DNA of 64,000 bases from an uncultured Prevotellaceae bacterium (lineage in GTDB: Bacteria > Bacteroidota > Bacteroidia > Bacteroidales > Muribaculaceae): positions 30,128-94,127 of the forward strand of contig ONYP01000001.1 of NCBI GenBank assembly GCA_900322135.1, given 5' to 3'. Below the pieces are notes generated by a model, which had not been told where the DNA came from, ran no database searches, and saw only the letters and a list, made by a program, of their open reading frames with translations. Below are positions 1 to 64,000 of the stretch, piece after piece (the first letter of the stretch is position 1; the number at the start of each line of letters is the position of its first letter). Position numbers and translations under genes: made by a program.

Positions 1-685
1 CGCAGAAGAACAGCAGTATCATAGAGCTCACGACATTCAGCTTCATTTTGCCGATTTCCTTGGCGATGTGAATCTTCTTGTTCTCCTTGAGCAATGCCGC
101 GATGTCTTCCAAGATGATGCTTTGGGGCATATTCTCTCTCTTGGCGTCCCCGATGCAGCAGCGGTAGAGGTCCAGCACTTCTTCGTCGCTCTTGGCCTTG
201 CGCTGCGGCAACTGATAGTCAAGATTATCGGTAAGCGTCTTGATGATGCGCTGCGGCATATCATAGCACACTTCACCGCGATAGTTGTTCGATGTGGTCA
301 GCATTCTGTTGCGCACCATTCCGTCGAGATGCGGTGCCAGTCCCATACTGCGTGCCTTGGAGATGCTCAATGAGGTTGAGAAATCATTGAATGTGATGCC
401 GGTGGGGCCTTCTTCGATGCAGACGCTGAGCAGAATGGCTTGAATGGGGGTGATGTGCAAGCGCTTGGACAGATAGTCAAGGTTGTTGCCGCAGCAATGG
501 GAGGGTTCAAACAAGTCACAATCCATAGCGTCCATCCCGTGGACAATCATAGTCACATTGTCGATGGCTTCGAGCAGCGAGGTGGGTTCTTTCTCGGTGT
601 CGAAGGTGAAATTCTCGGCAGTTTGCTGAATCTCAAAGTCACTAATGGCTTCTGCACTCTTCTTGTTGTTTTTCTTCGTCTTCAT
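1..685 (-). CDS. AAA+ ATPase paralog, N-terminal part (runs off window)
   Basis: This reading frame starts at 685 and is open to the window edge, giving about 228 residues. They resemble the N-terminal half of the complete AAA+ protein at 1772-3448: the shared block is 'ITPxQAILxxxxxExGP', followed by a helical region and 'hIAKEIGKMKLN' against 'HIGFAKKMLDLKLP' in the paralog. The Walker motifs would lie beyond base 1, so ATPase identity rests on this similarity. The predicted role is a cytosolic ATPase of unknown substrate. A -7 box (TACCTTTG on the minus strand) lies at 1062-1069, which would imply a leader of about 370 nt. The start codon has no strong Shine-Dalgarno, as is usual in Bacteroidota. 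Confidence 0.7.
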   Translation of the reverse strand, partial: MKTKKNNKKSAEAISDFEIQQTAENFTFDTEKEPTSLLEAIDNVTMIVHGMDAMDCDLFEPSHCCGNNLDYLSKRLHITPIQAILLSVCIEEGPTGITFNDFSTSLSISKARSMGLAPHLDGMVRNRMLTTSNNYRGEVCYDMPQRIIKTLTDNLDYQLPQRKAKSDEEVLDLYRCCIGDAKRENMPQSIILEDIAALLKENKKIHIAKEIGKMKLNVVSSMILLFFC

Positions 686-980
686 ACTCTGTGTTTTATG
701 ACTAGTTACTGTTCGTTAATTAATCGATTTCTCTATGTTATTTCAAATAAATATTTGTAAATTAACATTATTAATACAGTACAGCCAGATGGCCAAATTC
801 CCAAGGCACCTTCTATGCATTCCCGGTGGAAACCGCCGAGAAGAGGTGATGATTCCATTGCAACAGCCCGAAAGCCATCACACATATTTTTCAAATCACA
901 AAATGTTTTTAGAATATTTCACAACCACATTAAACCTTAAATCATTGATGGTCAGCTTTGTGTGATTGTGATGCGCGATT

Positions 981-1003
981 GAGACGGTTTTTTGCGCCGT
1001 CTC
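981..1003. other. Short inverted repeat in leader region
   Basis: GAGACGG at 981-987 pairs with CCGTCTC at 997-1003 around a 9-nt loop. It has no clean U-tract on the minus strand, so terminator function is doubtful. It lies between the -7 box at 1062-1069 and the start at 685. Confidence 0.35.
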
Positions 1004-1061
1004 CAGATTTTTCAACTTTGATTTTTGATTAATTTCTTCATACCATTGCTAAATTGTAGTG

Positions 1062-1069
1062 CAAAGGTA
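1062..1069 (-). promoter_or_regulatory. -7 box, TACCTTTG
   Basis: CAAAGGTA on the plus strand reads TACCTTTG on the minus strand, matching the Bacteroidota TAnnTTTG consensus. It would drive the partial AAA+ gene at 685 through a long leader. Confidence 0.45.
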
Positions 1070-1156
1070 CGAAAAAACATTTGAAACTACCAAATTTTAC
1101 GCGTTAAGCTTTGTTAAGATATTCATTTTTTTTGCTCTCAAAGTTCCCCTTTATTA

Positions 1157-1447
1157 TTACATAATAAAGGACTCCCTTATAAGGGCGCAGTAACAAGAGC
1201 CATGAACAAGCCAAGGCCCTAAATCCAGCCTGATGTGGGAACTGTCGCAGAAGTTCATCATCAGACAGAACATCAGAGCTTGATCCTCGGTAAGGTTTTG
1301 CTTGTCGGCAATCTTTTTGAGAATCGGGCCCACATGTTTAAAGAAAGCGGCATCCAATTCAGAATTCTGGGCATCGCGCACCACGCTCTCAATAGCCTCG
1401 AACTGGGTCATCTTTTCAACTATTTGTTCAATCTCATTCATTGGCAA
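1157..1447 (-). CDS. Truncated AAA+ N-terminal-domain-like protein
   Basis: This 96-residue protein has a first ~73 residues that follow the N-terminal domain of the complete AAA+ protein (1772-3448). Both show an 'A(I/V)E(S/T)(V/I)V' helix, then '(L/I)TxxQALxFC', then 'S/R-(H/N)-(I/V)-RL'. The match stops at 'IRL' and the last ~20 residues are unrelated, so this is either a fragment of a third paralog or a stand-alone domain. It lies 7 nt after the small membrane protein gene at 1454-1654, so the two are probably co-transcribed from the promoter at 1686-1693. It could be a decayed gene; a stand-alone adaptor or antitoxin-like version of the domain is also possible. Confidence 0.55.
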   Translation of the reverse strand: MPMNEIEQIVEKMTQFEAIESVVRDAQNSELDAAFFKHVGPILKKIADKQNLTEDQALMFCLMMNFCDSSHIRLDLGPWLVHGSCYCALIRESFIM

Positions 1448-1453
1448 CTGGTT

Positions 1454-1654
1454 TTAGAAAAGTTGATAATCATTACCGGTAAGAATCGACACGGGCTTGA
1501 CCATATAGCACAGGATCAAACCGAGTGAGGTCACACAAATGTGACCCCAGAAGGACAGATGGGCAAAAATCCCCATCCAAAGCACAAACAGCGGGAAGCA
1601 GACGACAGCGATGACTACCAAGAATAAAAACGATGCAAAAATCAATTTAATCAT
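1454..1654 (-). CDS. Small two-TM membrane protein
   Basis: I place the start at 1654 because a good Shine-Dalgarno (AAGGAG) sits just upstream of that ATG. A longer frame exists from 1681, but its start falls only about 5 nt from the -7 box at 1686-1693, where transcription itself should begin. The 66-residue product is almost entirely hydrophobic, with two membrane segments (about residues 3-28 and 32-52) and a short polar C-terminus. I do not recognise the family. It is the first gene after one of the four conserved direct-repeat promoters, followed directly by the truncated AAA+ domain gene. Confidence 0.6.
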   Translation of the reverse strand: MIKLIFASFLFLVVIAVVCFPLFVLWMGIFAHLSFWGHICVTSLGLILCYMVKPVSILTGNDYQLF

Positions 1655-1685
1655 ATTTTCTCCTTTCATTTTATTTTTCATGGTG

Positions 1686-1765
1686 CAAAGTTACAGCCGT
1701 CCACCGACCCCATAAAGCATTTCGCGTCGGTATGTCATGACACCCTGTGTCGGAAAAACTTGACA
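1686..1765 (-). promoter_or_regulatory. Conserved direct-repeat promoter, copy 1
   Basis: The -7 box TAACTTTG is at 1686-1693 on the minus strand. Two direct repeats lie upstream at 1725-1742 and 1748-1765, each of the form TGTC-N10-GACR on the minus strand, with a 23-bp period. The gap between -7 box and proximal repeat is 31 bp, and no TTTG -33 box is visible between them. The same arrangement recurs at 7156-7235, 10085-10165 and 10795-10873. Confidence 0.75.
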
Positions 1766-1771
1766 GATTTT

Positions 1772-3448
1772 TCAAGACTGGGTAAAGCCCATCCTGCGAG
1801 GCTTATCGGTGGATCGCATGGTCTCGGCCCTGCAGTAGTCCATGAGGGTGGAGAGACGGTCGGTGCCGACACAGTCGCCATACAAGACACGGTTGATGGT
1901 GTCTTTGCGGGCGATGTTCTCGATTTGGCCTCCGCTCAACTCATAGGCTTGTGCCAAAGCATCGGCATCGCTGTCGCTCAGGCCGGACACCATACTTTGC
2001 CAGATGCGACTGCGCACTTTGGCATCGGGCTTTTCAAACTCGATTTTGTAGAGGAAACGGCGCTCAAAGGCGCTATCCAGATTGGTGGCGAGATTGGTCG
2101 TGGCGATGAGGATGCCGTTCAGGCTTTCCATCTCCTGCAAGATGATGTTTTGGATGGTATTCTCCATCTTGTCCACGGCATTCTCGGCCCCGTTCTTGCG
2201 CACCCCGAAGATGGCATCGGCCTCGTTGAACAACAGGATGGGTGCCACATCACTGCGCTTGACCTGTTCACGGTACTTGTCAAAGAGCGCCTTGATATTC
2301 TTCTCGCTGTCGCCCACCCACTTGCTCTTGATTTTTGGCACATCCACAGCCATGACACATCGGCCCGTCTTTTTCGCCAGCTGATAAACGGTCTCGGTCT
2401 TTCCCGTACCTGGAGCGCCGTAGAACAAGCATGCGAAGCCTGTGCGGAAACCGTTGTCCATCATGCGCTGCTGAATCTGTTTGAATTTTTCAACCTCGAG
2501 GAAAGAATTCAACTCTTTGATCTGCTGCGCCATCGCCTTGGGATAGAACAGGACCTTGGGCGTGATGCTTTCAGGATAAAGCACATTGCTCAGTCTAATT
2601 TCGGGCTCGGTAAGGTCAAATTCAGCCAGCAGGTCTGTTTTCGCTTTACTCGTCAACATAAAGGTCGTGGTGCTAGCCCTGCCTTCTTCACAGGCGGGTT
2701 CAATCAATCCCATCTGAGCAAGGACATGAGCGCCATGGGCAAGATGCATGACAGTCGAACGGTGCTCGTAGCATCTCTCATAAAGGCACTTCAGTTGATG
2801 GCTGCAAATGCGGTCATCATCCTCATTGATGAGTTGGCTGCAGAAGAACGAGAGCAACATCATGTTGGCGCCGGGGAGTTTCAAGTCAAGCATCTTTTTG
2901 GCAAAGCCGATATGCTGATTGTCCTTGAACAGCATCAACAAGTCGTTGCGCAAATCGTCGGGGCTGATGTCGTTATTGTCCAGAGCATTGAACCACTCGC
3001 CCATCTGGTCGAGCATCGCAGGGGCATCATCTACTTTCAGCGTGGGCAGGATTTGTGCCTTGTTTTCCTGCAAGGCATTGATTACATGCTCTGGTATACC
3101 AAACGCTTCACGATTCTGGTCACGATAGCGCATCAGCCTCATCTTAACCATGGCCTTGATATCGGCATCAAAAGAAAGGCTCGCGACATTCCTCATGTTG
3201 AGATGCTGGGATAACTCGATGAGACGCACATTGCGGGGGCCGCATTCGACCGTGATGCAGAACAGGATGGCTTGCTGCGGCGTGATGTTGTAGGCTTCGG
3301 CGACCAGTTTGATTTCTTTCTTGCATTGCTTCAGGAACAAGGGGCACAGTTGCGAGTCACAGGATTGCTCGACGATGGTCTCAACAGCCTTCAATAAGGT
3401 GAGTTGCTTGCTGGTTGCACACTTGGTTGTATTGTTCTCTTTCTCCAT
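1772..3448 (-). CDS. AAA+ ATPase with helical N-terminal domain
   Basis: This 558-residue cytosolic protein has a C-terminal AAA+ module. Walker A is GAPGTGKT at 344-351. Walker B is LLFNEAD at 405-411, with Asn where Asp is commoner, a form I recall in some bacterial AAA families. Sensor 1 is 'ATTN' and the arginine finger region is 'FERRF'. The N-terminal ~330 residues are mostly helical, without a recognised domain, and contain a 'TPQQAILF' block repeated in two neighbouring genes. AAA+ proteins of this type remodel or unfold partner proteins with ATP; the substrate here is unknown. It follows the small gene at 3593-3799 and may share its transcript. The AAA+ assignment is firm; the physiological role is not. 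Confidence 0.9.
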   Translation of the reverse strand: MEKENNTTKCATSKQLTLLKAVETIVEQSCDSQLCPLFLKQCKKEIKLVAEAYNITPQQAILFCITVECGPRNVRLIELSQHLNMRNVASLSFDADIKAMVKMRLMRYRDQNREAFGIPEHVINALQENKAQILPTLKVDDAPAMLDQMGEWFNALDNNDISPDDLRNDLLMLFKDNQHIGFAKKMLDLKLPGANMMLLSFFCSQLINEDDDRICSHQLKCLYERCYEHRSTVMHLAHGAHVLAQMGLIEPACEEGRASTTTFMLTSKAKTDLLAEFDLTEPEIRLSNVLYPESITPKVLFYPKAMAQQIKELNSFLEVEKFKQIQQRMMDNGFRTGFACLFYGAPGTGKTETVYQLAKKTGRCVMAVDVPKIKSKWVGDSEKNIKALFDKYREQVKRSDVAPILLFNEADAIFGVRKNGAENAVDKMENTIQNIILQEMESLNGILIATTNLATNLDSAFERRFLYKIEFEKPDAKVRSRIWQSMVSGLSDSDADALAQAYELSGGQIENIARKDTINRVLYGDCVGTDRLSTLMDYCRAETMRSTDKPRRMGFTQS

Positions 3449-3523
3449 TGTAATACTATATTAATTGGTTGATAAAATGCGATAATGGTGGCGTCATGCT
3501 CGACAAGCGGGCACAACAATGAT

Positions 3524-3560
3524 GATGCTAAGTCATTGGGATTAAGTGGATTTTAGCATC
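3524..3560 (-). terminator. Inverted repeat downstream of the small ORF
   Basis: GATGCTAA (3524-3531) pairs with TTAGCATC (3553-3560). It lies about 33 nt after the stop of the small gene at 3593-3799 and before the AAA+ start. There is no strong U-tract, so it may be only a weak terminator or attenuator. Confidence 0.3.
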
Positions 3561-3592
3561 AATCCACCCAATTCCAGACCATGGCAATCAAA

Positions 3593-3799
3593 TTATGCAG
3601 CGAGAGTGCGTTGCGAAATTGGTTTCAAGTGGAAATTTTTGATGAGTTTTTCAAGGAGTTGGTCGGTTTGATTTTTGTCAAGCCCAAAGAAGGATATTTC
3701 AAGTTTTTCGAGGTCAGCCCAGCATTCAATGTGCTTGTTGTAAAGGTAGTTGTGTACCCGGTTGTAAGTTCTCAGTGAAGAAGTTTTGATTGTTGTCAT
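3593..3799 (-). CDS. Small hypothetical protein (68 aa)
   Basis: This is a short soluble protein beginning MTTIKTSSLRTYNRV, with an 'LEKLEISFFGLDKNQTDQLLEKLI' type amphipathic region suggesting a short helix bundle. I do not recognise it. It lies 144 nt upstream of the AAA+ gene on the same strand. The opposite frame (3581-3778) is equally open, so the call rests on strand context and the more protein-like composition of the minus frame. Confidence 0.4.
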   Translation of the reverse strand: MTTIKTSSLRTYNRVHNYLYNKHIECWADLEKLEISFFGLDKNQTDQLLEKLIKNFHLKPISQRTLAA

Positions 3800-3975
3800 A
3801 GCAGTTATTATTTAAAGTTAGAAATGAAATTCACAGATAATATGTAATCGAGGCCCAAAAAATTCAAAAATTTCGGAAATATTTTTCAAGAATTTTTCAA
3901 ATCATTGAGATAGAGGCATTTGGAAACACGGGAATCTGACAACAATTTGATGTTAAGAGCGTCGTCACTGCCCCA

Positions 3976-4404
3976 TCAGTCCCAGGAGAAGTTCTCGCCG
4001 CTCTTGTAGAGATGCACCTCATAGCCTCCTTCCATCAGCTTCTCGGCAAGGAAATCACACTGCCTGCCCGTTGAGATATCCCACTTGCGTTCCGGCTGGC
4101 TGTTCTCGATGGTCTCTACGGAGTCATGAACGATGACATGGCGCAGGTTGGAGCAGCCGGCAAAGGCATTGTAACCAATCTCCTTCAGCCCCTCGGGAAT
4201 GTAGATCGCCTCCAGGGAGTCGAGATTCTGGAACGCGTGGTCCTTGATTTCCTTGACATAGTACGGGAAGATGATGCAGACAGGGTTCTCGCAGGCCGAG
4301 CCGACGGCAACCTGGTCTTGAGTGATCTTTACACCGTCAGTGATCTCAACACCATTCCTGAAAAATTTCACACCATAATTTGTAATTGCTAATCCCATAA
4401 TCAA
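3976..4404 (-). CDS. LRR_5 (BspA-like) leucine-rich repeat protein
   Basis: This 142-residue protein contains about two LRR_5 repeats in the middle ('EIKDHAFQNLDSLEAIYIPEG', then 'EIGYNAFAGCSNLRHVIVHDS'), the pattern of BspA-like surface proteins. It has no signal peptide, so unlike classic BspA it is probably cytosolic. The N-terminus ('GVKFFRNGVEITDG') looks like a small beta unit, and the C-terminal ~40 residues are not repeats. A second signal-less LRR_5 protein lies at 20930-21508. LRR_5 proteins bind other proteins; no partner can be named. No -7 box is obvious upstream. Confidence 0.7.
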   Translation of the reverse strand: MIMGLAITNYGVKFFRNGVEITDGVKITQDQVAVGSACENPVCIIFPYYVKEIKDHAFQNLDSLEAIYIPEGLKEIGYNAFAGCSNLRHVIVHDSVETIENSQPERKWDISTGRQCDFLAEKLMEGGYEVHLYKSGENFSWD

Positions 4405-4715
4405 TGATTTATTTAGTTGTTCCTACTCCCTTCAAGTGAGCGTTTCGGATGCCTCTCATTATGTTATGTTTTATTTGATTCAACAAACAACTAGAATTTT
4501 TCCTGAGATTAAATATACTGAAAATCATCCTGTCTGCCAAATCAAAATGAATAATTTAACTCATTTTAACGAATAATTATTCGCTAGAAAAAGGTGCCTA
4601 TTTAACATAGAAACAACCATGAAAAAATTCAAAAAAAGGGTCACAAATTTTTTATCGGGTTTCTGTTTTAATTTTTTGGGGCATTTTTACATTTTAATGC
4701 CAAAGTAAGGAAGTA
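4405..4715. other. AT-rich intergenic region
   Basis: This region of about 310 nt separates the LRR_5 gene and a small plus-strand membrane gene. I see no convincing reading frame, no TAnnTTTG box with good spacing and no copy of the direct-repeat promoter. Confidence 0.4.
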
Positions 4716-4910
4716 ATGATTTTTAAGATTATGAACAAGGACAAGATTTTTATGGTAACGATTCATGTTGTGGCAGGTGTGCTGATGATCGCCGTGTGTT
4801 GGATGCCTGCGATTGTTGGAAACATCTCGGTCTGGAACAAGTTGTTCTGCACAGTAGCCATAGTGCTCCTGCTGCGGTTCCACTACTGGTGCCAGCAATA
4901 TGAACCCTGA
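4716..4910 (+). CDS. Small membrane protein (64 aa)
   Basis: This is the only plus-strand gene in the first 14 kb that I support. An AAGGAAG sequence 2-3 nt before the ATG at 4716 favours that start over the ATG at 4731. The product has two hydrophobic stretches (about residues 12-32 and 40-54) and a short polar tail ending 'WCQQYEP', so a two-pass inner-membrane protein is likely. The family is not recognised. Its stop lies about 40 nt from the stop of the convergent hydrolase gene. Confidence 0.45.
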   Translation: MIFKIMNKDKIFMVTIHVVAGVLMIAVCWMPAIVGNISVWNKLFCTVAIVLLLRFHYWCQQYEP

Positions 4911-4949
4911 CACCAGCAGTGGATAACTCTGCAATAGCTGAATGGTTGA

Positions 4950-6104
4950 TTACTCCTTGAGGATTCTTTTGGCGGCGGGAATGATGATGTCGCGGATGAT
5001 CTGATTGTTCATGCGGTGCTCGCCGTGGAAATCAAACACATGAGTGAAATGCTGGGCAAACTCGTCCTTGCAGTTGACCAGTGTGTCCCCGTCGGCAAAG
5101 AAGCCCCAACAGTCATACCTGCCTTCACTTCTCTCACTGCCAAACAGGCTCTGCTCCATTTCTTTAAAGTGCTTGATGATCTCTTGGGTAATCGTGTAGT
5201 GCGTCCGCCCGTCTGCTGTTGGCTGGAAATACTCAAAAGTGCCCACTTGCAACACATCTTTCACTTGAGAAAGATGCAAGGCGGGGTTGACGCAGATGCG
5301 CAGACAATTGGTCATCTGCATGGCATACATGCCTCCCATGCTGGTACCGATAACGAGGTCGGCATGATGGGCTTCACAGTAGTCTTTCAAGAATGGCAGC
5401 GCCTCTGCCGGGTCAATAGGGATATCAGGAGCGATCACATTGTATTCCGGCATGTTCTTGGCCAGATAATTCGCTGTATTGCTTTGGCTGCTGGACCCAT
5501 AGCCGTGCAAATATACAATGGTTTTCTTTTGTGGAACGCCATAGACCCTCTCGGCCAGTTCATCCAACAGCTCAAGAGGATAGCGGTCCCAGATTGTGAC
5601 GATTTGTTCTTCGTCACTGTCGCTGCCACTACCTTCGTAACACTCGTAATCGTCCTCATCTTCGCCCAACATCGCTTGCACAAAGTTTTTAATACTTTTA
5701 AGCCTCTGTAGCTCAACCTCATGCTGATGCCCGGTATCACTCTCAACAAGATCCTTGACGATGGCATCACGCAACTGTTCGAGAACTCCGAGGCTTGCAA
5801 GTATACTACCGAATTGACAGGAGACCAGGTGGTAAGCTATGCGTCCGTGAGCAGAAGTATAACCGTGGCTAGAGCCATCAGCTGAACCGATATAGCCACC
5901 ATAATAGCGCTCATCAGCAAGGTCTTGCTCGAAGTCCTCGTCGTCATCACAGTTTGCAATATCGTCTCTCACCGCCCCTTCGAGCCCGTCCACTTCTTCG
6001 TCCCAAACATCTTGGGGAACGGTCACATATACATCAAAAAGCAAATCGTCTCCAACTTGGGCATACACTTTTATCTTTTTTTCGTTCATAGTCAAGACAT
6101 CCAT
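4950..6104 (-). CDS. Alpha/beta-hydrolase (YqiA/UPF0227-like) with N-terminal extension
   Basis: This is a 384-residue protein. The C-terminal ~190 residues form an alpha/beta-hydrolase of the YqiA/UPF0227 esterase type: 'IVYLHGYGSS' oxyanion strand, 'DLVIGTSMGGMYA' nucleophile elbow (GxSxG), an acidic 'FADGDTLV' and a C-terminal 'FHGEHRM' histidine. The first ~190 residues are acidic and unrecognised, with a Gly/Tyr/His-rich segment around 95-115. YqiA proteins are normally about 190 residues, so this is a fusion. It is presumably cytosolic and would hydrolyse an acyl or thioester bond; the substrate is unknown. A -7 box lies at 6139-6146, inside the end of the preceding gene. Confidence 0.75.
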   Translation of the reverse strand: MDVLTMNEKKIKVYAQVGDDLLFDVYVTVPQDVWDEEVDGLEGAVRDDIANCDDDEDFEQDLADERYYGGYIGSADGSSHGYTSAHGRIAYHLVSCQFGSILASLGVLEQLRDAIVKDLVESDTGHQHEVELQRLKSIKNFVQAMLGEDEDDYECYEGSGSDSDEEQIVTIWDRYPLELLDELAERVYGVPQKKTIVYLHGYGSSSQSNTANYLAKNMPEYNVIAPDIPIDPAEALPFLKDYCEAHHADLVIGTSMGGMYAMQMTNCLRICVNPALHLSQVKDVLQVGTFEYFQPTADGRTHYTITQEIIKHFKEMEQSLFGSERSEGRYDCWGFFADGDTLVNCKDEFAQHFTHVFDFHGEHRMNNQIIRDIIIPAAKRILKE

Positions 6105-6138
6105 TGATTGTGAATCTGGTATTAATAATATTTGAATG

Positions 6139-6146
6139 CAAATTTA
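6139..6146 (-). promoter_or_regulatory. -7 box, TAAATTTG
   Basis: CAAATTTA on the plus strand is a minus-strand TAnnTTTG box 35 nt upstream of the hydrolase-fusion start at 6104. It overlaps the stop region of the upstream gene, so the hydrolase probably has its own promoter. Confidence 0.5.
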
Positions 6147-7085
6147 GTCATTTTTGCTGAATTTTACAATAGTAAACTCGTAATCATCTTCGGGCCAAGG
6201 TTTCAGGATGAGGTCAAGAGGATTGTCGATATAGCGGCTGACAAAATGCACTGCGATGTCGCCCAGTTCCTTGTCGGGGTTGTATTCGGCGAAGAACTGC
6301 TCCACTTCCTGTTCGGTGTCGCACTCCCTCTTGGCATAGACCATGTCCTGAATGCAATACTTATAATGCTCATAATTGATAACACTTTCACGGTCGTCGG
6401 CAGGCACATAGACGGCTGCATGCTTGCCCCAGCAGCGGCCCTCATGGTCATTGGTGAGCCGATAGACCTCATCATCGTAGGTGGCATACGGAACGCGGCA
6501 GAAAACCACATCCTTGAAAGTGCCGGCCATCAAGGCAATCACCGTCGCACTCGAGACCCCATCAGCGACAAATTGGACGAAAATGCCTTCATCTGTTTCA
6601 CGGGAATCCATGAAGTCACAGGTGATGTCCAATTCGTCCAGGAAGTCGTAAAACTCCTGGTTGAGCGACTTGGCTCGCTCATCGTCCACGAACAATTTAG
6701 TCAAATAGCAGTGCTGATTCAATATGCCTCTCGGCTGCGGACCTTGCAGACTGATCCCACACCCCGTTGTGCCGTTCACGACAGTGACCCTGTGGACATC
6801 TCGCGTGAGCATGACAGTCTCGGCATGATTGTCCTCGCCCTCATACAAAACGAAGTGGTTATCCATCTCATCGGGCAAGGCAAGAATCTGAGCAATAGAT
6901 TCGGTAACAGTCTGACAGTTTTTGGGATCGGAGAAGTCCTTATCGGTGTCAATCTCCACGGTGTTCTCGTTAACACGCACCTCGCAACGCTCAAACATCT
7001 GGTCGTAGTTGTCACAGAAACCGGCGATGCGGTCGATAGGCTCGCTGATGCCCTGCAGGGCGTTCTTTAATTCTTTTACTGTCAT
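6144..7085 (-). CDS. Hypothetical protein, 313 aa
   Basis: This is an acidic, soluble protein with no signal peptide or membrane segment. It has alternating beta/alpha-looking stretches and a 'TVVNGTTGCGISL' segment near residue 105. I do not recognise a family. It is the first gene behind conserved direct-repeat promoter copy 2 (7156-7235), about 70 nt upstream of its ATG. Its neighbours at 7847-8728 and 10309-10710 have a similar acidic, cytosolic character, so the cluster may encode functionally linked proteins. Confidence 0.7.
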   Translation of the reverse strand: MTVKELKNALQGISEPIDRIAGFCDNYDQMFERCEVRVNENTVEIDTDKDFSDPKNCQTVTESIAQILALPDEMDNHFVLYEGEDNHAETVMLTRDVHRVTVVNGTTGCGISLQGPQPRGILNQHCYLTKLFVDDERAKSLNQEFYDFLDELDITCDFMDSRETDEGIFVQFVADGVSSATVIALMAGTFKDVVFCRVPYATYDDEVYRLTNDHEGRCWGKHAAVYVPADDRESVINYEHYKYCIQDMVYAKRECDTEQEVEQFFAEYNPDKELGDIAVHFVSRYIDNPLDLILKPWPEDDYEFTIVKFSKND

Positions 7086-7155
7086 AATTCGATCTGTTTT
7101 AATTGATGAATAATCCTTTGCAGCGCCAAATCCCCTCTCCGAAGATTTGACACTG

Positions 7156-7235
7156 CAAAATTATAGCGAATCCTGTGACCAGCCTACGATTTTTCGTCGG
7201 TATAACTTGACACCATGTGTCGGAAAAACCGGACG
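7156..7235 (-). promoter_or_regulatory. Conserved direct-repeat promoter, copy 2
   Basis: The -7 box TAATTTTG is at 7156-7163 on the minus strand. The direct repeats lie at 7195-7212 and 7218-7235, with a 23-bp period and a 31-bp gap to the -7 box. No -33 TTTG is present. It drives the gene at 6144-7085. Confidence 0.75.
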
Positions 7236-7261
7236 GTTCTATTTACTGCAAGATGAATCGG

Positions 7262-7546
7262 TTATTCTTTATTCTTTGGGTTAAGTTCATTGGCGATTTC
7301 CTCACGCAGTTCCTCTTTCATCTTCTGTCGCACGATGCCACTGACCATGCGGTGCCCTGCGTGCCGGACCTTGTGACCACCGAATGAGCCACTCTCTTGC
7401 AGCCAACCAACCATCAACCAACTGCAATACATGTTAATATGCCTAGGAACCGAATTTTTGGGCATCTCATCATATTTGTGGGGATTGCGTCTATTCGAAT
7501 CAAACTTCTTCCTCATCCACCGGCTACGCAACCTGCTCCTGCTCAT
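7262..7546 (-). CDS. Small basic hypothetical protein
   Basis: This is a 94-residue frame; a second ATG at 7516 would give 84 residues. The product is basic at the N-terminus, has a central 'HINMYCSWLMVGWLQ' hydrophobic patch and a charged C-terminal helix (KMKEELREEIANELN). The C-terminal helix looks protein-like. No promoter or Shine-Dalgarno is clear and the family is unknown. The frame ends 27 nt upstream of the distal direct repeat of promoter copy 2. Confidence 0.4.
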   Translation of the reverse strand: MSRSRLRSRWMRKKFDSNRRNPHKYDEMPKNSVPRHINMYCSWLMVGWLQESGSFGGHKVRHAGHRMVSGIVRQKMKEELREEIANELNPKNKE

Positions 7547-7639
7547 ATTATATCAAACCTTGCCCAGATAAACAACTTATTAGACTATCTTTATCAGTGA
7601 CATTGTCACATAATTGACCTTACAGCCCTTATGGTCATG

Positions 7640-7786
7640 CTATGCTGCCAGTGCTGCCAAGCGGCTTGAGGCTTGACTGCCATTAGAGTACCAATGGTAC
7701 TTTTTCTCGCTGATTACCTCATCAAACTCGTCGAGTTCAGCCTTCTTGCCTTCAATCATATAATTTGAAAACACATAATTTGCCAT
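7640..7786 (-). CDS. Very small protein or gene remnant, 48 aa
   Basis: The frame opens at 7786 (MANYVFSNYMIEGKK) and closes at 7640 after a short Ser/Ala-rich tail. The first ~30 residues look genuinely coding and acidic, then the sequence degenerates, so this may be the 5' stub of a once longer gene. It follows the gene at 7847-8728 on the same strand at about 60 nt. Confidence 0.35.
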   Translation of the reverse strand: MANYVFSNYMIEGKKAELDEFDEVISEKKYHWYSNGSQASSRLAALAA

Positions 7787-7846
7787 ATCTGTACTATTAT
7801 TTTATTTATTTGATGTTATTTCCAACAAAGATGCTTGCCCCTCTGG

Positions 7847-8728
7847 CTACTCGTATTTCTTGAGAGCGTACTTGATATCGTGGTCGGTCAAGAAGGCCTT
7901 AATCGGTGCCAAGGTTCCATCGCTGCCTTTCAGCACGGTCTCGAGCGCGTGAAGCAAGCCATCAGCATTATAGGTGCCCAGAGCGCGGCACAGGGCTGGC
8001 ACATCGGCAACGGTGATTTCGGCAATGGGATTGATGTCAAAATCCTCGGCCGTTTCTTCGTAGAACTCAACACACTTTTCACTGATGGTGGCCACCACAT
8101 GACAGATACTGTCCTTGCCAGTCTCCTTGATGGACACCTCGTCTCCCGCCTCGCCAAAGCCCTTTGACCGGGCGCGGATTTCCTGAGCGGTCGAGAGGAC
8201 GATGAGGCTGTTCTTGCCCACAGGCTCCGGGCACTTGTCCATGATGCGCTGGTGGGTTGCGGGGTGCAGTGTCTCTAGGTCATTCATGCCATAAGAGGCC
8301 CTGTCCATGATGCGCAACATCAATGCCACGAAATCCTCCATTGTCAGATAGACATCAAACGGCAGCACTCGCATGCCCTCGTCCAGCAGGGTGCATGTCA
8401 ATGTGAAATGGGCTGCAGGAGCAATGCGTTTCACCGTCATGACTTCACCGTCATTCTCATTGCTCCAATCCACGCGCTGGACCATCGGGCGTTCATCACT
8501 ACCATCCAGCAATGCAGCCACATCGTCGGCGGTGAGATGACACCAACGAGTAGCCAGCCTGCCATCGGCCGTTTCTAATTCATAGGGGTACACAATACGC
8601 TCGTCATAATCCTTGACCAGCAGGTCATAGATTCGCTGTTCACGCTGAAGCAAATGTTCGTTTTTCAAGCAAAAGGGCCTTCCGTTAAAAATGTAAGTTG
8701 TCATCTTGGTATTGTTTGTTTTATTCAT
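7847..8728 (-). CDS. Hypothetical protein, 293 aa
   Basis: This is a soluble acidic protein without signal peptide or membrane segments. The N-terminal ~90 residues contain 'LKNEHLLQREQRIYDLL' and a 'ADDVAALLDG' segment, and the C-terminal half is helical. I recognise no family. It starts about 50 nt after the stop of the HTH gene (8777-9988), with no -7 box between them, so it is probably the second gene of the unit driven by promoter copy 3. ATGs at 8728 and 8704 are both possible starts. Confidence 0.65.
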   Translation of the reverse strand: MNKTNNTKMTTYIFNGRPFCLKNEHLLQREQRIYDLLVKDYDERIVYPYELETADGRLATRWCHLTADDVAALLDGSDERPMVQRVDWSNENDGEVMTVKRIAPAAHFTLTCTLLDEGMRVLPFDVYLTMEDFVALMLRIMDRASYGMNDLETLHPATHQRIMDKCPEPVGKNSLIVLSTAQEIRARSKGFGEAGDEVSIKETGKDSICHVVATISEKCVEFYEETAEDFDINPIAEITVADVPALCRALGTYNADGLLHALETVLKGSDGTLAPIKAFLTDHDIKYALKKYE

Positions 8729-8776
8729 TATATAAGTGAGTGTTATTCAAGCCAAATTGCGCAATGCAATGTATGA

Positions 8777-9988
8777 TTATCCTTCTGTTTCGGTCTCCTG
8801 GCCCATTCTGCCGATGCGAGTTTGCCATAATGACCCCTCATAGTCGTTGACCCCGCCTTCGTCGATGTCGATCCATAGCGAAGTGAGGGCGTAGGCCTTC
8901 TCGAGTCGAGTGAGCGCCCAATCAGCTACATACAACTTGTAGTTCTCGCAAGCGGGAAGGATGATTCTCCATCTGGATTTGTCTTCCTTCTTGATGATGA
9001 CTTCGTCGTCGATATACATGAGGGGGACGAACGACAATTGACAGTTGTCCTCAGCCTTCTTTTCAATCCACTGCCGATAGTCTTCCATGAGGCGATTGGG
9101 GTTGTTCAGCCAATCCCAAATCAAAGCATGGTCTCTCTGAGCATTCGGATTAAGCCTGGGAATCACGCCTATCTTACTCCTGAGAAACCAGATAATATCC
9201 CGTCCCTTGTAAGCCAGATACAATTGACGGTTGCGCCTGTAACTTTGCCTCTCGTCGTCAACATAGGCAAAATGGATTTGCTTACACCAGCCGCCAAAGG
9301 ATTCGATGGCATGGTCCCGATATATTATACCGTCCCAATGGTCATCTTGGAGGTCATTGGTTTCCAAGCAATAGGCATACACTTTCTTGCCGGTCTCGTC
9401 AGCCAGTTTCTTCATGAAACTGAATGATTCATTAAGGTTCCCGCAATACACTCTCACGATGGGCTGAGGCATGGCCTTGTAGTCACGGATGATCTCGTCG
9501 TCTGCTTTTCCTTTTTTATGCAAAGACGGAAGATCAACATACAATACTTGGCCGGGCCTCAAGTCACTATCGGAGTACAGTTCAATGATATCTTTCTGGA
9601 CCAACTGCCAGTCATTGTAAAAAATAACCAACGGCTTGTGATGCTCGGTGTTGACAAACTCCTCGGCCAGTTGATAGAACCGCTCACGGTCAATCACGCG
9701 GAGTTTGTCCTCAGGCATCAGCATCTCGAAGCGCTCCTTAACAACGCTCTCATCTTCCTCCTCAGCCAGCACGCCACCGTTCGTGACCACTTGCGACAAT
9801 TCCTTAAAGAAGTCGCGTCCCAGTACACGCTGCACCTCGGCCAGACGGTCGGTGGCGATATGATTCTTCTTGAAGATGTCATACACGGCCTGCGGCGAGA
9901 GGTTAATCTCATCAGCCAACTGCCTTGCGGTCATTCCCTTTGCCCGCATTTCTTTCTCAATCTCGTGTCCAATGTGATATTTTTCCAT
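8777..9988 (-). CDS. XRE-type HTH protein with large unknown C-terminal domain
   Basis: I place the start at 9988 (MEKYHIGHEIEKEM), 9 nt after another in-frame ATG at 9997; a longer frame to 10057 adds an unlikely AT-rich leader. Residues ~6-60 form a lambda-repressor-like helix-turn-helix ('GMTARQLADEINLSPQAVYDIF' region). The remaining ~340 residues are unrecognised, with alternating beta/alpha character and no membrane segment. It lies behind conserved promoter copy 3, so it could be the regulator that binds the shared repeats and controls itself. That is inference: the HTH could equally serve another operator. Confidence 0.7.
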   Translation of the reverse strand: MEKYHIGHEIEKEMRAKGMTARQLADEINLSPQAVYDIFKKNHIATDRLAEVQRVLGRDFFKELSQVVTNGGVLAEEEDESVVKERFEMLMPEDKLRVIDRERFYQLAEEFVNTEHHKPLVIFYNDWQLVQKDIIELYSDSDLRPGQVLYVDLPSLHKKGKADDEIIRDYKAMPQPIVRVYCGNLNESFSFMKKLADETGKKVYAYCLETNDLQDDHWDGIIYRDHAIESFGGWCKQIHFAYVDDERQSYRRNRQLYLAYKGRDIIWFLRSKIGVIPRLNPNAQRDHALIWDWLNNPNRLMEDYRQWIEKKAEDNCQLSFVPLMYIDDEVIIKKEDKSRWRIILPACENYKLYVADWALTRLEKAYALTSLWIDIDEGGVNDYEGSLWQTRIGRMGQETETEG

Positions 9989-10084
9989 ATTCTTCATAAT
10001 TATTTTGTTAATCAAATATAATGTTTTTTTCTGAAAGAAGCAAATAATCAACTCCAATTATCCCCCTTCAAAAAAATGACACTG

Positions 10085-10165
10085 CAAAAGTAGGACGAAT
10101 CTTTCGATCCGTCCCACACAATTCCATCGGTATATCTTTACACCCCCTGTCGGAAAAACTGGACA
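10085..10165 (-). promoter_or_regulatory. Conserved direct-repeat promoter, copy 3
   Basis: The -7 box TACTTTTG is at 10085-10092 on the minus strand. Repeats lie at 10125-10142 and 10148-10165, with a 23-bp period and a 32-bp gap. The proximal copy deviates from the other copies at a few positions. It drives the HTH gene at 8777-9988. Confidence 0.75.
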
Positions 10166-10217
10166 CAAAGAATCAACAACTGATTAATCTGAGTTTTCTG
10201 AATTCTGATTGTCGCAA

Positions 10218-10289
10218 CGCTAAACGCTGATTACACAAATTAGTGCCGAATAAAGCCTTCAGCGATAATCCGTATAATCAGCGTTAGCG
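10218..10289 (-). terminator. Long-looped inverted repeat after the 133-aa gene
   Basis: A 15-16 nt arm at 10218-10233 pairs with 10275-10289, with one bulged base. It lies 20 nt downstream of the stop of the gene at 10309. The position suits a terminator, but the ~40-nt loop and missing U-tract also allow an intergenic repeat element. Confidence 0.45.
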
Positions 10290-10308
10290 CTATCAGTAGT
10301 CTACTGCC

Positions 10309-10710
10309 TTATTCCCATTCAATATTATCGGCATCTTCCTTTGACATCGCCTTATCGATGTTGTCGGCGACAAAACGATAGAGCTCGGGAAAACTCGATG
10401 CATTGATCTTCTCTATAGTGATATCGGTCCATTCCTGGGGGAAGTCTTCTTCACTATGACCATAGCCTACATCGGCAACAAAGGCTTTGACACAGATGTG
10501 GTCTTCGTCATTAAGGCCAACGCCCCAGATGCTGATGGGCACATCATCCCAACTAATGGCTGCGACTTCGTCTTCCCAATTAGGGATAGCGATGTAATGT
10601 CCCTTTTCACTGCTTTTCAACAGCGCAATGGTCTCGTCCAATGCTGCTGCATAAAGTTCTGTGACTTGATTGATAAACTTACTCGAATCAATGTGCTGCT
10701 CCATTCTCAT
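10309..10710 (-). CDS. Hypothetical protein, 133 aa
   Basis: This is a small acidic cytosolic protein (MRMEQHIDSSKF...). It has an N-terminal helix, a central strand-rich part with 'WDDVPISIWGVGL', and a C-terminal helix ending 'DADNIEWE'. I do not recognise a family. It is a single-gene unit behind conserved promoter copy 4, so it may be an effector or immunity-type component of the same regulon; the sequence itself does not show this. Confidence 0.65.
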   Translation of the reverse strand: MRMEQHIDSSKFINQVTELYAAALDETIALLKSSEKGHYIAIPNWEDEVAAISWDDVPISIWGVGLNDEDHICVKAFVADVGYGHSEEDFPQEWTDITIEKINASSFPELYRFVADNIDKAMSKEDADNIEWE

Positions 10711-10794
10711 AATCGATTAAATTGTTTAACTGTTTTAGAGAACAACAAGATAATTGTTGAGCATCATGCTGCCCTCTGGATGATTAATTCACTG

Positions 10795-10873
10795 CAAAAA
10801 TAGAATAAACCTCCCACATCCACAAGCAATCCCCGTCTAAATAACTTGACACTACTGTCAGAAAAACTGGACA
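10795..10873 (-). promoter_or_regulatory. Conserved direct-repeat promoter, copy 4
   Basis: The -7 box TATTTTTG is at 10795-10802 on the minus strand. Repeats lie at 10834-10851 and 10856-10873, with a 22-bp period and a 31-bp gap. It drives the gene at 10309-10710. This is the most diverged copy, but the TGTC and GAC half-sites and the spacing are kept. Confidence 0.7.
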
Positions 10874-10959
10874 ATCCTCAAACTTCGATATCAACGTGAC
10901 TGAAACATCTTTAACACATATACAACTAATCATCTATAATAGACGATTGAGTTGCACTA

Positions 10960-11937
10960 TTAATCATTTGGGGCTTTATCTAAAACCTCATCTAATCGTA
11001 TTAATTCCAGAACTTGTCGGTCATGGTCTGAAGATTCGCCATGCTTAATACCGTCTTCATAAGCATTTTTTGCGTTTTTAATTATTGTATTATCTAACTC
11101 CAAATAACTTAACCGCTCTGCTTTCTTTCTTTTTTTATATTCTTTCAGAAAACGATCAAAATCAGGTTTTTCCCCCATTACTGAATCTTCAAATCCTGCA
11201 TAAAACGCTGCTATTTGTATCTCAGCATTTTCTAAAGCATTCTTAATTTTGGAGTACAATTCGGTCCACTTATTATTAATCTGTTCCGAACTCTCTAATA
11301 ATTTCAGTTTACGTTTATCATTATTGCCCTCTTTATCTATGAACTTAAAATATTCACTGTACTTTTTTAAATTAGCTTTTCTTGTTTCTAAATTAATTGT
11401 TATTTTTTCTCCATTTTCAAGACGTATTCGATCACAACGCAAACGATCGTAAATAGCTTTTTTCCTATTCTTTATGTCGTTTGTGTCAGATTTTGACTCA
11501 TTATAGTTTTCTAGATTCATATAGTCGTCCCATAACTTTGAGCCCTTGCTCTGATTACATTTCCCACAACACGGTACGAGATTAGCTGGCTCTGAGGCGA
11601 ATCCTGTCGGATTCTTATCATCGACTAAAGGATATAAATGATCCAAATGTGTTGCTTTGTCTCCACAATAGACACACTTTATTATCTCACGATGATCCTT
11701 GTCTTTATCAAAATCTTTCTTTATCAATTCCTGCTGATTCCGATTTAATTGGCAGAATTCTTTCCCATAATAAAGCAATGCCGCCATTTGTAATTGTATT
11801 GCCTTAGTTGCGCCTATTCTCGGCATTAAAGTTGAAGCCATAGACCTTGCTATTGTTGACGTCCTTGAGCCAATCTTATCTGCGGATGGATAATTAAATC
11901 CAAATAATTTATTTGTTCGATTAGAAGTATTAGCCAT
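10960..11937 (-). CDS. HNH endonuclease
   Basis: This 325-residue protein carries a zinc-finger HNH module at about residues 80-135: 'CVYCGDKATHLDHLYPL' followed by 'NLVPCCGKCNQSKG'. That supplies two CxxC zinc-binding pairs and the DH of the metal site. The flanking regions are lysine-rich and helical. HNH enzymes of this kind nick or cut DNA; the target is unknown. The gene is visibly more AT-rich than its neighbours, suggesting separate acquisition. It begins 23 nt after the DUF2779 nuclease gene stop, so the two are probably co-transcribed as a two-nuclease unit. A chance-looking -7 box overlaps 11942-11949, too close to the ATG for a normal leader. Confidence 0.85.
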   Translation of the reverse strand: MANTSNRTNKLFGFNYPSADKIGSRTSTIARSMASTLMPRIGATKAIQLQMAALLYYGKEFCQLNRNQQELIKKDFDKDKDHREIIKCVYCGDKATHLDHLYPLVDDKNPTGFASEPANLVPCCGKCNQSKGSKLWDDYMNLENYNESKSDTNDIKNRKKAIYDRLRCDRIRLENGEKITINLETRKANLKKYSEYFKFIDKEGNNDKRKLKLLESSEQINNKWTELYSKIKNALENAEIQIAAFYAGFEDSVMGEKPDFDRFLKEYKKRKKAERLSYLELDNTIIKNAKNAYEDGIKHGESSDHDRQVLELIRLDEVLDKAPND

Positions 11938-11960
11938 AATTCAAAAGTAGTATTATTGAG

Positions 11961-14066
11961 TTATACATTATCGTTGAAGAATTCCCAGATGAAGACCATG
12001 GCCATGGTGTCGAGTTCGCAGTAACGGAGCAGGGCCTCGCGCAGTGCGTCGGTCATGCTGGCATCGCAGAACATCAGTTTGTTGTAGGCCGTGAGGGCAG
12101 CACCACCGTTGGCAATGGTCATGTCTTCTCCTATCTTCTCGAGCATATCGTTATCAATGATAGGGATGCCGAGCAAACTGCTAACGGGCGGCAAGAGATG
12201 GTATGGATTCTCGACATGGCCTGTCGGATCGTAGGTAATCCATGCGATAGGCTTGGCCGAGGATATATTCTGGCTGGGTATCTCTTTGCCGTAGATGGGC
12301 TTGGAGTACTTATCCTTGAGGAACTGAGATATGTTGAGTACCGCAGGCAACACCTCCTTGATGCTGTTGCTGCCGCCCATCTCACGCGGTTCATAGAAGT
12401 AGCGTTTCACGACATCCCACAGGTCGACCATGTCGCGCTTGCCTTGATGGAGCATCTTGTGAGTCCTTTTGTCCTTGGCATGAGTGATTTCGTCAATAAA
12501 GTCCATCAGTTGTTGCTTGTCGGACTCGTTACTCTCTTCCAATTGCTTATAGATGGCACGCAGGATGGAATTCTCGTGGGGCGCATAGCGGAAGATAGTG
12601 CCCTCATCATGACCCAACGCTTCACGCAATGCCCGAACGAATTCGAAGTTGGGGAACTTGGCAACATCTTTGTTCAAGTACTGTCCCGCATGACGGATGG
12701 AGTAACCGCCATCAGTGGTTTTCTCAATGATATGGTGAGAGAATTGGAATGCCACCTGCTCATAGGGGCGCATCCCCTCATAATAGGGCAAGGCCACCGC
12801 CGTGGTCTCGAAGTCAATCATGTGTAACGGGAACTTCCATTTTGCCATCTCCTGCCGCAGACCTTCCACATCAAGATAGGCGCCACAGTCCAGAATGTCA
12901 CTGGCATAGTCGGCCAGCAGGTCCTTATTGTCTGTGGCCATTGCAATCTGCAGCCATTTGCGTTCACAGTGGTCAAGGCCCGGTTTTGTATCTTTCGCAT
13001 TGTGGCGATCAAGCAACTTCTCTGTTATGTCCGCCATTTTATAGACGCCGGCTTTTGTCCACACATCACGCTTCGTACCCAGATACCCAGCCCACAGGTC
13101 CTTGACAAGCGGCTCGTTGAAGTCTTTATCAGTAAACTTAGCCACCTCGCGCCAACACTCCTTGTAGCCATCTTTCTTGCCATCACTGCCGTTGCTCTGG
13201 AATTGGCACTTAAAGCATTTTGAACCCAGTGAAATGGTACAAGACTCGTTGTCACAGTATTTTTTGGACATCGCATCGACATAGTCCAGGAACTTCATGT
13301 TGAGCATGAAACCATCCTTGCCTTGCTCAGTGGTGGTGCCGGCAATCACGCGGTCACACAACCCGTCCACATCAAATGCCGTGAGCACCTGAACATGAGA
13401 CTTGGCCAGCACTTGGTCAATGTTATCGGCCCGAACAACTTCAGACCGATTGCCCACTTTCCTGATTTTGAACAATTGGTTCAGTCCATTTATGTCAGTA
13501 GTCTTGCTTTTGTCCGCCATCATCAGCCGGGCACGCACGGTGAATTGTTCTCCGGGATACAACTCCCGTAACGCCTGCGTGACGACATACTTCTGGAATG
13601 CGGCGTCATAGACATAGGGCCGTATATCACTTTGTACACAGCCCGCGGGCCGAGTGCCTTCAAATTTGTCCACATCGGGATTCCACGATTTTGCCTTGAC
13701 CTCAATCAGATCAATCACATGGCCGTCTCGCCTGAGGATATCCACCCTCACAAACAGATTGCCAAAACGGAATGCCGCCTCGGCGATATTCACATGCTGT
13801 TGCTGCATCAGTTCCTGGGTACGGGCCAACGAGCCGGCATAGTCTTTCTCCTTGACATCGTTCTCGAGAGGCACCTCGCAATAGATTTTGGCGAGTTCAC
13901 CCACCTGGAAACCACCCTCGGCCAACGCCTGCAGGAACTCGTCATCAGCATCCGCATTGGCATATACATCAGGATTACGGTAGTAATATAACTTGCGTGG
14001 GCACTCAAGGGCAATCTTGAACGCCGACTTGGTAAACAATTTTTCTGGTTGGTTGATTTTGTTCAT
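11961..14066 (-). CDS. DUF2779-type nuclease (PD-(D/E)xK plus DEDD-like domain)
   Basis: This is a 701-residue protein. The N-terminal part is Cas4/RecB-like: a 'CPRKLYYY' start (C22), D109 in 'VRVDIL', then E122-V-K124, which together fit PD-(D/E)xK. A later cluster, 'CTISLGSKCFKC' plus 'CWREV', could complete a four-cysteine iron-sulfur or zinc site. The C-terminal part begins 'MIDFETT' (D418, E420), as in DEDD/RNase-H-fold exonucleases; I recall this as the DUF2779 arrangement. It is likely a cytosolic DNA- or RNA-processing nuclease, whether in defence or repair is unknown. The HNH nuclease gene follows at 23 nt. A -7 box lies at 14087-14094. Confidence 0.8.
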   Translation of the reverse strand: MNKINQPEKLFTKSAFKIALECPRKLYYYRNPDVYANADADDEFLQALAEGGFQVGELAKIYCEVPLENDVKEKDYAGSLARTQELMQQQHVNIAEAAFRFGNLFVRVDILRRDGHVIDLIEVKAKSWNPDVDKFEGTRPAGCVQSDIRPYVYDAAFQKYVVTQALRELYPGEQFTVRARLMMADKSKTTDINGLNQLFKIRKVGNRSEVVRADNIDQVLAKSHVQVLTAFDVDGLCDRVIAGTTTEQGKDGFMLNMKFLDYVDAMSKKYCDNESCTISLGSKCFKCQFQSNGSDGKKDGYKECWREVAKFTDKDFNEPLVKDLWAGYLGTKRDVWTKAGVYKMADITEKLLDRHNAKDTKPGLDHCERKWLQIAMATDNKDLLADYASDILDCGAYLDVEGLRQEMAKWKFPLHMIDFETTAVALPYYEGMRPYEQVAFQFSHHIIEKTTDGGYSIRHAGQYLNKDVAKFPNFEFVRALREALGHDEGTIFRYAPHENSILRAIYKQLEESNESDKQQLMDFIDEITHAKDKRTHKMLHQGKRDMVDLWDVVKRYFYEPREMGGSNSIKEVLPAVLNISQFLKDKYSKPIYGKEIPSQNISSAKPIAWITYDPTGHVENPYHLLPPVSSLLGIPIIDNDMLEKIGEDMTIANGGAALTAYNKLMFCDASMTDALREALLRYCELDTMAMVFIWEFFNDNV

Positions 14067-14086
14067 AAAGGCAATAGATTTTCCCG

Positions 14087-14094
14087 CAAAATTA
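14087..14094 (-). promoter_or_regulatory. -7 box, TAATTTTG
   Basis: CAAAATTA on the plus strand gives the Bacteroidota -7 consensus on the minus strand, 20 nt upstream of the DUF2779 gene ATG at 14066. Confidence 0.55.
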
Positions 14095-14224
14095 ATAAAA
14101 ATAACAGTTTTCCGCTAACAATCCAACGCTTTTTTTTTACACCATCGCACTGACAAAACCAAGAACCGCCTATTCAACAATCACATCATCGAACCCTATC
14201 GCCCGAAAGAACTCATGTTATGTA

Positions 14225-14264
14225 CAACAAAGAAGTCGCTGAAAATTCAGCGACTTCTTTGTTG
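14225..14264 (-). terminator. Perfect 19-bp hairpin after the GH3 gene
   Basis: The 19-nt arms 14225-14243 and 14246-14264 are exact reverse complements around two bases. The hairpin lies 28 nt past the GH3 stop codon. This is a strong intrinsic terminator candidate for bglX. Confidence 0.75.
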
Positions 14265-14291
14265 GTTGGGTTGGGGTTGGGGATCGGTGGG

Positions 14292-16583
14292 TTATTGCAG
14301 GGTGAAGGGGAGGCGCTGGACGTCGCGGCAGTTGGGGCCGACCATGACCTCGAAGTCGCCGGGCTCGCAGATGTAGTTGAGGTCTTTGTCGTAGAACTTG
14401 AGCAGGTCGGCGTTGATTGTGAACGAAACGGTGCGGCTCTCGCCGGGCTTGAGGGTGATACGCTCAAAGCCTTTCAACTCCTGCACGGGGCGCGCAATGC
14501 TGCCCACCAGGTCGCGGATGTAAAGTTGCACGACCTCGGTGCCCTCACAGTTGCCCGTGTTGGTGACGGTGACGGTTGCGGTGATGTTGCCACCGGTAGT
14601 CATCGAGTTGCTGCTCAGCGTGAGCGGGCTGTACCCAAAGGTGGTGTAACTCAAGCCGTAGCCGAAGGGGAACAGCGGGTCGTTGGGCACATCGAGGTAG
14701 TTGGAGGTGTACTTTGAGAACCACTTGGGGTTGGGACGGCCTGTGTTCAAGTGGTTGTAGTAAATGGGTATCTGGCCCACACTGCGGGGCATCGTCACCG
14801 TGAGTTTGCCGCTGGGTGCCACATCACCAAAGACGACATCACAGATGGCATCGGCAGCCTCACTGCCGCCGAACCACACATTGAGGATGGTGGGGATGTT
14901 CTCCACCTCCCAATCCATCACGGTCGCACGGCCCGAGAAGTTGAGCAGCACGATGGGTTTGCCGGTGGCCTTGAGGGCGGTGAGCAGGTCCTTCTGGGCG
15001 TCGAGGATGGACAGGTCGCTGCGCGAACTGCTCTCGCCCGACATCTCGCTAGGTTCGCCCATGGCGGCAACAATCACATCACACTCCTGGGCAATGCGCA
15101 CGGCCTCGTCGCGCATCACATCAACAGGACGGTTGTCGCGCATCTCGCGGCCGAACATCGTCGAGTTCTTCTCCAACTCGGCATCGTAGCACACATTGCA
15201 GCCCTTGGCATACATCACCTCGGCCTTGTCGCCCACAGCGCGGCGCATAGCCTCGAGCAGGGTACTGTAACGGTCGCTTGCGGCGGCCACGCTCCATGTG
15301 CCGGGCATATTGGCGCGCGTGTTGGCCAGCGGGCCCACGAGGGCGATTTTGCCCGTGCGCTTGAGCGGCAACACATTGTCTTTGTTCTGCAACAGCACGA
15401 AGGTCTCGGTAGCCAATTTGCGGGCGGCGGCACGGTGCTCGTCGGTATAGATTTCCTTCTTGGCACGCTTGGCGTCAAGGTAACGGTAAGGATCTTCAAA
15501 CAGACCCAGTTTGTACTTGGCCTCGAGGATGCGGCGGCAAGCCTTGTCGATATCCTCCATCGTCACCTTGCCCTCGCTCAACGATTGCTCCAAGGTGCCC
15601 AGGAAGCCATCGGCCACCATGTCCATGTCGGTGCCGGCCTTCAGCGCCAATGCCGAGACGGTCTGCAGGTCACCCATGCCGTGATTCATCATCTCGCTGA
15701 TGGCCGTGTAGTCGGTCACGACAAAGCCGTCAAAGCCCCAGCGGTCGCGCAGCACCTCGGTCATGAGCCAATGGTTGCCTGTGGCGGGAATGTAGTCAAT
15801 GACATTGAATGATGTCATGAAACTGCCGGCACCGGCATCCACGCCAGCCTTGTAGGGAGGGAAATACTCATTGAACATGCGCACATGGCTCATGTCCACA
15901 GTGTTGTAGTCGCGGCCAGCCTCAGGTGCCCCGTAGAGGGCGAAGTGCTTGACACACGCCATCATGGTCGTCTTGTCGGTCAGGTCAACACCCTGGTAGC
16001 CCTCAATCATCGCGCGGCAGATGGCCGACCCCAGGAAAGGATCCTCGCCGTTGCCCTCGCTCATGCGGCCCCAGCGCGGCTCGCGGCAGATGTCCACCAT
16101 GGGGCTGAAGGTCCAGCAGATGCCGTCGGCCGTGGCTTCGATCGAGGCGATGCGCGCCGAGTTGCGGATGGCGTCCATGTCCCAACTCATCGACATGGCA
16201 AAAGGAATGGGAAACACCGTCTCATAGCCGTGGATAACATCCATGCCGAAAATCAGGGGGATTCCCAGTCGGCTCTGTTTCACTGCCACCTCCTGCAAGG
16301 CGCGGATGCTCTGCACGCCCTTCATGTTGAATAGGCCGCCCACTTGTCCGGCCTTGATTTTGCCGACCACATCGCCGCTGACCGTCGAGCCGGTGATGAT
16401 GTCACCGGTAACGGGCAGGTTCAATTGTCCGATTTTTTCTTGCAGGGTCATTTTGCCCATCAGGTCGTCGATGAACTGGTCCATCTTGGCCTGGTCAACG
16501 ACCGTACCTCTAACCGTAAGCGGCTGTGCGCTGGCAATAGCACACGCCACCGTCAGTAGAAGCATGAAGAATCTATTTTTCAT
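14292..16583 (-). CDS. bglX: GH3 beta-glucosidase
   Basis: This 763-residue protein is the usual length of BglX. It has a signal peptide (about residues 1-20, ending 'IASAQ'), an N-terminal TIM-barrel GH3 domain, an alpha/beta GH3_C domain and a fibronectin-III-like domain at the C-terminus ('NTGNCEGTEVVQLYI'). The nucleophile is D291 in 'FVVTDYTA' and the likely acid/base is E517 in 'SGESSSR'. It would act in the periplasm, releasing glucose from beta-linked oligosaccharides of dietary glycans. It is a single-gene unit with a canonical -33/-7 promoter at 16642-16671 and a strong terminator. Confidence 0.95.
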   Translation of the reverse strand: MKNRFFMLLLTVACAIASAQPLTVRGTVVDQAKMDQFIDDLMGKMTLQEKIGQLNLPVTGDIITGSTVSGDVVGKIKAGQVGGLFNMKGVQSIRALQEVAVKQSRLGIPLIFGMDVIHGYETVFPIPFAMSMSWDMDAIRNSARIASIEATADGICWTFSPMVDICREPRWGRMSEGNGEDPFLGSAICRAMIEGYQGVDLTDKTTMMACVKHFALYGAPEAGRDYNTVDMSHVRMFNEYFPPYKAGVDAGAGSFMTSFNVIDYIPATGNHWLMTEVLRDRWGFDGFVVTDYTAISEMMNHGMGDLQTVSALALKAGTDMDMVADGFLGTLEQSLSEGKVTMEDIDKACRRILEAKYKLGLFEDPYRYLDAKRAKKEIYTDEHRAAARKLATETFVLLQNKDNVLPLKRTGKIALVGPLANTRANMPGTWSVAAASDRYSTLLEAMRRAVGDKAEVMYAKGCNVCYDAELEKNSTMFGREMRDNRPVDVMRDEAVRIAQECDVIVAAMGEPSEMSGESSSRSDLSILDAQKDLLTALKATGKPIVLLNFSGRATVMDWEVENIPTILNVWFGGSEAADAICDVVFGDVAPSGKLTVTMPRSVGQIPIYYNHLNTGRPNPKWFSKYTSNYLDVPNDPLFPFGYGLSYTTFGYSPLTLSSNSMTTGGNITATVTVTNTGNCEGTEVVQLYIRDLVGSIARPVQELKGFERITLKPGESRTVSFTINADLLKFYDKDLNYICEPGDFEVMVGPNCRDVQRLPFTLQ

Positions 16584-16641
16584 TCACTTTTGTTTTTAAT
16601 GTTAATGATAAAGAGTAATAACTTTTACGGTTTCTCTGCAA

Positions 16642-16671
16642 CAAAAATACATCTTTTTTTATATTTACAAA
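16642..16671 (-). promoter_or_regulatory. Canonical -33/-7 promoter of the GH3 gene
   Basis: On the minus strand, TTTG (16668-16671) is followed after 18 nt by TATTTTTG (16642-16649). This is close to the Bacteroidota housekeeping consensus and leaves a leader of about 55 nt before bglX. Confidence 0.65.
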
Positions 16672-16888
16672 AAGCCTGACAGTTATTTTTACAACACAGA
16701 GGCCCATTTATTGCGTAAAAGTATCAACATTTCGTCCCGAGCAGGCTACAAAACGGCAGGCACCGACAATCGCCCAACAAGGGCATCTATCTGCCTCAAT
16801 TTCAGGTCATGAGCATGGCAAAACGGTAATTATTCGCGTATAGTGGTGAAAAATAATGCAACATTGGTATCCTGTTATTAAAAAACGC

Positions 16889-16896
16889 TATATTTG
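16889..16896 (+). promoter_or_regulatory. -7 box, TATATTTG
   Basis: TATATTTG matches TAnnTTTG and lies 44 nt upstream of the C10 protease ATG at 16940. The position within the nominal longer reading frame (from 16856) argues for the later start. Confidence 0.6.
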
Positions 16897-16939
16897 TCGC
16901 CGGCATTTGTATAATTACCATTCATGTTTTTTTTTGCGT

Positions 16940-18238
16940 ATGAAATTTCTCAAGTATCTGATTGTTGTGCTGACTGCCATGACGGCAGGTTCGGCACTGG
17001 CCGGCATCCGGAGCGAGGTCCAGATGCGCTCGGCCGCAAGCCGCATCCTCAAGTCGTCGCGGCCGCTTGAACAGGTGGCCTATTATCCCGGAATGGCGCT
17101 CTACCGCCAAGCCGGCGGCGGCTTTGCCATCGTCAGCAGCGACGACAACATGCCAGCCATCCTGGCCTACTCTACCGACGGCACCCTGGACCTGACGGAC
17201 GGCAATCCGGGGTTCAACTGGTGGCTCAACGCGACCCGCAAGGCCCTGCTCAGCCATGGGCCCCAACGCCAGACCACCAAGCCCGACCCCGCCCTGTTCC
17301 CCACCCGGGTGCAGCCGCTGCTGACCACCACATGGGGCCAGCGTGAACCCTTCAAATTCATGTGCCCATTCGACACCTATGTCGCTGACCAGAGCCTGTA
17401 CGGGACCTACACCCCCGACCGTGGCCACTACTCGGTGGGCTGCGGTCCCCTGGCGATGGCGCAGTACATGAATTACTACAAGTTTCCCAAGCACGGCACG
17501 GGCGAAGAATCGGTGACGGTGCAGTATGCCCAGGGCAATGTGACCGTTCATGTCGATTTTGCCCAGGCAACCTACGACTGGGACAACATGATTGATGACT
17601 ATCAGGGCGAGTACACCGACGAGCAAGGTACCGCAGTCGCCCAGTTGTGCTACCACTGCGGCGTGGCGACACAGACGACATGGAACGCGCTGGGCGGCGG
17701 CACCACCGACGCGCGCATCATCGAGGCTTTTACCAAGCACTTCAACTACAATGACACGGCCCATTATGTGCCCCGCTCCCGCTATGACGAGCCCACATGG
17801 ATGACGATGATCTACAGCATGCTGTCCTCGGGCAACCCGATTCTGTATTCGGCCAAGGACATCAACATCGTCGATGGCATCATAGCGGGACACAATTTCG
17901 TCATCGACGGCTATGACGAGAACGGACTCGTCCATGTCAATTGGGGATGGTACGGAATCGAGAACGGCTACTTTGACATCGCCACGCTCGCCGTGTTGCA
18001 GTACACCTACGACGACTGGCAGGCGATGTATGTGGGCCTGTATCCCAACCGTGAAGACCTCCAAGGCGATGTCAACAACGACGGCAATGTTGACATCAAC
18101 GATGTCACCCTGCTCATCAAGCTCCTGCTGACCGGGCAAGCCGCCAGCAACGCTCATGCCGATGTGAATGCCAACGGCAGCGCCGACATCAATGATGTCA
18201 CCATCCTCATCAGCTACCTGCTCACAGGCTCGTGGTGA
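16940..18238 (+). CDS. Secreted C10 (streptopain-like) cysteine protease with dockerin
   Basis: The start at 16940 gives a clean signal peptide (MKFLKYLIVVLTAMTAGSALA); the upstream frame runs into the promoter. The mature protein follows the SpeB/interpain pattern: an N-terminal inhibitory-type region ('GGGFAIVSSDDNMPAILAYS'), the catalytic cysteine C168 in 'SVGCGPLAMAQ', and the catalytic histidine H318 in 'GHNFVIDGY', followed by 'VNWGWYG'. The last ~55 residues are two type I dockerin repeats ('DVNNDGNVDINDVT', 'DVNANGSADINDVT'). It is likely an exported protease attached or sorted through the dockerin; no cohesin is in the window. A hairpin terminator follows at 18278-18311. Confidence 0.92.
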   Translation: MKFLKYLIVVLTAMTAGSALAGIRSEVQMRSAASRILKSSRPLEQVAYYPGMALYRQAGGGFAIVSSDDNMPAILAYSTDGTLDLTDGNPGFNWWLNATRKALLSHGPQRQTTKPDPALFPTRVQPLLTTTWGQREPFKFMCPFDTYVADQSLYGTYTPDRGHYSVGCGPLAMAQYMNYYKFPKHGTGEESVTVQYAQGNVTVHVDFAQATYDWDNMIDDYQGEYTDEQGTAVAQLCYHCGVATQTTWNALGGGTTDARIIEAFTKHFNYNDTAHYVPRSRYDEPTWMTMIYSMLSSGNPILYSAKDINIVDGIIAGHNFVIDGYDENGLVHVNWGWYGIENGYFDIATLAVLQYTYDDWQAMYVGLYPNREDLQGDVNNDGNVDINDVTLLIKLLLTGQAASNAHADVNANGSADINDVTILISYLLTGSW

Positions 18239-18245
18239 TGCTTGC

Positions 18246-18274
18246 AGGTTAGAGGTTAGAGGTTAGAGGTTAAA
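18246..18274. repeat. GGTTAGA short tandem repeat
   Basis: Four tandem copies of an AGGTTAGA/AGGTTAAA unit directly follow the C10 protease stop. A similar run occurs at 55824-55860 after the patatin gene. In both places a CG-rich hairpin with the same stem follows. Confidence 0.6.
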
Positions 18275-18277
18275 GAG

Positions 18278-18311
18278 GGCTGCCGCGCTCCTGTGTTGGA
18301 GTGCGGCAGCC
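18278..18311 (+). terminator. Hairpin terminator (GGCTGCCGC stem)
   Basis: GGCTGCCGC (18278-18286) pairs with GCGGCAGCC (18303-18311), with an inner CTCC/GGAG pairing. It lies 40 nt after the C10 protease stop and has nearly the same stem and loop as the hairpin at 55911-55944. Confidence 0.65.
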
Positions 18312-18425
18312 AATTCGTTTAATTCGTTTAATTCGCAGGCCCTTATAGCAGGGGCGCGGATGCCCTCAGAACAATCAGATCAATCAGTTGTTTAATCACA
18401 GGTTGTTTGAGAGAAGCGAGCATCA

Positions 18426-19787
18426 TTACCTTCGCCTGAGGGTCTCGACGATGCGGGCCATCTGGTTGGGGATGCGAATCTGCTGCGGGCACTTCTTGAG
18501 GCAGGTTTCGCAGTCGACACACTGGGTGGCCCATGCCGATGCATCGGGCAGAGCCTGGCGCAGGCCGTCGGCAAACTGCTGCTTGCGGTCCATGTAGTCG
18601 GCCGCCTGTTTGTCGGGCAACGGGAGAATTCCCTGTGCAACAGCCTCGTTGTAATAGGCAAAGTTGCCGGGAATGTCAACCCCGTAGGGGCATGGCATGC
18701 AGTACTCACAGGCGGTGCAAGGGATGACGGGGAAGCCTGCCATGACATCGGCAATCTCCTCGAGGACCTTGTTCTCGGTGTCGGTGCACGGCTCGAGCGG
18801 CGAGAAAGTGCGGACATTCTCTTCCATGTGACTCATCTGGTTCATGCCGCTGAGCGTGGTGAGGATATTAGGATGAGAACCTACCCAACGGAATGCCCAT
18901 GTGGCAGGACTGTCATCGGGCCGCATGGCGGTCAGGCGCTGAACGAGATCCTCGTTCATGGTGGCAAGCGCACCGCCCCTGAGGGGCTCCATCACAACGG
19001 TCTGCACACCGGTCTTCTCCATCTTGTCATATAGGTACTCGGCATCGGCGTCTTGCCTCCAGCCCGACTTGTTGAGCGAGGCATGACGCCAATCGAGAAA
19101 GTTCATCTGAATCTGGGCAAAATCCCAATGGTACTCGTCCTGGTGGTCGAGCAGGAAGTCAAACACGCTGACATCGCCGTGGTAGGAGAAGCCCAGGTGA
19201 CGGATGCGCCCAGCCTCTCGTTCCCGCAGCAGGAACTCGAGCACACCGTTGTCCAGGAAACGCCCCTTGAGCGTGTCCATCCCCCCGCCACCGACGCTGT
19301 GGAGCAGATAGTAATCGATATAATCGACCTGCAGGTCCCGGAACGACTTCTCGTACATCTTGCGGGAGTCATCAAGCGACCAGAGGCTCTCCTTCTGGTT
19401 TGACATCTTGGTTGCAACGAAATACTTGTCACGGGGGTGCCGGCTCAGGGCCAGCCCGGTCATCGTCTCGCTGCGTCCGCCCTTGTACATCGGGGCGGTG
19501 TCAAAGTAGTTCACGCCATGCTTGATGGCATAGTCCACGAGGCGGTTCACCTCGTCCTGGTCGTCGGGCAGGCGCATCATGCCGAAGCCCAGCAGCGACA
19601 CCTTGTCGCCCGAGCGGTGCTGCACGCGATAGGTCATCTGGTTCATCGCTTCACCGGCATCGCCGACTTGCGGTCCACTTTTCTCTCCCGCCAGGACACC
19701 CAGCGGATTCACAGCCATCACTGCAGCGCCAAGTCCCAACTTCTGCAGGAACCGGCGACGATTCATATCTGATTGCTTGTTTCCCAT
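18426..19787 (-). CDS. Tat-exported aldo/keto reductase with ferredoxin-type domain
   Basis: The start at 19787 is set by an AAGGAGG Shine-Dalgarno about 9 nt upstream. The protein of 453 residues has a twin-arginine signal ('NRRRFLQKLGLGAAVMAVN'), an aldo/keto reductase barrel ('FGMMRLP', 'YFDTAPMYKGG', 'YYLLHSV') and a C-terminal 4Fe-4S part with 'CTACEYCMPCPYG' and 'CVDCETCLKKCP'. This is a common Bacteroidales oxidoreductase type; the substrate is unknown, and it acts in the periplasm if the Tat signal is used. It is a single gene. A -7 box is at 19849-19856. Confidence 0.9.
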   Translation of the reverse strand: MGNKQSDMNRRRFLQKLGLGAAVMAVNPLGVLAGEKSGPQVGDAGEAMNQMTYRVQHRSGDKVSLLGFGMMRLPDDQDEVNRLVDYAIKHGVNYFDTAPMYKGGRSETMTGLALSRHPRDKYFVATKMSNQKESLWSLDDSRKMYEKSFRDLQVDYIDYYLLHSVGGGGMDTLKGRFLDNGVLEFLLREREAGRIRHLGFSYHGDVSVFDFLLDHQDEYHWDFAQIQMNFLDWRHASLNKSGWRQDADAEYLYDKMEKTGVQTVVMEPLRGGALATMNEDLVQRLTAMRPDDSPATWAFRWVGSHPNILTTLSGMNQMSHMEENVRTFSPLEPCTDTENKVLEEIADVMAGFPVIPCTACEYCMPCPYGVDIPGNFAYYNEAVAQGILPLPDKQAADYMDRKQQFADGLRQALPDASAWATQCVDCETCLKKCPQQIRIPNQMARIVETLRRR

Positions 19788-19848
19788 AACGATTTTCCTC
19801 CTTTCACGATTGGCGTCCCACGAAAAACAATTGCCGAGGGACGATGTG

Positions 19849-19856
19849 CAAAGATA
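19849..19856 (-). promoter_or_regulatory. -7 box, TATCTTTG
   Basis: The plus-strand CAAAGATA gives TATCTTTG on the minus strand, 61 nt upstream of the aldo/keto reductase start. Confidence 0.5.
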
Positions 19857-19937
19857 ACAAAAAGCACATTATCAGCACAATATTTCACCTCATATTACCC
19901 GATGAATATGTGTAATTTATGGAAAAGCATACTGTGG

Positions 19938-20270
19938 GTAACTATTCAGCCTTTTCCCTCACGCTAAGGCGTTAAGTCGCTAAGAGTTTAATCTTTAATA
20001 CATTACGCCATTTATTTGGCAATGATATCGCAGTTGTCCCATTGGTGATATTAACCGCCCTCGGGCGGGAAAACATGTGCAAACCGAAGGCAAACGAACT
20101 TGTTCGATTTGCTGAGGTGCCGCCATGTTTCGGGAAATTGAACAAATTATATTTTAAAATTTAATTTTCTTCTAATTTCCCGTGCTCTTGACTATGATAA
20201 TTGTCTGAAGTTCAAAAACTTAGCGACTTAGCGTGATATTTGGTGGCGGGTGTTTTGGCTGAATAGTTAC
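19938..20270. mobile_element. MITE-like non-coding element with terminal inverted repeats
   Basis: The 14-bp end GTAACTATTCAGCC (19938-19951) recurs exactly inverted at 20257-20270. Just inside, TCACGCTAAG...GTCGCTAAG (19959-19984) recurs inverted at 20219-20236. The ~330-bp interior has no coding frame. Outside the ends, 'CATACTG' occurs on both sides (19928-19934, 20270-20276), a possible imperfect target duplication. No transposase is inside, so mobility would need one in trans. Confidence 0.6.
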
Positions 20271-20321
20271 ATACTGCGCTCCAGTAGGCTATCCAACAAG
20301 TCGAATTGTCCTGTTGCTGTG

Positions 20322-20867
20322 TTATCGGTTGATGTTCTGTTCCATCGGCCCGGCTACCGTGGCCATATCAGTCAGTATCGCGATTACACTGTTGGCATCT
20401 TCTCCGGTGATGCCGACCCTTGGGTCGGTTTGGACAAAATTGGGTTGCTGCTCCGGGAGCATATCGAACTGGTCGTCGAGGATGGCGTAACGAGTCACTT
20501 GGCTGCCGCTGATGGCCAGCCATTCCTTGATTTCGCTGCCTTTTACTGCCGGTAACATCATGTCCAGGTCAACACTTAGCAGCATATCGTCACTCACCGT
20601 ATCGGGCGTGATGTCGATGATTTTCCCCGGCAGCCCTCTATTGGCCCACATATTCTGCATCGCTGAGAGCCCCCAGTACTTCCAGGAAGATGAGAGGACG
20701 ATATCAGCACCCGTCTGCTCCACTATCCGAGTAAGGTTAGCAACGGCTTCCGGGTCAAAAGAATAGCTAAAGCCGTCAACAGGTGCAATGCCCCGTTCAA
20801 CGCAATAATCATGCTGACGCTCAGTATTCAGCACCCCATCTATATCCAAAAATAGAATCTTTCTCAT
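20322..20867 (-). CDS. HAD-superfamily protein (HAD_SAK-like)
   Basis: This 181-residue cytosolic protein starts 'MRKILFLDIDGVLNTER', a HAD motif I with both aspartates (DIDGV). It also has 'IVLSSSWK' (motif II) and 'AILDDQFDM' near the C-terminus (motif IV-like). This compact form resembles the HAD domain found alone or in polynucleotide-repair proteins (HAD_SAK_2). It is predicted to be a small phosphatase of unknown substrate. The 5' end is duplicated at 21550-21645. The MITE-like element ends 52 nt downstream. Confidence 0.8.
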   Translation of the reverse strand: MRKILFLDIDGVLNTERQHDYCVERGIAPVDGFSYSFDPEAVANLTRIVEQTGADIVLSSSWKYWGLSAMQNMWANRGLPGKIIDITPDTVSDDMLLSVDLDMMLPAVKGSEIKEWLAISGSQVTRYAILDDQFDMLPEQQPNFVQTDPRVGITGEDANSVIAILTDMATVAGPMEQNINR

Positions 20868-20929
20868 TAAAAATCATAAACCATTTCAGGATGGAGAATC
20901 ATCACTATCCTTTTTAGACTTGCGTGTAT

Positions 20930-21508
20930 TTACAATTGATTTATGAAATGTCTACTCCATTCCTCTTCATGACTAATGGGAATAACCAATGACTCAATAG
21001 GACAACGCATGAATGCCATTTCATCTATTTCTATATTAATTTTCTGTTCAAAATTTGAATGATAGCGGAAAGTAACATCTCTCAAATTCCGGCAATCTTT
21101 GAATGCCCATATTCCCAAATAAATGACTGGACTTGATATTGTGACGCTTCTCAAATTGCGACAACGATCAAAAGCGTTATGATGGATGTGCGTAACAGAC
21201 TCGGGGATTTCAATGCTTGTCAAACCAGTGCACCCCAAAAAGGCTTCAAACCCAATGTGCGTTACGGAATTAGGAATTATCACGCTCGTCAAACCAATGC
21301 AATCACTGAAGGCGTCATCGCATATCACTTGTGTTCTTGGCTTGATGATATAGTCCTGTATGCCATTAGGTGCTTTTATCAGTTTTTTCCCATCTGAACT
21401 GTATTTCACTCCATATTCATCATTAACCCCTTTTGCCACCTCTTCATCTGATGCCTTTGTAAGAATTAGCTTCGCATTATTCGAAGGCTGAATGTCATTA
21501 TTTGCCAT
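20930..21508 (-). CDS. LRR_5 (BspA-like) protein without signal peptide
   Basis: This is a 192-residue protein. After a ~65-residue N-terminal part ('GVKYSSDGKKLIKAP'), four LRR_5 repeats of 22-23 residues follow ('VICDDAFSDCIGLTSVIIPNS', 'HIGFEAFLGCTGLTSIEIPES' and two more). There is no signal peptide or sorting domain, so it is probably cytosolic, like the LRR_5 protein at 3976-4404. It sits between the HAD gene and the HAD 5' fragment, so it may have been inserted with the duplication. The partner is unknown. Confidence 0.85.
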   Translation of the reverse strand: MANNDIQPSNNAKLILTKASDEEVAKGVNDEYGVKYSSDGKKLIKAPNGIQDYIIKPRTQVICDDAFSDCIGLTSVIIPNSVTHIGFEAFLGCTGLTSIEIPESVTHIHHNAFDRCRNLRSVTISSPVIYLGIWAFKDCRNLRDVTFRYHSNFEQKINIEIDEMAFMRCPIESLVIPISHEEEWSRHFINQL

Positions 21509-21549
21509 AATTTTGAACCAATTATTTATTCGAGATTATTGTTATTTGG

Positions 21550-21645
21550 TCACAAAAATAAAGATAATTCTCGAAATACGCAATAATCGTGCTGACGCTC
21601 GGTATTCAAGACGCCATCAATATCCAAAAATAATATTTTACTCAT
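21550..21645 (-). pseudogene. Duplicated 5' fragment of the HAD gene
   Basis: The minus-strand frame from 21645 reads MSKILFLDIDGVLNTERQHDYC and then leaves the HAD sequence and stops at 21550. It repeats the first 23 codons of the gene at 20322-20867 at the DNA level, with several silent differences, so the duplication is old or was imported. It lies upstream of the LRR_5 gene on the same strand and probably encodes nothing functional. Confidence 0.75.
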
Positions 21646-22126
21646 TCAATTGTAAGTTTCCTCTTGTTCTCCACATGAGACCATGCCATGCCTATCAGTT
21701 CCATCTTTCAGCCTGTATTTGAAAATCTGTGCCATCCACGACAAAGCATGTGGTGGTTTCGCCTTTCTTGCCAGAAACTGCGGAGTCTTCCTGACAAGTT
21801 GACGACTCACACAGGTCATCAAGTTGCGCCAACGAATACACTCGTCGAAGAGGAAACTGTAGAACAAGTCTTTCTTGCAGGAGAACTGGCAATCCTTGAA
21901 ATGACTCGCACCAGCAATGCCGAACTGAGGGAACAGCAAGAGAAGAGTCAGGACTTGAATACTTGTCATCTTGCAATTGACTTTCATCGACAACCCGATA
22001 ACTTTGTCCGACACATTGATGCATTTTTAAACTGCCAATATACTTTAAATACTTGAAATTGCGCTGTTCTCTATTTTTTCCTTGAAAAACAAGCTTAGTT
22101 CTGAAATAAAACGTGTATTTTTGCAC
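21646..22126 (-). pseudogene. IS4-like transposase remnant
   Basis: Two overlapping minus-strand frames share the signal. One (to 22014, GTG start) reads 'LTLLLLFPQFGIAGASHF' and 'SCKKDLFYSFLFDECIRWRNLM', as in the N-terminal part of IS4-family transposases of Bacteroidota. The other carries 'CFVVDGTDF', resembling the first catalytic Asp region (VDDTD). The gene is frameshifted and lacks the C-terminal half, so it is dead. It abuts the HAD fragment at 21645, which suggests that IS activity shaped this patch. Confidence 0.6.
22116..22123 (+). promoter_or_regulatory. -7 box, TATTTTTG
   Basis: TATTTTTG lies 166 nt upstream of the gene at 22290 on the plus strand. It is the best candidate for that gene, but the leader would be long. 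Confidence 0.35.
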
Positions 22127-22289
22127 ATGGTTTTAAGGTTTAGCTTTATTAGTCTTTAACTGTAAAAGTAATCATTTTTTCTAAGATGAGTAAACTTCAG
22201 AGCCACCTTTTTTAATGAATTAAAATATTTAATATTAACGGAATCTTACTTCTGAAGCATTAATAATAAACTCACAAACTGACACAACT

Positions 22290-22832
22290 ATGAAGAATGA
22301 AGAATTTAAACCTGTTTATAAGACGGAATTCGCTATACTGGACACTTTATATGGAAAACTCGACTTCAGTATTTTTGAAAACCCTGTACTTGCTGAAAGC
22401 AATTTGTTCTGTGTTATGGCGTGGTATATAGAAAGATTGAAGAATGTTTCCAAGAATTGGGAAGAGGAAATCAACACTTTTATTGAAAACGCATTAAAAA
22501 TCGATGATGTGTTCGACAGATTTAAATATATGGAAAAACATTATATACCAATAGAAATCGAATATTACAAACAAATCCCTAATGGTGGTTTTAATGCAGA
22601 ATTATGTCAGGATATTTTGGATGGGCTAGATGAAGATTATGAGGAAAAAAAAGAAAAGAAAAGTTATACTTTATGTGGAATACGCCCAAGTCTTGTACCC
22701 TCATGGTTTTGGACATGGTTTGACGGGCACGAACTGGAAAAGAAAGTAATGGCAGAGAACCGGCGTAACTTTGTGAAGGCCATGCAACACGGTATGAACA
22801 AATACGACAGTGCCGACAAAGACGATGATTAA
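22290..22832 (+). CDS. Hypothetical protein, 180 aa
   Basis: This is a soluble, charged, helical protein (MKNEEFKPVYKTEF...) with an acidic-lysine linker near residue 115 ('DEDYEEKKEKK') and an aromatic 'SWFWTWFDGHELEKKV' segment near 140-155. There is no signal peptide and no family recognised. Its first two thirds are AT-rich compared with neighbours, and it lies between two transposase remnants, which suggests horizontal acquisition. Confidence 0.6.
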   Translation: MKNEEFKPVYKTEFAILDTLYGKLDFSIFENPVLAESNLFCVMAWYIERLKNVSKNWEEEINTFIENALKIDDVFDRFKYMEKHYIPIEIEYYKQIPNGGFNAELCQDILDGLDEDYEEKKEKKSYTLCGIRPSLVPSWFWTWFDGHELEKKVMAENRRNFVKAMQHGMNKYDSADKDDD

Positions 22833-23242
22833 TACAATTAGATTTCCATCTCTTTAATCTCCGTGTCATGTATGTTGTTGTACCACAACGACTTCATTTA
22901 AAAACGCCCCAAAACCATCTGAACCCAATTGCCAAACAAACGAATCCATATTAAAATTACAACTCTCACCATAAACGACTTCCAACTCCTGACTTTTCTA
23001 TATAAGAACTGTCGATTTTACAACTATTATCCTCATATCCTCGTCGCATTATAGGACATTGGTAACTGCGGCCTCTCCGAAAAGGAAAACAAAACATTAA
23101 AGAAGAAAAACTTCGTAAAAAGGGGACAAGTGACTTCATCGCCCAATCCTTCGTCGACGGGTATGTGACCACAACAGGACTCGCCATCACGATAGTCCTG
23201 CCACCCAGACCTATCTTCGGCGGTGGAGCTGCCAATCGCTAA
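22833..23242. other. Degenerate region before an IS remnant
   Basis: About 410 nt have no intact gene. Open frames on both strands look non-coding in composition. A plus-strand stretch around 23120-23240 ('DFIAQSFVDGYVTTTGLAI...') could be a further decayed fragment, but I cannot assign it. Confidence 0.35.
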
Positions 23243-23404
23243 GCGAAGAAACAGACGGAGCCTTACAACCGTTTCCTTGAACTGCAGAAGATGGCAGTCA
23301 TCAAACTTGCTGTGTTTGTCAAGACCATCTTGATGGTCAAGTGCACCAGCATCAGCTTCATCGACAGCACCCTGTTGAGGTATAGCCCTATTGTCACCAG
23401 ATGA
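23243..23404 (+). pseudogene. IS982-like transposase fragment
   Basis: The 53-codon plus-strand frame reads 'YNRFLELQKMAVIKLAVF' and then 'KCTSISFIDSTLLR'. This resembles the region around the first catalytic aspartate (SFIDST) in IS982-family transposases of Bacteroidota. Both ends of the protein are missing. It overlaps the end of the convergent HExxH protease gene by 11 nt, marking the downstream edge of the large operon. Confidence 0.55.
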
Positions 23405-24113
23405 AGAGGTGCTGCAGCACCCACCACAGGGCGGTGGAAACATTCTTGCTGCTCCAGAACGAGACCGCGATGACATTGATGTTGAAAACAGCCCACAGGG
23501 CGATATACATCAGCGGGAACCAGAGTGATGGGAAACGGTTGATGTCGGTCTGGTAGAGGCGCGTCTCGCGGGCAAAGCAAACCAGGTGGAAGCCTAGCGT
23601 CAGCCCGATAAGGATATCAAAGAGCCATGTGTTGTGCCAAGCGATGAGCGTGCGCAGTGCCAGTGCGATGTAAGTGAGGAAAGGCAAGGTATAAGGCGCC
23701 AACGACACAAACGGACGATTCCAGTCAGAGCCGCTGGTGACCACCTGTCCGGTATTCTCCTCGACATGGAACGACTGCACGCGGCGCCCCGTGAGGATGC
23801 CGACGAGCGTGTGTGAGAACTCATGGGACAAAGTCTCCATGAAGTTAAATGTCGAGCGCAGGGTCCGGCTATGCCGCACCAGGAATTTGCGGGTCAACAG
23901 ATAGGCGAAAAATCCTATGGCAAACCACCAATAGAGCCCGATGTTGAATTGCTTGAACAAATTGGGCCAACTCAACCTGTCCCAAGAGAAGTGCTGCCAG
24001 TCGGGGAGGATGATGTGCTCGACCACGATAACCCATGTCTCACGCAGCAGCAAGGCCAGCAAGACGGCCATCACGACACACCACAGGTAAATTCTCAGCT
24101 TATTCTTCATCAC
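23394..24113 (-). CDS. Multi-TM HExxH metalloprotease (M50-like)
   Basis: This 239-residue integral membrane protein has about six hydrophobic segments. A 'LSHEFSHTLVGILTGR' segment carries the zinc motif H97-E-F-S-H101, next to a membrane helix as in site-2-type (M50B) proteases. A 'VVTSGSDWNRPFVSLAPYTLPFL' region follows, as in M50 proteins with a second metal ligand nearby, but I cannot name the ligand. It is the last gene of the nine-gene operon, 14 nt after the muramidase gene. It may cleave a membrane-anchored partner of the system, or may simply regulate envelope stress; that is inference. Confidence 0.75.
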   Translation of the reverse strand: MMKNKLRIYLWCVVMAVLLALLLRETWVIVVEHIILPDWQHFSWDRLSWPNLFKQFNIGLYWWFAIGFFAYLLTRKFLVRHSRTLRSTFNFMETLSHEFSHTLVGILTGRRVQSFHVEENTGQVVTSGSDWNRPFVSLAPYTLPFLTYIALALRTLIAWHNTWLFDILIGLTLGFHLVCFARETRLYQTDINRFPSLWFPLMYIALWAVFNINVIAVSFWSSKNVSTALWWVLQHLFIW

Positions 24114-24126
24114 TGGTTATTGACTA

Positions 24127-24939
24127 TTACAACATGATGTCGTCGATGGTCGTTCCGTTCTCGAAGCGGTCGAGGTCCACATACTCCTTGATACCATCGA
24201 CCTTGCCGCGCTCGGTATACTGCCAGATGTTGTACTTTCCCCCACCCCTCAGCGTTGGCACATTGCTGCCATAGCGCGCGATGAAGATAATGCACTTGTT
24301 GAAATCGGGCGCGAGCAGGTCGTTGTAGAACTTGTACTGGCTATAGAGCACAGGATACTTGCCATAGTCGGCCTTGACCAGCTCCATAAACCGCCACAGG
24401 CGCCGCTGCAAGTCATCACGCTTGGCCCTGCTGTTGCCGGCTTCCTCGACATCAACCATGGGAATGAGGTCCTGCTCTCCTTTCTTCACCTGACGCTTGA
24501 AATTCTTGTACTGCTCTTCAGGAGTCTTGTAACTGTTGAAGAAATGATAGCTTCCTACCAACAGACCGTTTTTCCTGGCCTGGTCGAAATTTTTACGGTA
24601 ATTCTTATCTACTGCCGAAGCGCCCTCGGTGGCCTTGATATAGACAAACTGTATCTTCTGGTCCTTAGCCACGCGTTCCCAGTCGATTTTGCCCTGGTGC
24701 TTCGATACATCGATGCCGTTGTACTTGGTCGAGACCACCGTGGTGCGATGCTTGCGTCCCACATCGACCTTGTGATACACGACGGCAATGGCACCCAGGG
24801 CCACGAGCGCGAGCACAAACTCAAGTTGGTGGGCCTTGAAGCGGCGCTTGAGGCGCCGCCACCACGCTTTGAGTGGCGACACCCGTTTGCGGCGCGTGCG
24901 ACGGCGCTTAGATCCTTTTCTTCTGGATTTAGTGCTCAC
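24127..24939 (-). CDS. Membrane-anchored GH25 muramidase
   Basis: This is a 270-residue protein. The first ~38 residues are extremely basic (Lys/Arg-rich) and cytosolic, then one membrane helix (about 41-57), then a GH25 lysozyme domain: 'GIDVSKHQGKIDW', 'FVYIKATEG', 'SYHFFNS', the catalytic DxE in 'PMVDVEEAGN', and 'YSQYKFYNDLL'. GH25 enzymes cut the glycan strand between MurNAc and GlcNAc, so it would act in the periplasm as a type II-anchored enzyme. It starts 4 nt after the PBP-like gene, which supports a shared peptidoglycan job. Confidence 0.92.
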   Translation of the reverse strand: MSTKSRRKGSKRRRTRRKRVSPLKAWWRRLKRRFKAHQLEFVLALVALGAIAVVYHKVDVGRKHRTTVVSTKYNGIDVSKHQGKIDWERVAKDQKIQFVYIKATEGASAVDKNYRKNFDQARKNGLLVGSYHFFNSYKTPEEQYKNFKRQVKKGEQDLIPMVDVEEAGNSRAKRDDLQRRLWRFMELVKADYGKYPVLYSQYKFYNDLLAPDFNKCIIFIARYGSNVPTLRGGGKYNIWQYTERGKVDGIKEYVDLDRFENGTTIDDIML

Positions 24940-24942
24940 GAA

Positions 24943-27711
24943 TTAATAGTAATTCTTAGTCATGTCATAGAATTTGCGCAGTCGAGCCTTACCTTGTGAG
25001 CTCGAGAAGAACTGGTGGGCATGCTCTGATTTCAATCCCCAGTAATGCTCACAAGCAGAACAAGGTTTGCCAGGGCGGCAACGGTTACACTCATAGGTGC
25101 GCGAAATCCTGATGACGCAAACGATACCCTTGGAAGGCTTGTCCTTCAGGATGCATTCCTGATAGGTTTTATCCTTGGTCAGGACAAAGCAGTACATACC
25201 AATGTCCATCTTCCTGACATGGCCACCTAACAGAGGGATGTCAATAGGTGGATTATAGGCGTCGGGTGTACCCGTTTTGGAGAAGACAACAAGTCCCTCG
25301 TTCAAGCCATCAACAGCAGTCTTCATGGGGCCTAACAAACCACCGGTCTGTGCCATCTTGAACTCGTTCAAGAATGAATTCCATGCCTTTTTGTAGTCGG
25401 TCCCATCAACAAATGTGTGCAACGAGTCGTTGACAAGCGAGGGGAAGACCGTATCCTGAGGATAGCGGATAAATGAGGCACTCACAGCACGCTTGCTGAC
25501 CATGCGTGCCCAGGCCTCGGCAAGTTTCACACTGTTCCACATGTTGTCTCCTTGGCCTAAAGTCCAGGGCACGAGCAACGCGCGGAAATCCTCACCGTCA
25601 TCAAAGCGGTCGATATGCAGCTGGGTGGGTTCCGGGGAGACCTCGCGCAAACCATAGACGCGTTCATCCCAATTCTTCATGCCTGCTACCAACTGGCGGA
25701 ACAGGTTGATGTCGGTCGTGCGGTTATAAAGCGCATCGCCAGCACTCTCACGGATATTGACATCATACAAAACCGAGAGGTTGTGGATAAACGGCTGGTT
25801 CTCAAGGACCAGCTGGTCCTCGTTCTCGTTTTTGAATCTCAAGAAACCGCCATTGCCCCTATCGGTGAAATAGGATATGCTGCCATTGACAGGCAACTGC
25901 GTTGTGGTGCCGCTAGCCTTTTCATCACTCAGCGCCAGAGCTGCCAGAGCGACCGGATAGACATCGTCGGAACGGCTCAAGAATTCAGCGAAATTGCAAC
26001 CGCCCCAGTGAGAAGATGAGCCCTTGGCCCACGCATGTGTCTGCCTGCCAAAAAAGGTCGCCTTATTGTTATCAAAGTCAGGCATTCCATACCGAGCCGG
26101 ATTCCTCGTGTCCATGTTGACCAATGAGGGGATGGCCAGGACGGCTGGCAGTGCGACCATCGGCTTAAAAGTCGAGCCCACCGAGCGGCGGCTCAACGAC
26201 GGATTGCGCGTGGTCAGTTTCAACATCTCGGGGAAGTCGGCCTTGTCGAACAAAGTGGTATAGAACGGCGATGCCAGCACCTCGCCCGTAGCCATGTCCA
26301 TGATGGTCACCGACATGTCGTATTGTTCCTTGACCTGTGAGTTGGGTTTTTGGGCATTTATTGTCTTGCGCAGTTGGACCACATAATCCTTGATTTCGCT
26401 CTCAAACTCGCGTGAAAGCAACGGGTCGATAGTGAGCCTGACAGTATCCACATTCTCGCGGTTGGACAAGTGCTGCGACAGTCCCTGCAGCAGCTGCTGG
26501 GTGAACAGGTCGGTCTGGTAGTCCGAAATGTAGAAACGGTCCACCCCCACACTGGACTGCGTCAGGTAGGACAGCATCTGTATGGGGTTGCTCTTGGACA
26601 AGGTAATCTCGCCCAACTTCATGCTCAGGTCATTATCCTGAACGGTATACATCAAGATTTTCATGCCGTCCTCAAAGTCGACATTAGTGACATCGGTACC
26701 CCTGACATTGTTCAGGTACTTACAGGTCTTCTTGCTATCGACCACCAGCAATCCGCACGAGTGGGTAATCCTCAGCTTGCCCTTGGAGTAGGCCATGGTG
26801 ATGTCGGCTTTCACGCCCGGCTGTCGGGATTCCTGCATCCTGATGCGGATGTTATGGGAACGGCCGCGGTCGTCAAATGCAGCCTTGTAGTAGCTGTAAT
26901 AATCGATGGATTCCGGCTTGCCTTCACTCTGCCCTGACTCGACAGGACGCGTCCACAGCAGGATGCCCTCGTTCATGATGGCATTGAAGTTGATGGGATG
27001 GGCCGTGTCGAGCACCGAGTCGTTGTGGATGGGCAGCACGCTATTGCCGTAAGTCAAGAAGATGGTGCCCGGATCGCTGAAGATGCAATTCTGTGTCCCC
27101 ACGATGACACCCGTCCACGGCGTCTTGGTCATCTTCACTTTGAACATGGAGGGAATCAGCGAGATAGATTCAATCTTCACCGGCCGCACTTGTGCAGTGT
27201 TATTATTGCGCTTCTTCTTGTCGGGGGAATAGCCCGTGCAGCGGATGTCGAAGTAACTCTCACCCAAATGCTCGGCCTGACGCTCCAGCAATTGCGGCAA
27301 GCGGCTGTTGTAATAGAACCGCCTGAGGCTCTCGTCCTTGATAAACTCGGGATGGATGCCCACAAGCCTGAGGTTGCTGGACTCGATAAAGGCACCGCCT
27401 TCCTCGCCGAAAGGCAAGGCAAACTCCAAGGCCTTATAGCGTTTATTCAACGACGCGAGGTCTATCGCCTCTACTGCCGTGTCGGCGCAGGCGGGCGACA
27501 GCAGCAGGCTCAACACTGAATCGGCCTTGGTCACAAAGCCGGCCCCGTTCTCTTGGGGGTCATAGGTGTCATTGTCGGCTGCACGGCCCAGTGCTGTACA
27601 CTGCTTGAAGAAAGACAGGCCGATGGCGAGCACCAGCAATGTGGGCGCAACCCAATAGACCATCCTTTTTCTCCACTGCGGCAGTCCTCTGTTGGATAAT
27701 GTCGGTTCCAT
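24943..27711 (-). CDS. Penicillin-binding-protein-like transpeptidase (PBP2-type fold)
   Basis: This 922-residue protein has one N-terminal membrane helix (about 18-36) and a ~440-residue periplasmic region. A PBP transpeptidase domain follows: 'LTIDPLL', 'TIMDMATGEVLA', the SxxK motif at S513-T-F-K516 (in 'VGSTFKPM') and K812-T-G-T815. The second motif, normally SxN, reads S581-D-D583, so it is altered or the enzyme is specialised. The C-terminal tail has a cysteine cluster ('CNRCRPGKPCSAC'), unusual for a PBP. It would crosslink, or merely bind, peptidoglycan stem peptides in the periplasm. The operon partners are a SEDS-like protein and a muramidase. Confidence 0.85.
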   Translation of the reverse strand: MEPTLSNRGLPQWRKRMVYWVAPTLLVLAIGLSFFKQCTALGRAADNDTYDPQENGAGFVTKADSVLSLLLSPACADTAVEAIDLASLNKRYKALEFALPFGEEGGAFIESSNLRLVGIHPEFIKDESLRRFYYNSRLPQLLERQAEHLGESYFDIRCTGYSPDKKKRNNNTAQVRPVKIESISLIPSMFKVKMTKTPWTGVIVGTQNCIFSDPGTIFLTYGNSVLPIHNDSVLDTAHPINFNAIMNEGILLWTRPVESGQSEGKPESIDYYSYYKAAFDDRGRSHNIRIRMQESRQPGVKADITMAYSKGKLRITHSCGLLVVDSKKTCKYLNNVRGTDVTNVDFEDGMKILMYTVQDNDLSMKLGEITLSKSNPIQMLSYLTQSSVGVDRFYISDYQTDLFTQQLLQGLSQHLSNRENVDTVRLTIDPLLSREFESEIKDYVVQLRKTINAQKPNSQVKEQYDMSVTIMDMATGEVLASPFYTTLFDKADFPEMLKLTTRNPSLSRRSVGSTFKPMVALPAVLAIPSLVNMDTRNPARYGMPDFDNNKATFFGRQTHAWAKGSSSHWGGCNFAEFLSRSDDVYPVALAALALSDEKASGTTTQLPVNGSISYFTDRGNGGFLRFKNENEDQLVLENQPFIHNLSVLYDVNIRESAGDALYNRTTDINLFRQLVAGMKNWDERVYGLREVSPEPTQLHIDRFDDGEDFRALLVPWTLGQGDNMWNSVKLAEAWARMVSKRAVSASFIRYPQDTVFPSLVNDSLHTFVDGTDYKKAWNSFLNEFKMAQTGGLLGPMKTAVDGLNEGLVVFSKTGTPDAYNPPIDIPLLGGHVRKMDIGMYCFVLTKDKTYQECILKDKPSKGIVCVIRISRTYECNRCRPGKPCSACEHYWGLKSEHAHQFFSSSQGKARLRKFYDMTKNYY

Positions 27712-27762
27712 AATTCTTGTGTTTATAGTCCTTGTGGGAAAACAGTCCCGTAGATTTATAGA

Positions 27763-30420
27763 TTAATACGGCAGATTGATGATTTTATCCTTGGGCAGGT
27801 GTGTGTCGATGTAATTGATGACCTTGAAATAGTAATCGGCAGGCAAGGCGGTCACGGTCTGCCCACCCAGCAACGAGTCGCTGGGGATGGCAAAGGTCAC
27901 ACCCTTGCCCAGCACGGTGATGCTGTCCACCTTGAACACCCTGGCGGTCATCATGTCATACAACGAACACTTCTTGCTGATGACTCTAGGGACATCGGGC
28001 TGGAACTCCTCGACATCGGACAGCGGACTGATGCTGAGCCTGGCCGAGTCCATCTGCTCCAGCGACTGCAACGACATCTTGTTCCATGCTTGCAGGAAAT
28101 GCAAGTCCTTGCGCACACTGTCCATCGACAAGGTGAGCGAGTCCATGTACACCTCATTGATGCTGTCGGGCAAGGCTGCCAGCATCAGCATCATGTTCTG
28201 TTTCTCCCGAGGCAGGAATTTGACAATGTAACTTGACTCGGATGCTGTGGGAGCATTGCCATCACCCTGGTACATCATTTTATACCCTAAAAATCCCAGG
28301 GCGCCACCCAGTACAAGGCCCAACAGTGCACCCAACAGGAGCGACTTAATGCCGCCGCTTCTTGATAATTTCATCATATTCTCTAATTCTATTGCTTTTT
28401 CGTTATCTATCTTCTTTAAACACTCAAGGAACAACTCGACGAGGCGGTTGGGTTCATGTCCGCCGGAACCATCCTCGAGCGGCGTATAGTAGTTGGTGAC
28501 CGGGGCGACCAATGCGTTGACCTGGTCATTTCCAGCATTTTCCAAATCGCTGACAAAGGCCTCCTCGATGAGTGCAAACACCTTAGGCGCATGTTCCTCG
28601 ACGGCAGCGAGTTTGTCCCAATTCTTCACATCCAGCATGAACGATGGTTTCCACTTGCCGTTCTGGCCGAACAGGAATTCATTGACAGCGGGCTTGACCA
28701 TGTCCTTGAAGTCGCTCCAGTATTTTGCCAGCCCTTTGGACTTATCGAGCAACACCTCAATCCGGTCGACCTGAGATGCCTCCCTGACGCCAGCAAGCAG
28801 CGACATGAGCGTCGAGCGGTCCATATTCTTGAGGCTCTCGGCCTTCATCTGGTCATAATCATCTCCCGACTTGATCGTGGTCAGCAGGTCAATGACCTCG
28901 CCCAGATTCTTGAACGAGACCCCCTTGGAAGCATCGGCAATCCACTTCTTGACGAGTTCGGCCTGATTATCCTCCAGTTCACGGGTCGAGGGTATGCTCT
29001 TGATGGTCGCAGGCTTGCGGTAGGCCTCAACAGGGACGAAGGGATATCGCGCCATGAATGCGACAATCTGCTTGATGTCGGTGAGTTGAGAGGCATGGGT
29101 CTTGAGCAGGCGTGCAAAGGCTTCGGTCACTCCAGGCTCTTTCAGTCGTTTATGCTTCTTGTAGATTCCATACCACCTCTCGACCGAGCCGATGCTAGTG
29201 AAATTGAGGCTCTCGAGATACTTGGCGTTCAGTCCGTCGAGCATGTCGTCGGGGACCCCGTCGGCAAACAGGAATCCGAACTTGTCATTCTCCAGATACT
29301 CCTGCAGGGCACGGCGTTGCAGCATGAGGCGTTCTTTGTCGTCATAGGGCTGGGCATTGTTGACGGCACTGAACAATTCCTGGGTCAACCCGTCGATGTC
29401 CCACTTGAGCGACGCGGCATGGTACAACATGGCAAACTGTTTCTTCACCGCTCCGTTCATCGAGCCGTAATAGGTCTTGAACTGTTGCCAGTTGGCCGGG
29501 GCGACCTCGTTCAGTTTATGCCCCATCTTCAACCAGGTATCCCACTCGTTGTCCTTGAGTTTAGAGACATCCTTGTTAAACACGCTGTAGGCCTTCAACA
29601 TGTCCTCGGCAGTCATCAACGGCTCATTGGCGCCGGGATAAGGAAATACCGTGGCCAGGCTAGACTGCTGCGGCGAGAGGGAAATCCTGCGGGAAACCAC
29701 CTCCTGCCAGGTCATGGGCAGGTCGTTTTCTCCAGGCTTGATGGAACAGCCCGCACGATAGAAAACGACAGGCACGCCATCCAGTACAGGCTCAAAATTC
29801 TCGTCCACGCAGAAGGCGAAAGTGGCATAGCGCCTCAGCTTGATGTCCATGTTGTCGATGGCCGACAGCACGGTGTCCATTTCCAGACACTTGAAAATGC
29901 CGTCCTCGCGCCATGAGCCATCCCCTTTGGGCGTGATTTCCACCATCAGCCTCTTTCCGGTCACGATGGCAGCCATGATATTGTGAGCCAGCGTTGAAGA
30001 GTTGGGGCCTGCAGGCATGATGCGTTTTTCCTCGACCACAGTTTCCAGGTCCACGCGGCCATAGGTCATCGTAGCGATGCGCGGCAAGGCCGCAAACAGT
30101 GATGTGAGGCTGAAACCGATTTTGTTCATGTCATCGCGTGAGACCTCATATCCAGCCCTGAAGGGGTAGTAACGCCCCATCGATTCACTCACGACCTGAG
30201 AACCTTGCACATGAATCAGGATGTAGCGGTCAAGGCCGTGGTTATATCTCCAAACCAGGCTGGCATGTTTCTGGGACAGCACTGGCGGGTTGTCGATGAA
30301 CCATCCGCTCAAGGATTTATTGAAATCGCTCACTTCACCCGTGTAGAACAGGGTGCCGTCACCGATTTGGTCTTTCTTTGCGCCCGATGCGCGTTTGGGT
30401 ATATTGATGGTTGTTCTCAT
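27763..30420 (-). CDS. Large TM-anchored protein, candidate GAP1-like GTPase partner
   Basis: This is an 885-residue protein. Residues 1-~690 are cytosolic: an N-terminal beta-rich part opening 'MRTTINIPKRASGAK' and a long helical middle. A Gly-rich membrane helix (about 690-712, 'LLGALLGLVLGGALGFLGY') follows, then a ~170-residue periplasmic tail. Its size, the helical middle and the location 8 nt after a GTPase gene fit the 'GTPase-associated protein 1' that accompanies double-GTPase (DO-GTPase) systems. I base this on architecture only and cannot confirm homology by eye. It would link the cytosolic GTPases to the periplasmic cell-wall enzymes. Confidence 0.6.
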   Translation of the reverse strand: MRTTINIPKRASGAKKDQIGDGTLFYTGEVSDFNKSLSGWFIDNPPVLSQKHASLVWRYNHGLDRYILIHVQGSQVVSESMGRYYPFRAGYEVSRDDMNKIGFSLTSLFAALPRIATMTYGRVDLETVVEEKRIMPAGPNSSTLAHNIMAAIVTGKRLMVEITPKGDGSWREDGIFKCLEMDTVLSAIDNMDIKLRRYATFAFCVDENFEPVLDGVPVVFYRAGCSIKPGENDLPMTWQEVVSRRISLSPQQSSLATVFPYPGANEPLMTAEDMLKAYSVFNKDVSKLKDNEWDTWLKMGHKLNEVAPANWQQFKTYYGSMNGAVKKQFAMLYHAASLKWDIDGLTQELFSAVNNAQPYDDKERLMLQRRALQEYLENDKFGFLFADGVPDDMLDGLNAKYLESLNFTSIGSVERWYGIYKKHKRLKEPGVTEAFARLLKTHASQLTDIKQIVAFMARYPFVPVEAYRKPATIKSIPSTRELEDNQAELVKKWIADASKGVSFKNLGEVIDLLTTIKSGDDYDQMKAESLKNMDRSTLMSLLAGVREASQVDRIEVLLDKSKGLAKYWSDFKDMVKPAVNEFLFGQNGKWKPSFMLDVKNWDKLAAVEEHAPKVFALIEEAFVSDLENAGNDQVNALVAPVTNYYTPLEDGSGGHEPNRLVELFLECLKKIDNEKAIELENMMKLSRSGGIKSLLLGALLGLVLGGALGFLGYKMMYQGDGNAPTASESSYIVKFLPREKQNMMLMLAALPDSINEVYMDSLTLSMDSVRKDLHFLQAWNKMSLQSLEQMDSARLSISPLSDVEEFQPDVPRVISKKCSLYDMMTARVFKVDSITVLGKGVTFAIPSDSLLGGQTVTALPADYYFKVINYIDTHLPKDKIINLPY

Positions 30421-30427
30421 AACACAT

Positions 30428-31852
30428 TTATTGATTGCTATTGAAATAGTTCAGCGTCTCGGTCAAATCATTCTTCAGGCTTGACGGCAGACAGTCATTC
30501 TGCCCCAGCAGGTCCATCAGGAGCTGCAGCGAGCCCCAGCAGGCATGCCGGGTCATATCAAGGTTTGTCTCGTGGACAAAGGACTTGACGACCTGCCCGT
30601 TGTCAAGGATGAATCGTGTCACATCACTCGGGTCATTCTGATAGATTTCCAGATCAGCGTCGATAGGCGTTGCCGTGAAATGGACATGGGGCGGCAGGGG
30701 CTTATTGTCGACAGGGTCAAGAACCTTTTTCTTTTTACGCATCAGGCTCTTGGACAGCAACTCCCTGAATGCAAAGCCATTGCTCCTGCCAGCACTGAGG
30801 CAGATGCGCTCGGCCATCTCCTTGCCAAGCCAACCGCCGTCGTCGGCAGCAAGCGCCGGCACCAACTCGTCGATGAATCGCGAGTAGGCCTGATTGCGCC
30901 TTGACACCTCGCTCACGGCAGCGGCGCCGAGGGCATCCTTATAGGAGTCTATCTTGCCGCCAAGCAGGATATCGGTATTGCGGTAGGCAAGATACACATT
31001 AGGGGCATGGCCGGTGAGCTTGTCCAAGTAATGGCCCACCTCGAGCGACAATTGTGCAGTGCTCTCGTGGGCATCGATATTGTCACAGATAATCAGGTCG
31101 GTTGCATTTTGGCAATAGGACAACGGATAGAAATGCTTGATGACATTTTCATCATAGTGGGTCAGGTCTTCGGGCCGTCCCGTTAATGTGTTCCAGTTTT
31201 CAAGCAGGCAGAGCCTCACCGAATCGGTCAGGATTTCTGAAAGACGCGAAAACAGTTCAATTCCCGAAATGTCGTCACGGCTTCCTGTTTCCTGATAATC
31301 GCCCTCGTCCAGCACAGCACGAATATTCTCCCAGCTCATATACTCGACATGGCGCACACGGCCAGCGACAGGCACAGCAGAATAACCCGACAGGTTGAAT
31401 TCACGGCTGGGCAAGACGAGCTTGATTTCATGGCCCGACGGGGCCCGGTAAGTCGTCAGGAAAAACAGGCCATGCTTGGCACGCTCAATCTTTTCCTTGA
31501 GGGCAAAATAGTCCTTAATGACATCCATGTCGCTGAAAGCCTCTCCAGGGATATTCAGGAAATTCACCCACAGGTCCACGCCGCGCTTGTGCGACATATG
31601 CGCCCCGTAATGGCTTTCGGGGCGGCTGGCATACACCTCGGTACCCTTCATGCCGCCAGTGTCGGCATTGAAGGTGTCATAGAAGAAGGTGCCGAAACTG
31701 CTGTAATTATAATTCAGGGGCAGCTCCTGCGGCCTGTATCCCAGCACATGGAACGCATGTATCAAGTCAAACAGCAAGTAACTCTTGCCGCTGGATGGCG
31801 CGCCAATGACCGCGATGCTCAGTTGTTTGGACAATAGACTCATAGTCGTCAC
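30428..31852 (-). CDS. P-loop GTPase-like protein A (double-GTPase type)
   Basis: This is a 474-residue cytosolic protein. The P-loop is G17-APSSGKS24. A G3-like element, 'LNIPGE' at about 99-104, stands where DxxG is expected, and a G4-like 'YRNTD' (N292, D294) stands where NKxD is expected. The paralog at 31871-33547 has the same three deviations in the same order ('LNIPGE', 'FRNVD'), so the pair forms a distinct family of TRAFAC-like GTPases. There is no membrane segment. Paired GTPases beside a large partner protein are the hallmark of DO-GTPase systems. The gap to the next gene is 8 nt, so translation is probably coupled. Confidence 0.75.
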   Translation of the reverse strand: MTTMSLLSKQLSIAVIGAPSSGKSYLLFDLIHAFHVLGYRPQELPLNYNYSSFGTFFYDTFNADTGGMKGTEVYASRPESHYGAHMSHKRGVDLWVNFLNIPGEAFSDMDVIKDYFALKEKIERAKHGLFFLTTYRAPSGHEIKLVLPSREFNLSGYSAVPVAGRVRHVEYMSWENIRAVLDEGDYQETGSRDDISGIELFSRLSEILTDSVRLCLLENWNTLTGRPEDLTHYDENVIKHFYPLSYCQNATDLIICDNIDAHESTAQLSLEVGHYLDKLTGHAPNVYLAYRNTDILLGGKIDSYKDALGAAAVSEVSRRNQAYSRFIDELVPALAADDGGWLGKEMAERICLSAGRSNGFAFRELLSKSLMRKKKKVLDPVDNKPLPPHVHFTATPIDADLEIYQNDPSDVTRFILDNGQVVKSFVHETNLDMTRHACWGSLQLLMDLLGQNDCLPSSLKNDLTETLNYFNSNQ

Positions 31853-31870
31853 ATGAGAGAGAAAACAGGT

Positions 31871-33547
31871 TTAACCGATATCACAGATGCGTTGCAGCAT
31901 GGCACCGTAGTCAAACGAGCCGATGTCGTGGCTGTTGAAGATATCCATGCACAACTGGTAGCTGCCGAAGCAGGCACGCGAGCCCATGTCGCCGAACTTG
32001 ACCGAAGAGCCCTCACGATAGAAGTCATACTCGTCCTGGTCGGGGTTGCTCTTGAGTCCGTTCTTGTAGACACGGTAGTCCTCGGTGATGGGCGTGCAGG
32101 CAAAAAAGACATGGGGGACAAAGGAGTCATTGCTCTCGGGCATCCATCCTGTCTGTGCCAACAGCATCCTGAAGGCCTGGCCCTGGCCGCCGATTCTCGC
32201 CCTGATATGGTCCTCAAGGTTATCGGCATTGAAGACATGGTCCTCACTGCCCTTGATGTCGATATAGCGCTGCTTGAGCTGCCTGATGAAGGCCTTGTCG
32301 ACCTTGTCGCTTTCCTTCTGCGCCTTCTTCTCTTCCTTTTCCTCATTGTCATCGCCGTCCACCTCGGTGTCCTCATCATTGCTCATCTTGAAGAGAGCAT
32401 CCTCGTCAATGCCCAAGATGTGCTCCATCGAGCTTCCCATGTCACGCATGTCATACCCGATGTGGTCAAACATCAGGTAGGTGAACAGCGAGTAGATGAT
32501 ATTGCGACGATGGTCGGGCGACAGGCCCCGGTCCTTCAAGCGCTGATTGAGTTGCATATAGGCTCGCTCCACATCAGCATCCTGAAGCAGGAAGTCGACA
32601 TTCCTGAACACCATGTAAACCTTGATTTGATTGGCCAACTTCTCGGCATCGAGGAACTGCGACAGCTTCACGGTCAAGTCATTAAAACCGATTTTCTCGT
32701 TCTGCTCCTCGGCCTTGCGGTCGAGATGGGTATACACCCTGTCACAGATGACGATATCGGTGGCCAGCGTGCAATAGTGGAAGAAGACAAAGCTCAGGTC
32801 ATACTGATTCTCCTCAAAGTCCACTGCCTCGAAACTCAAGTTAGGGAATACCTTCTTCTCGATGAGGTTGTAGATGCTGCGCATGACCGAGTCGGTATCA
32901 TACTTGAAGAAGTTGAGCATCAATTCATCACCGCGGATGTCTTTCTGTCCCTGGTCCTTGAAGCGGGCCACATCAAGTTCCCTGTAGATTTCACCCCATG
33001 GCTTGAAACGCTGCAGATAGGCGTCCTTGCCCGATGAAGAGGGAGCTGTAACCGTCTGGTCTTCTTCCAGCTTGCAGACCTTGGCATTGGGCTTGACAAT
33101 CCAGCGGGTCTCACCGGCGGGGTTGACATAGGTGTGAACGGTGAACAGTTTCTTCTTGGCCGAGAGTTGGCCTTTCAGCTCAATGTAACACTGCAGCATA
33201 TCCTCTCGGAAAATTTCACCAGGGATATTCAAGAAACTCAGGTCAAACTTGAAATCGGGTCCTTTAACCAGCTGCCCATAGTGGTCCTCGTGGCGGCAGG
33301 CGTACAATGGCGTCTGACCTCCGCTGCCTTTCTGGTTGGGCGCGTAGTTGCTGAATGGCTTATACTGGAAGCCATCCTCGGATTCCAATGATTCAGAAGT
33401 ATAGAATGCGCAGTTCATGCTACGCAGGGCGTCGATGATATCCTTCAGCAAGAAGCTCTTGCCGCTGGAAGCGTTGCCCACAACGGCGAGACGGATGCAC
33501 TTAGGCAAGAATTTCTTGCGAAGCGGTTTTGGCAAATTGATATTCAT
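31871..33547 (-). CDS. P-loop GTPase-like protein B (double-GTPase type)
   Basis: This is a 558-residue cytosolic protein. The P-loop is G24-NASSGKS31, G3-like NIPGE is at 107-111, and G4-like is 'FRNVD' (N316, D318). A charged, Glu/Lys-rich insertion lies at roughly residues 385-410 and is absent from protein A. It is otherwise collinear with the protein at 30428-31852, including the 'SxFKDIRGDEL' region and the C-terminal 'ACxGSxQLxMD' segment, so the two arose by duplication. The gaps are 28 nt to the upstream gene and 19 nt to the downstream gene. It is likely a regulatory switch or assembly NTPase; nucleotide specificity is not shown. Confidence 0.75.
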   Translation of the reverse strand: MNINLPKPLRKKFLPKCIRLAVVGNASSGKSFLLKDIIDALRSMNCAFYTSESLESEDGFQYKPFSNYAPNQKGSGGQTPLYACRHEDHYGQLVKGPDFKFDLSFLNIPGEIFREDMLQCYIELKGQLSAKKKLFTVHTYVNPAGETRWIVKPNAKVCKLEEDQTVTAPSSSGKDAYLQRFKPWGEIYRELDVARFKDQGQKDIRGDELMLNFFKYDTDSVMRSIYNLIEKKVFPNLSFEAVDFEENQYDLSFVFFHYCTLATDIVICDRVYTHLDRKAEEQNEKIGFNDLTVKLSQFLDAEKLANQIKVYMVFRNVDFLLQDADVERAYMQLNQRLKDRGLSPDHRRNIIYSLFTYLMFDHIGYDMRDMGSSMEHILGIDEDALFKMSNDEDTEVDGDDNEEKEEKKAQKESDKVDKAFIRQLKQRYIDIKGSEDHVFNADNLEDHIRARIGGQGQAFRMLLAQTGWMPESNDSFVPHVFFACTPITEDYRVYKNGLKSNPDQDEYDFYREGSSVKFGDMGSRACFGSYQLCMDIFNSHDIGSFDYGAMLQRICDIG

Positions 33548-33574
33548 GAGTCGTATGATGATTGATAAGGTGAA

Positions 33575-36500
33575 TTAATTCGTTTCGTTTTTGTCCCTGG
33601 CGGTGACAGTGCCCATAAAGGCCAGCAGGAAAGCAGTCTCGAGAGCCTCGCCCACGGCATCGACACCGAATCCGGGATTCAGGCGGCCGGTGAAGGGGAG
33701 CCAGTCAATGTAGGAGAAATAGATGTACAGGCTGGTGCCCACCCACATGAACATGGCTAGCAGGCGCCATTGCATCGTGCGCGTCAGTCGCGGCTTGGTG
33801 CGGTCAACATAATCGATGGTGTGACGCATCACAATCCACATCAGGAGCGCCAGCAGCGAGAAGTAGACCACATGGGTCAAGAAACCGTGATAGGAGCCGA
33901 AGAAAGCGATGGGCACGCTCAAGTCGTTGAGGGCTACGGGTGACTGCCCGGAGCTGACTGAGGGGTGCATGAAGTGGGCCTCGTTGGACAGCGGGTCGCG
34001 GTCAGCACGGCCCAGGCTGTCGCCCTGCATGTAGTGGCTCATGATGACCATAAACTCGGCATCGCTCTCGCTGTAACGGTAACCGCTGCGCTGCAAGTCG
34101 TCGAAGTTGGAGTAAAGCATCACACGGCGCGACATGCGGCTGTAATCCACATTCTCGGGGTTGAATGCCTTGCTGCAGATAACGGGCAAGAGCCAGACGA
34201 ACAGGCAGACCACAAGCAGTGTATAGGTCACCCACTTCTTCTCGTTGCGTGTTTCCTTGCCCGCAAGACGGCTGGTATAGACCTGCGGACGCTTCACCAT
34301 AAAGAAGAAGGCGATCATGCACATCACGAAACCCAGGAAGTTGGTCATGTAACCATTGTCACCCACCATCGCGCCGATGGTGTAAGCAATGACGATCAGC
34401 AGCATCTGGGCCAAGATGGTATAGCGGGGGCGGGAGGATGTGGATGACAACTCGGCTGCCGTTACCGACAAGGCTCGACTCAACCCGACAATCACGCCCA
34501 AGGTGATAAACGCGGTGCCAAAGTTACCCATTGTCGTGCCGGCAATGATGATGGCAATCAACAACAGGAAGTGGCTCGGGAACAAGACCTTCAACATACC
34601 GATAAAGGCATCATAGACAAAGTCCAGCACGACAACAGCAATACCCACCACCAGCAACATGAGCAAGAGGATGCCGGGAATGCCGGGCAACGGCGTTATC
34701 CATGCTATCAAGCCGTAAAGCAGCATGATTGCCGCTATAGCCAGCACAAGAGCCAAACGGCTTGCTGCAGGCTGGAATTTGTCGGGAACTGAATTGTGGA
34801 GCATCTTCTCGACACGCTTGTACTGGCTGAGGGACTGCAGCTTGCCAATGCCTTGACCGACAAGGCCATCAAGCCATGAAACCATCTTGTTCCACTTGTC
34901 CACCAGAGTCTTGCACAAGCCCAAGACGGCTTTATGGGCTACATTCAGAATCAGCCATAGGGCGAGGGCCACCGCCTCGATGAGGAAGAGGGTATAGACT
35001 ACCGAGCGGTGGGTATCATTCACACCGACCGCTGCTTTGCTGGGCCAGTGCCAGAATTTCCAGATGAAAGTCTCGGAGCGGAAGTAGGAATCAAGCACCG
35101 AACGGCTCACCTGATTGTCGAGCATGACAAAGAACGCATACAGCAAGACAACAAAGATGAATGCACACATGCCCCAGGCGAACCATAGCGGGAACAGATT
35201 CTTCTTGAGCCTGCCGCGACGGTCTTTCTTCATGACATTGCGGTGCAGCAACTGCGTGTTGAGCAACATTGCCACTGTAAAGAACAGCAGCATCAGTGCA
35301 GCAGTGGCAACAGGGGTGATACCCGTCAGTTTTTCGAAGTAGGGGTAGGTATAGCTCAACTTGATGGCAATCATCGACTTGCACACGCAGTAGAGCATGC
35401 ACATGACAAGTAGCAGCGACAAGTAACCGCGATAACGCTTCAATTGCTCCGGGTTGTGGCTATTCTGCAGGACGACCTTGGAGACTTTCAACGGACTCCA
35501 CGGCAGCCAGATGGTGAGCATGAGCATGACGAAGACGAATAACGGCAGCCACAGGTAGGAGAGGAAAAAGCCCTGATGGATGAAACCAACGCGTGCATGC
35601 AGCAGGTCGTTGCCCGAGTGCAGGTCTACCCTGGTGAACGCCGGAACCACCGAGAAAGGCAGGGGCGAAGTCTTGGGATTCTGGACCAATGCGGTCTTGA
35701 AACTGTTGTCACGGATGACCACCGAATCATTCTTGTGGGATAACTCGATATTGCACAGGTCGAAGTTGATGGCATTGGAAAATGCCGGCAGGTACAGGTC
35801 ACTCTTGTTGGGGAAAGAGTTGTTGTTCTGCTTGAGCGTGATGATGCCGCTCGACTGGGCCGACTTGGAACGCAACGAGTCCACCGTGCCCACAAATGTG
35901 ATGGGCTTGGGGAAAGACAACACCATCGATTTATCATGCTTGCCCGGGGTAATCATCACATGGCCAGCGCCCCACTCGGTGAGTTTAACCGAGGCTTTCA
36001 TCACATGGTTCACGCCTTCGATCTGGAATGTGCCATCCTCGGGCGACTTATCCAGATAGCAATGTGTGCCCAGTGTGTAGAACTGCACCTTGATATGGTT
36101 GGCCTCAATGCCCTCGTTGGATGTGGTATCGGTCCTGACGAAGCCATGGGTGACCTCTTTGCCATCTTTGTCAGTCTCCTTGACCTGGGTGAGTTCATCA
36201 AGAATAATGAGGCTCATCACGCCATCGTCGTTGTCAAAGAACGAGCGCACATTGTGGCATTGCATCTGATTGAGGTACAATAACTTGAGGCTATCTGACG
36301 CCGCAATGCTGTCATTGGCCAGGGCAAAATTGGTCGCAAAGTGGCGCGCCATGACCTGTTTCTGCTTGGGGAATCGGCTCTTCCAAGCCTTCCACACCTC
36401 CTTGCCGGTAACAGTTAACAGCACGGTGTCACGATAGCTGGTGGGCAAGTTCAGGATGATGCGCTGCGAGTCGTCGTTGCGAATGATAAACTTATTGGGG

Positions 36501-36790
36501 TTATGGTTGTTGATCTTGATATACTGCAACGAGTCGTGATACTGGTCATTGACTTTCCATCGGTAGTGGTTGCCCTCCTTCCAGACGGTGAGGTAATCCT
36601 TGGGGACATTATTGTAAAAGACATCACTGTTCTGGCCTATCGTCAGCGTGTCACGGTTAGCCAGTTCAATCTGGTCGATGACCAGGACCATCTTCTTGTT
36701 GATCTTCCCGGTCATGAACAGGCACGCCAGCAACAGCAGGATGGCCGCCCCGATGGCAATGTAATTGGTAAACGGTGTTTTAGTGTCCAT
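33575..36790 (-). CDS. Giant polytopic membrane protein with SEDS (FtsW/RodA)-like C-terminus
   Basis: This is a 1071-residue protein. One N-terminal helix (about 9-27) is followed by a ~380-residue periplasmic region, then about 13 membrane helices. Near the end, 'ND' (N955, D956) plus 'IAFFGSYHGFL' lies before a helix, and 'WLPFTGRLNPGFG' (1030-1042) lies before the last helix. These line up with the SEDS signatures '(T)DFIFAxxxEELGFxG' and 'GLxPxTGxxLPFxSxGG', including the acidic residue needed for glycosyltransfer, though the second motif is degenerate. SEDS proteins polymerise peptidoglycan with a PBP2-type partner, and a PBP-like protein is in this operon. Even if it is not catalytic, a SEDS-derived fold is my best reading. 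Confidence 0.65.
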   Translation of the reverse strand: MDTKTPFTNYIAIGAAILLLLACLFMTGKINKKMVLVIDQIELANRDTLTIGQNSDVFYNNVPKDYLTVWKEGNHYRWKVNDQYHDSLQYIKINNHNPNKFIIRNDDSQRIILNLPTSYRDTVLLTVTGKEVWKAWKSRFPKQKQVMARHFATNFALANDSIAASDSLKLLYLNQMQCHNVRSFFDNDDGVMSLIILDELTQVKETDKDGKEVTHGFVRTDTTSNEGIEANHIKVQFYTLGTHCYLDKSPEDGTFQIEGVNHVMKASVKLTEWGAGHVMITPGKHDKSMVLSFPKPITFVGTVDSLRSKSAQSSGIITLKQNNNSFPNKSDLYLPAFSNAINFDLCNIELSHKNDSVVIRDNSFKTALVQNPKTSPLPFSVVPAFTRVDLHSGNDLLHARVGFIHQGFFLSYLWLPLFVFVMLMLTIWLPWSPLKVSKVVLQNSHNPEQLKRYRGYLSLLLVMCMLYCVCKSMIAIKLSYTYPYFEKLTGITPVATAALMLLFFTVAMLLNTQLLHRNVMKKDRRGRLKKNLFPLWFAWGMCAFIFVVLLYAFFVMLDNQVSRSVLDSYFRSETFIWKFWHWPSKAAVGVNDTHRSVVYTLFLIEAVALALWLILNVAHKAVLGLCKTLVDKWNKMVSWLDGLVGQGIGKLQSLSQYKRVEKMLHNSVPDKFQPAASRLALVLAIAAIMLLYGLIAWITPLPGIPGILLLMLLVVGIAVVVLDFVYDAFIGMLKVLFPSHFLLLIAIIIAGTTMGNFGTAFITLGVIVGLSRALSVTAAELSSTSSRPRYTILAQMLLIVIAYTIGAMVGDNGYMTNFLGFVMCMIAFFFMVKRPQVYTSRLAGKETRNEKKWVTYTLLVVCLFVWLLPVICSKAFNPENVDYSRMSRRVMLYSNFDDLQRSGYRYSESDAEFMVIMSHYMQGDSLGRADRDPLSNEAHFMHPSVSSGQSPVALNDLSVPIAFFGSYHGFLTHVVYFSLLALLMWIVMRHTIDYVDRTKPRLTRTMQWRLLAMFMWVGTSLYIYFSYIDWLPFTGRLNPGFGVDAVGEALETAFLLAFMGTVTARDKNETN

Positions 36791-36815
36791 ATCTTAACTT
36801 GTGCGGTTTTACTTC

Positions 36816-38651
36816 TTAATCAAACGCATTGTTCAAATCCTCTATCAAGGTGTTCAGCTTACTGATAATATCCTCATACTGCGAGTCTTTATCATGTTCA
36901 CGCATGTGTTCAAGCAGTGATTCGGCCTCATCCCTCAGTTTTTTCATTGAAGATGCAAGTTCAGCAACCCTATCTCCATCAAACCAACTGAAGTTTTTCC
37001 AGTTGCTATAACTACTAATCAAGTCATTGCCTTGACTGACAAAAAGGTTGGTGCAACTGCTATAGGCGCCATAGGCAGCATCGCTAAGCTCGTCATTCAA
37101 TGGAATATCATTGCTGTAAGGATAACGGTCGGCGCACCGCTCAGCGGCACCAACAACATACTTCACATCACTCAATGAGGTACAATCATAGGCCATATCG
37201 ATGACTTTCTTGATTGTATCGGTGTAGCACACCAGGTAATCCCTGTATTGCTGGCAATCGCTGGCGTTTTCCTTATTCAGATTGTGGCGGTGGTTGTTCA
37301 ATTCACGCAACTGCGACATAGCCTTGTTGATGAATTCAGTATCGGACGACCAATTGCCGTTTTCAAAGAACACCTGCATCTTGGTCTTCATGATTTCGGC
37401 AAAAGCGTTGCACAATTTCTTGTCACAACGGTTATAGACCGAGTCGGGCAGCAACGGGGTCTTGTCCTTCAACCTGATGCCGTGTTCAGCCTCGAGGTCG
37501 ATGCGCAATCGGGTGTAATTGTCGCTGGCACTGGCATAGGGGGTGCCACTAGCCAAACTGTTCCTGACATCAGCACTGAAGTCGGCCGAGTAGTCATAGG
37601 GGAGCAGTGTCCTCGTGGGCGGGGTGTCTATCGCGTTGAGGACAAAATAGCCGGCAACGCCCAACAGCACCAGCGCTAACATAGCGATAGCGACAGCCAT
37701 CTTCTTGCTGCCCAACTTCAACAGTTTAAACAGGCCCCAGTGATTGTGCTCACACTTGGGGAGGATGTACTCCTCACACAGCCGACGCGTGTGGTCGTGC
37801 TTCAACCGGGCATAATCCTTTAACACAAAGTCGCCCACGCTGCACGCTACAGGCTGCTCGTTATAGATGTAGGCTTCCTTGCACTTGTTGCGTATCAGAC
37901 GCCAGAAACCCGACGCCATCGATGTTGTCACCAGCGTCTGCACAGCATTGTCCCAGTAGAGTTCCGGGACATTCATCAGGTCGGCCTTGGTCACCAGGAC
38001 ATATACTCCCGATGCCTGCTGCAGATATCCTGCCCTGATGAGCAACTCGGTCACGCGCTTATGGTCGGCGACCTGTGCGTCGATATCCTGTCGGCAATCG
38101 ATGCAGAAGAGGTGTATCTGGCGGCTATTGGCCGCCAAGAGTTCATTGACATGAATCCAATTCTCGATACCGCATTCCACAAAGGTGAGCGGATAGTTGC
38201 GCATCCCTTTCCTGTAGCGGGCGTGATAGGTCTCCACCAGAGGGGAATCCATACCCAACAGGCGCTGATAACCGTCCTCGCGGCTGAACATGCCGGTCAT
38301 CGACTGGATGCGGCTGGCGATGTCCTGGGAATTGTTGTCACGGCCCTTGGGCAAGACTGGCGTCATCCCCTCGAGGGTCAACAGCGACGCGATGACCGAG
38401 GACTTACCCGACGAGCGGGCACCCCACAGCACGATGAGATTGCCGGAGTCATAGTCTTCATAGATTCCGCCCGGCTGAATCGATGCCGCAACGCCATGTG
38501 TCGACAGGTTGCACAGGTTGCCGGCAATATCGTCACCCAGCACAGCGGAGAGCTCCCTTGTGTCGATAACCTTCTCGGCCAGCAAATCCTGGATAGCAGC
38601 TACCGTACAATTGTTGCGGCTGAAAAGTATTTTCTTGATTTCGGCTTTCAT
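36816..38651 (-). CDS. Membrane-anchored P-loop GTPase-like protein
   Basis: This 611-residue protein has a P-loop G77-ARSSGKS84, a G3-like 'VECGIEN' near 158-164 lacking the usual Asp, and a good G4-like 'VTKAD' (220-224), so GTP binding is likely. One membrane helix (about 317-339) separates the cytosolic NTPase half from a ~270-residue, coiled-coil-like periplasmic half with several cysteines. This topology could pass a nucleotide signal across the membrane. TssM of type VI secretion has a comparable outline but is larger, and no other T6SS gene is here. It begins 21 nt after the 277-aa membrane protein gene. Confidence 0.7.
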   Translation of the reverse strand: MKAEIKKILFSRNNCTVAAIQDLLAEKVIDTRELSAVLGDDIAGNLCNLSTHGVAASIQPGGIYEDYDSGNLIVLWGARSSGKSSVIASLLTLEGMTPVLPKGRDNNSQDIASRIQSMTGMFSREDGYQRLLGMDSPLVETYHARYRKGMRNYPLTFVECGIENWIHVNELLAANSRQIHLFCIDCRQDIDAQVADHKRVTELLIRAGYLQQASGVYVLVTKADLMNVPELYWDNAVQTLVTTSMASGFWRLIRNKCKEAYIYNEQPVACSVGDFVLKDYARLKHDHTRRLCEEYILPKCEHNHWGLFKLLKLGSKKMAVAIAMLALVLLGVAGYFVLNAIDTPPTRTLLPYDYSADFSADVRNSLASGTPYASASDNYTRLRIDLEAEHGIRLKDKTPLLPDSVYNRCDKKLCNAFAEIMKTKMQVFFENGNWSSDTEFINKAMSQLRELNNHRHNLNKENASDCQQYRDYLVCYTDTIKKVIDMAYDCTSLSDVKYVVGAAERCADRYPYSNDIPLNDELSDAAYGAYSSCTNLFVSQGNDLISSYSNWKNFSWFDGDRVAELASSMKKLRDEAESLLEHMREHDKDSQYEDIISKLNTLIEDLNNAFD

Positions 38652-38672
38652 TTCGTATCAATCATTATCACA

Positions 38673-39506
38673 TTAGGCGTGGCCTCCCTGGAACCTGCTC
38701 TTGGCACGCAGACATTGAATATAATAAGTGAGTATCAGCAGGCAGCACACGAGCATCGCGACAGTGCTCAGCCAATCGGGAGTGCGCGGTGTGGTGAACT
38801 GCTGGTAACGGCTCTTGATGTCATCACTGGTCATCGAGAAAGGCTCACATTTCTCACCCTCATAGATAAGGCTTGACACCGAGGCATACTGCCCTATCCA
38901 GTCATCACTGGCCGTGAGGATGTAGCGCAGGTTCTTGGCCGTGGCGATGTTCCATACATTCACATGGCGCAGCCCGTCGAGCCAAGCCTTGCGCTCCTCG
39001 CGCAGAGTCGACAAGTCCTGGGGCAGCAGACGGCGCTTGAGGCTCGCAGTCTTGAGGCTCACCGCATGGCGGTCGTTATTACTGCTTTTCTTGAGGGTGC
39101 GCTCATAATCCTTGAGCCGCTGCTCGGCATAGTCGAGATAGGCCGTGTCGATGCGGCCTGCATTGTCACGAGCCTCAATAACGAGCTTGTCGATTTCCTC
39201 CTTGTGGTCCACGACATAGATGAAATGCGAGAACGGAGTCCTGCCAAAATAAAGCAGCAAGGCTGCCACCAGCAGCGAAAAGATCTCGATGACGAAGCCC
39301 TTGTGTTTCTTCCTGGTAGACTTGCCCCAGCAAGCCAACCAGATGCAGAGTCCCAACAAGCCCGCACCACCCAGGCAGATGAGCACAGCGACCAAGTGAT
39401 TGCCCTCGAGCAGATACTCCAAGCCCATGAAGGCAAAGAACACAAACACCAGCAGCGAGAGAATCGTTAACAGTAAAGCAAGTCCTGAAGAACCTGATTT
39501 GAACAT
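38673..39506 (-). CDS. Four-TM membrane protein, first gene of the operon
   Basis: This 277-residue protein has three membrane helices near the N-terminus (about 8-28, 38-58, 72-90), a ~155-residue helical periplasmic region with a 'TAYLDYAEQRLKDYERTLKK' coiled-coil-like stretch, and a fourth helix at about 247-268. I recognise no family. It heads the nine-gene operon and lies 22 nt before the membrane GTPase gene; its periplasmic helix region resembles that protein's in character, so the two may form a complex. Confidence 0.7.
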   Translation of the reverse strand: MFKSGSSGLALLLTILSLLVFVFFAFMGLEYLLEGNHLVAVLICLGGAGLLGLCIWLACWGKSTRKKHKGFVIEIFSLLVAALLLYFGRTPFSHFIYVVDHKEEIDKLVIEARDNAGRIDTAYLDYAEQRLKDYERTLKKSSNNDRHAVSLKTASLKRRLLPQDLSTLREERKAWLDGLRHVNVWNIATAKNLRYILTASDDWIGQYASVSSLIYEGEKCEPFSMTSDDIKSRYQQFTTPRTPDWLSTVAMLVCCLLILTYYIQCLRAKSRFQGGHA

Positions 39507-39620
39507 AATGATTATTGCGCTAAAAAACTATCCTATAAAATCCACATCACTTCTTGAGGATTGCAGAACACATGCTATCGTGTGGAAAACCTGCTGATTT
39601 CTCCACAACCCTCCACGCTG

Positions 39621-39628
39621 CAAATTTA
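39621..39628 (-). promoter_or_regulatory. -7 box of the nine-gene operon, TAAATTTG
   Basis: CAAATTTA on the plus strand gives TAAATTTG on the minus strand, 115 nt upstream of the first operon ATG at 39506. No clear -33 TTTG is at the usual spacing. This is the only promoter candidate I see for the whole ~16-kb operon, where gene gaps are 3-51 nt. Confidence 0.55.
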
Positions 39629-39746
39629 CAAATTCTTTTCCAATTAAATATCATATTCAACCACCATTTTTAATATACAAGAATATTAGTTTGCCAAAAA
39701 AATGAATAAAAAACTGACATTCAGGAATTCTTTCCCCATTTTTTAT

Positions 39747-39754
39747 TACCTTTG
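39747..39754 (+). promoter_or_regulatory. -7 box of the kinase gene, TACCTTTG
   Basis: TACCTTTG lies 30 nt upstream of the kinase ATG at 39784. It is divergent from the operon promoter, and the two -7 boxes are about 120 nt apart, so one regulator could act on both. Confidence 0.6.
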
Positions 39755-39783
39755 TCCCAAATATCAAGAAACATCACTCAATC

Positions 39784-40272
39784 ATGTCAAATAACAAACA
39801 CATCGATGAGTCATTAATGCTCAAGACCGGCAGCATACTGCACGGTACCTACCGCATCGATGGCTACCTCTCAAGTGGCGGCTTTGGCAACACCTATGTC
39901 GTGACCCACCTCAATCTGAACCGCAAACGCGCGCTCAAGGAGTTCTTCATGAAAGATGTCAGCGAGCGAGAAAACGACCAAAGTTCTGTGAGAGTGAGCA
40001 ATACGGGCAAGTTGCAAGAGTTCAATGAACAAAGGGGCAAGTTCAAGAAAGAGGCTCAACGGCTCTGCGACTTGAACAATCCCCACATCGTCAGGGTCTA
40101 TGACCTGTTTGATGAGAACAACACATCCTATTATGTGATGGACTACATCGACGGTGAGAACTTGAAGGACAGGCTCAAGCGCGAGGGCAAGCCCATGGAC
40201 GAAGCCACAGTCATCAACATACTGCGCCAGCTGCTGGACGCACTGCAAGAGGTGCACAGGCAGGGCCTGTGA
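39784..40272 (+). CDS. Ser/Thr protein kinase, N-terminal part (ends at in-frame TGA)
   Basis: This is a 162-residue product of a Hanks-type kinase gene whose frame continues after a single TGA at 40270-40272. It contains the Gly-rich loop ('LSSGGFGNTYVV'), the ATP-anchoring lysine in 'ALKEF', the helix-C region and the hinge ('YYVMDYIDGENL'). The stop comes immediately before the catalytic loop ('HRQGL*HMDLKPAN'). On its own this part could not phosphorylate. If the TGA is a sequencing error or is read through, the full protein spans 39784-41256 (490 residues). It sits divergent from the cell-wall operon. Confidence 0.8.
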   Translation: MSNNKHIDESLMLKTGSILHGTYRIDGYLSSGGFGNTYVVTHLNLNRKRALKEFFMKDVSERENDQSSVRVSNTGKLQEFNEQRGKFKKEAQRLCDLNNPHIVRVYDLFDENNTSYYVMDYIDGENLKDRLKREGKPMDEATVINILRQLLDALQEVHRQGL

Positions 40273-40275
40273 CAC

Positions 40276-41256
40276 ATGGACTTGAAGCCCGCCAATATCA
40301 TGATGGACAAGAAAGGCGTGGTCAAGCTCATCGACTTCGGAGCCAGCAAGCAGATTGACCCGAGCAAGGGTGGAGCCATCTCGACAAGTGCCGTGAGTTA
40401 CACCAAGGGTTACGCCCCCGTGGAACAGATGGACATGAATTATGACAAGTTCGGCCCGTGGACCGACTTCTATGCCTTGGGAGCAACGCTCTTCAACCTG
40501 TTGAGCAACAAGAAGCCCCCCATGCCCAGCGACATCAATGAGGACACGACCCCCGACAAGCACATCGCCCTCCCCTATCCCGACAGCGTCAGCAAACCGA
40601 TGCGCGGCTTAGTCCAGTGGATGATGAGGACCAACCGCAACGAGAGGCCGCAGTCGGTCAATGACATCCTCAACTACCTCAACAACCAAATGACGGCGAA
40701 GCCCCGTCCCACCCCGCAACCCCGCCAGCAGGTTTACCAGCGAGGCCCTGTACAAAGCCCGATGGCGGCTGCTGGTCCCTATGTGCCACAACATGGGCAG
40801 CCAGCGATGGCTTACGGCGCAATGTCTCAACAAGGTCAGTCAGGAAAGCCACCGAAACCCGATTCCAATATGGTCTGGGCTATTCTGTCAACCTTGTTCT
40901 GCTGTTTGCCTCTCGGCATTCTCGCCCTCATCAACACCAATCGTGTGGATGAGCGGTATTCCAGGGGTGACTATGAGGGGGCCGAGGAAGCAGCCAAGAA
41001 ATCCAAGAATTTTGTCAAGTGGAGCATTATATCTGCTGCAATCGCATGGATTGTCGCCATCATCATAATGGTTGTCGCCGGCTTGAGCAACTCGAGTTAT
41101 GATGGTTATGACAGCGGTTATTACGATTACGACACTACTGAAGTCGAAGCCGTGGGGCCGACTACAGACTACTATGATTCAGACGAAGTCTACGACAGCG
41201 CCGCCGTCGAGGTAGCACCGGCAGACTACTATCCTGAGGATACCACAGCATGGTAA
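40276..41256 (+). CDS. Ser/Thr kinase C-lobe fused to CD225/dispanin-like membrane domain
   Basis: This is the same frame as the upstream half, reopening at the ATG inside the catalytic loop ('MDLKPANIMM'). It has 'LIDFGASKQ' (DFG), the activation segment with 'GYAPVEQMD' and the rest of the kinase C-lobe to about residue 130. A Pro/Gln-rich linker follows, then a CD225/dispanin-like module ('WAILSTLFCCLPLGILAL', two helices with a charged loop between), and a Tyr/Asp-rich acidic tail. The kinase would face the cytosol, tethered to the inner membrane. Expression as a separate protein would need reinitiation at 40276. A hairpin terminator follows at 41286-41317. Confidence 0.8.
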   Translation: MDLKPANIMMDKKGVVKLIDFGASKQIDPSKGGAISTSAVSYTKGYAPVEQMDMNYDKFGPWTDFYALGATLFNLLSNKKPPMPSDINEDTTPDKHIALPYPDSVSKPMRGLVQWMMRTNRNERPQSVNDILNYLNNQMTAKPRPTPQPRQQVYQRGPVQSPMAAAGPYVPQHGQPAMAYGAMSQQGQSGKPPKPDSNMVWAILSTLFCCLPLGILALINTNRVDERYSRGDYEGAEEAAKKSKNFVKWSIISAAIAWIVAIIIMVVAGLSNSSYDGYDSGYYDYDTTEVEAVGPTTDYYDSDEVYDSAAVEVAPADYYPEDTTAW

Positions 41257-41285
41257 CCGCTACACTTGAAACCCTGAAATTTTCC

Positions 41286-41317
41286 GATTCACCCTCTCCC
41301 GGGTGAATCGTTTTTTT
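41286..41317 (+). terminator. Intrinsic terminator of the kinase gene
   Basis: GATTCACCC (41286-41294) pairs with GGGTGAATC (41301-41309), followed by a run of seven T. It lies 30 nt after the kinase stop. Confidence 0.85.
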
Positions 41318-41417
41318 AGGGCACTTGATGCTTTCTACACTATTGGGGCTTTGCTACACAGGGCTATACCTGAGCAATAAAAACAAGTTTTTTCTTGCTA
41401 TTGCTGCCGACTTGCAT

Positions 41418-41425
41418 TATTTTTG
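41418..41425 (+). promoter_or_regulatory. -7 box, TATTTTTG
   Basis: TATTTTTG lies 41 nt upstream of the gene at 41466, after the kinase terminator, so that gene has its own promoter. Confidence 0.55.
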
Positions 41426-41465
41426 CACTCAATAACATTTCTTCATCAACTTAATCTTTATCGTT

Positions 41466-42377
41466 ATGAACCACTATTATTACCTTGATGAACAGAACGA
41501 GCAGCGGGGCCCCGTCGATGCCGCCGACTTGCTCTCAAAGGGAGTAACCGGCACGACGCCGGTGTGGGCCTACTGGATGGACGAATGGACACCTGCCAAC
41601 CAAGTGCCGGAACTCGCACCGTATTTCGCACAGCCCCACCCACAGGTGCCAGCCAACAACCACACTGCAAACTATACGCCACGGGCTGATTACGACTATC
41701 AAAAGCCCAATAACCATCTGGTGGGTGCTATCCTCTCCACCATCTTCTGTTGTCCTCCTTTTGGTATCGTCAGCATCGTCTATGCATCCAAAGTGAATCC
41801 CCTCTATGATGCGGGTGACCATGAAAGGGCAACGAATGCTGCCCAAAAAGCCAAAACATGGATGATTGCCTCCATCATCACAGGACTCATAGTAACCCTC
41901 ATCTACGGATTCATAGTATATTTTAGCGATACAAACGACTACAGCACGAGTTACCTGGATTCATCCCAGTATGATTCACCCGAATGGGTTGTCGATGATC
42001 CAGACGGCAACAATACCAGCGACGACAGCGATGACCCGGGCTTGGTACTGCGATTAGCCATCGAGTATGCCAAGAGCAGCCTGCCAACGAAAATTGATGA
42101 TGGCATTATCATGACCGACATGCAGCTGACAAGTGATTGCCTGCTTTATGTCGCCGAGTGCGATGAAGACATTGTTGACATTGATGAACTCAACGCATTG
42201 AAAAGCGAAATCAAGAAACAGATGAAATCTGACATTAGGACCGAAGTCAAGAGCGACCCTGAATATCAAGACTTCATCGATGAATGCAAGAATGCCCGCA
42301 AAGGCATTGCCTACAAATATATAGGCTCAAAAACAGGCAAATCTTGCACCGTCAAGATTCCTTACACAGAACTGTAA
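41466..42377 (+). CDS. GYF_2 (DUF4339) plus CD225/dispanin membrane protein
   Basis: This is a 303-residue protein. Residues 1-~55 form a GYF_2/DUF4339 domain ('YYYLDEQNEQRGPVDAADLL...WxxWMDEWTPA'), which commonly binds proline-rich peptides. Two membrane helices follow in a CD225/dispanin-like arrangement (about 80-103 and 128-150, with 'AILSTIFCCPPFGIVSIV'), closely matching the membrane domain of the neighbouring kinase. The C-terminal ~110 residues form a soluble domain that I cannot name. The GYF_2 head could bind the Pro-rich linker of the kinase, and the two membrane domains could pair; that is inference from the sequence match. Confidence 0.8.
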   Translation: MNHYYYLDEQNEQRGPVDAADLLSKGVTGTTPVWAYWMDEWTPANQVPELAPYFAQPHPQVPANNHTANYTPRADYDYQKPNNHLVGAILSTIFCCPPFGIVSIVYASKVNPLYDAGDHERATNAAQKAKTWMIASIITGLIVTLIYGFIVYFSDTNDYSTSYLDSSQYDSPEWVVDDPDGNNTSDDSDDPGLVLRLAIEYAKSSLPTKIDDGIIMTDMQLTSDCLLYVAECDEDIVDIDELNALKSEIKKQMKSDIRTEVKSDPEYQDFIDECKNARKGIAYKYIGSKTGKSCTVKIPYTEL

Positions 42378-42423
42378 CCGAGGGGTGGGGCCTGCTTGAC
42401 CTTCCCGCCACCCCCCAAGAAAA

Positions 42424-42464
42424 CACGAGGCGCGCCATCATAATCAGATGCAGCGCGCCTCGTG
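42424..42464. terminator. Bidirectional GC-rich hairpin between convergent genes
   Basis: The 12-nt arm 42424-42435 pairs with 42453-42464 around a 17-nt loop. It lies between the stops of the plus-strand CD225 protein (42377) and the minus-strand dipeptidase (42489). Confidence 0.65.
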
Positions 42465-42488
42465 CCGTCTAATGTTACAGGCCTGGAC

Positions 42489-43250
42489 CTACTTGACAAG
42501 TTTCCTGACGGGGAAAGTAAAGTAAGTATCAGGGAACGGCTCGTTCTTGAGGGTGAAATGCCACCACTCGTTGTCGAGCGGCTTGAATCCGTGTCGCATC
42601 ATGGCACTCCTCAGAATCATTCGGTTATAAAACTGCTCAGAGGTAATAGTGCTTTCGGGACCTGTATATTCCAAGGTCTCGGGGTTGCCGCCGTAATCGG
42701 GGTGACTCTCGGGGCCAAACCAGTCAAAGGTGCCACCCATGTCAACCTCCTTGCCAGCGACCATGTCAACGATGGTCAAGTCGACCGTGGAACCACGGGA
42801 ATGGCCGCTGCGCTTGGCGACATACTGCTTCTCGAACACTTCCTCCTTGTTCAGGTAAGGGTAGAAATAGGCCTTGGTCAATGTGTCGGTGGGATTCTGA
42901 GCCCAGCGCATGAAGTGGTCCACAGCCATCTGCGGACGGTAGGCATCATATATCTTGAGCACATAACCGTGGCGCTTGAGGTCGTCGCTGACGGCTCGTA
43001 GGCTGTCGGCAGCAGCACGGGTCAACAATGCAATGGGCTCCTCGTAGCCGTCGATGCGTGCACCCACAAAGTTATAGGTACTGTAATACCTGATTTCAAG
43101 GATGGCATCGGGCACCACATCGGTAATGCTGACAAACTGGCTGGAATCGTCGGTGGGTGAAATCTGAACGGCACTGGCGCTCTTGCAACCGGCCAACATG
43201 GCGACTAACAGGCAAAATGCTGTCATCGCCCAAAGATTACACTTTTTCAT
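42489..43250 (-). CDS. D-Ala-D-Ala dipeptidase (VanX/DdpX-like lipoprotein)
   Basis: The start at 43250 gives a lipoprotein signal (MKKCNLWAMTAFCLLVAMLAGC); the longer frame overlaps the upstream gene. The 253-residue protein shows the M15D signature: 'YDAYRPQMA', 'SGHSRGSTVDLT' (SxHxxGxxxD zinc ligands) and 'NEWWHF' (ExxH). VanX-like enzymes hydrolyse D-Ala-D-Ala, freeing D-Ala from cell-wall turnover; here it is anchored in the envelope. It lies 25 nt after the S9 peptidase gene, so both form one unit, probably for peptide scavenging rather than vancomycin resistance, as no VanH/VanA is present. Confidence 0.92.
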   Translation of the reverse strand: MKKCNLWAMTAFCLLVAMLAGCKSASAVQISPTDDSSQFVSITDVVPDAILEIRYYSTYNFVGARIDGYEEPIALLTRAAADSLRAVSDDLKRHGYVLKIYDAYRPQMAVDHFMRWAQNPTDTLTKAYFYPYLNKEEVFEKQYVAKRSGHSRGSTVDLTIVDMVAGKEVDMGGTFDWFGPESHPDYGGNPETLEYTGPESTITSEQFYNRMILRSAMMRHGFKPLDNEWWHFTLKNEPFPDTYFTFPVRKLVK

Positions 43251-43275
43251 AACTGATAGCTTGATTTGATGGTTA

Positions 43276-45453
43276 TTACTTGAGGTAGTCGTCAAAGTAG
43301 CGCGTGATGCGCTCATGCAGGTGCACGCTCTGGTGTCCCATCATGTTGTGTCCCTGACCGGGATAGACATAGAAGTCGGGCTGGGTGCCGGCAGCGATGC
43401 ACGCCTTGAGGAAACTGTAGGCATGCTGCGGCACCACGGTCGGGTCGTTGAGGCCGATGATGATCTGCAGTCGTCCCTTGAGGTCGGCAGCCTTGCTGAT
43501 CAGACTGGCCTTGGCATAGCCCTCGGGATTGGTTTGAGGAGTGTCCATATAGCGCTCGCCATACATCACTTCATACCATTTCCAGTCGATAACGGGGCCA
43601 CCGGCAACGCCCACCTTGAACACATCAGGATAGTTGGTCATCAGGCTGATGGTCATGAAGCCGCCGAAGCTCCAGCCGTGCACGCCCAGGCGAGTGGTAT
43701 CCACATAGTTGAGCGTCTTGAGGAAATCCACGCCACACATCTGGTCCTGCATCTCGACCTGTCCCAACTGGCGGAAGGTGGCCTGCTCGAAGTCGCGTCC
43801 GCGGTTCTCACTGCCGCGGTTGTCGAGGATGAACAGGACATAGCCACGCTGTGCCATATAGGTTTCCCAACTGCGGCTGCCCCAGTGCCAGCGCGCGTCC
43901 ACATTGTGGGCATGGGGACCGCCATAGACATAGACCACGGTGGGGTACTTCTTGTTCTCGTCGAAGTCGGGGGGCAGCACCAGGCGGTAGTACAGGTCGG
44001 TCACTCCGTCGGCAGCCTTGATGGTGCCGCAGCGGTAGTCGGGCACAGCATAGCCCTCCCATGGGTCGGGAGCAGTGAAATAGCGCAAATCCTCGCCCGT
44101 GCGCGTGTCAATAATTGAAATGTTGCGGGCTACTTTGGGCTCCTGATAACTGTCGATGAGGTAGTGGCCGCTGGCGCTCAGGCGACCGGTGTGCCAGCCA
44201 TTGCCGCCCTCGTCAACACGGATCATCTTGCCCGTGGCAATGTCCACACGGTAGAGGTTCTGCTGGATAGGGCTCTCGGCATTGGCGCTGATGATGACGG
44301 CCTTTTCCTGCTCATCAAAGCCCAGCAGGTCCATGACGACCCATTCGCCACGGGTGAGTTGGCGCACCTCGTTGCCGCGGGTGTCATACAGGTACAGGTG
44401 GTTGTAACCATCCTTCTCGCTCCACAGCAGGAACTGCTCCTTGTCCCAGGGCAGGAATGTAATGGGATGCTGCGGCTCGATATATTTGGGGTGGCTCTCG
44501 TGATAGAGCACAGCCTGGCGGTTGCCCGTCACGGCATCATAGGCCACGAGGTCCACCTCGTTCTGGTCGCGGGGCGCTTCCATCATGTAGACGATGGTGC
44601 CGTCAGGGTTCCAGGAGATGTTGGAGAAATAGCGGTCGGTGGGGTCACCAGCCTTGAGATAGACGGTGTCGCCCGTTGCCATGTCAAGCACGCCGACGGT
44701 TACCAGATGCGATGTCTGGCCCGCCATGGGGTACTTCTCGGGAGCAGGCGTTGCGATGACATGGGTAGTGTCATCCAGTTCGGGAACAGTGATCAGCGGA
44801 TAGTCGGTCACCATGCTCTGGTCCATGCGGTAGAAGGCCAGGCGGGTGCCCTGGGGATTCCAGAACAGGCCGCCCTCGATGCCGAACTCGTTGCGGTGCA
44901 CACTCTGGCCATAGACCAGGTCACGCGAGCCGTCACTGGTCACCTGGCGGGTGTTGCCGTCGCCATCGGTGACATAGAGGTTGTCGTCCTTGACATAGGC
45001 GTTGGCACGGCTCTGCTTGTTCCACTCGCTCGCCTGGTAGCCGTTCACGGGCTGACGCCACACCACCTTGCCCTTCTTGAAGTCGATGAGCATGCGTTCG
45101 TTCTGCGTGTTGTAGGTCATCACCAGCGGCTTGTCGGGATAAGGGAATGAGACCACCGTCGAAATCCGCTCCGAGTCCCCGGTCAATCCGGCCCGCTCGC
45201 TGAGCCGATTGAGGGTGAACAACATTTTCTCCTTGCCTTTGATGGGGTCCACCGTCCAGCAGGTGTCGCCCCTACTCGAGAGGTGGATCAACTGGTCGCC
45301 CCACCAGGTGAGCGAACGGTTCTGGGGTATCATGTTGCGGTAGTTCTTCCCGCCGAAGTTCAAGTCCTCGAGCGTGAATTGTTGCTGGGCGGCAAGGGGG
45401 AAGACCAAGCATGCCAACAGCAGCATCAAGCCATGTCGTTTAGTCTTTTTCAT
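43276..45453 (-). CDS. Dipeptidyl peptidase IV-like S9 peptidase
   Basis: The start at 45453 gives a signal peptide (MKKTKRHGLMLLLACLVFPLAAQ); the 5' extension to 45537 crosses the -7 box. The 725-residue protein has an N-terminal beta-propeller (DPPIV_N) and a C-terminal hydrolase with the nucleophile in 'GWSFGGF', an Asp in 'GLNDPTV' and a His in 'GQGHNMM'. It would cleave dipeptides from proline-containing peptides in the periplasm. It is co-transcribed with the D-Ala-D-Ala dipeptidase gene. Confidence 0.93.
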   Translation of the reverse strand: MKKTKRHGLMLLLACLVFPLAAQQQFTLEDLNFGGKNYRNMIPQNRSLTWWGDQLIHLSSRGDTCWTVDPIKGKEKMLFTLNRLSERAGLTGDSERISTVVSFPYPDKPLVMTYNTQNERMLIDFKKGKVVWRQPVNGYQASEWNKQSRANAYVKDDNLYVTDGDGNTRQVTSDGSRDLVYGQSVHRNEFGIEGGLFWNPQGTRLAFYRMDQSMVTDYPLITVPELDDTTHVIATPAPEKYPMAGQTSHLVTVGVLDMATGDTVYLKAGDPTDRYFSNISWNPDGTIVYMMEAPRDQNEVDLVAYDAVTGNRQAVLYHESHPKYIEPQHPITFLPWDKEQFLLWSEKDGYNHLYLYDTRGNEVRQLTRGEWVVMDLLGFDEQEKAVIISANAESPIQQNLYRVDIATGKMIRVDEGGNGWHTGRLSASGHYLIDSYQEPKVARNISIIDTRTGEDLRYFTAPDPWEGYAVPDYRCGTIKAADGVTDLYYRLVLPPDFDENKKYPTVVYVYGGPHAHNVDARWHWGSRSWETYMAQRGYVLFILDNRGSENRGRDFEQATFRQLGQVEMQDQMCGVDFLKTLNYVDTTRLGVHGWSFGGFMTISLMTNYPDVFKVGVAGGPVIDWKWYEVMYGERYMDTPQTNPEGYAKASLISKAADLKGRLQIIIGLNDPTVVPQHAYSFLKACIAAGTQPDFYVYPGQGHNMMGHQSVHLHERITRYFDDYLK

Positions 45454-45497
45454 TGTCAAAAAGGTCTTGTTTTGGTTCTTCTTTTCTATTTTAAATG

Positions 45498-45505
45498 CAA
45501 AGATA
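45498..45505 (-). promoter_or_regulatory. -7 box, TATCTTTG
   Basis: CAAAGATA on the plus strand gives TATCTTTG on the minus strand, 44 nt upstream of the S9 peptidase ATG at 45453. Confidence 0.6.
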
Positions 45506-45630
45506 TGGGTTTCTGCTGAAATAACACCTAAAGGCATGCCAAAAAAGCCGCCTTACCCCATCGCCTGCGGCAGAGAGGTGCAGGCACGCCCGCACACAAT
45601 GACATCAATCAGCCGCCAGCACAAAAAGAA

Positions 45631-45660
45631 ACTCCCCGATGACAAATGCCATCGGGGAGT
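45631..45660 (-). terminator. Intrinsic terminator of the OmpA-family gene
   Basis: ACTCCCCGATG (45631-45641) pairs with CATCGGGGAGT (45650-45660). On the minus strand a T-rich stretch follows. It lies 33 nt past the stop of the gene at 45694. Confidence 0.85.
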
Positions 45661-45693
45661 CTTGGTTAGGTTAACCGTCAGTTCGATCGGGGA

Positions 45694-46938
45694 TTAGTCC
45701 TTAACGATGATTTCGCAGATCGAAACGCGGTTCCAGCTGAGCTCCTTGAACATGTCGGTCTCACCACAGCCCTGAGCCTTGATGCGGTTAGCATCAATCT
45801 TGTACTTGTTGATGAGCATGTTCTTAACAGCCTCGGCACGGCCATTGGCCAGACGGATGTTGTTGTCGTGGGGACCCTCGGGTGAAGCATAACCCTTGAT
45901 CTCAACGGTAGCGCTGGGATTGTTCTTCAGGTACATGGCAACGCGCTCAACATTAGCCTGCTGATCAGGAGTGATGTTGGTCTTGTTCACCTTGAAGTGA
46001 ACGAGGATGTTCATGTACTTAGCGTTGGGATCAGTTACCTTAGCGGGCTCGGGCTGCTTTGCCTTCTTGGCAGCGTCCAGGTCGCGCTGGAGCTGAGCGT
46101 TGCGGGCGTTAGCGGCGTCGAGGTCACCCTGCAGGCCATTGAGCTGGCTGCGCAGGCCGTTGATCTGACCGTTCAGAGCATCGATGTCATCCTGGCTGTA
46201 CTTGTAGGGGCAGAAAGTGATGTAACGCTCGCCGTTGCTACCCTTGAAGTGGTAGGTGATACCGGCCTCGAGCTCTACAGCTGCGTGGTTAGCGTTCATC
46301 TGGCTCTTACCGTTGTGGGGCTCACCCTCCCAAGTAGCGCGAGCGGGCAGATTGTGACGATAAGGAATCATGATGTCGCCATTCATGTCCCAAACAACAC
46401 TGGGCTTCAGGCTGAAGGTCCAAGCACGGCTCTCACCGAAGTTGAAGTTCAGGTTGGCACCAGCCTTGGTGTACCAGCTGTTGTAGTCATTGCCATAAAC
46501 ATCAGCCGACTCGGTGCGGTGGAAAGCGTGCAGCCAACCAGCACCAATCACGCCCTCGAGCTCAAAGAAGCGGGGCATGCCCTTGTAACCACCGAAGAGG
46601 TTGCTCAGGTTAACGGTACCAAACATACCGGCCAGAGTGTGGTCGATGATGTTCGGGCTCTTGGGGCCCCAATAGTTGGGTTCCTTCTCCCAGCTGGTGG
46701 TGTTGATGGTAGCCTCACCTTCAACGCCCAAACCAAAGACCGGAGTGAGCTGCTTGCGGATCTCCATACCGAAGATGCCACGAGCGCTAGGCCAGAAAGC
46801 ATAACCCTGGAAGGGCATGATAGCACCACCCTTCAAGGTTACCGACCAGTTGTCAAAGAACTTGTTCTGCTCCAGAGACTGAGCCTGAGCAGCAAAGACG
46901 CCCATCAAAAGGGCTAAAGTCAAGATAATCTTTTTCAT
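45694..46938 (-). CDS. OmpA-family outer-membrane protein
   Basis: This 414-residue protein has a signal peptide (MKKIILTLALLMGVFAAQAQ) and a ~230-residue beta-barrel-like region. A short coiled coil ('INGLRSQLNGLQGDLDAANARNAQ') follows, and then a C-terminal OmpA peptidoglycan-binding domain ('VHFKVNKTNITPDQQANVERVA', 'EIKGYASPEGPHDNNIRLANGRAEAV'). It anchors the outer membrane to peptidoglycan and is typical of an abundant Bacteroidales major OMP. Expression is probably high, from a canonical promoter at 46979-47010 and with a strong terminator. Confidence 0.93.
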   Translation of the reverse strand: MKKIILTLALLMGVFAAQAQSLEQNKFFDNWSVTLKGGAIMPFQGYAFWPSARGIFGMEIRKQLTPVFGLGVEGEATINTTSWEKEPNYWGPKSPNIIDHTLAGMFGTVNLSNLFGGYKGMPRFFELEGVIGAGWLHAFHRTESADVYGNDYNSWYTKAGANLNFNFGESRAWTFSLKPSVVWDMNGDIMIPYRHNLPARATWEGEPHNGKSQMNANHAAVELEAGITYHFKGSNGERYITFCPYKYSQDDIDALNGQINGLRSQLNGLQGDLDAANARNAQLQRDLDAAKKAKQPEPAKVTDPNAKYMNILVHFKVNKTNITPDQQANVERVAMYLKNNPSATVEIKGYASPEGPHDNNIRLANGRAEAVKNMLINKYKIDANRIKAQGCGETDMFKELSWNRVSICEIIVKD

Positions 46939-46978
46939 GTTAATAAAATTTAAAAACTTATATTAGACAAATTTGGTG

Positions 46979-47010
46979 CAAAAGTAATACATTTTTCTAA
47001 TTCAGCCAAA
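46979..47010 (-). promoter_or_regulatory. Canonical -33/-7 promoter of the OmpA-family gene
   Basis: On the minus strand, TTTG (47007-47010) is followed after 20 nt by TACTTTTG (46979-46986), giving a leader of about 35 nt. The rest of the 328-nt gap to 47267 is AT-rich and appears gene-free. Confidence 0.7.
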
Positions 47011-47266
47011 ATTTAACATTCATTAAGAAAGAAAACCATGATGATATATCGTTTTAGCACGATTTTCAGGCCTTTTCTTTCCTTATATCACGCTAATTTC
47101 GGCTCAATCGCTAATAAATCAAGCAAAAGTAACAACAATTTCTGAACAAAACAAATTTTCAGCCCAATATTTATAATAATGTATCAATTTAGATTCATTT
47201 TGACCGATTTTGGGGCATAATTTCGGTTTCCTGCTATCAACTGAGCGCAATCGGCCGGTGTCAGCG

Positions 47267-47938
47267 TCAATTCAAGATAAAACCGATGATGCGGTTGACA
47301 TCGGCTAGCCCCACTTCACCGTCATGGTTCACATCGGCACGGCCATTGGTCATGTCAGGGCCTATGCCCAGAATCACAAACAACACGGTATTGACATCGG
47401 CCACACTGATCTCGCCATCGAGATTGACATCACCGATGAGCGTCGTGCTGGCCGTCATCTGCCTGACGGCCCCGCTGCTGTTGACATCGGCTTTCCATGA
47501 AGCGAGACGCAGGCGGGCGTGCTGCATCGTGGCCGGCACCTCGAGCGAAAAGAACACATGGTTGGTCCTGCTGATGGAATCAAACTCATAGGTGACCGAG
47601 TCCACGACGGCACCGCTTGCATCCAGCAATGCGGCAGTCAAAGCGACCTTGCTCTTGTCGAATTGCTCATCCTTCCACTGGGTGGTTATCCAGGTGACAT
47701 TCATGTCGATGCTCCGTCCGGCACTGCAGTTGAACTCGGGCGAGGTAAGTGTAAGGTCTTGCCCGGCGCTGGTCCTATAAAGCACGACGCGGTTAGCCAA
47801 AATGTTGTCCTCGTTCAAGTAAATTACCGGATTGTTATATATCCAACCCGCAAAGTTGGCCGAGGAGAACTGAGGCACCTGTGCCCATGCCGACGACATG
47901 GCCACCATAAAAACGACAAACAACAAATACTTCTTCAT
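47267..47938 (-). CDS. Secreted dockerin-containing protein
   Basis: This 223-residue protein has a signal peptide (MKKYLLFVVFMVAMSSAWAQ), a ~145-residue beta-rich domain with no recognised family, and a C-terminal type I dockerin pair ('DVNLDGEISVADVNT', 'DVNHDGEVGLADVNR'). The dockerin calcium loops look intact. It would be exported; the dockerin partner is unknown. It is a single-gene unit with a -7 box at 47965-47972. Confidence 0.85.
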   Translation of the reverse strand: MKKYLLFVVFMVAMSSAWAQVPQFSSANFAGWIYNNPVIYLNEDNILANRVVLYRTSAGQDLTLTSPEFNCSAGRSIDMNVTWITTQWKDEQFDKSKVALTAALLDASGAVVDSVTYEFDSISRTNHVFFSLEVPATMQHARLRLASWKADVNSSGAVRQMTASTTLIGDVNLDGEISVADVNTVLFVILGIGPDMTNGRADVNHDGEVGLADVNRIIGFILN

Positions 47939-47964
47939 CTTCTAAACCTAATAATTGATTGGCA

Positions 47965-47972
47965 CAAAGATA
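47965..47972 (-). promoter_or_regulatory. -7 box, TATCTTTG
   Basis: CAAAGATA on the plus strand gives TATCTTTG, 26 nt upstream of the dockerin protein ATG at 47938. Confidence 0.55.
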
Positions 47973-48017
47973 GTACATTCTTTCCAGATGGCCGCTGAAT
48001 GCCGCTACAAAACAAAT

Positions 48018-48043
48018 GGAGACGCAAGAATTCCTGCGTCTCC
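48018..48043 (-). terminator. Hairpin terminator after the frameshifted secreted protein gene
   Basis: GGAGACGCA (48018-48026) pairs with TGCGTCTCC (48035-48043), 63 nt past the stop at 48107. Confidence 0.6.
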
Positions 48044-48106
48044 ACAATAATTTCAGGCAATAGCCAATCGCTAACTGTCAACTATTGACTATTACTGCCA
48101 ATGGTT

Positions 48107-49062
48107 TTACTTCATCACCTTAACGGTGCTGGTGGTGCCGTCGGTGTAGGTGGTAACGACGATGGTCAGGCCGTTAGCCTCCTGCATCTCCTGACCGGCA
48201 GCGTTGAAGTAGCGGGTGCTGGCAACGGTCTTGTCGCCTGCCATCTCGCTCAGGCCGGTAGCGGGGCTTACCACGCATAAGCCTCTACACGGTACATACC
48301 ATCCTCGGTGAAGCTCAGGACATCCTCGTAGATGGCCCACTCGCTGTAGGTGCCGTCCGGGTAGCGAACGCGGTACCAGATGGTGCTGGGCTCGGTGGGA
48401 ACGATCTCTACAAAGTAAGCGTGGATGCCGTCGGTGGTGTAGCCGTTGAAGGTGGGAGCGCCGGTCTTCTCGGTGGGCTCAACGGGAGTTGTACCGGCAG
48501 TGTAGGTGAAGGTTGCCTTGGGCAAGAAAGCCTCATGATACTTGGAAGGAGTGCTGCTCCATGTCGTCTGGTACTGAATCATGCTGTAATAGTAGGGCAT
48601 ATTCAGGCCATAGAATGAGGTGGTTTTCCATGTGCCAGGAACGGTAACGAGAACCTCGACCATAAGGTTACCACCCTCATACAGGTAGGGCTCGTCAAAC
48701 ACGAATGTCATCTCGGTAGCATTCATCTCAGGAGTAATGGAGCCAAGAACAGTTGCACCCTCAATGGGCTCATAGTCATCATAGTTGTCCTTTTCGGCCT
48801 TAGCCATACCAAGTTGCAGAGTAGCATCAGAGAAGTTGATATTGGGTGAGTAGAACTTCAGTTCGGTGATCTCGCAACCTACCATGTCGGTCAACATCTT
48901 GGCAGGATAGATCATCTGGCCAAAGGTACCTTCGGTGTCAACATACAAACCGTAGATGGGGACATAATTGTTGGTATCCTCACCATCACAAACGGTTAAA
49001 ACATTGGCCTGTGAGGCAAACGCCATAACAGCCACAGCAATTAAAGTAAAGAACTTTTTCAT
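48107..49062 (-). pseudogene. Secreted protein with C-terminal sorting-type domain, frameshifted
   Basis: The frame from 49062 (signal peptide MKKFFTLIAVAVMAFASQA) stops at 48268 after 264 residues. The sequence from about 48275 to 48107 in another frame encodes a typical secreted-protein C-terminal domain ('STRYFNAAGQEM', then 'GLTIVVTTYTDGTT'). Adding one base near 48272-48277 joins them as 'EAYAVVSPATGLSEM'. The intact product would be about 318 residues, exported, and probably surface-sorted. The break may be a real mutation or an assembly error. The N-terminal domain is beta-rich with no named family. A -7 box lies at 49167-49174. Confidence 0.75.
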
Positions 49063-49166
49063 AAATAGAGTGGTTTAAAAATTAATAATATATTTAATAA
49101 AAATTCAGGTTATTGATCATCAAGCAAATAGCGTATAGATTCTCAGTTTATCTTTTATTTATGCCA

Positions 49167-49174
49167 CAAAAATA
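49167..49174 (-). promoter_or_regulatory. -7 box, TATTTTTG
   Basis: CAAAAATA on the plus strand gives TATTTTTG on the minus strand, 104 nt upstream of the secreted protein start at 49062. Confidence 0.5.
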
Positions 49175-49216
49175 CGCAAAAAAAAGCAACCTGCATAACA
49201 CAAAATGCAGAAAAAA

Positions 49217-49245
49217 GGATGTGTTCAAAAAATATTTCCACATCC
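49217..49245 (-). terminator. Intrinsic terminator of htpG
   Basis: GGATGTG (49217-49223) pairs with CACATCC (49239-49245); on the minus strand a run of six T follows. It is 29 nt past the htpG stop. Confidence 0.8.
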
Positions 49246-49273
49246 TCTTGTATTAATACTTCTGCAATCAATA

Positions 49274-51328
49274 TTACTTGAGCAATCCCACCGAGCGCTT
49301 GAGGAAGCGGTCCAGTCCCTCGCCCTTGAGCATACCGTTGCTCAGCAGGGCGATGTCGATGAGCTGGTGCACGCGGCTCTCGCCGGCAGCATAGGCTGTG
49401 ATGATGTTAGCCTTCTGCTTGCGCAACTCGTCGAGGTGCTTCTCGTTGTTGTCGAGTTCCTGCTTCTTGTCCTCGGGCAGTTCCTTGTTGTCCTTCTTGA
49501 GGTCGCGCAGGGCGTTGACGACATTCTGTGTAGCGGTAATGTCCTCGGTCACCGGTTTCAGTTCGGCTTCAAGCGACTGCTCGGCCTGCTCGACAACCTT
49601 CTGGATGAGCGGATGCTTGGTGTTGAGCACCAGTCCGTACATGTCGGGCATCTCGCCATAGAAACTCATGCCGGGCTGGAATCGAGCCATGTCCTTCATG
49701 CGTCGCATGTACTCGGCCTGGGTGATGACGACAGGCTGGTCGTCGGCACCCATAGCGGCAAAGCTGACCATAAATTCGGCCTTTTCGACGGGCGGAATCT
49801 GTGACTTGAACAGCGTTTGGGCGATTTCCTGCTGCTCGGGAGTGAACTGCGGACCCTTTTCTTCTTCCTTGCGGATGAGATTGTCGAGCACATCGCTGTC
49901 GACGCGCACAAAGCGCATCTTGTCCTTGTCCAGTTTCTGCTCCAGCATGCTCACGAAGGGGACATCCAACTCGCCATTCATCAGCAACACATCATAGCCC
50001 TTGTCGGTGGCAGCCTTGATGTAGGCATACTGCGCCTCCTTGTCGGTGGCATACAGGCAGATGAGGTTACCGTCCTTATCCTTCTGCTCGCCCTCGATGA
50101 GCGCACGGTAGTCTTCAATCTTGAAGTACTTGCCGTCGGTGTTCTCGAGCAGTGCGAACTTGAGACCCGACTCGCAGAACTTCTCATCGCTCAGCATGCC
50201 GTACTCGATGAAGATCTTGATGTCGTTCCATTTCTTCTCGAACTCGTCGGGCTGGTTTTTAGCGATTTCCTCAAGGCGTGCGGCCACCTTCTTGGTGATA
50301 TAGGTCGAAATCTTCTTCACGGCACGGTCACTCTGCAGATAACTGCGCGACACATTCAACGGAATGTCTGGGCTGTCGATGACACCCTGCAGCAGCATCA
50401 GCCAGTCGGGCACCACGCCCTCGACGCTGTCGGTGACATAGACCTGGTTGCAATACAGCTGGATGCGGTCCTTGCGGATGTCCAGGTTGTTCTTGATTTT
50501 GGGGAAATAGAGGATACCCGTCAGCGTGAAGGGATAGTCCACATTGAGGTGGATCCAGAACAGCGGGTCGTCCTGCATCGGCTCGATGGCGTGGTAGAAC
50601 TTCAGGTAGTCCTCGTCCTTGAGGTCGGCAGGCATGCGTGCCCACAGCGGCTCCACATCGTTGATGACCTTGTCCTTGTCGGTATCGACATACTTGCCGT
50701 CTTTCCACTCCTGCTCCTTGCCGAAGATGATGGGCACGGGCAGGAAACGGCAATACTTCTTCAACAGGCCCTCGATGCGTGCGGGTTCCAGGAATTCCTT
50801 CTCGTCGTCATCCAGGGTGAGGATGATGTCGGTGCCGCGCTCGGCCTTGTCACACTCTTCCATCTCAAACTCGGGAGAGCCGTCACAGGACCAATGCATG
50901 GCCTTGGCACCGTCCTGCCAACTCAGCGTGCGGATTTCCACCTTCTTGGCCACCATAAAGGCCGAGTAGAAACCCAGACCGAAGTGGCCGATGATGGCGT
51001 TGGCGGTGTCCTTGTATTTCTCGAGGAACTCCTCGGCTCCCGAGAAGGCGATCTGGTTGATATACTTGTCGATTTCCTCGGCGGTCATGCCGATGCCGCT
51101 GTCGCTCACAGTGAGCGTTCCGGCTTCCTTGTCCACGGCGATGGTCACGCGCAGGTCCTCGGTCGAACCCTTGAAGTCGCCGGCACCCTGCAGGGTCTTC
51201 AGTTTCTGCGTGGCGTCAACAGCGTTGCTCACCAGTTCACGCAGAAAAATCTCGTGGTCACTGTACAGAAATTTCTTGATAACGGGGAAGATGTTGTTAG
51301 TCGTTACCCCAATAGTTCCTTTTGGCAT
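49274..51328 (-). CDS. htpG: Molecular chaperone HtpG (Hsp90)
   Basis: This 684-residue protein has the N-terminal GHKL ATPase domain: 'FLRELVSNAVDAT' (Asn for Mg-ATP), 'SDSGIGMT' and 'IGHFGLGFYSAFMV'. The middle domain carries 'GVVPDWLMLLQGVIDSPDIPLNVSRS', and a C-terminal dimer domain follows. It is somewhat longer than E. coli HtpG (about 624), as is usual in Bacteroidales. It is a cytosolic ATP-dependent chaperone. It is a single gene with a clear terminator. Confidence 0.97.
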   Translation of the reverse strand: MPKGTIGVTTNNIFPVIKKFLYSDHEIFLRELVSNAVDATQKLKTLQGAGDFKGSTEDLRVTIAVDKEAGTLTVSDSGIGMTAEEIDKYINQIAFSGAEEFLEKYKDTANAIIGHFGLGFYSAFMVAKKVEIRTLSWQDGAKAMHWSCDGSPEFEMEECDKAERGTDIILTLDDDEKEFLEPARIEGLLKKYCRFLPVPIIFGKEQEWKDGKYVDTDKDKVINDVEPLWARMPADLKDEDYLKFYHAIEPMQDDPLFWIHLNVDYPFTLTGILYFPKIKNNLDIRKDRIQLYCNQVYVTDSVEGVVPDWLMLLQGVIDSPDIPLNVSRSYLQSDRAVKKISTYITKKVAARLEEIAKNQPDEFEKKWNDIKIFIEYGMLSDEKFCESGLKFALLENTDGKYFKIEDYRALIEGEQKDKDGNLICLYATDKEAQYAYIKAATDKGYDVLLMNGELDVPFVSMLEQKLDKDKMRFVRVDSDVLDNLIRKEEEKGPQFTPEQQEIAQTLFKSQIPPVEKAEFMVSFAAMGADDQPVVITQAEYMRRMKDMARFQPGMSFYGEMPDMYGLVLNTKHPLIQKVVEQAEQSLEAELKPVTEDITATQNVVNALRDLKKDNKELPEDKKQELDNNEKHLDELRKQKANIITAYAAGESRVHQLIDIALLSNGMLKGEGLDRFLKRSVGLLK

Positions 51329-51480
51329 AATATTATATTGTTTAGTTTTATATTGTCAGTATGATAAAGTTTAGTGGAGGGAGGTCTCTGCCCCACTCCA
51401 CTTCAAATAATATGCCATTGATATTCAACTATCGCCAAAGTGACAAATCGTCACCCCAGCCTGCCAACCCTTCACCTCCA

Positions 51481-51711
51481 TCACTCGGCCAGCAGGCGCA
51501 CATAGCCGTAGAAGCCCACCTCACGGTTGATGAGGCTATAGTGGTCGGGGTCATCGACCACCTCGCAGGAGCTGGGGTCGATGGCGTGCTCGAGGCTGTC
51601 CTTCAGTTCAGCGAATTTTTCCCTTGCCGACTGCTCGTCGCGGCAGTTATAGACATCGCTCATCGCGCCGTCCTCGGTCTGATATTCAAAAACTACCCGG
51701 TATCTCATCAT
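51481..51711 (-). CDS. Small hypothetical protein (about 76 aa)
   Basis: This soluble acidic protein reads 'MRYRVVFEYQTEDG' at the start and has 'VYNCRDEQSAREKFAEL' in the middle, suggesting a small alpha/beta fold. ATGs at 51741, 51711 and 51708 are possible; the conserved-looking part begins at 'MRYRV', so I favour 51711 or 51708. The family is unknown. It lies about 150 nt from htpG. Confidence 0.55.
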   Translation of the reverse strand: MMRYRVVFEYQTEDGAMSDVYNCRDEQSAREKFAELKDSLEHAIDPSSCEVVDDPDHYSLINREVGFYGYVRLLAE

Positions 51712-51849
51712 TTCACTGCTATCATTGACCGTGCTGAGCACGGGATATTTACTTAATTATATATAAATATTTGATTTCAAGCTACATATGGCTGCAATCG
51801 ATTCACATTTGGTTGTTCAATATCTAGAGCAAAACATACTAAGCCTGCG

Positions 51850-52377
51850 CTAAAAAGAATACCCTACTGATATTGTCGCAAATACCATATTATACTCAAT
51901 CTCGTATCTATCACCATCAAAAGTATTCTCCTTAAATTTCGTGTACTGGTAACTAACACCTACTCCAAAATCCCATTTTTTATAGTTCATTCCGCCCCCC
52001 AAATGAGCATACAATCCAGTTTGTTTTATTGGGCTGAATCCAAGACGAGCCACACCAGAATAAAAAAATTGATTAATATTTGGCAACGACTCATACTTAA
52101 ATTCACCATAAACAGGCTGAAAATAACCATCAAAATCATCATCGGAAAACACATAATTAGGTTTGATGCCCACTCCTACGAAATAGTTGTCATTCAAAAG
52201 CAGACCATAACTTGCGGCAACGCCAACAGATTTATAGCCGTAATCATGTGCATATCCTACTAGACCAAATGAATACTCTGCGTTTACACTACCACACCAG
52301 CGTTTAGTGGTTATTTGTGCATTAACATAGCATTGCGACAAAATAAGCAGCAATATGACAATTGTTCTTCTCATCAT
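51850..52377 (-). CDS. Small outer-membrane beta-barrel protein
   Basis: The start at 52377 gives a signal peptide (MMRRTIVILLLILSQCYVNAQ). The ~155-residue mature part alternates polar and aromatic residues in beta strands ('YSFGLVGYAHDYG', 'GVAASYGLLLND', 'YAHLGGGMNYKKWDFGVGVSY') and ends with 'SVGYSF', a terminal aromatic as in outer-membrane barrels, probably eight-stranded. It resembles the opacity/porin-like families. The gene is AT-rich compared with its neighbours. Confidence 0.75.
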   Translation of the reverse strand: MMRRTIVILLLILSQCYVNAQITTKRWCGSVNAEYSFGLVGYAHDYGYKSVGVAASYGLLLNDNYFVGVGIKPNYVFSDDDFDGYFQPVYGEFKYESLPNINQFFYSGVARLGFSPIKQTGLYAHLGGGMNYKKWDFGVGVSYQYTKFKENTFDGDRYEIEYNMVFATISVGYSF

Positions 52378-52469
52378 AGTTGAACTTAGAATTATTACCT
52401 CAGCTTTATTTTTATAGACTAATAATTCAACCACAACTCACAATTGTCATTAATACCATCAACAGTGGT

Positions 52470-53669
52470 TTACCGGTTGCCGTACATCTCGTCGTAGTAG
52501 CGCTGGTAGTCGCCGCTGGTGACGCTGTTGACCCAGGGTTGGTGGTCGAGGTTCCAGCGGATGGTTTTTTCGATGCCCTCGGTGAAGGGGATTTCGGGAT
52601 ACCAGCCGAGTTCGCGGGCTATCTTGCTGGGGTCGATGGCATAACGCATGTCATGGCCAGGACGGTCGGTGACAAACTCGATGAGGTCGTCGTTGATGAC
52701 GCCCAGGTCACACTTGAGCAGCTGCTGATACTCGGGCTCCTCGTGCATGATGCGGGCGATGATGGCGATGACCTGCTTGACGATGTTGATGTTGCTCTCC
52801 TCGTTGAACCCGCCGATGTTGTACACCTCACCGACATTGCCCTGACGCAGTACCAGGTCGATGCCCTTGCAGTGATCCTCGACATAGAGCCAGTCGCGCA
52901 CATTTTCGCCCTTGCCGTACACGGGCAGTTTCTTGCCCTCAAGGATGTTTTTGATGATGAGCGGAATGAGTTTCTCGGGGAAGTGGTAGGGGCCGTAGTT
53001 GTTGCTGCAGCGGGTGATGTTGACGGGCAGGCCGTAGGTCTCATGATAGGCCATCGTGATGAGGTCGGCGCTGGTCTTGCTGGCCGAATAGGGCGAGCGG
53101 GGTGCGAGCGGGGTCTCCTCGGTGAAGAAACGGCGGCCGTAGGTTTTCAGGTCGGTGCGTCCTTGAATGACCTCACGCACATCGTCGCTCACCTCCAGGG
53201 GCTGGGGCTCGTCATAGTCCTTGGTCAATGAGCCATACACCTCGTCGGTCGAGATTTGCAGGTATTTCTTGCCAGGGGCATAGGTATAGCGCCCCGAAGC
53301 GTCCTTACCAGTAAACCATGCCTCGCGGGCACAGTCGAGCATGTTCTGCGTGCCCAGGATATTGGTCTCGAGGAACAGGCGCGGGTTGGTGATGCTGCGG
53401 TCGACATGGCTCTCGGCGGCGAAATTGACGATGTAGTCAACATCAAAGTCGCGCATGATGTCCTGGACGAGGTCGCGGTCGCCCACATCACCACGGAAGA
53501 AAGTGACATTGGGACGGTCCAGCTCACCCTTGATGGAAGCGAGGTTGCCGGCATAGGTCAAGGCATCAAGGATAACCACCTCGATATTGTCGCCATACTT
53601 ATTGAGGATGTATTTCACGAAGTTAGAGCCGATGAATCCGGCTGCACCAGTCACAAGATAAGTCTTCAT
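52470..53669 (-). CDS. rfbB: dTDP-glucose 4,6-dehydratase
   Basis: This 399-residue SDR enzyme has an NAD-binding 'GAAGFIGSNFV' (Gly-rich loop), 'YGSLTKD' in the substrate region, the catalytic 'YSASKTSAD' (YxxxK), and 'RCSNNYGPYHFPEKLIP'. It makes dTDP-4-keto-6-deoxyglucose for L-rhamnose and other deoxysugars of surface polysaccharides. It is longer than the usual ~355 residues, mainly through an insertion around residues 155-195. Other rml genes are not in this window. A -7 box lies at 53697-53704. Confidence 0.95.
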   Translation of the reverse strand: MKTYLVTGAAGFIGSNFVKYILNKYGDNIEVVILDALTYAGNLASIKGELDRPNVTFFRGDVGDRDLVQDIMRDFDVDYIVNFAAESHVDRSITNPRLFLETNILGTQNMLDCAREAWFTGKDASGRYTYAPGKKYLQISTDEVYGSLTKDYDEPQPLEVSDDVREVIQGRTDLKTYGRRFFTEETPLAPRSPYSASKTSADLITMAYHETYGLPVNITRCSNNYGPYHFPEKLIPLIIKNILEGKKLPVYGKGENVRDWLYVEDHCKGIDLVLRQGNVGEVYNIGGFNEESNINIVKQVIAIIARIMHEEPEYQQLLKCDLGVINDDLIEFVTDRPGHDMRYAIDPSKIARELGWYPEIPFTEGIEKTIRWNLDHQPWVNSVTSGDYQRYYDEMYGNR

Positions 53670-53696
53670 ATAGCTGTAGCGGTCTGATTTAATTCA

Positions 53697-53704
53697 CAAA
53701 GGTA
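53697..53704 (-). promoter_or_regulatory. -7 box, TACCTTTG
   Basis: CAAAGGTA on the plus strand gives a minus-strand -7 box 27 nt upstream of rfbB. It is divergent from the patatin gene promoter, 22 nt away. Confidence 0.65.
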
Positions 53705-53726
53705 ACATTATTCATTAAAAAAAAAG

Positions 53727-53734
53727 TAACTTTG
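53727..53734 (+). promoter_or_regulatory. -7 box, TAACTTTG
   Basis: TAACTTTG lies 21 nt upstream of the patatin ATG at 53756. An earlier ATG at 53732 falls inside this box, so it cannot be the start. Confidence 0.7.
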
Positions 53735-53755
53735 CCCAAAAAATTACATACAGAT

Positions 53756-55804
53756 ATGCCAAAGAAACGACTCCTTTTATTCCTCATCATGCTACTGCCA
53801 GTAATGGGCATGCTTGCCCAATCGGTCTCGAGCGAACCCGAAGAGCAACCCAAACGCAAAAAAGTCGCCGTCGTGCTGTGTGGCGGCGGTGCCATGGGAA
53901 CCATCCACATCGGTGCCCTCAAGGTCCTTGAAGAGGCAGGCATCCCCATCGACATGGTCACCGGCACCTCGATGGGCAGCATCATCGGCGGCATGTATGC
54001 CGTGGGCTATGACGCGGCCGACATCGAGGACATCGTCAACAGCATAGACTGGGGCGACATCCTGCGCGACCGCTTGTCGATGAGAAACCAGACGCTTGAT
54101 GAACGCGAGCGCCAGAACATCTACCTGTTTGACTACCGCCTGTTCCTGGACAAGAGCCAGGACACGCTGGCTGGCGGCTTCATCCGCGGCATCAATGTCG
54201 AGAAGACCCTGCGCCACTACCTGCGCCAGCCCGAGGACATCGACTTCACCAAGTTGCCCCGCCCCTTCGGCTGCATTGCCACCGACCTGGTGACCGACAG
54301 CGAGGTGGTGCTCGACCATGGCTCGCTGGCCAGGTCCATCCGCGCCAGCATGGCAGTCCCAGGCATCTTCGCTCCCGTGAGAATGGACCCCTATATCCTG
54401 GTTGACGGCGGCACCAAGAACAACTTCCCTGCCGACCTTGCCCGCAAGATGGGTGCCGACATCGTCATCGGTGTCAGGACCGACCTGGGGCTGAACGACA
54501 AATACTACTCCACGAGCGACATCCTGGAGCGCTCGGTGGGCGCCGACATCCACAACCGCAGTGACGAGAACGACAAGTATTGCGACCTCATCATCCGTGT
54601 GCCCGTCAGAGGCTACTCGGCCGCCCACTTCTACCGCTCGGCCATCAAGGAACTGATTAAGCGAGGCGAGGAGGCTACAAGGGCCCAGATGGACTCTATC
54701 ATGATGCTCAAGCGGATGGCCGGAGTGCCCGATGACTACAGGCCCGATTACAGCATCATCAGCCTGAAGGACATCGACAATACCACAGCCCATAAACTCG
54801 TCAATGAGGAGAATGCCAAGAACTCCATCAAGGCGAGCGTCGGCCTGCGATATGACAACGAGGAACTGGTTGCAGCACAGATTGGCGCCACCTATTACTT
54901 CGGCAACAAACTCGACAAGACCCTGGACCTCACGCTCCGTCTGGGCATGCGCACCATGGGGCGCCTGTCCTGGAACATGATTCCCAAGCCGCACCGCCGC
55001 ATCGGCTTGTCCTATGAAATCTGGCATGAGGACATCGACCTGTATCAGGGGAAGCACCGCTCCGAGAACCTGAAGTTCATCTATCAGAAGGCCAATGCCA
55101 CGCTGTTCTCGTTTGACGCGCTCAACTTCAATGTCGACCTGGGCATTGCCTGGCAGCACTACCACCACTATGATGTCCTGAACAGCGCCTACAGCATCAG
55201 CCAGTTCCAGAAGAACGAGCACTATTTTGATTACCACGCCCGCTTGCAGTATAACACCGAGGACCACTGGTACTTCACCCGTCGAGGCATGCGCGCCGAG
55301 GCCCGCTATGCCTACTACACCGACAATTTTGCCCAATGGAAAGGACATGCCGGCTTCAGCGAGGTGACCGCCCGCTGGCGCTTGACGCTGCCACTGACAA
55401 GCAGCACCCACCTGCAGCCCATGGTCTATGGTCGACTGATGTTTGGCGATGACGATATGCCCGCTACCCTTTACAACATGATGGGCGGTAACCGCGGTGG
55501 TATCTACTATGCCCAGCAACTGCCCTTCTCGGGTTTCGGTCACTGCCATGTCATGGACACCAAGTTGCTGGTCGCCGGCCTCAAATTGCAGCAGCGCCTG
55601 TACAAGGAGCACTACATCATGGTCAAGGGACATGTTGCCGAGCAGAACCGCAAGTTGGGCGACATCTTTGACCGCAAGCCCATCTGGGGCGTGCAGTTGG
55701 CTTACAGTTACAACAGCATCCTGGGCCCCTTGGGCGGTTCCTTGAGTTGGAGCAACTTCACCCACCAGGTCTACCCCTACATCAGCCTCGGCTTTGAGTT
55801 CTAA
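53756..55804 (+). CDS. Patatin-like phospholipase with BamA-like beta-barrel
   Basis: The start at 53756 gives a signal peptide (MPKKRLLLFLIMLLPVMGMLAQ). Residues ~35-300 form a patatin domain: 'VVLCGGGAMGTIHIGALKVLEE' (oxyanion loop), 'GTSMGS' (nucleophile Ser) and 'VDGGTKNNFP' (the Asp of the dyad). The rest is an outer-membrane barrel of BamA/TamA type, ending in 'YPYISLGFEF' with a C-terminal Phe. This matches the PlpD/RssA-like type Vd architecture, a lipase whose barrel is its outer-membrane anchor. It is a single gene followed by GGTTAGA repeats and a terminator. Confidence 0.92.
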   Translation: MPKKRLLLFLIMLLPVMGMLAQSVSSEPEEQPKRKKVAVVLCGGGAMGTIHIGALKVLEEAGIPIDMVTGTSMGSIIGGMYAVGYDAADIEDIVNSIDWGDILRDRLSMRNQTLDERERQNIYLFDYRLFLDKSQDTLAGGFIRGINVEKTLRHYLRQPEDIDFTKLPRPFGCIATDLVTDSEVVLDHGSLARSIRASMAVPGIFAPVRMDPYILVDGGTKNNFPADLARKMGADIVIGVRTDLGLNDKYYSTSDILERSVGADIHNRSDENDKYCDLIIRVPVRGYSAAHFYRSAIKELIKRGEEATRAQMDSIMMLKRMAGVPDDYRPDYSIISLKDIDNTTAHKLVNEENAKNSIKASVGLRYDNEELVAAQIGATYYFGNKLDKTLDLTLRLGMRTMGRLSWNMIPKPHRRIGLSYEIWHEDIDLYQGKHRSENLKFIYQKANATLFSFDALNFNVDLGIAWQHYHHYDVLNSAYSISQFQKNEHYFDYHARLQYNTEDHWYFTRRGMRAEARYAYYTDNFAQWKGHAGFSEVTARWRLTLPLTSSTHLQPMVYGRLMFGDDDMPATLYNMMGGNRGGIYYAQQLPFSGFGHCHVMDTKLLVAGLKLQQRLYKEHYIMVKGHVAEQNRKLGDIFDRKPIWGVQLAYSYNSILGPLGGSLSWSNFTHQVYPYISLGFEF

Positions 55805-55823
55805 TGAGGCTCGCGCAGCGAGC

Positions 55824-55860
55824 AGGATAGAGGTTAAAGGTTAGAGGTTAAAGGTTAGAG
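55824..55860. repeat. GGTTAGA/GGTTAAA tandem repeat
   Basis: Four to five copies of an AGGTTA(G/A)A unit lie between the patatin stop and a terminator hairpin. The sister repeat lies at 18246-18274. Confidence 0.6.
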
Positions 55861-55910
55861 AGGCATCCGCGCTCTTGAACTGCCAGCTGATTTAACGGAT
55901 AAAACTGAAA

Positions 55911-55949
55911 GGCTGCCGCATTCCTGTGCTGGAATGCGGCAGCCATTTT
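55911..55949 (+). terminator. Perfect 14-bp hairpin terminator
   Basis: The arms 55911-55924 and 55931-55944 are exact reverse complements around a TGTGCT loop, followed by ATTTTT. The stem is nearly the same as that at 18278-18311. Confidence 0.8.
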
Positions 55950-55996
55950 TAACCTTTAAGCATTATCCTCTAACCATCGAGCGCAGCGGGCATCTA

Positions 55997-56899
55997 TCAC
56001 CAATTACCCGAGAGCACGCGATTGATGAGCGCGGTCACATCGTTGATGTCGATGCTGCCGTCGCCCGTAGTCACATTGCAATCGGCCGCATTGGCAACAT
56101 ACTCGACATTCTGTCCCAGCACCACAGCAATCAGGCGGGTCACATCGTTGATGTCGACGCCGCCGTCACCGTTCACATCGCCAAGCATCCACTCAAAGGT
56201 GTAACCGATCTCGGTAACGGGGAGTTCGACATTGGTGCCGCAACCCAGTGTTGCGCTGGCATTGGGGAAGTCGGGGCCTTGGGCATAGTCGATAAAACTG
56301 GTCCAGTTGTTGGTATAGGTCATTGCCTTGCCACGAATGCCCGAGGTGTAGAAGGGAGCATAATCGCTGCCCATGGTGCAGTTGTCGTCGTCCTCGGCAT
56401 CAAAAACGATGGTCACAACCAGGTTCTTGCCATAGGTGAAAGAGAACGGCTCCTGAATTTCGATGGCCAGGGCCTGGTCCTCGCCATAGACCTCAAGCAG
56501 GTCGATGTCGTACCGACCCTCGGCGACGAGTTCTCCCAAGTCAAAGAATTGCTTCACGCCATTGTCATTAACGGCAAACTCGGTCGCATCAACTTCCTGA
56601 AGATAGACCCTGGCATTCCGGACAATCTCCTCATAGGTTTCGCTATTGAACTTGAAGTTCAGGTACTTGATTTGCACGCCGCCCTTGTATTCCATGTCGG
56701 TCAGCAGGTCGCTCGTGTAAATCATCTGGGCACCGGTATGGGCCAGATAGAAGTTGGTCGGAGCCATGTCGAAGTAGGAGCCGTTGTAGAACTGGGTGGG
56801 ATTGTAGTAGTCGCCCACCTCAACCCAGCCGAGGAACTGGGCCTGGGCTGTCATTGCCACTGCAGCAATGGCTGCAAGAATCATGTAAAACTTTTTCAT
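55997..56899 (-). CDS. Secreted dockerin-containing protein
   Basis: This 300-residue protein has a signal peptide (MKKFYMILAAIAAVAMTAQA), a ~215-residue beta-rich domain, and a C-terminal type I dockerin pair ('DVNGDGGVDINDVTR', 'NVTTGDGSIDINDVTA'). The beta domain shares its layout with the secreted protein at 48107-49062 ('Y(T/P)xxxLTDM' and 'ELKFYS'/'IKYLNFKF'), so the two may be paralogs with different C-terminal tags. The function of the domain is unknown. It is a single gene with a -7 box at 57023-57030. Confidence 0.85.
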   Translation of the reverse strand: MKKFYMILAAIAAVAMTAQAQFLGWVEVGDYYNPTQFYNGSYFDMAPTNFYLAHTGAQMIYTSDLLTDMEYKGGVQIKYLNFKFNSETYEEIVRNARVYLQEVDATEFAVNDNGVKQFFDLGELVAEGRYDIDLLEVYGEDQALAIEIQEPFSFTYGKNLVVTIVFDAEDDDNCTMGSDYAPFYTSGIRGKAMTYTNNWTSFIDYAQGPDFPNASATLGCGTNVELPVTEIGYTFEWMLGDVNGDGGVDINDVTRLIAVVLGQNVEYVANAADCNVTTGDGSIDINDVTALINRVLSGNW

Positions 56900-57022
56900 C
56901 GATTTATTAATTAAGGGTTAACACGAGTTGATACAATATGCTTGACGGGCATTGAGTGCCCGATTCCAATCGGCATGAAGACGCAAAAAAACGCTCGAAA
57001 CGAACGCTTTGCCCCGCGAAGG

Positions 57023-57030
57023 CAAAATTA
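57023..57030 (-). promoter_or_regulatory. -7 box, TAATTTTG
   Basis: CAAAATTA on the plus strand gives TAATTTTG on the minus strand, 123 nt upstream of the dockerin protein ATG. The surrounding 327-nt gap also holds the terminator at 57119-57156 and no gene. Confidence 0.5.
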
Positions 57031-57118
57031 TAAATCTTTTTTCAATAAATAGTCCTTTGGGCGCGATTTTTTGGTACAACGACACCACCATGCGGCACCC
57101 GCACCTTCAAGACAAACC

Positions 57119-57156
57119 GCTCCCCCGATATGCCGGATGAGGCATATCGGGGGAGC
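57119..57156 (-). terminator. Perfect 16-bp hairpin after the aminotransferase gene
   Basis: The arms 57119-57134 and 57141-57156 are exact reverse complements with a 6-nt loop. It lies 70 nt past the aminotransferase stop and would end the ior operon. Confidence 0.75.
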
Positions 57157-57226
57157 AACTTATTATCCTGATACTGGTATGTGTGTGTATATCTAAAAAA
57201 TACAGTTTCTTAACAGTACCTCTATC

Positions 57227-58543
57227 TTATTCAATGGGATTGTTCTCGGCGAAGATGGCCATGCGCTCATCGAGGATCTCATACTGGTGGTCCTGGATGA
57301 ACGAGGTGCACACGCGCAGGCCTTCCTGCCACGAGCCGGTGGTGGCCAGGCAGATGGCGCTCACGCCGTAGTACATCAACTCGCGGGCCAACTGACCGCT
57401 GGTCATGTTGCCGTAACCGATGGTGAAATAGAAGCCGTCGGCGATGGGCTTGTCGCCGTCCATACCGTAGACGATGCGGAAGCCATGGCGTGTGAAAATC
57501 TCCTTCAACTTGTGGGCACGCTCGCCATAGACGATGACATCGTCGCGGAAGTGGTATTCACCGTTGCTGGCGGCGTCCATGATAGCGGCAAGCGCATACT
57601 GGGCGCTGTGGCTCGTGCCCGATGACAGGGCATAGAGCGTACGGGTGATGAACACCTTGCCGAAGGGCAGTCCGTCGTAGCGGGCCGACAGGTCGGGATA
57701 GTGACGATGGAATATCGTCGGGCTGATGCATGTCATCGCGATGCGCTCACCGGCATAGGAGAATGCCTTGCTGCCGCTGATGTGCATGATGTAGTTGTCG
57801 GTATACTTGGCCACGCTGGGCTGGAAGGGCGGCTCAAAGGGCTTGCTGATGTCGAGACGGAAGTCCATGGCAAAGTAGGCCAGGTCTTCAAGCACGATCA
57901 CATCATACTTGGTGGCCAGTTCGCCGATGTCCTTCAATTCCTCGTCGGTCAGGCAAATCCATGCAGGGTTGTTGGGGTTGCTGTAGATGAGGCAGCAAAC
58001 ATCGCCCTTGGACATATACTCCTCGAGCTTGGCACGCAGCTTGGGACCGCGGAACTCGTAGATGTCAAAGGTCTCATAAGGCACATCCTGGATTTCCAGT
58101 TGCAGCTTCTGCACGGGGAAACCGGGGTCGATGAACAGCGCCTTGTTCTTCTTCTTGTTGCTCTGGGTGATGGTGAGCAACGAGGCAAAGGTGCCCTGCA
58201 TCGAGCCGACGGTGGGGATGCAGCACTCGGCGGGAATGTCGATGTCGATAAAGGCCTTGATGAAGCGCGAGGTGGCCTCCTTGATCATGGGCTCACCGGG
58301 CAGTGCGGGATAGAGGCGGGCGCAGCCGTTCTGCAGCGCCTTGATCTGAGCCTCGACACCGATCTTGGCTGCGGGCAGGCCGGGAATACCCATCTCCATC
58401 TTGATGAATTCCTGTCCCGACTCGCGCTCGGCGCGCTCGGCGATGGCTTTCACCTCACGGATGGTGGCGTTGGCATAATCGATGATGCCGTACTCGTCAA
58501 TCGCGCGGTCGATAATCTCGCGGTTAATGGGTGTGGGTCTCAT
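57227..58543 (-). CDS. Class I/II PLP aminotransferase
   Basis: This 438-residue cytosolic enzyme has 'YSNPNNPAW' (substrate carboxylate region), 'VLEDLAYFAMD' (Asp to the PLP ring) and the Schiff-base lysine in 'SGSKAFSYAGERI'. It overlaps the iorB stop by 4 nt (ATGA), so it is translationally coupled to iorB. Beside IorAB it probably transaminates aromatic amino acids to the arylpyruvates that IorAB oxidises; this substrate is inferred from context. Confidence 0.88.
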   Translation of the reverse strand: MRPTPINREIIDRAIDEYGIIDYANATIREVKAIAERAERESGQEFIKMEMGIPGLPAAKIGVEAQIKALQNGCARLYPALPGEPMIKEATSRFIKAFIDIDIPAECCIPTVGSMQGTFASLLTITQSNKKKNKALFIDPGFPVQKLQLEIQDVPYETFDIYEFRGPKLRAKLEEYMSKGDVCCLIYSNPNNPAWICLTDEELKDIGELATKYDVIVLEDLAYFAMDFRLDISKPFEPPFQPSVAKYTDNYIMHISGSKAFSYAGERIAMTCISPTIFHRHYPDLSARYDGLPFGKVFITRTLYALSSGTSHSAQYALAAIMDAASNGEYHFRDDVIVYGERAHKLKEIFTRHGFRIVYGMDGDKPIADGFYFTIGYGNMTSGQLARELMYYGVSAICLATTGSWQEGLRVCTSFIQDHQYEILDERMAIFAENNPIE

Positions 58544-59112
58544 CGCTGAGCCTCCTTTCCGATGGCAAGCGCCTTGAGGTTGGCATCGACCACTGCGTCG
58601 CCCTTGCGGCCAAAGACGCGGCGGATAGCGTTCTCCAACTTGTCATACTCGATGCCGAGGGCCTTTTGAGCAGCACCCAGCAGGATGACATTGGCCGAAC
58701 GGGGAATCTCGTTATCCTTGGCCAGCTGCTCGATGTCGAGGGTGATGACATTCTTCACCTTGGCCAGGTCGGCCATCACGGTGTCCACCTCGGGATAGTT
58801 GGGGATGTTCACAAAGGGTTTGCTCGATGTGATGATCCAGCCCTCCTTGCTCAGGAACGGCAGATAGCGCAATGCCTCCATCGGCTCCATCGAGATGATG
58901 ACATCGGCCGAACCCTTGGCGATCAAGTCGCTGTGGATGGGGTTGCTGCTGATGCGCAGGTTGGACTGCACATCACCGCCGCGCTGCGACATGCCGTGCA
59001 CCTCGGCCTGCTTGATATATAGATTCTCGTGCATGGCTGCTTCGCCAATGACGGTAGCGATCGAGAGGATACCTTGACCTCCCACGCCGCAAAGGATGAT
59101 ATCGGTTTTCAT
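58540..59112 (-). CDS. iorB: Indolepyruvate oxidoreductase subunit beta
   Basis: The start at 59112 (MKTDIILCGVGGQGIL) overlaps the iorA stop by 4 nt; a longer frame to 59169 lies inside iorA. The 190-residue protein has the gamma-type 'GVGGQGILSIATVI' pyrophosphate/Fe-S-facing fold and 'EVHGMSQRGGDVQSNLR', both typical of IorB. With IorA it converts arylpyruvates and CoA to arylacetyl-CoA and reduces ferredoxin in the cytosol. Confidence 0.93.
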   Translation of the reverse strand: MKTDIILCGVGGQGILSIATVIGEAAMHENLYIKQAEVHGMSQRGGDVQSNLRISSNPIHSDLIAKGSADVIISMEPMEALRYLPFLSKEGWIITSSKPFVNIPNYPEVDTVMADLAKVKNVITLDIEQLAKDNEIPRSANVILLGAAQKALGIEYDKLENAIRRVFGRKGDAVVDANLKALAIGKEAQR

Positions 59113-60708
59113 TGCTTTGCCTCCTGTGCTTTCTTTTGTTTGAGATGTCGTTGTAATGTTTGCATGCACTCGCGGCGCGGTATAATCACGCTGGTGCCGC
59201 GGTAGTTGATCTCGTCACGCATCACTTGCGTGATCTCGGGCATGTTCTTGGGCAGGGGGACAACCACCTTGAGGTGCTCGTCGGTCATACCCAAGCCACG
59301 GCAGATGTCCTCGAACTTGCCGGTGCCTGCCGAGTCCTGACCGCCCGTCATGCCGGTGGTGAGGTTGTCGCTGATGATAACGGTGATGTTGGCATTCTCG
59401 TTGATGGCATCGAGCAGGCCCGTCATACCCGAGTGGGTAAAGGTCGAGTCACCGATGATGGCAACGGCGGGCCACTGGCCGGCATCGGCAGCACCCTTGG
59501 CCATGGTGATGCTTGCACCCATGTCAACACACGAGTGGATGGCCTTGAAGGGGGGCATGAAGCCCAGCGTGTAGCAACCGATGTCGCCAAACACACGAGC
59601 ATTGGGATAATCTTTCAATACCTCGTTCAGGGCAGTGTAAACATCGCGGTGGCCGCAGCCCTGGCACAGTGCAGGGGGACGCGGAGCCACATCCTCGCAG
59701 CTGGCATAACCCTCGCTCACGGGCAGCCCCAGGGCCTTCTTCAGGGCGTCGGGGTTCAACTCGCCCGTGCGGGGCAGTTCGCCGGTGAGGCGGCCCTTGA
59801 TGACGGCATTGCCGGGCATCACGCCACGCACCAGGTCCTCGACGAAGGGCTGGCCTTCCTCGGCGATGAGCACGGCGTCACACTCGGCCGTCATGCGGCG
59901 GATGAGTTCCTTGGGCATGGGATACTGGCTGATCTTGAGCACGGGATAGGGGCAACCGTCGGGGTAGCACTCCATCAGGTAGTTGTAGGCAATACCTGTG
60001 GCAATGACACCCATCGAGTGGTCGGCAGCGTCGATGTACTTGTTGTACTCGCTGTCCATGGCGCGCTGCTCGAGGTCGGCCTGCTGACCGGTGACCGTGA
60101 TGTTGCGCTTGATGGCGTTGCCGGGGAGCAATACCCAGTGGCTGGCCTTGGCGTCGTAGTTCAGTTCATTCTCGGCACGGGGTGTCTCCTTTACCTCGAC
60201 AACGGCGCGGCTGTGGGCCATGCGGGTGGTCACACGCATGAGCACGGGGAGGCATACCTCCTCGCTCAAGGCGTAGGCCTTCTCCATCATGTCATAGGCC
60301 TCCTGCTGCGTGCTGGGCTCCAGCGTGGGAATCATCGCGAACTTGCCGTAGAAGCGGCTGTCCTGCTCGTCCTGGGAGGAGTGCATCGAGGGGTCGTCGG
60401 CCACGAGGACCACCAGACCGCCGTTCACACCCGTCATCGAACGGGTCGGCGCACACATTCAGGCCCACATGCTTCATGCAGACCAGCGCACGCTTGCCCA
60501 TGAAGGACATACCCAGCGCAGCCTCCATAGCCGTCTTTTCGTTGGTACACCAGCGGCGATGAACATTGCGTTCCACCGCTAACTTGGAATTCTGAATGTA
60601 CTCCGTGATCTCGGTCGAGGGAGTACCTGGATAGGCATACACACCACTCAGGCCCGCGTCGAGCGCGCCCTGGGCGATAGCCTCATCACCTAAGAGTAAC
60701 TTTCTCAT
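59109..60708 (-). pseudogene. iorA: Indolepyruvate oxidoreductase subunit alpha, frameshifted
   Basis: The first part, from 60708, reads 'MRKLLLGDEAIAQGALDAG' and 'YPGTPSTEI', through 'KHVGLNVCADPF'. The frame then breaks near 60437-60442, and the second part ('MTGVNGGLVVLVADDPSMHSSQ') runs on to 59109. It includes the TPP-binding 'LCQGCGHRD' and 'GDSTFTHSGM'. The missing bases (probably 8, or 2) would restore a ~535-residue enzyme. I see no C-terminal CxxCxxC ferredoxin cluster, which some IorA proteins have. It is either a recent pseudogene or an assembly error; intact iorB downstream favours the latter. A canonical promoter lies at 60771-60801. Confidence 0.85.
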
Positions 60709-60770
60709 TATTATAAGGTTTAACTAGTATTATCTGTCTTTTAAAATGTATTAGAAGTTCTTTGAAGTGA

Positions 60771-60801
60771 CAAAGTTACACAATAATCTGCACCCCGCAA
60801 A
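60771..60801 (-). promoter_or_regulatory. Canonical -33/-7 promoter of the ior operon
   Basis: On the minus strand, TTTG (60798-60801) is followed after 19 nt by TAACTTTG (60771-60778), 62 nt upstream of the iorA ATG. Confidence 0.75.
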
Positions 60802-60833
60802 CTTTTTAAGCATTTTTGACCAAATTCAGCAAT

Positions 60834-60861
60834 AAGGAGGAACAAAGATATGCTCCTCCTT
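60834..60861 (-). terminator. Hairpin after the DUF4932-like gene
   Basis: AAGGAGGA (60834-60841) pairs with TCCTCCTT (60854-60861), 39 nt past the stop at 60900. It separates that gene from the ior promoter. Confidence 0.5.
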
Positions 60862-60899
60862 TGCCAAAATATCGCTATTAGCTATGTGCCGCTCTACTG

Positions 60900-63092
60900 T
60901 TATCTCAGGGCATTGTTGATGCGCTGCTGCACCTCGGCCTCACGTTTCTCCTCATTATCGCAGAATTGATTCAGTGCATTGGCAATCTGGGGATAGAAAT
61001 CGGCAAGTGACTGGTATTTATTGCGGTTGATGGCATATTCACACAAGGTCTTAACCAGTTCACGCTCCCACTTGAAGCCCATGCTCACGTCATTGTCCAA
61101 TTGCATGTTTACCTCATCATCGGCACATCCGTTCTGCAACATGTGGATGATATTAGAAGCATTTTCCAAACTCTGGCTCATGACACCGCTGGCATCTCTG
61201 AATCCAAACATCTGCATCAGCCTGGGATTTTGGCTTGATAACTTCTCGGCAATGGGTCGAAGTGTTGCATTATAAGCCTCATCATTGAGCACGGTTTGTG
61301 GGTAGAATCTATTGAAAAAGCTTACAATGTGATTACCTTTCTCGGATGGATTTTCATAGTTATAGGTGTCTTTTCCGGTAATGAAGAATCTGTCCCAGGG
61401 CTGGCCTTTCAGTTGACAAGTGGCTCCGTAGCCCTGTATGCCACCCGCAAAGGCGATGACAACCTTATATCTATCGTTTTGACCATTGCCATAAAAACCA
61501 GAGAACCACTCAGGATGGACATAGGGCATTATCTTTTCGTTATAGTTCTTGAGCTCTTGTTGATACAGCTGCTGGTGTTGCTGATAGAACTCATGGAAAC
61601 GGGTGTCGGTATAGAACTGGTTGAGCAGGCCCAGGAACTCTGGCATGTTCACATTATTCCAACGGTCATCCAATCCGTTGCCCTCGGCCGATTGTTCTTC
61701 GGGGAGCATCACAATCTTGCCCTTCTTGACTGCAAGGCGCACGGCCAGACTCATTGGGGCATCATAGGAAATGTGATACTGCTGCCTGAGTCCCTGATAA
61801 TATCCGATGACGGGATGTTGCTTGAACGGTGCGAGCAGCTGCTCAAGATCCTGGTTGTAGGCATCGGATGCATGTGAAATGTATTCGTCGAAACCAGCCG
61901 CGATCGAAAGGGCGCTCATCAACTCAACGGTTTCCATCACCTCGGCTTTGTTAGACGAGGATGCCGTTTGAGCCTGATTCTTGAGTTTCTGGCCCACTGC
62001 CAAATCAATGGCCGGTTGTGCATCGAGATAGTTCTTCAATGTCTTGGCAATCTCGGGATAATAGTCGTTCAGAGTAGGATACATGTCGCGGTGAGTGGTA
62101 TAATAGCGCATTGCGCTGACCATCTCAGGAGTCCACGGGAAGCCTGATTGCATGTTGCTCATGATGTCTTGCTTCACTTCATCGTCGGTGAAGCCATTCT
62201 CCATCAAATAGATGGCGGTGGCCGCCCTCACCACGGTCTCGTTAAAAACGGTTTTTGATTCCGGGTAAGCCTGTACCCTCGACAGCATGAAGCGCTCCTG
62301 CCCGAGCAGTCTTTCTGGAATATCTCCCAAGAGTTTGGCGTTATTCTCATCTTCGATCAGGTAGTTCACAAAGGAGTGATTGAACTCATGAATGACAGTT
62401 GGAGTAGCAAATCTTCTCGCGTTTTCACCCTCAAAGCCCATACCATACTGCGGGTAAATCCAGTAACCGATTACCGAGAAATTCTCTTTAGGCTGGCCTG
62501 GAATTTGACGGCTCGTGGCATAATTGTGTTCCCCAGTAGTGAAACCAATGATAACATGGAAGGATTCGGCCGGACCAATACCATAGAAACGGGGATACCA
62601 TTCCTGGTCGAAAAGCGGCATTACATTGGTGTTGAATACACTCAACACTTCATTATAAAAGTCTTGATGTTGCTGATAAAACTCGTGGAAACGAGTGTCG
62701 GTGTAGAACTGGTCAATTAGGGTGACGAGTTCATCCACATCAACGTCCTGCCATCGAGGGTCATTAAGACACTCCTTGGAAGTTGCTATCTTGACATGCC
62801 CATTCTCAATCGTGAGGTTGACAGCCAGGTCTGCAGGTGCGTTGTGACTAATGCCGTATTGTCCCCGTAACCCGCGGAGGCAGGTGACTGCCGGGTGAGC
62901 CTTGAATGGGGCAAACCACTGTTCGGTATCCTCGGTGTACTGGCCACCCATGTCCATGTTGTACTCATCGAAACCTGCGGTACGGGAGAGGATGCTCATC
63001 AACTCTACTGTTTCAGATACACTTACATCCACTTGGGCTTGCATGGTCAGTGCGACAAGCGCAAGCACTGCTAATAAAATTTTCTTATTCAT
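60900..63092 (-). CDS. Secreted tandem DUF4932-like protein, one active-looking HExxH
   Basis: This is a 730-residue protein with a signal peptide (MNKKILLAVLALVALTMQAQ). Two homologous halves follow (about 25-370 and 385-720), each opening 'ETVELMS(I/A)LSxxAGFDEY' and containing 'DQFYTDTRFHEFYQQHQ' or 'NQFYTDTRFHEFYQQHQ'. The first half has a zinc-protease-type 'VIHEFNHSFVNYL' motif (HExxH); the second half reads 'HIVSFFNRF' there and has lost it. It is likely an exported metallopeptidase-like protein with one catalytic and one degenerate repeat; the substrate is unknown. A -7 box lies at 63149-63156. Confidence 0.8.
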   Translation of the reverse strand: MNKKILLAVLALVALTMQAQVDVSVSETVELMSILSRTAGFDEYNMDMGGQYTEDTEQWFAPFKAHPAVTCLRGLRGQYGISHNAPADLAVNLTIENGHVKIATSKECLNDPRWQDVDVDELVTLIDQFYTDTRFHEFYQQHQDFYNEVLSVFNTNVMPLFDQEWYPRFYGIGPAESFHVIIGFTTGEHNYATSRQIPGQPKENFSVIGYWIYPQYGMGFEGENARRFATPTVIHEFNHSFVNYLIEDENNAKLLGDIPERLLGQERFMLSRVQAYPESKTVFNETVVRAATAIYLMENGFTDDEVKQDIMSNMQSGFPWTPEMVSAMRYYTTHRDMYPTLNDYYPEIAKTLKNYLDAQPAIDLAVGQKLKNQAQTASSSNKAEVMETVELMSALSIAAGFDEYISHASDAYNQDLEQLLAPFKQHPVIGYYQGLRQQYHISYDAPMSLAVRLAVKKGKIVMLPEEQSAEGNGLDDRWNNVNMPEFLGLLNQFYTDTRFHEFYQQHQQLYQQELKNYNEKIMPYVHPEWFSGFYGNGQNDRYKVVIAFAGGIQGYGATCQLKGQPWDRFFITGKDTYNYENPSEKGNHIVSFFNRFYPQTVLNDEAYNATLRPIAEKLSSQNPRLMQMFGFRDASGVMSQSLENASNIIHMLQNGCADDEVNMQLDNDVSMGFKWERELVKTLCEYAINRNKYQSLADFYPQIANALNQFCDNEEKREAEVQQRINNALR

Positions 63093-63148
63093 GATAATTA
63101 TATTTTTTTATTGTTAAACATTTGAGATTTCTGCATTGTTTTCTTCAG

Positions 63149-63156
63149 CAAAAATA
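63149..63156 (-). promoter_or_regulatory. -7 box, TATTTTTG
   Basis: CAAAAATA on the plus strand gives a minus-strand -7 box 56 nt upstream of the DUF4932-like start at 63092. Confidence 0.55.
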
Positions 63157-63333
63157 ATATACCAGTTTTTATCAATCATCAAGAAAAACGTACTTTTTTC
63201 GAATAAATCAGGATATTTGTCTAAAAGTGTCTAAAAATTATACACTTTTCCCCATTGTCCTATTAATCAACAACGGAAAAGAGACAAATAGCTGCCTCTT
63301 TTCCGATACCGATTGATTGATGTCTGATAAAGA

Positions 63334-64000
63334 TTATTTCAACGCATTGACGGCGGCCTCGAGCTGATGCATGGCCTGTTCGAGGCGCTGACGCGGAGTT
63401 CCCACATTTAGTCGCATATGGCAATAGCCAGGAACGCCATATATCTCGCCATTATTGAGAGCAAGATGTGCTTCTTCGGCAAAGAAACGCACCAGTTCGG
63501 CATGATCAAGTCCCAATCGCCTGCAGTCGAGCCACATCAAGAACGATGCTTGCGGCTTGATGGCATATATGCTGGGGATGTGCTCTTTGCAGTATTGAGC
63601 GACATAGAGCACATTCTGCTCAATATATTGTTTGCAAGCCTCGAGCCAAGGCTCACAACGGCGATAACCCACCTCGGTGGCGAGCAGTGCCGTAATATTG
63701 GCATTGCACAACTCGTTCACCTCTACCCAACGATAGAATTCCTGACGCAATTCCGGGTTCTTGATGACCAGCCAAGTACTCTTTACTCCCGGGATGTTGA
63801 ATGTTTTTCCAGGCGACCCGCAGGTAATGGTCACCGCTGCGGCATCTTCGCTCACTGTTGCCAGAGGGATGTGCTTGTGCCCAAAGAGTGTCATGTCACC
63901 AAACACCTCGTCACTGAAGATAATCACATTATACTTGCGAGCCAGTGCGGCGACTTGTTGCAGTTCTTCTTTTTTCCACACGATGCCTATGGGATTCTGA
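63334..64000 (-). CDS. MalY/PatB-type aminotransferase or cystathionine beta-lyase, C-terminal part
   Basis: The frame is open to the window end; an internal ATG at 63981 is not the start, because 'QNPIGIVWKKEEL' continues across it. The ~221 visible residues include 'IIFSDEVFGDM' (the Asp of the PLP site), the Schiff-base lysine in 'GSPGKTFNIPG' and the C-terminal arginine region 'HMRLNVGTP'. This matches the MalY/PatB branch of fold-type I PLP enzymes (C-S lyase). The N-terminal half lies outside the window. Confidence 0.9.
   Translation of the reverse strand, partial: QNPIGIVWKKEELQQVAALARKYNVIIFSDEVFGDMTLFGHKHIPLATVSEDAAAVTITCGSPGKTFNIPGVKSTWLVIKNPELRQEFYRWVEVNELCNANITALLATEVGYRRCEPWLEACKQYIEQNVLYVAQYCKEHIPSIYAIKPQASFLMWLDCRRLGLDHAELVRFFAEEAHLALNNGEIYGVPGYCHMRLNVGTPRQRLEQAMHQLEAAVNALK

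Follow-up and report, generated by a model that had tools for sequence, protein, structure and literature searches.

A nine-gene operon of Bacteroidota encoding GTPase-like proteins, a SEDS-like protein, a PBP-like transpeptidase and a muramidase: a candidate accessory peptidoglycan synthase

The window, which is the whole stretch of 64,000 nt of DNA analysed here, shows a nine-gene operon (Table 1) to which we give an about even chance of encoding an accessory membrane-embedded SEDS-PBP peptidoglycan synthase, provided with a muramidase and controlled by GTPases from the cytoplasm. The nine ORFs are in tandem on the minus strand (23394-39506), are transcribed in the order P1 to P9 according to the ORF list, and are separated by intergenic gaps of 21, 25, 27, 18, 7, 51, 3 and 13 nt, so that the ORF coordinates bear out the initial annotation of nine genes on one strand with gaps of 3-51 nt. 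The single promoter candidate that it had proposed is also found, as one TAnnTTTG word upstream of P1; this word is a candidate Bacteroidota -7 motif, and the whole window contains 46 such words on both strands together in the pattern scan. The STFK and KTGT of P7 and the PFTG and D956 of P3 are at the positions claimed for them.

Table 1. Location of the genes, the candidate promoter element and the motifs of the operon in the window.
Feature	Position	Strand	Description or basis
Putative -7 promoter motif TAAATTTG, 5' to P1	39621-39628	-	pattern scan
P1	38673-39506	-	277 aa, membrane protein
P2	36816-38651	-	611 aa, membrane-anchored GTPase-like protein
P3	33575-36790	-	1071 aa, polytopic, SEDS-like part
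P3 GNFGTA (755-760)	34511-34528	-	by eye and short weak hhalign match
P3 Asp956 codon, candidate catalytic Asp, ECL4-like loop	33923-33925	-	row alignment and model
P3 LPFTGRLNPG (1031-1040; PFTG 1032-1035)	33671-33700	-	by eye
P4	31871-33547	-	558 aa, GTPase-like; P-loop GNASSGKS and NIPGE
P5	30428-31852	-	474 aa, P4 paralogue
P6	27763-30420	-	885 aa, single TM near 695-715
P7	24943-27711	-	922 aa, PBP-like transpeptidase, N-terminal TM
P7 STFK (513-516), active-site motif	26164-26175	-	S513 and K516 invariant 16/16
P7 SDD (581-583), replaces SxN	25963-25971	-	S581 and D583 invariant 16/16
P7 KTGT (812-815)	25267-25278	-	invariant 16/16
P8	24127-24939	-	270 aa, GH25 muramidase, N-terminal TM
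P9	23394-24113	-	239 aa, M50B-like membrane protease with HExxH

All 15 related loci whose sequence continues beyond the P7 (PBP) gene contain together a P3, at least one GTPase of the P4/P5 type, a P6-type protein and a PBP. The gene order is nearly fixed across these 15 loci, P3 identity among loci with retained order ranges from 31 to 71%, and a genome of another class (G104) shows the same core and an M50B protease. Absence of the gene set from other genomes, which the initial annotation had set beforehand as evidence against its proposal, is thereby excluded. The variable members are P1/P2, P8 and P9: the GH25 gene is present in 10 loci and absent from the available DNA of the other five, P9 is missing from the available DNA of most loci, and two loci (L017 and L018) show one GTPase each of the P4/P5 pair. 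Locus L022 shows two gene fusions, one joining the N-terminal domain of P6 to P7, and the other joining P1 to the GTPase region of P2. For eight genes, comparison of the window with one genome of the same genus gives dN/dS values of 0.14-0.26, which are rough, dS being near saturation (0.95-1.7). Since the order recurs in many genomes and dN/dS is low, the gene set is beyond chance. That unrelated genes lie together by accident, as the coming and going of P1/P2, P8 and P9 might suggest, is hardly credible given an order kept at this divergence and in another class, and given the two fusions. In the open-licence PMC literature no description of this gene set was found, as far as titles and the starts of abstracts show.

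P7 shows the SxxK, SxN-place and KTG motifs in PBP order, with the N of SxN replaced by D throughout; S581 and D583 are also invariant in 12/12 rows with G104 included. Against PF00905 it scores 16.8 bits in hmmscan (E 0.0041), below the cut-off of 22.1, and 22.5 bits, just above it, with the pieces added. The hhalign comparison with the four PBPs of its own genome gave 0.7-5.2%, and the P7 profile had no match among PDB sequences. The active-site motifs are complete even though SxN is SxD, which supports the assignment as a PBP with STFK and KTGT. P8 matches GH25 in Pfam (E 9.2e-41) and keeps D163-V-E165 in 9/9 rows, in agreement with its naming as a GH25 muramidase. P9 matches Peptidase_M50B (Pfam E 6.6e-10, 39.5 bits against a cut-off of 26) and shows HExxH in 3/3 rows; the M50B gene adjoins the PBP gene in G104, so that the membrane protease of the initial annotation has a profile match and recurs beside a PBP in another class. 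With their catalytic residues retained and a low dN/dS, the enzymes of the operon are predicted to be probably active.

P3 contains an N-terminal helix, a beta-rich domain (about 33-404) and a polytopic part, which the initial annotation had called SEDS-like. By eye LPFTGRLNPG resembles the SEDS end motif, which is much altered in P3, with GVDxVGE in place of SYGG, and GNFGTA resembles the SEDS PDLGTA. N955 and D956 are invariant in 19/19 rows of the alignment. D956 is in a loop, modelled at low confidence, before the helix 965-993, and its equivalence to ECL4 was judged by eye; in FtsW and RodA the catalytic Asp is in ECL4, between TM7 and TM8 (PMC10764723). SEDS identity was not established by sequence: none of 18 P3 members matched PF01098 (FTSW_RODA_SPOVE) at E <= 1 in Pfam, the comparison with PDB sequences did not establish it, and hhalign against 31 SEDS sequences gave probabilities of only 0.3-7.4%. 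In the hhalign ranking of 37 membrane ORFs the top 19 are all SEDS (rank test p 0.003), but just six of the 37 are non-SEDS ORFs and the aligned places disagree, so that no weight is placed on this ranking. Forward SEDS profiles outscored reversed ones in 8/9 comparisons.

The full-length AlphaFold model of P3 shows no SEDS protein among the best 50 of 160 Foldseek matches. The model of the membrane part of one P3 homologue (L012) matches RodA (6bas) with a Foldseek probability of 0.95 and an E of 0.98, a TM score of 0.45 on the target and an rmsd of 6.6 over 311 columns. Among the best 50 matches listed for this part RodA is the sole one of high probability, the next having 0.16, and no SEDS chain besides 6bas is present; WaaL shows a probability of 0.16, a TM score of 0.27 on the target and an rmsd of 14.8. 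The call of a SEDS-like protein thus stands on a weak RodA fold match and an invariant D956, but not on Pfam, hhalign or the full-length model, and a remote relation to SEDS proteins is plausible from sequence and model. The structural match to SEDS, the lack of which the initial annotation had named as its other ground for refutation, is therefore present, though weak. It is quite unlikely that P3 is instead a GT-C_B-fold enzyme for another polymer, similar to an O-antigen ligase, or a non-catalytic scaffold, with P7 acting on a non-standard wall substrate. The weak sequence link to SEDS, the changed end motif, the SxD of P7 and the presence of WaaL in the fold list agree with it, but RodA ranks well above WaaL, D956 is invariant, and the PBP partner and the muramidase point to peptidoglycan.

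The three P-loop GTPase-like proteins of the initial annotation are found again, with P-loops in P2, P4 and P5, of which P4 and P5 resemble double-GTPases. P4 and P5 are paralogues (hhalign probability 100), and PGE in the Walker B region is invariant in 17/17 P4-type and 13/13 P5-type rows. P4 matches one GTPase of the double-GTPase pair, the DO-GTPases, with an hhalign probability of 92.7 (E 4e-7) in a partial match; P5 matches the same one with 70.7 over 31 columns and P2 with 80.9 over 52 columns, and the three proteins show 0.9-15% with the other GTPase of the pair. PF19993 is found in 5/17 P4 members (best E 0.0088) and has no match at E <= 0.001 in the genome of the window. The P4 profile gave 19 matches at E <= 1 among PDB sequences, in the P-loop region only (e.g., EngA and LRRK2). 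A search of the viral fold library gave no useful match. By eye the guanine-specificity motif of P4 and P5 is degenerate, and these proteins may not be GTP-specific. P2 shows, in 15 rows, a P-loop, TK(A)D (K222 and D224), one TM near 316-338 placed by eye, and a C-terminal domain beyond it.

Kaur et al. 2020 (PMC7159879) describe systems with two paralogous GTPases, PGE in the Walker B region and a companion protein, and GAP1-N2 systems with membrane-spanning members that have domains beyond the membrane, both of which resemble the operon, and they assign DO-GTPases to conflict systems. The operon could accordingly act in defence or self-killing, its GTPase switch sensing an invader or envelope damage and releasing wall enzymes, so that the muramidase and unbalanced synthesis open the wall. 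The resemblance of P4 to DO-GTPases, the patchy distribution (3 of 37 genomes of the same genus) and the caspase and EAD1 genes carried by plasmid-borne GAP1-N1 operons agree with such a role. We nevertheless consider it unlikely: the operon contains no recognised effector and its PADLOC matches are weak (best E 0.0015), the catalytic set is as much synthetic (SEDS-like protein and PBP) as lytic, and the muramidase gene is not constant among the loci. Moreover, the outputs of the operon, a PBP and a SEDS-like protein, are not mentioned in the eLife text (PMC7159879), from which the words RodA, FtsW, SEDS, penicillin and transpeptidase are absent.

P6 shows no detectable relative. Its TM was placed by eye, with the N-terminal part expected in the cytoplasm and the C-terminal domain in the periplasm. 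The GAP1 domains (GAP1-N1 and GAP1-N2), for which the initial annotation had proposed a search, were not detected, which together with the partial DO-GTPase match sets the operon apart from double-GTPase systems: 0/15 P6 members and not the P6-P7 fusion of L022 matched GAP1 profiles at E <= 1, hhalign against nine GAP1-N1 sequences gave 0.3%, and PF20013 is in 0/99 genomes, the genome of the window and G104 included. P6 as a GAP1 protein is unsupported by profiles and hhalign, although the aligned blocks are loosely alike by eye. The single-span P2, P6 and P7, whose large domains lie across the membrane, and the muramidase would also suit a structure built through the wall, such as an appendage or secretion device, for which the wall enzymes clear space; no secretion ATPase, secretin, pilin or outer-membrane part was recognised in the operon or among the annotated neighbours, and this is very unlikely.

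Of the functions that the initial annotation had guessed (a gated synthase, a through-wall structure and a lytic defence device), which sequence does not separate, the gated synthase fits best. In the mechanism that we infer for it, in enzyme activities, complex, topology and trigger alike, P3 would polymerise lipid II and P7 would cross-link the strands, P8 would open or trim the wall at the site of synthesis, and P9, where encoded, would process some membrane component. P4 and P5 would form a cytoplasmic double-GTPase-like switch, the state of which the N-terminal part of P6 would sense; P6 would span the membrane and relay this state to P7, and P1/P2 would be a second GTPase arm anchored in the membrane. 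A signal of stress or attack would in this way lead to local wall synthesis or remodelling, independent of the RodA and FtsW of the cell. The genome carries two SEDS genes of its own elsewhere, and the set of the operon is therefore additional.

The proposed synthase resembles RodA-PBP2 and FtsW-FtsI in the co-encoded polytopic protein with an invariant ECL4-like Asp and PBP with one TM, and RodA in the model of the membrane part of the L012 homologue. It differs from these pairs in the added N-terminal helix, beta-rich domain and more numerous helices of P3, in the SxD of P7, and in the GTPases, P6 and GH25 protein encoded in the same operon, and from SEDS proteins in changed motifs and a sequence match that is not significant. 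The actinobacterial pstP-rodA-pbpA-pknA-pknB cluster also encodes a signalling switch with a SEDS-PBP pair; the switch is a kinase and a phosphatase there, and GTPases in the operon. A wider proposal, possible and put forward tentatively, is that the operon encodes a third type of peptidoglycan synthase, in addition to those of the Rod system and the divisome, in which a double-GTPase-like switch inside the cell would act through a membrane-spanning P6 adaptor on a remote SEDS-like polymerase and a PBP, with its own muramidase and membrane protease, and that it is a patchy, inducible wall-repair or anti-attack module of Bacteroidota. If so, the switch for wall synthesis would lie with dedicated GTPases and not with the cytoskeleton or a kinase, the double-GTPase family would gain a concrete output, and the operon would supply a SEDS-like protein missed by sequence searches and a PBP having SxD for SxN. 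Gut bacteria would then contain an accessory synthase, with testable effects under lysozyme, osmotic and beta-lactam stress.

Both genes flanking the operon are adjacent in two genomes, in the orientation of the window in G031 and on opposite strands in G034; because only G031 shows an empty site in this orientation, the claim that the operon is an accessory segment is weakened. The upstream kinase was rejected as a member of the operon, because a search of 23 locus records (L005-L027, in which L005 overlaps L009 and L007 overlaps L025, with flanks of up to about 10 kb) at E <= 1e-6 found its kinase domain in none of them. This kinase gene, which adjoins the operon, is interrupted; the only parts with matches, in L005/L009, are the membrane region at its C-terminus and the neighbouring GYF-CD225 gene.

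The nine-gene locus is a conserved system. Its genes lie on the minus strand, with spacing of 3-51 nt that agrees with the single operon of the initial annotation, and encode, in transcription order, a membrane protein (P1), a membrane-anchored GTPase-like protein (P2), a 1071-aa SEDS-like candidate (P3), two GTPase-like proteins (P4, P5), a predicted membrane-spanning adaptor (P6), a PBP-like protein (P7), a muramidase (P8) and a protease (P9). Pfam searches of the window proteins assign P8 to GH25 (E 9e-41), with D163-V-E165 kept in 9/9 rows, and P9 to Peptidase_M50B (E 7e-10), in line with the GH25 muramidase and HExxH membrane protease of the initial annotation. None of P1-P6 matches a Pfam family above its cut-off, and NCBIfam and PADLOC searches of the operon proteins gave weak matches at most.

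Scanning for sequence patterns across 84,980 species genomes found at least 19 loci, labelled Prevotella, Prevotellaceae, Muribaculaceae, Porphyromonadaceae or Bacteroidales, eight of them with rumen or omasum in their titles. Read with profiles of the nine protein families, L009, L010, L012, L014, L015, L016, L020, L023 and L026 show P1-P7 in unchanged order, one GTPase is missing from L017 and L018, the L019 contig begins inside P2, L022, L024 and L025 are divergent forms, and contig ends cut L011, L013, L021 and L027. L009 and L025 are the loci of genomes G007 and G016 and give no independent evidence. Conservation in other genomes, on which the proposed system depended, was found: the 15 loci reaching beyond P7 all contain P3, P6 and P7 together with one or more GTPases of the P4/P5 type (L022 counted for P6 through a P6 N-domain fused to P7), and 10 contain a P8-type GH25 gene, the two copies of L024 being upstream. 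P9 is known only from the window, L010 and L084. A related set in G104, from another class of the phylum, comprises P3, P6, P7 and an M50B protein, along with an ORF of 461 aa and, in two frames, a match to a GTPase; the M50B protein indicates that in some lineages P9 belongs to the system. P1-P8 show dN/dS of 0.14-0.26 (dS 0.95-1.7) when the window is compared with G007. P3 relatives occur in 3/61 near genomes: 3/37 of the same genus, source genome counted, and 0/24 of the rest of the order. Samples of 393 genomes from the order and 395 from the phylum show P3 in one (the source genome) and two (the source genome and G104), respectively.

P7 shows the active-site motifs of the PBP transpeptidase first proposed, but its Pfam match is weak (E 0.004, below the family cut-off; summed pieces, 22.5 bits against 22.1). 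S513, K516, S581, D582, D583 and K812-T815 are invariant in 16/16 members; when G104 is included (12 rows) D582 varies and the remaining motif residues hold. Since S581 and D583 are invariant, the SxN motif is SxD throughout. Because hhalign against four PBPs of the source genome gives 0.7-5.2%, the assignment stands on the motifs and the marginal Pfam score.

The SEDS-like nature of P3 was unconfirmed by Pfam and hhalign searches. The full-length model (18 sequences, pLDDT 76, pTM 0.80) predicts a single helix followed by a beta-rich domain (about 33-404) and then many helices; Foldseek against the PDB gave nothing below E 0.001 (best 0.27), with SEDS absent among the best 50 of 160 matches. 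For the compact L012 homologue, the modelled membrane part (605 aa, 19 sequences, pLDDT 74.5, pTM 0.81) likewise gave nothing below E 0.001, but matched Thermus RodA (6bas) with probability 0.95 and E 0.98 (TM 0.45 on target, rmsd 6.6 over 311 columns), the next probability being 0.16 among the best 50 of 133 matches; the O-antigen ligase WaaL is also among them. By eye, four P3 blocks resemble SEDS features in the same order: GNFGTA (755-760) resembles PDLGTA, RRVMLYSNF..GYRYSESD (888-910) the stretch after TM7, LND956 the catalytic HTD, and RLLA..LPFTGRLNPG (1009-1040) the end motif. N955-D956 is invariant in 19/19 rows and is predicted in a large low-confidence loop preceding helix 965-993. 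The putative catalytic Asp of FtsW is placed in ECL4, between TM7 and TM8 (PMC10764723). P3 is probably a SEDS protein or a near GT-C relative.

The three proposed GTPases stood in part. P4 and P5 are paralogues (hhalign prob 100). Against one GTPase of known GAP1-N1 systems (L038, L078-L080), the hhalign matches are partial: P4 gives prob 92.7 (E 4e-7) from P-loop to PGE, P5 70.7 (P-loop only) and P2 80.9 (another stretch); the second GTPase of those systems gives 0.9, 15.2 and 6.7% against P4, P5 and P2. PF19993 matches 5/17 P4-type members weakly (best E 0.0088). In the TKxD motif, K222 and D224 of P2 are invariant (15 rows), and by eye Asp alone seems kept in P4/P5, which may not be GTP-specific. 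L078 and L079, on Enterobacter and Rhizobium plasmids, are GAP1-N1 operons with GASH, two GTPase, EAD1 and caspase genes. In GAP1-N2 systems the GTPases are described as spanning the membrane, with C-terminal TMs on GAP1 and with wall-facing domains, and some of these systems are accompanied by GYF proteins (Kaur et al., PMC7159879). The layout is alike, but profile searches and hhalign found no GAP1 match in P6, so the GAP1 check suggested initially was negative and a GAP1 identity of P6 is not supported.

Two gene fusions occur in L022. One protein, of 1220 aa, carries a P6-type N-domain (7-258, E 3e-35) ahead of a full P7 (356-1219); the other, of 729 aa, has P1 (2-304, E 8e-37) linked with the GTPase region of P2 (378-507, 575-710). 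They are the strongest indication that the PBP may be acted on by the cytoplasmic parts and that P1 and P2 may function together.

Read as a synthase, the gene set would be at least a previously undescribed variant of SEDS-PBP synthases; a literature search (titles, abstract openings) found no description of it. The GTPase-gated synthase initially suggested keeps the conserved set, the motif-supported PBP and GH25, but the SEDS relationship is remote and GAP1 was not found; a GTPase-gated accessory SEDS-PBP synthase with muramidase has about an even chance, and a new kind of system is somewhat doubtful. Elsewhere in the source genome are two more SEDS genes and five more PF00905 matches, so the operon set is additional.

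Six same-genus relatives were read beside the M15 peptidase gene. In G031 this gene is 316 bp from a homologue (93% identical) of the gene on the far side of the operon, in the window's order and orientation without the 26 kb; in G034 the two are 112 bp apart on opposite strands, and the other four show neither arrangement. This empty site, one clean case of six, and the few same-genus genomes with P3 point to the region as accessory DNA. The window yielded no tRNA, and no integrase was seen among annotated genes beside the operon.

Coordinates of the operon and of features in and around it
Feature	Position	Strand	Remark
Flanking gene	14292-16583		
Probable accessory region	16584-42488		~26 kb
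HAD_SAK_2 and BspA-type LRR genes	20322-21508	-	beside operon; HAD_SAK_2 likewise after GH25 gene in G007, 87% identical
Operon	23394-39506	-	
P3 ~33-130, beta-rich	36401-36694		weak FHA fold matches, probabilities 0.30/0.20, E 2.6/3.1
Ser/Thr-kinase-like gene	39784-41256	+	divergent from operon; in-frame TGA 40270-40272 just before HMDLKP catalytic loop; reads as interrupted gene or assembly error
GYF_2 + CD225 (interferon-induced-transmembrane-like) protein	41466-42377	+	two copies beside operon in G007
M15 peptidase	42489-43316		
Dockerin type I domain protein	47267-47938	-	3.2e-07
Pair of GH25-type genes	L024:5801-8174	+	upstream of operon, vs single one downstream
Bacterial SH3 domain protein	L022:9279-9893	+	3.5e-19; immediately upstream of P3
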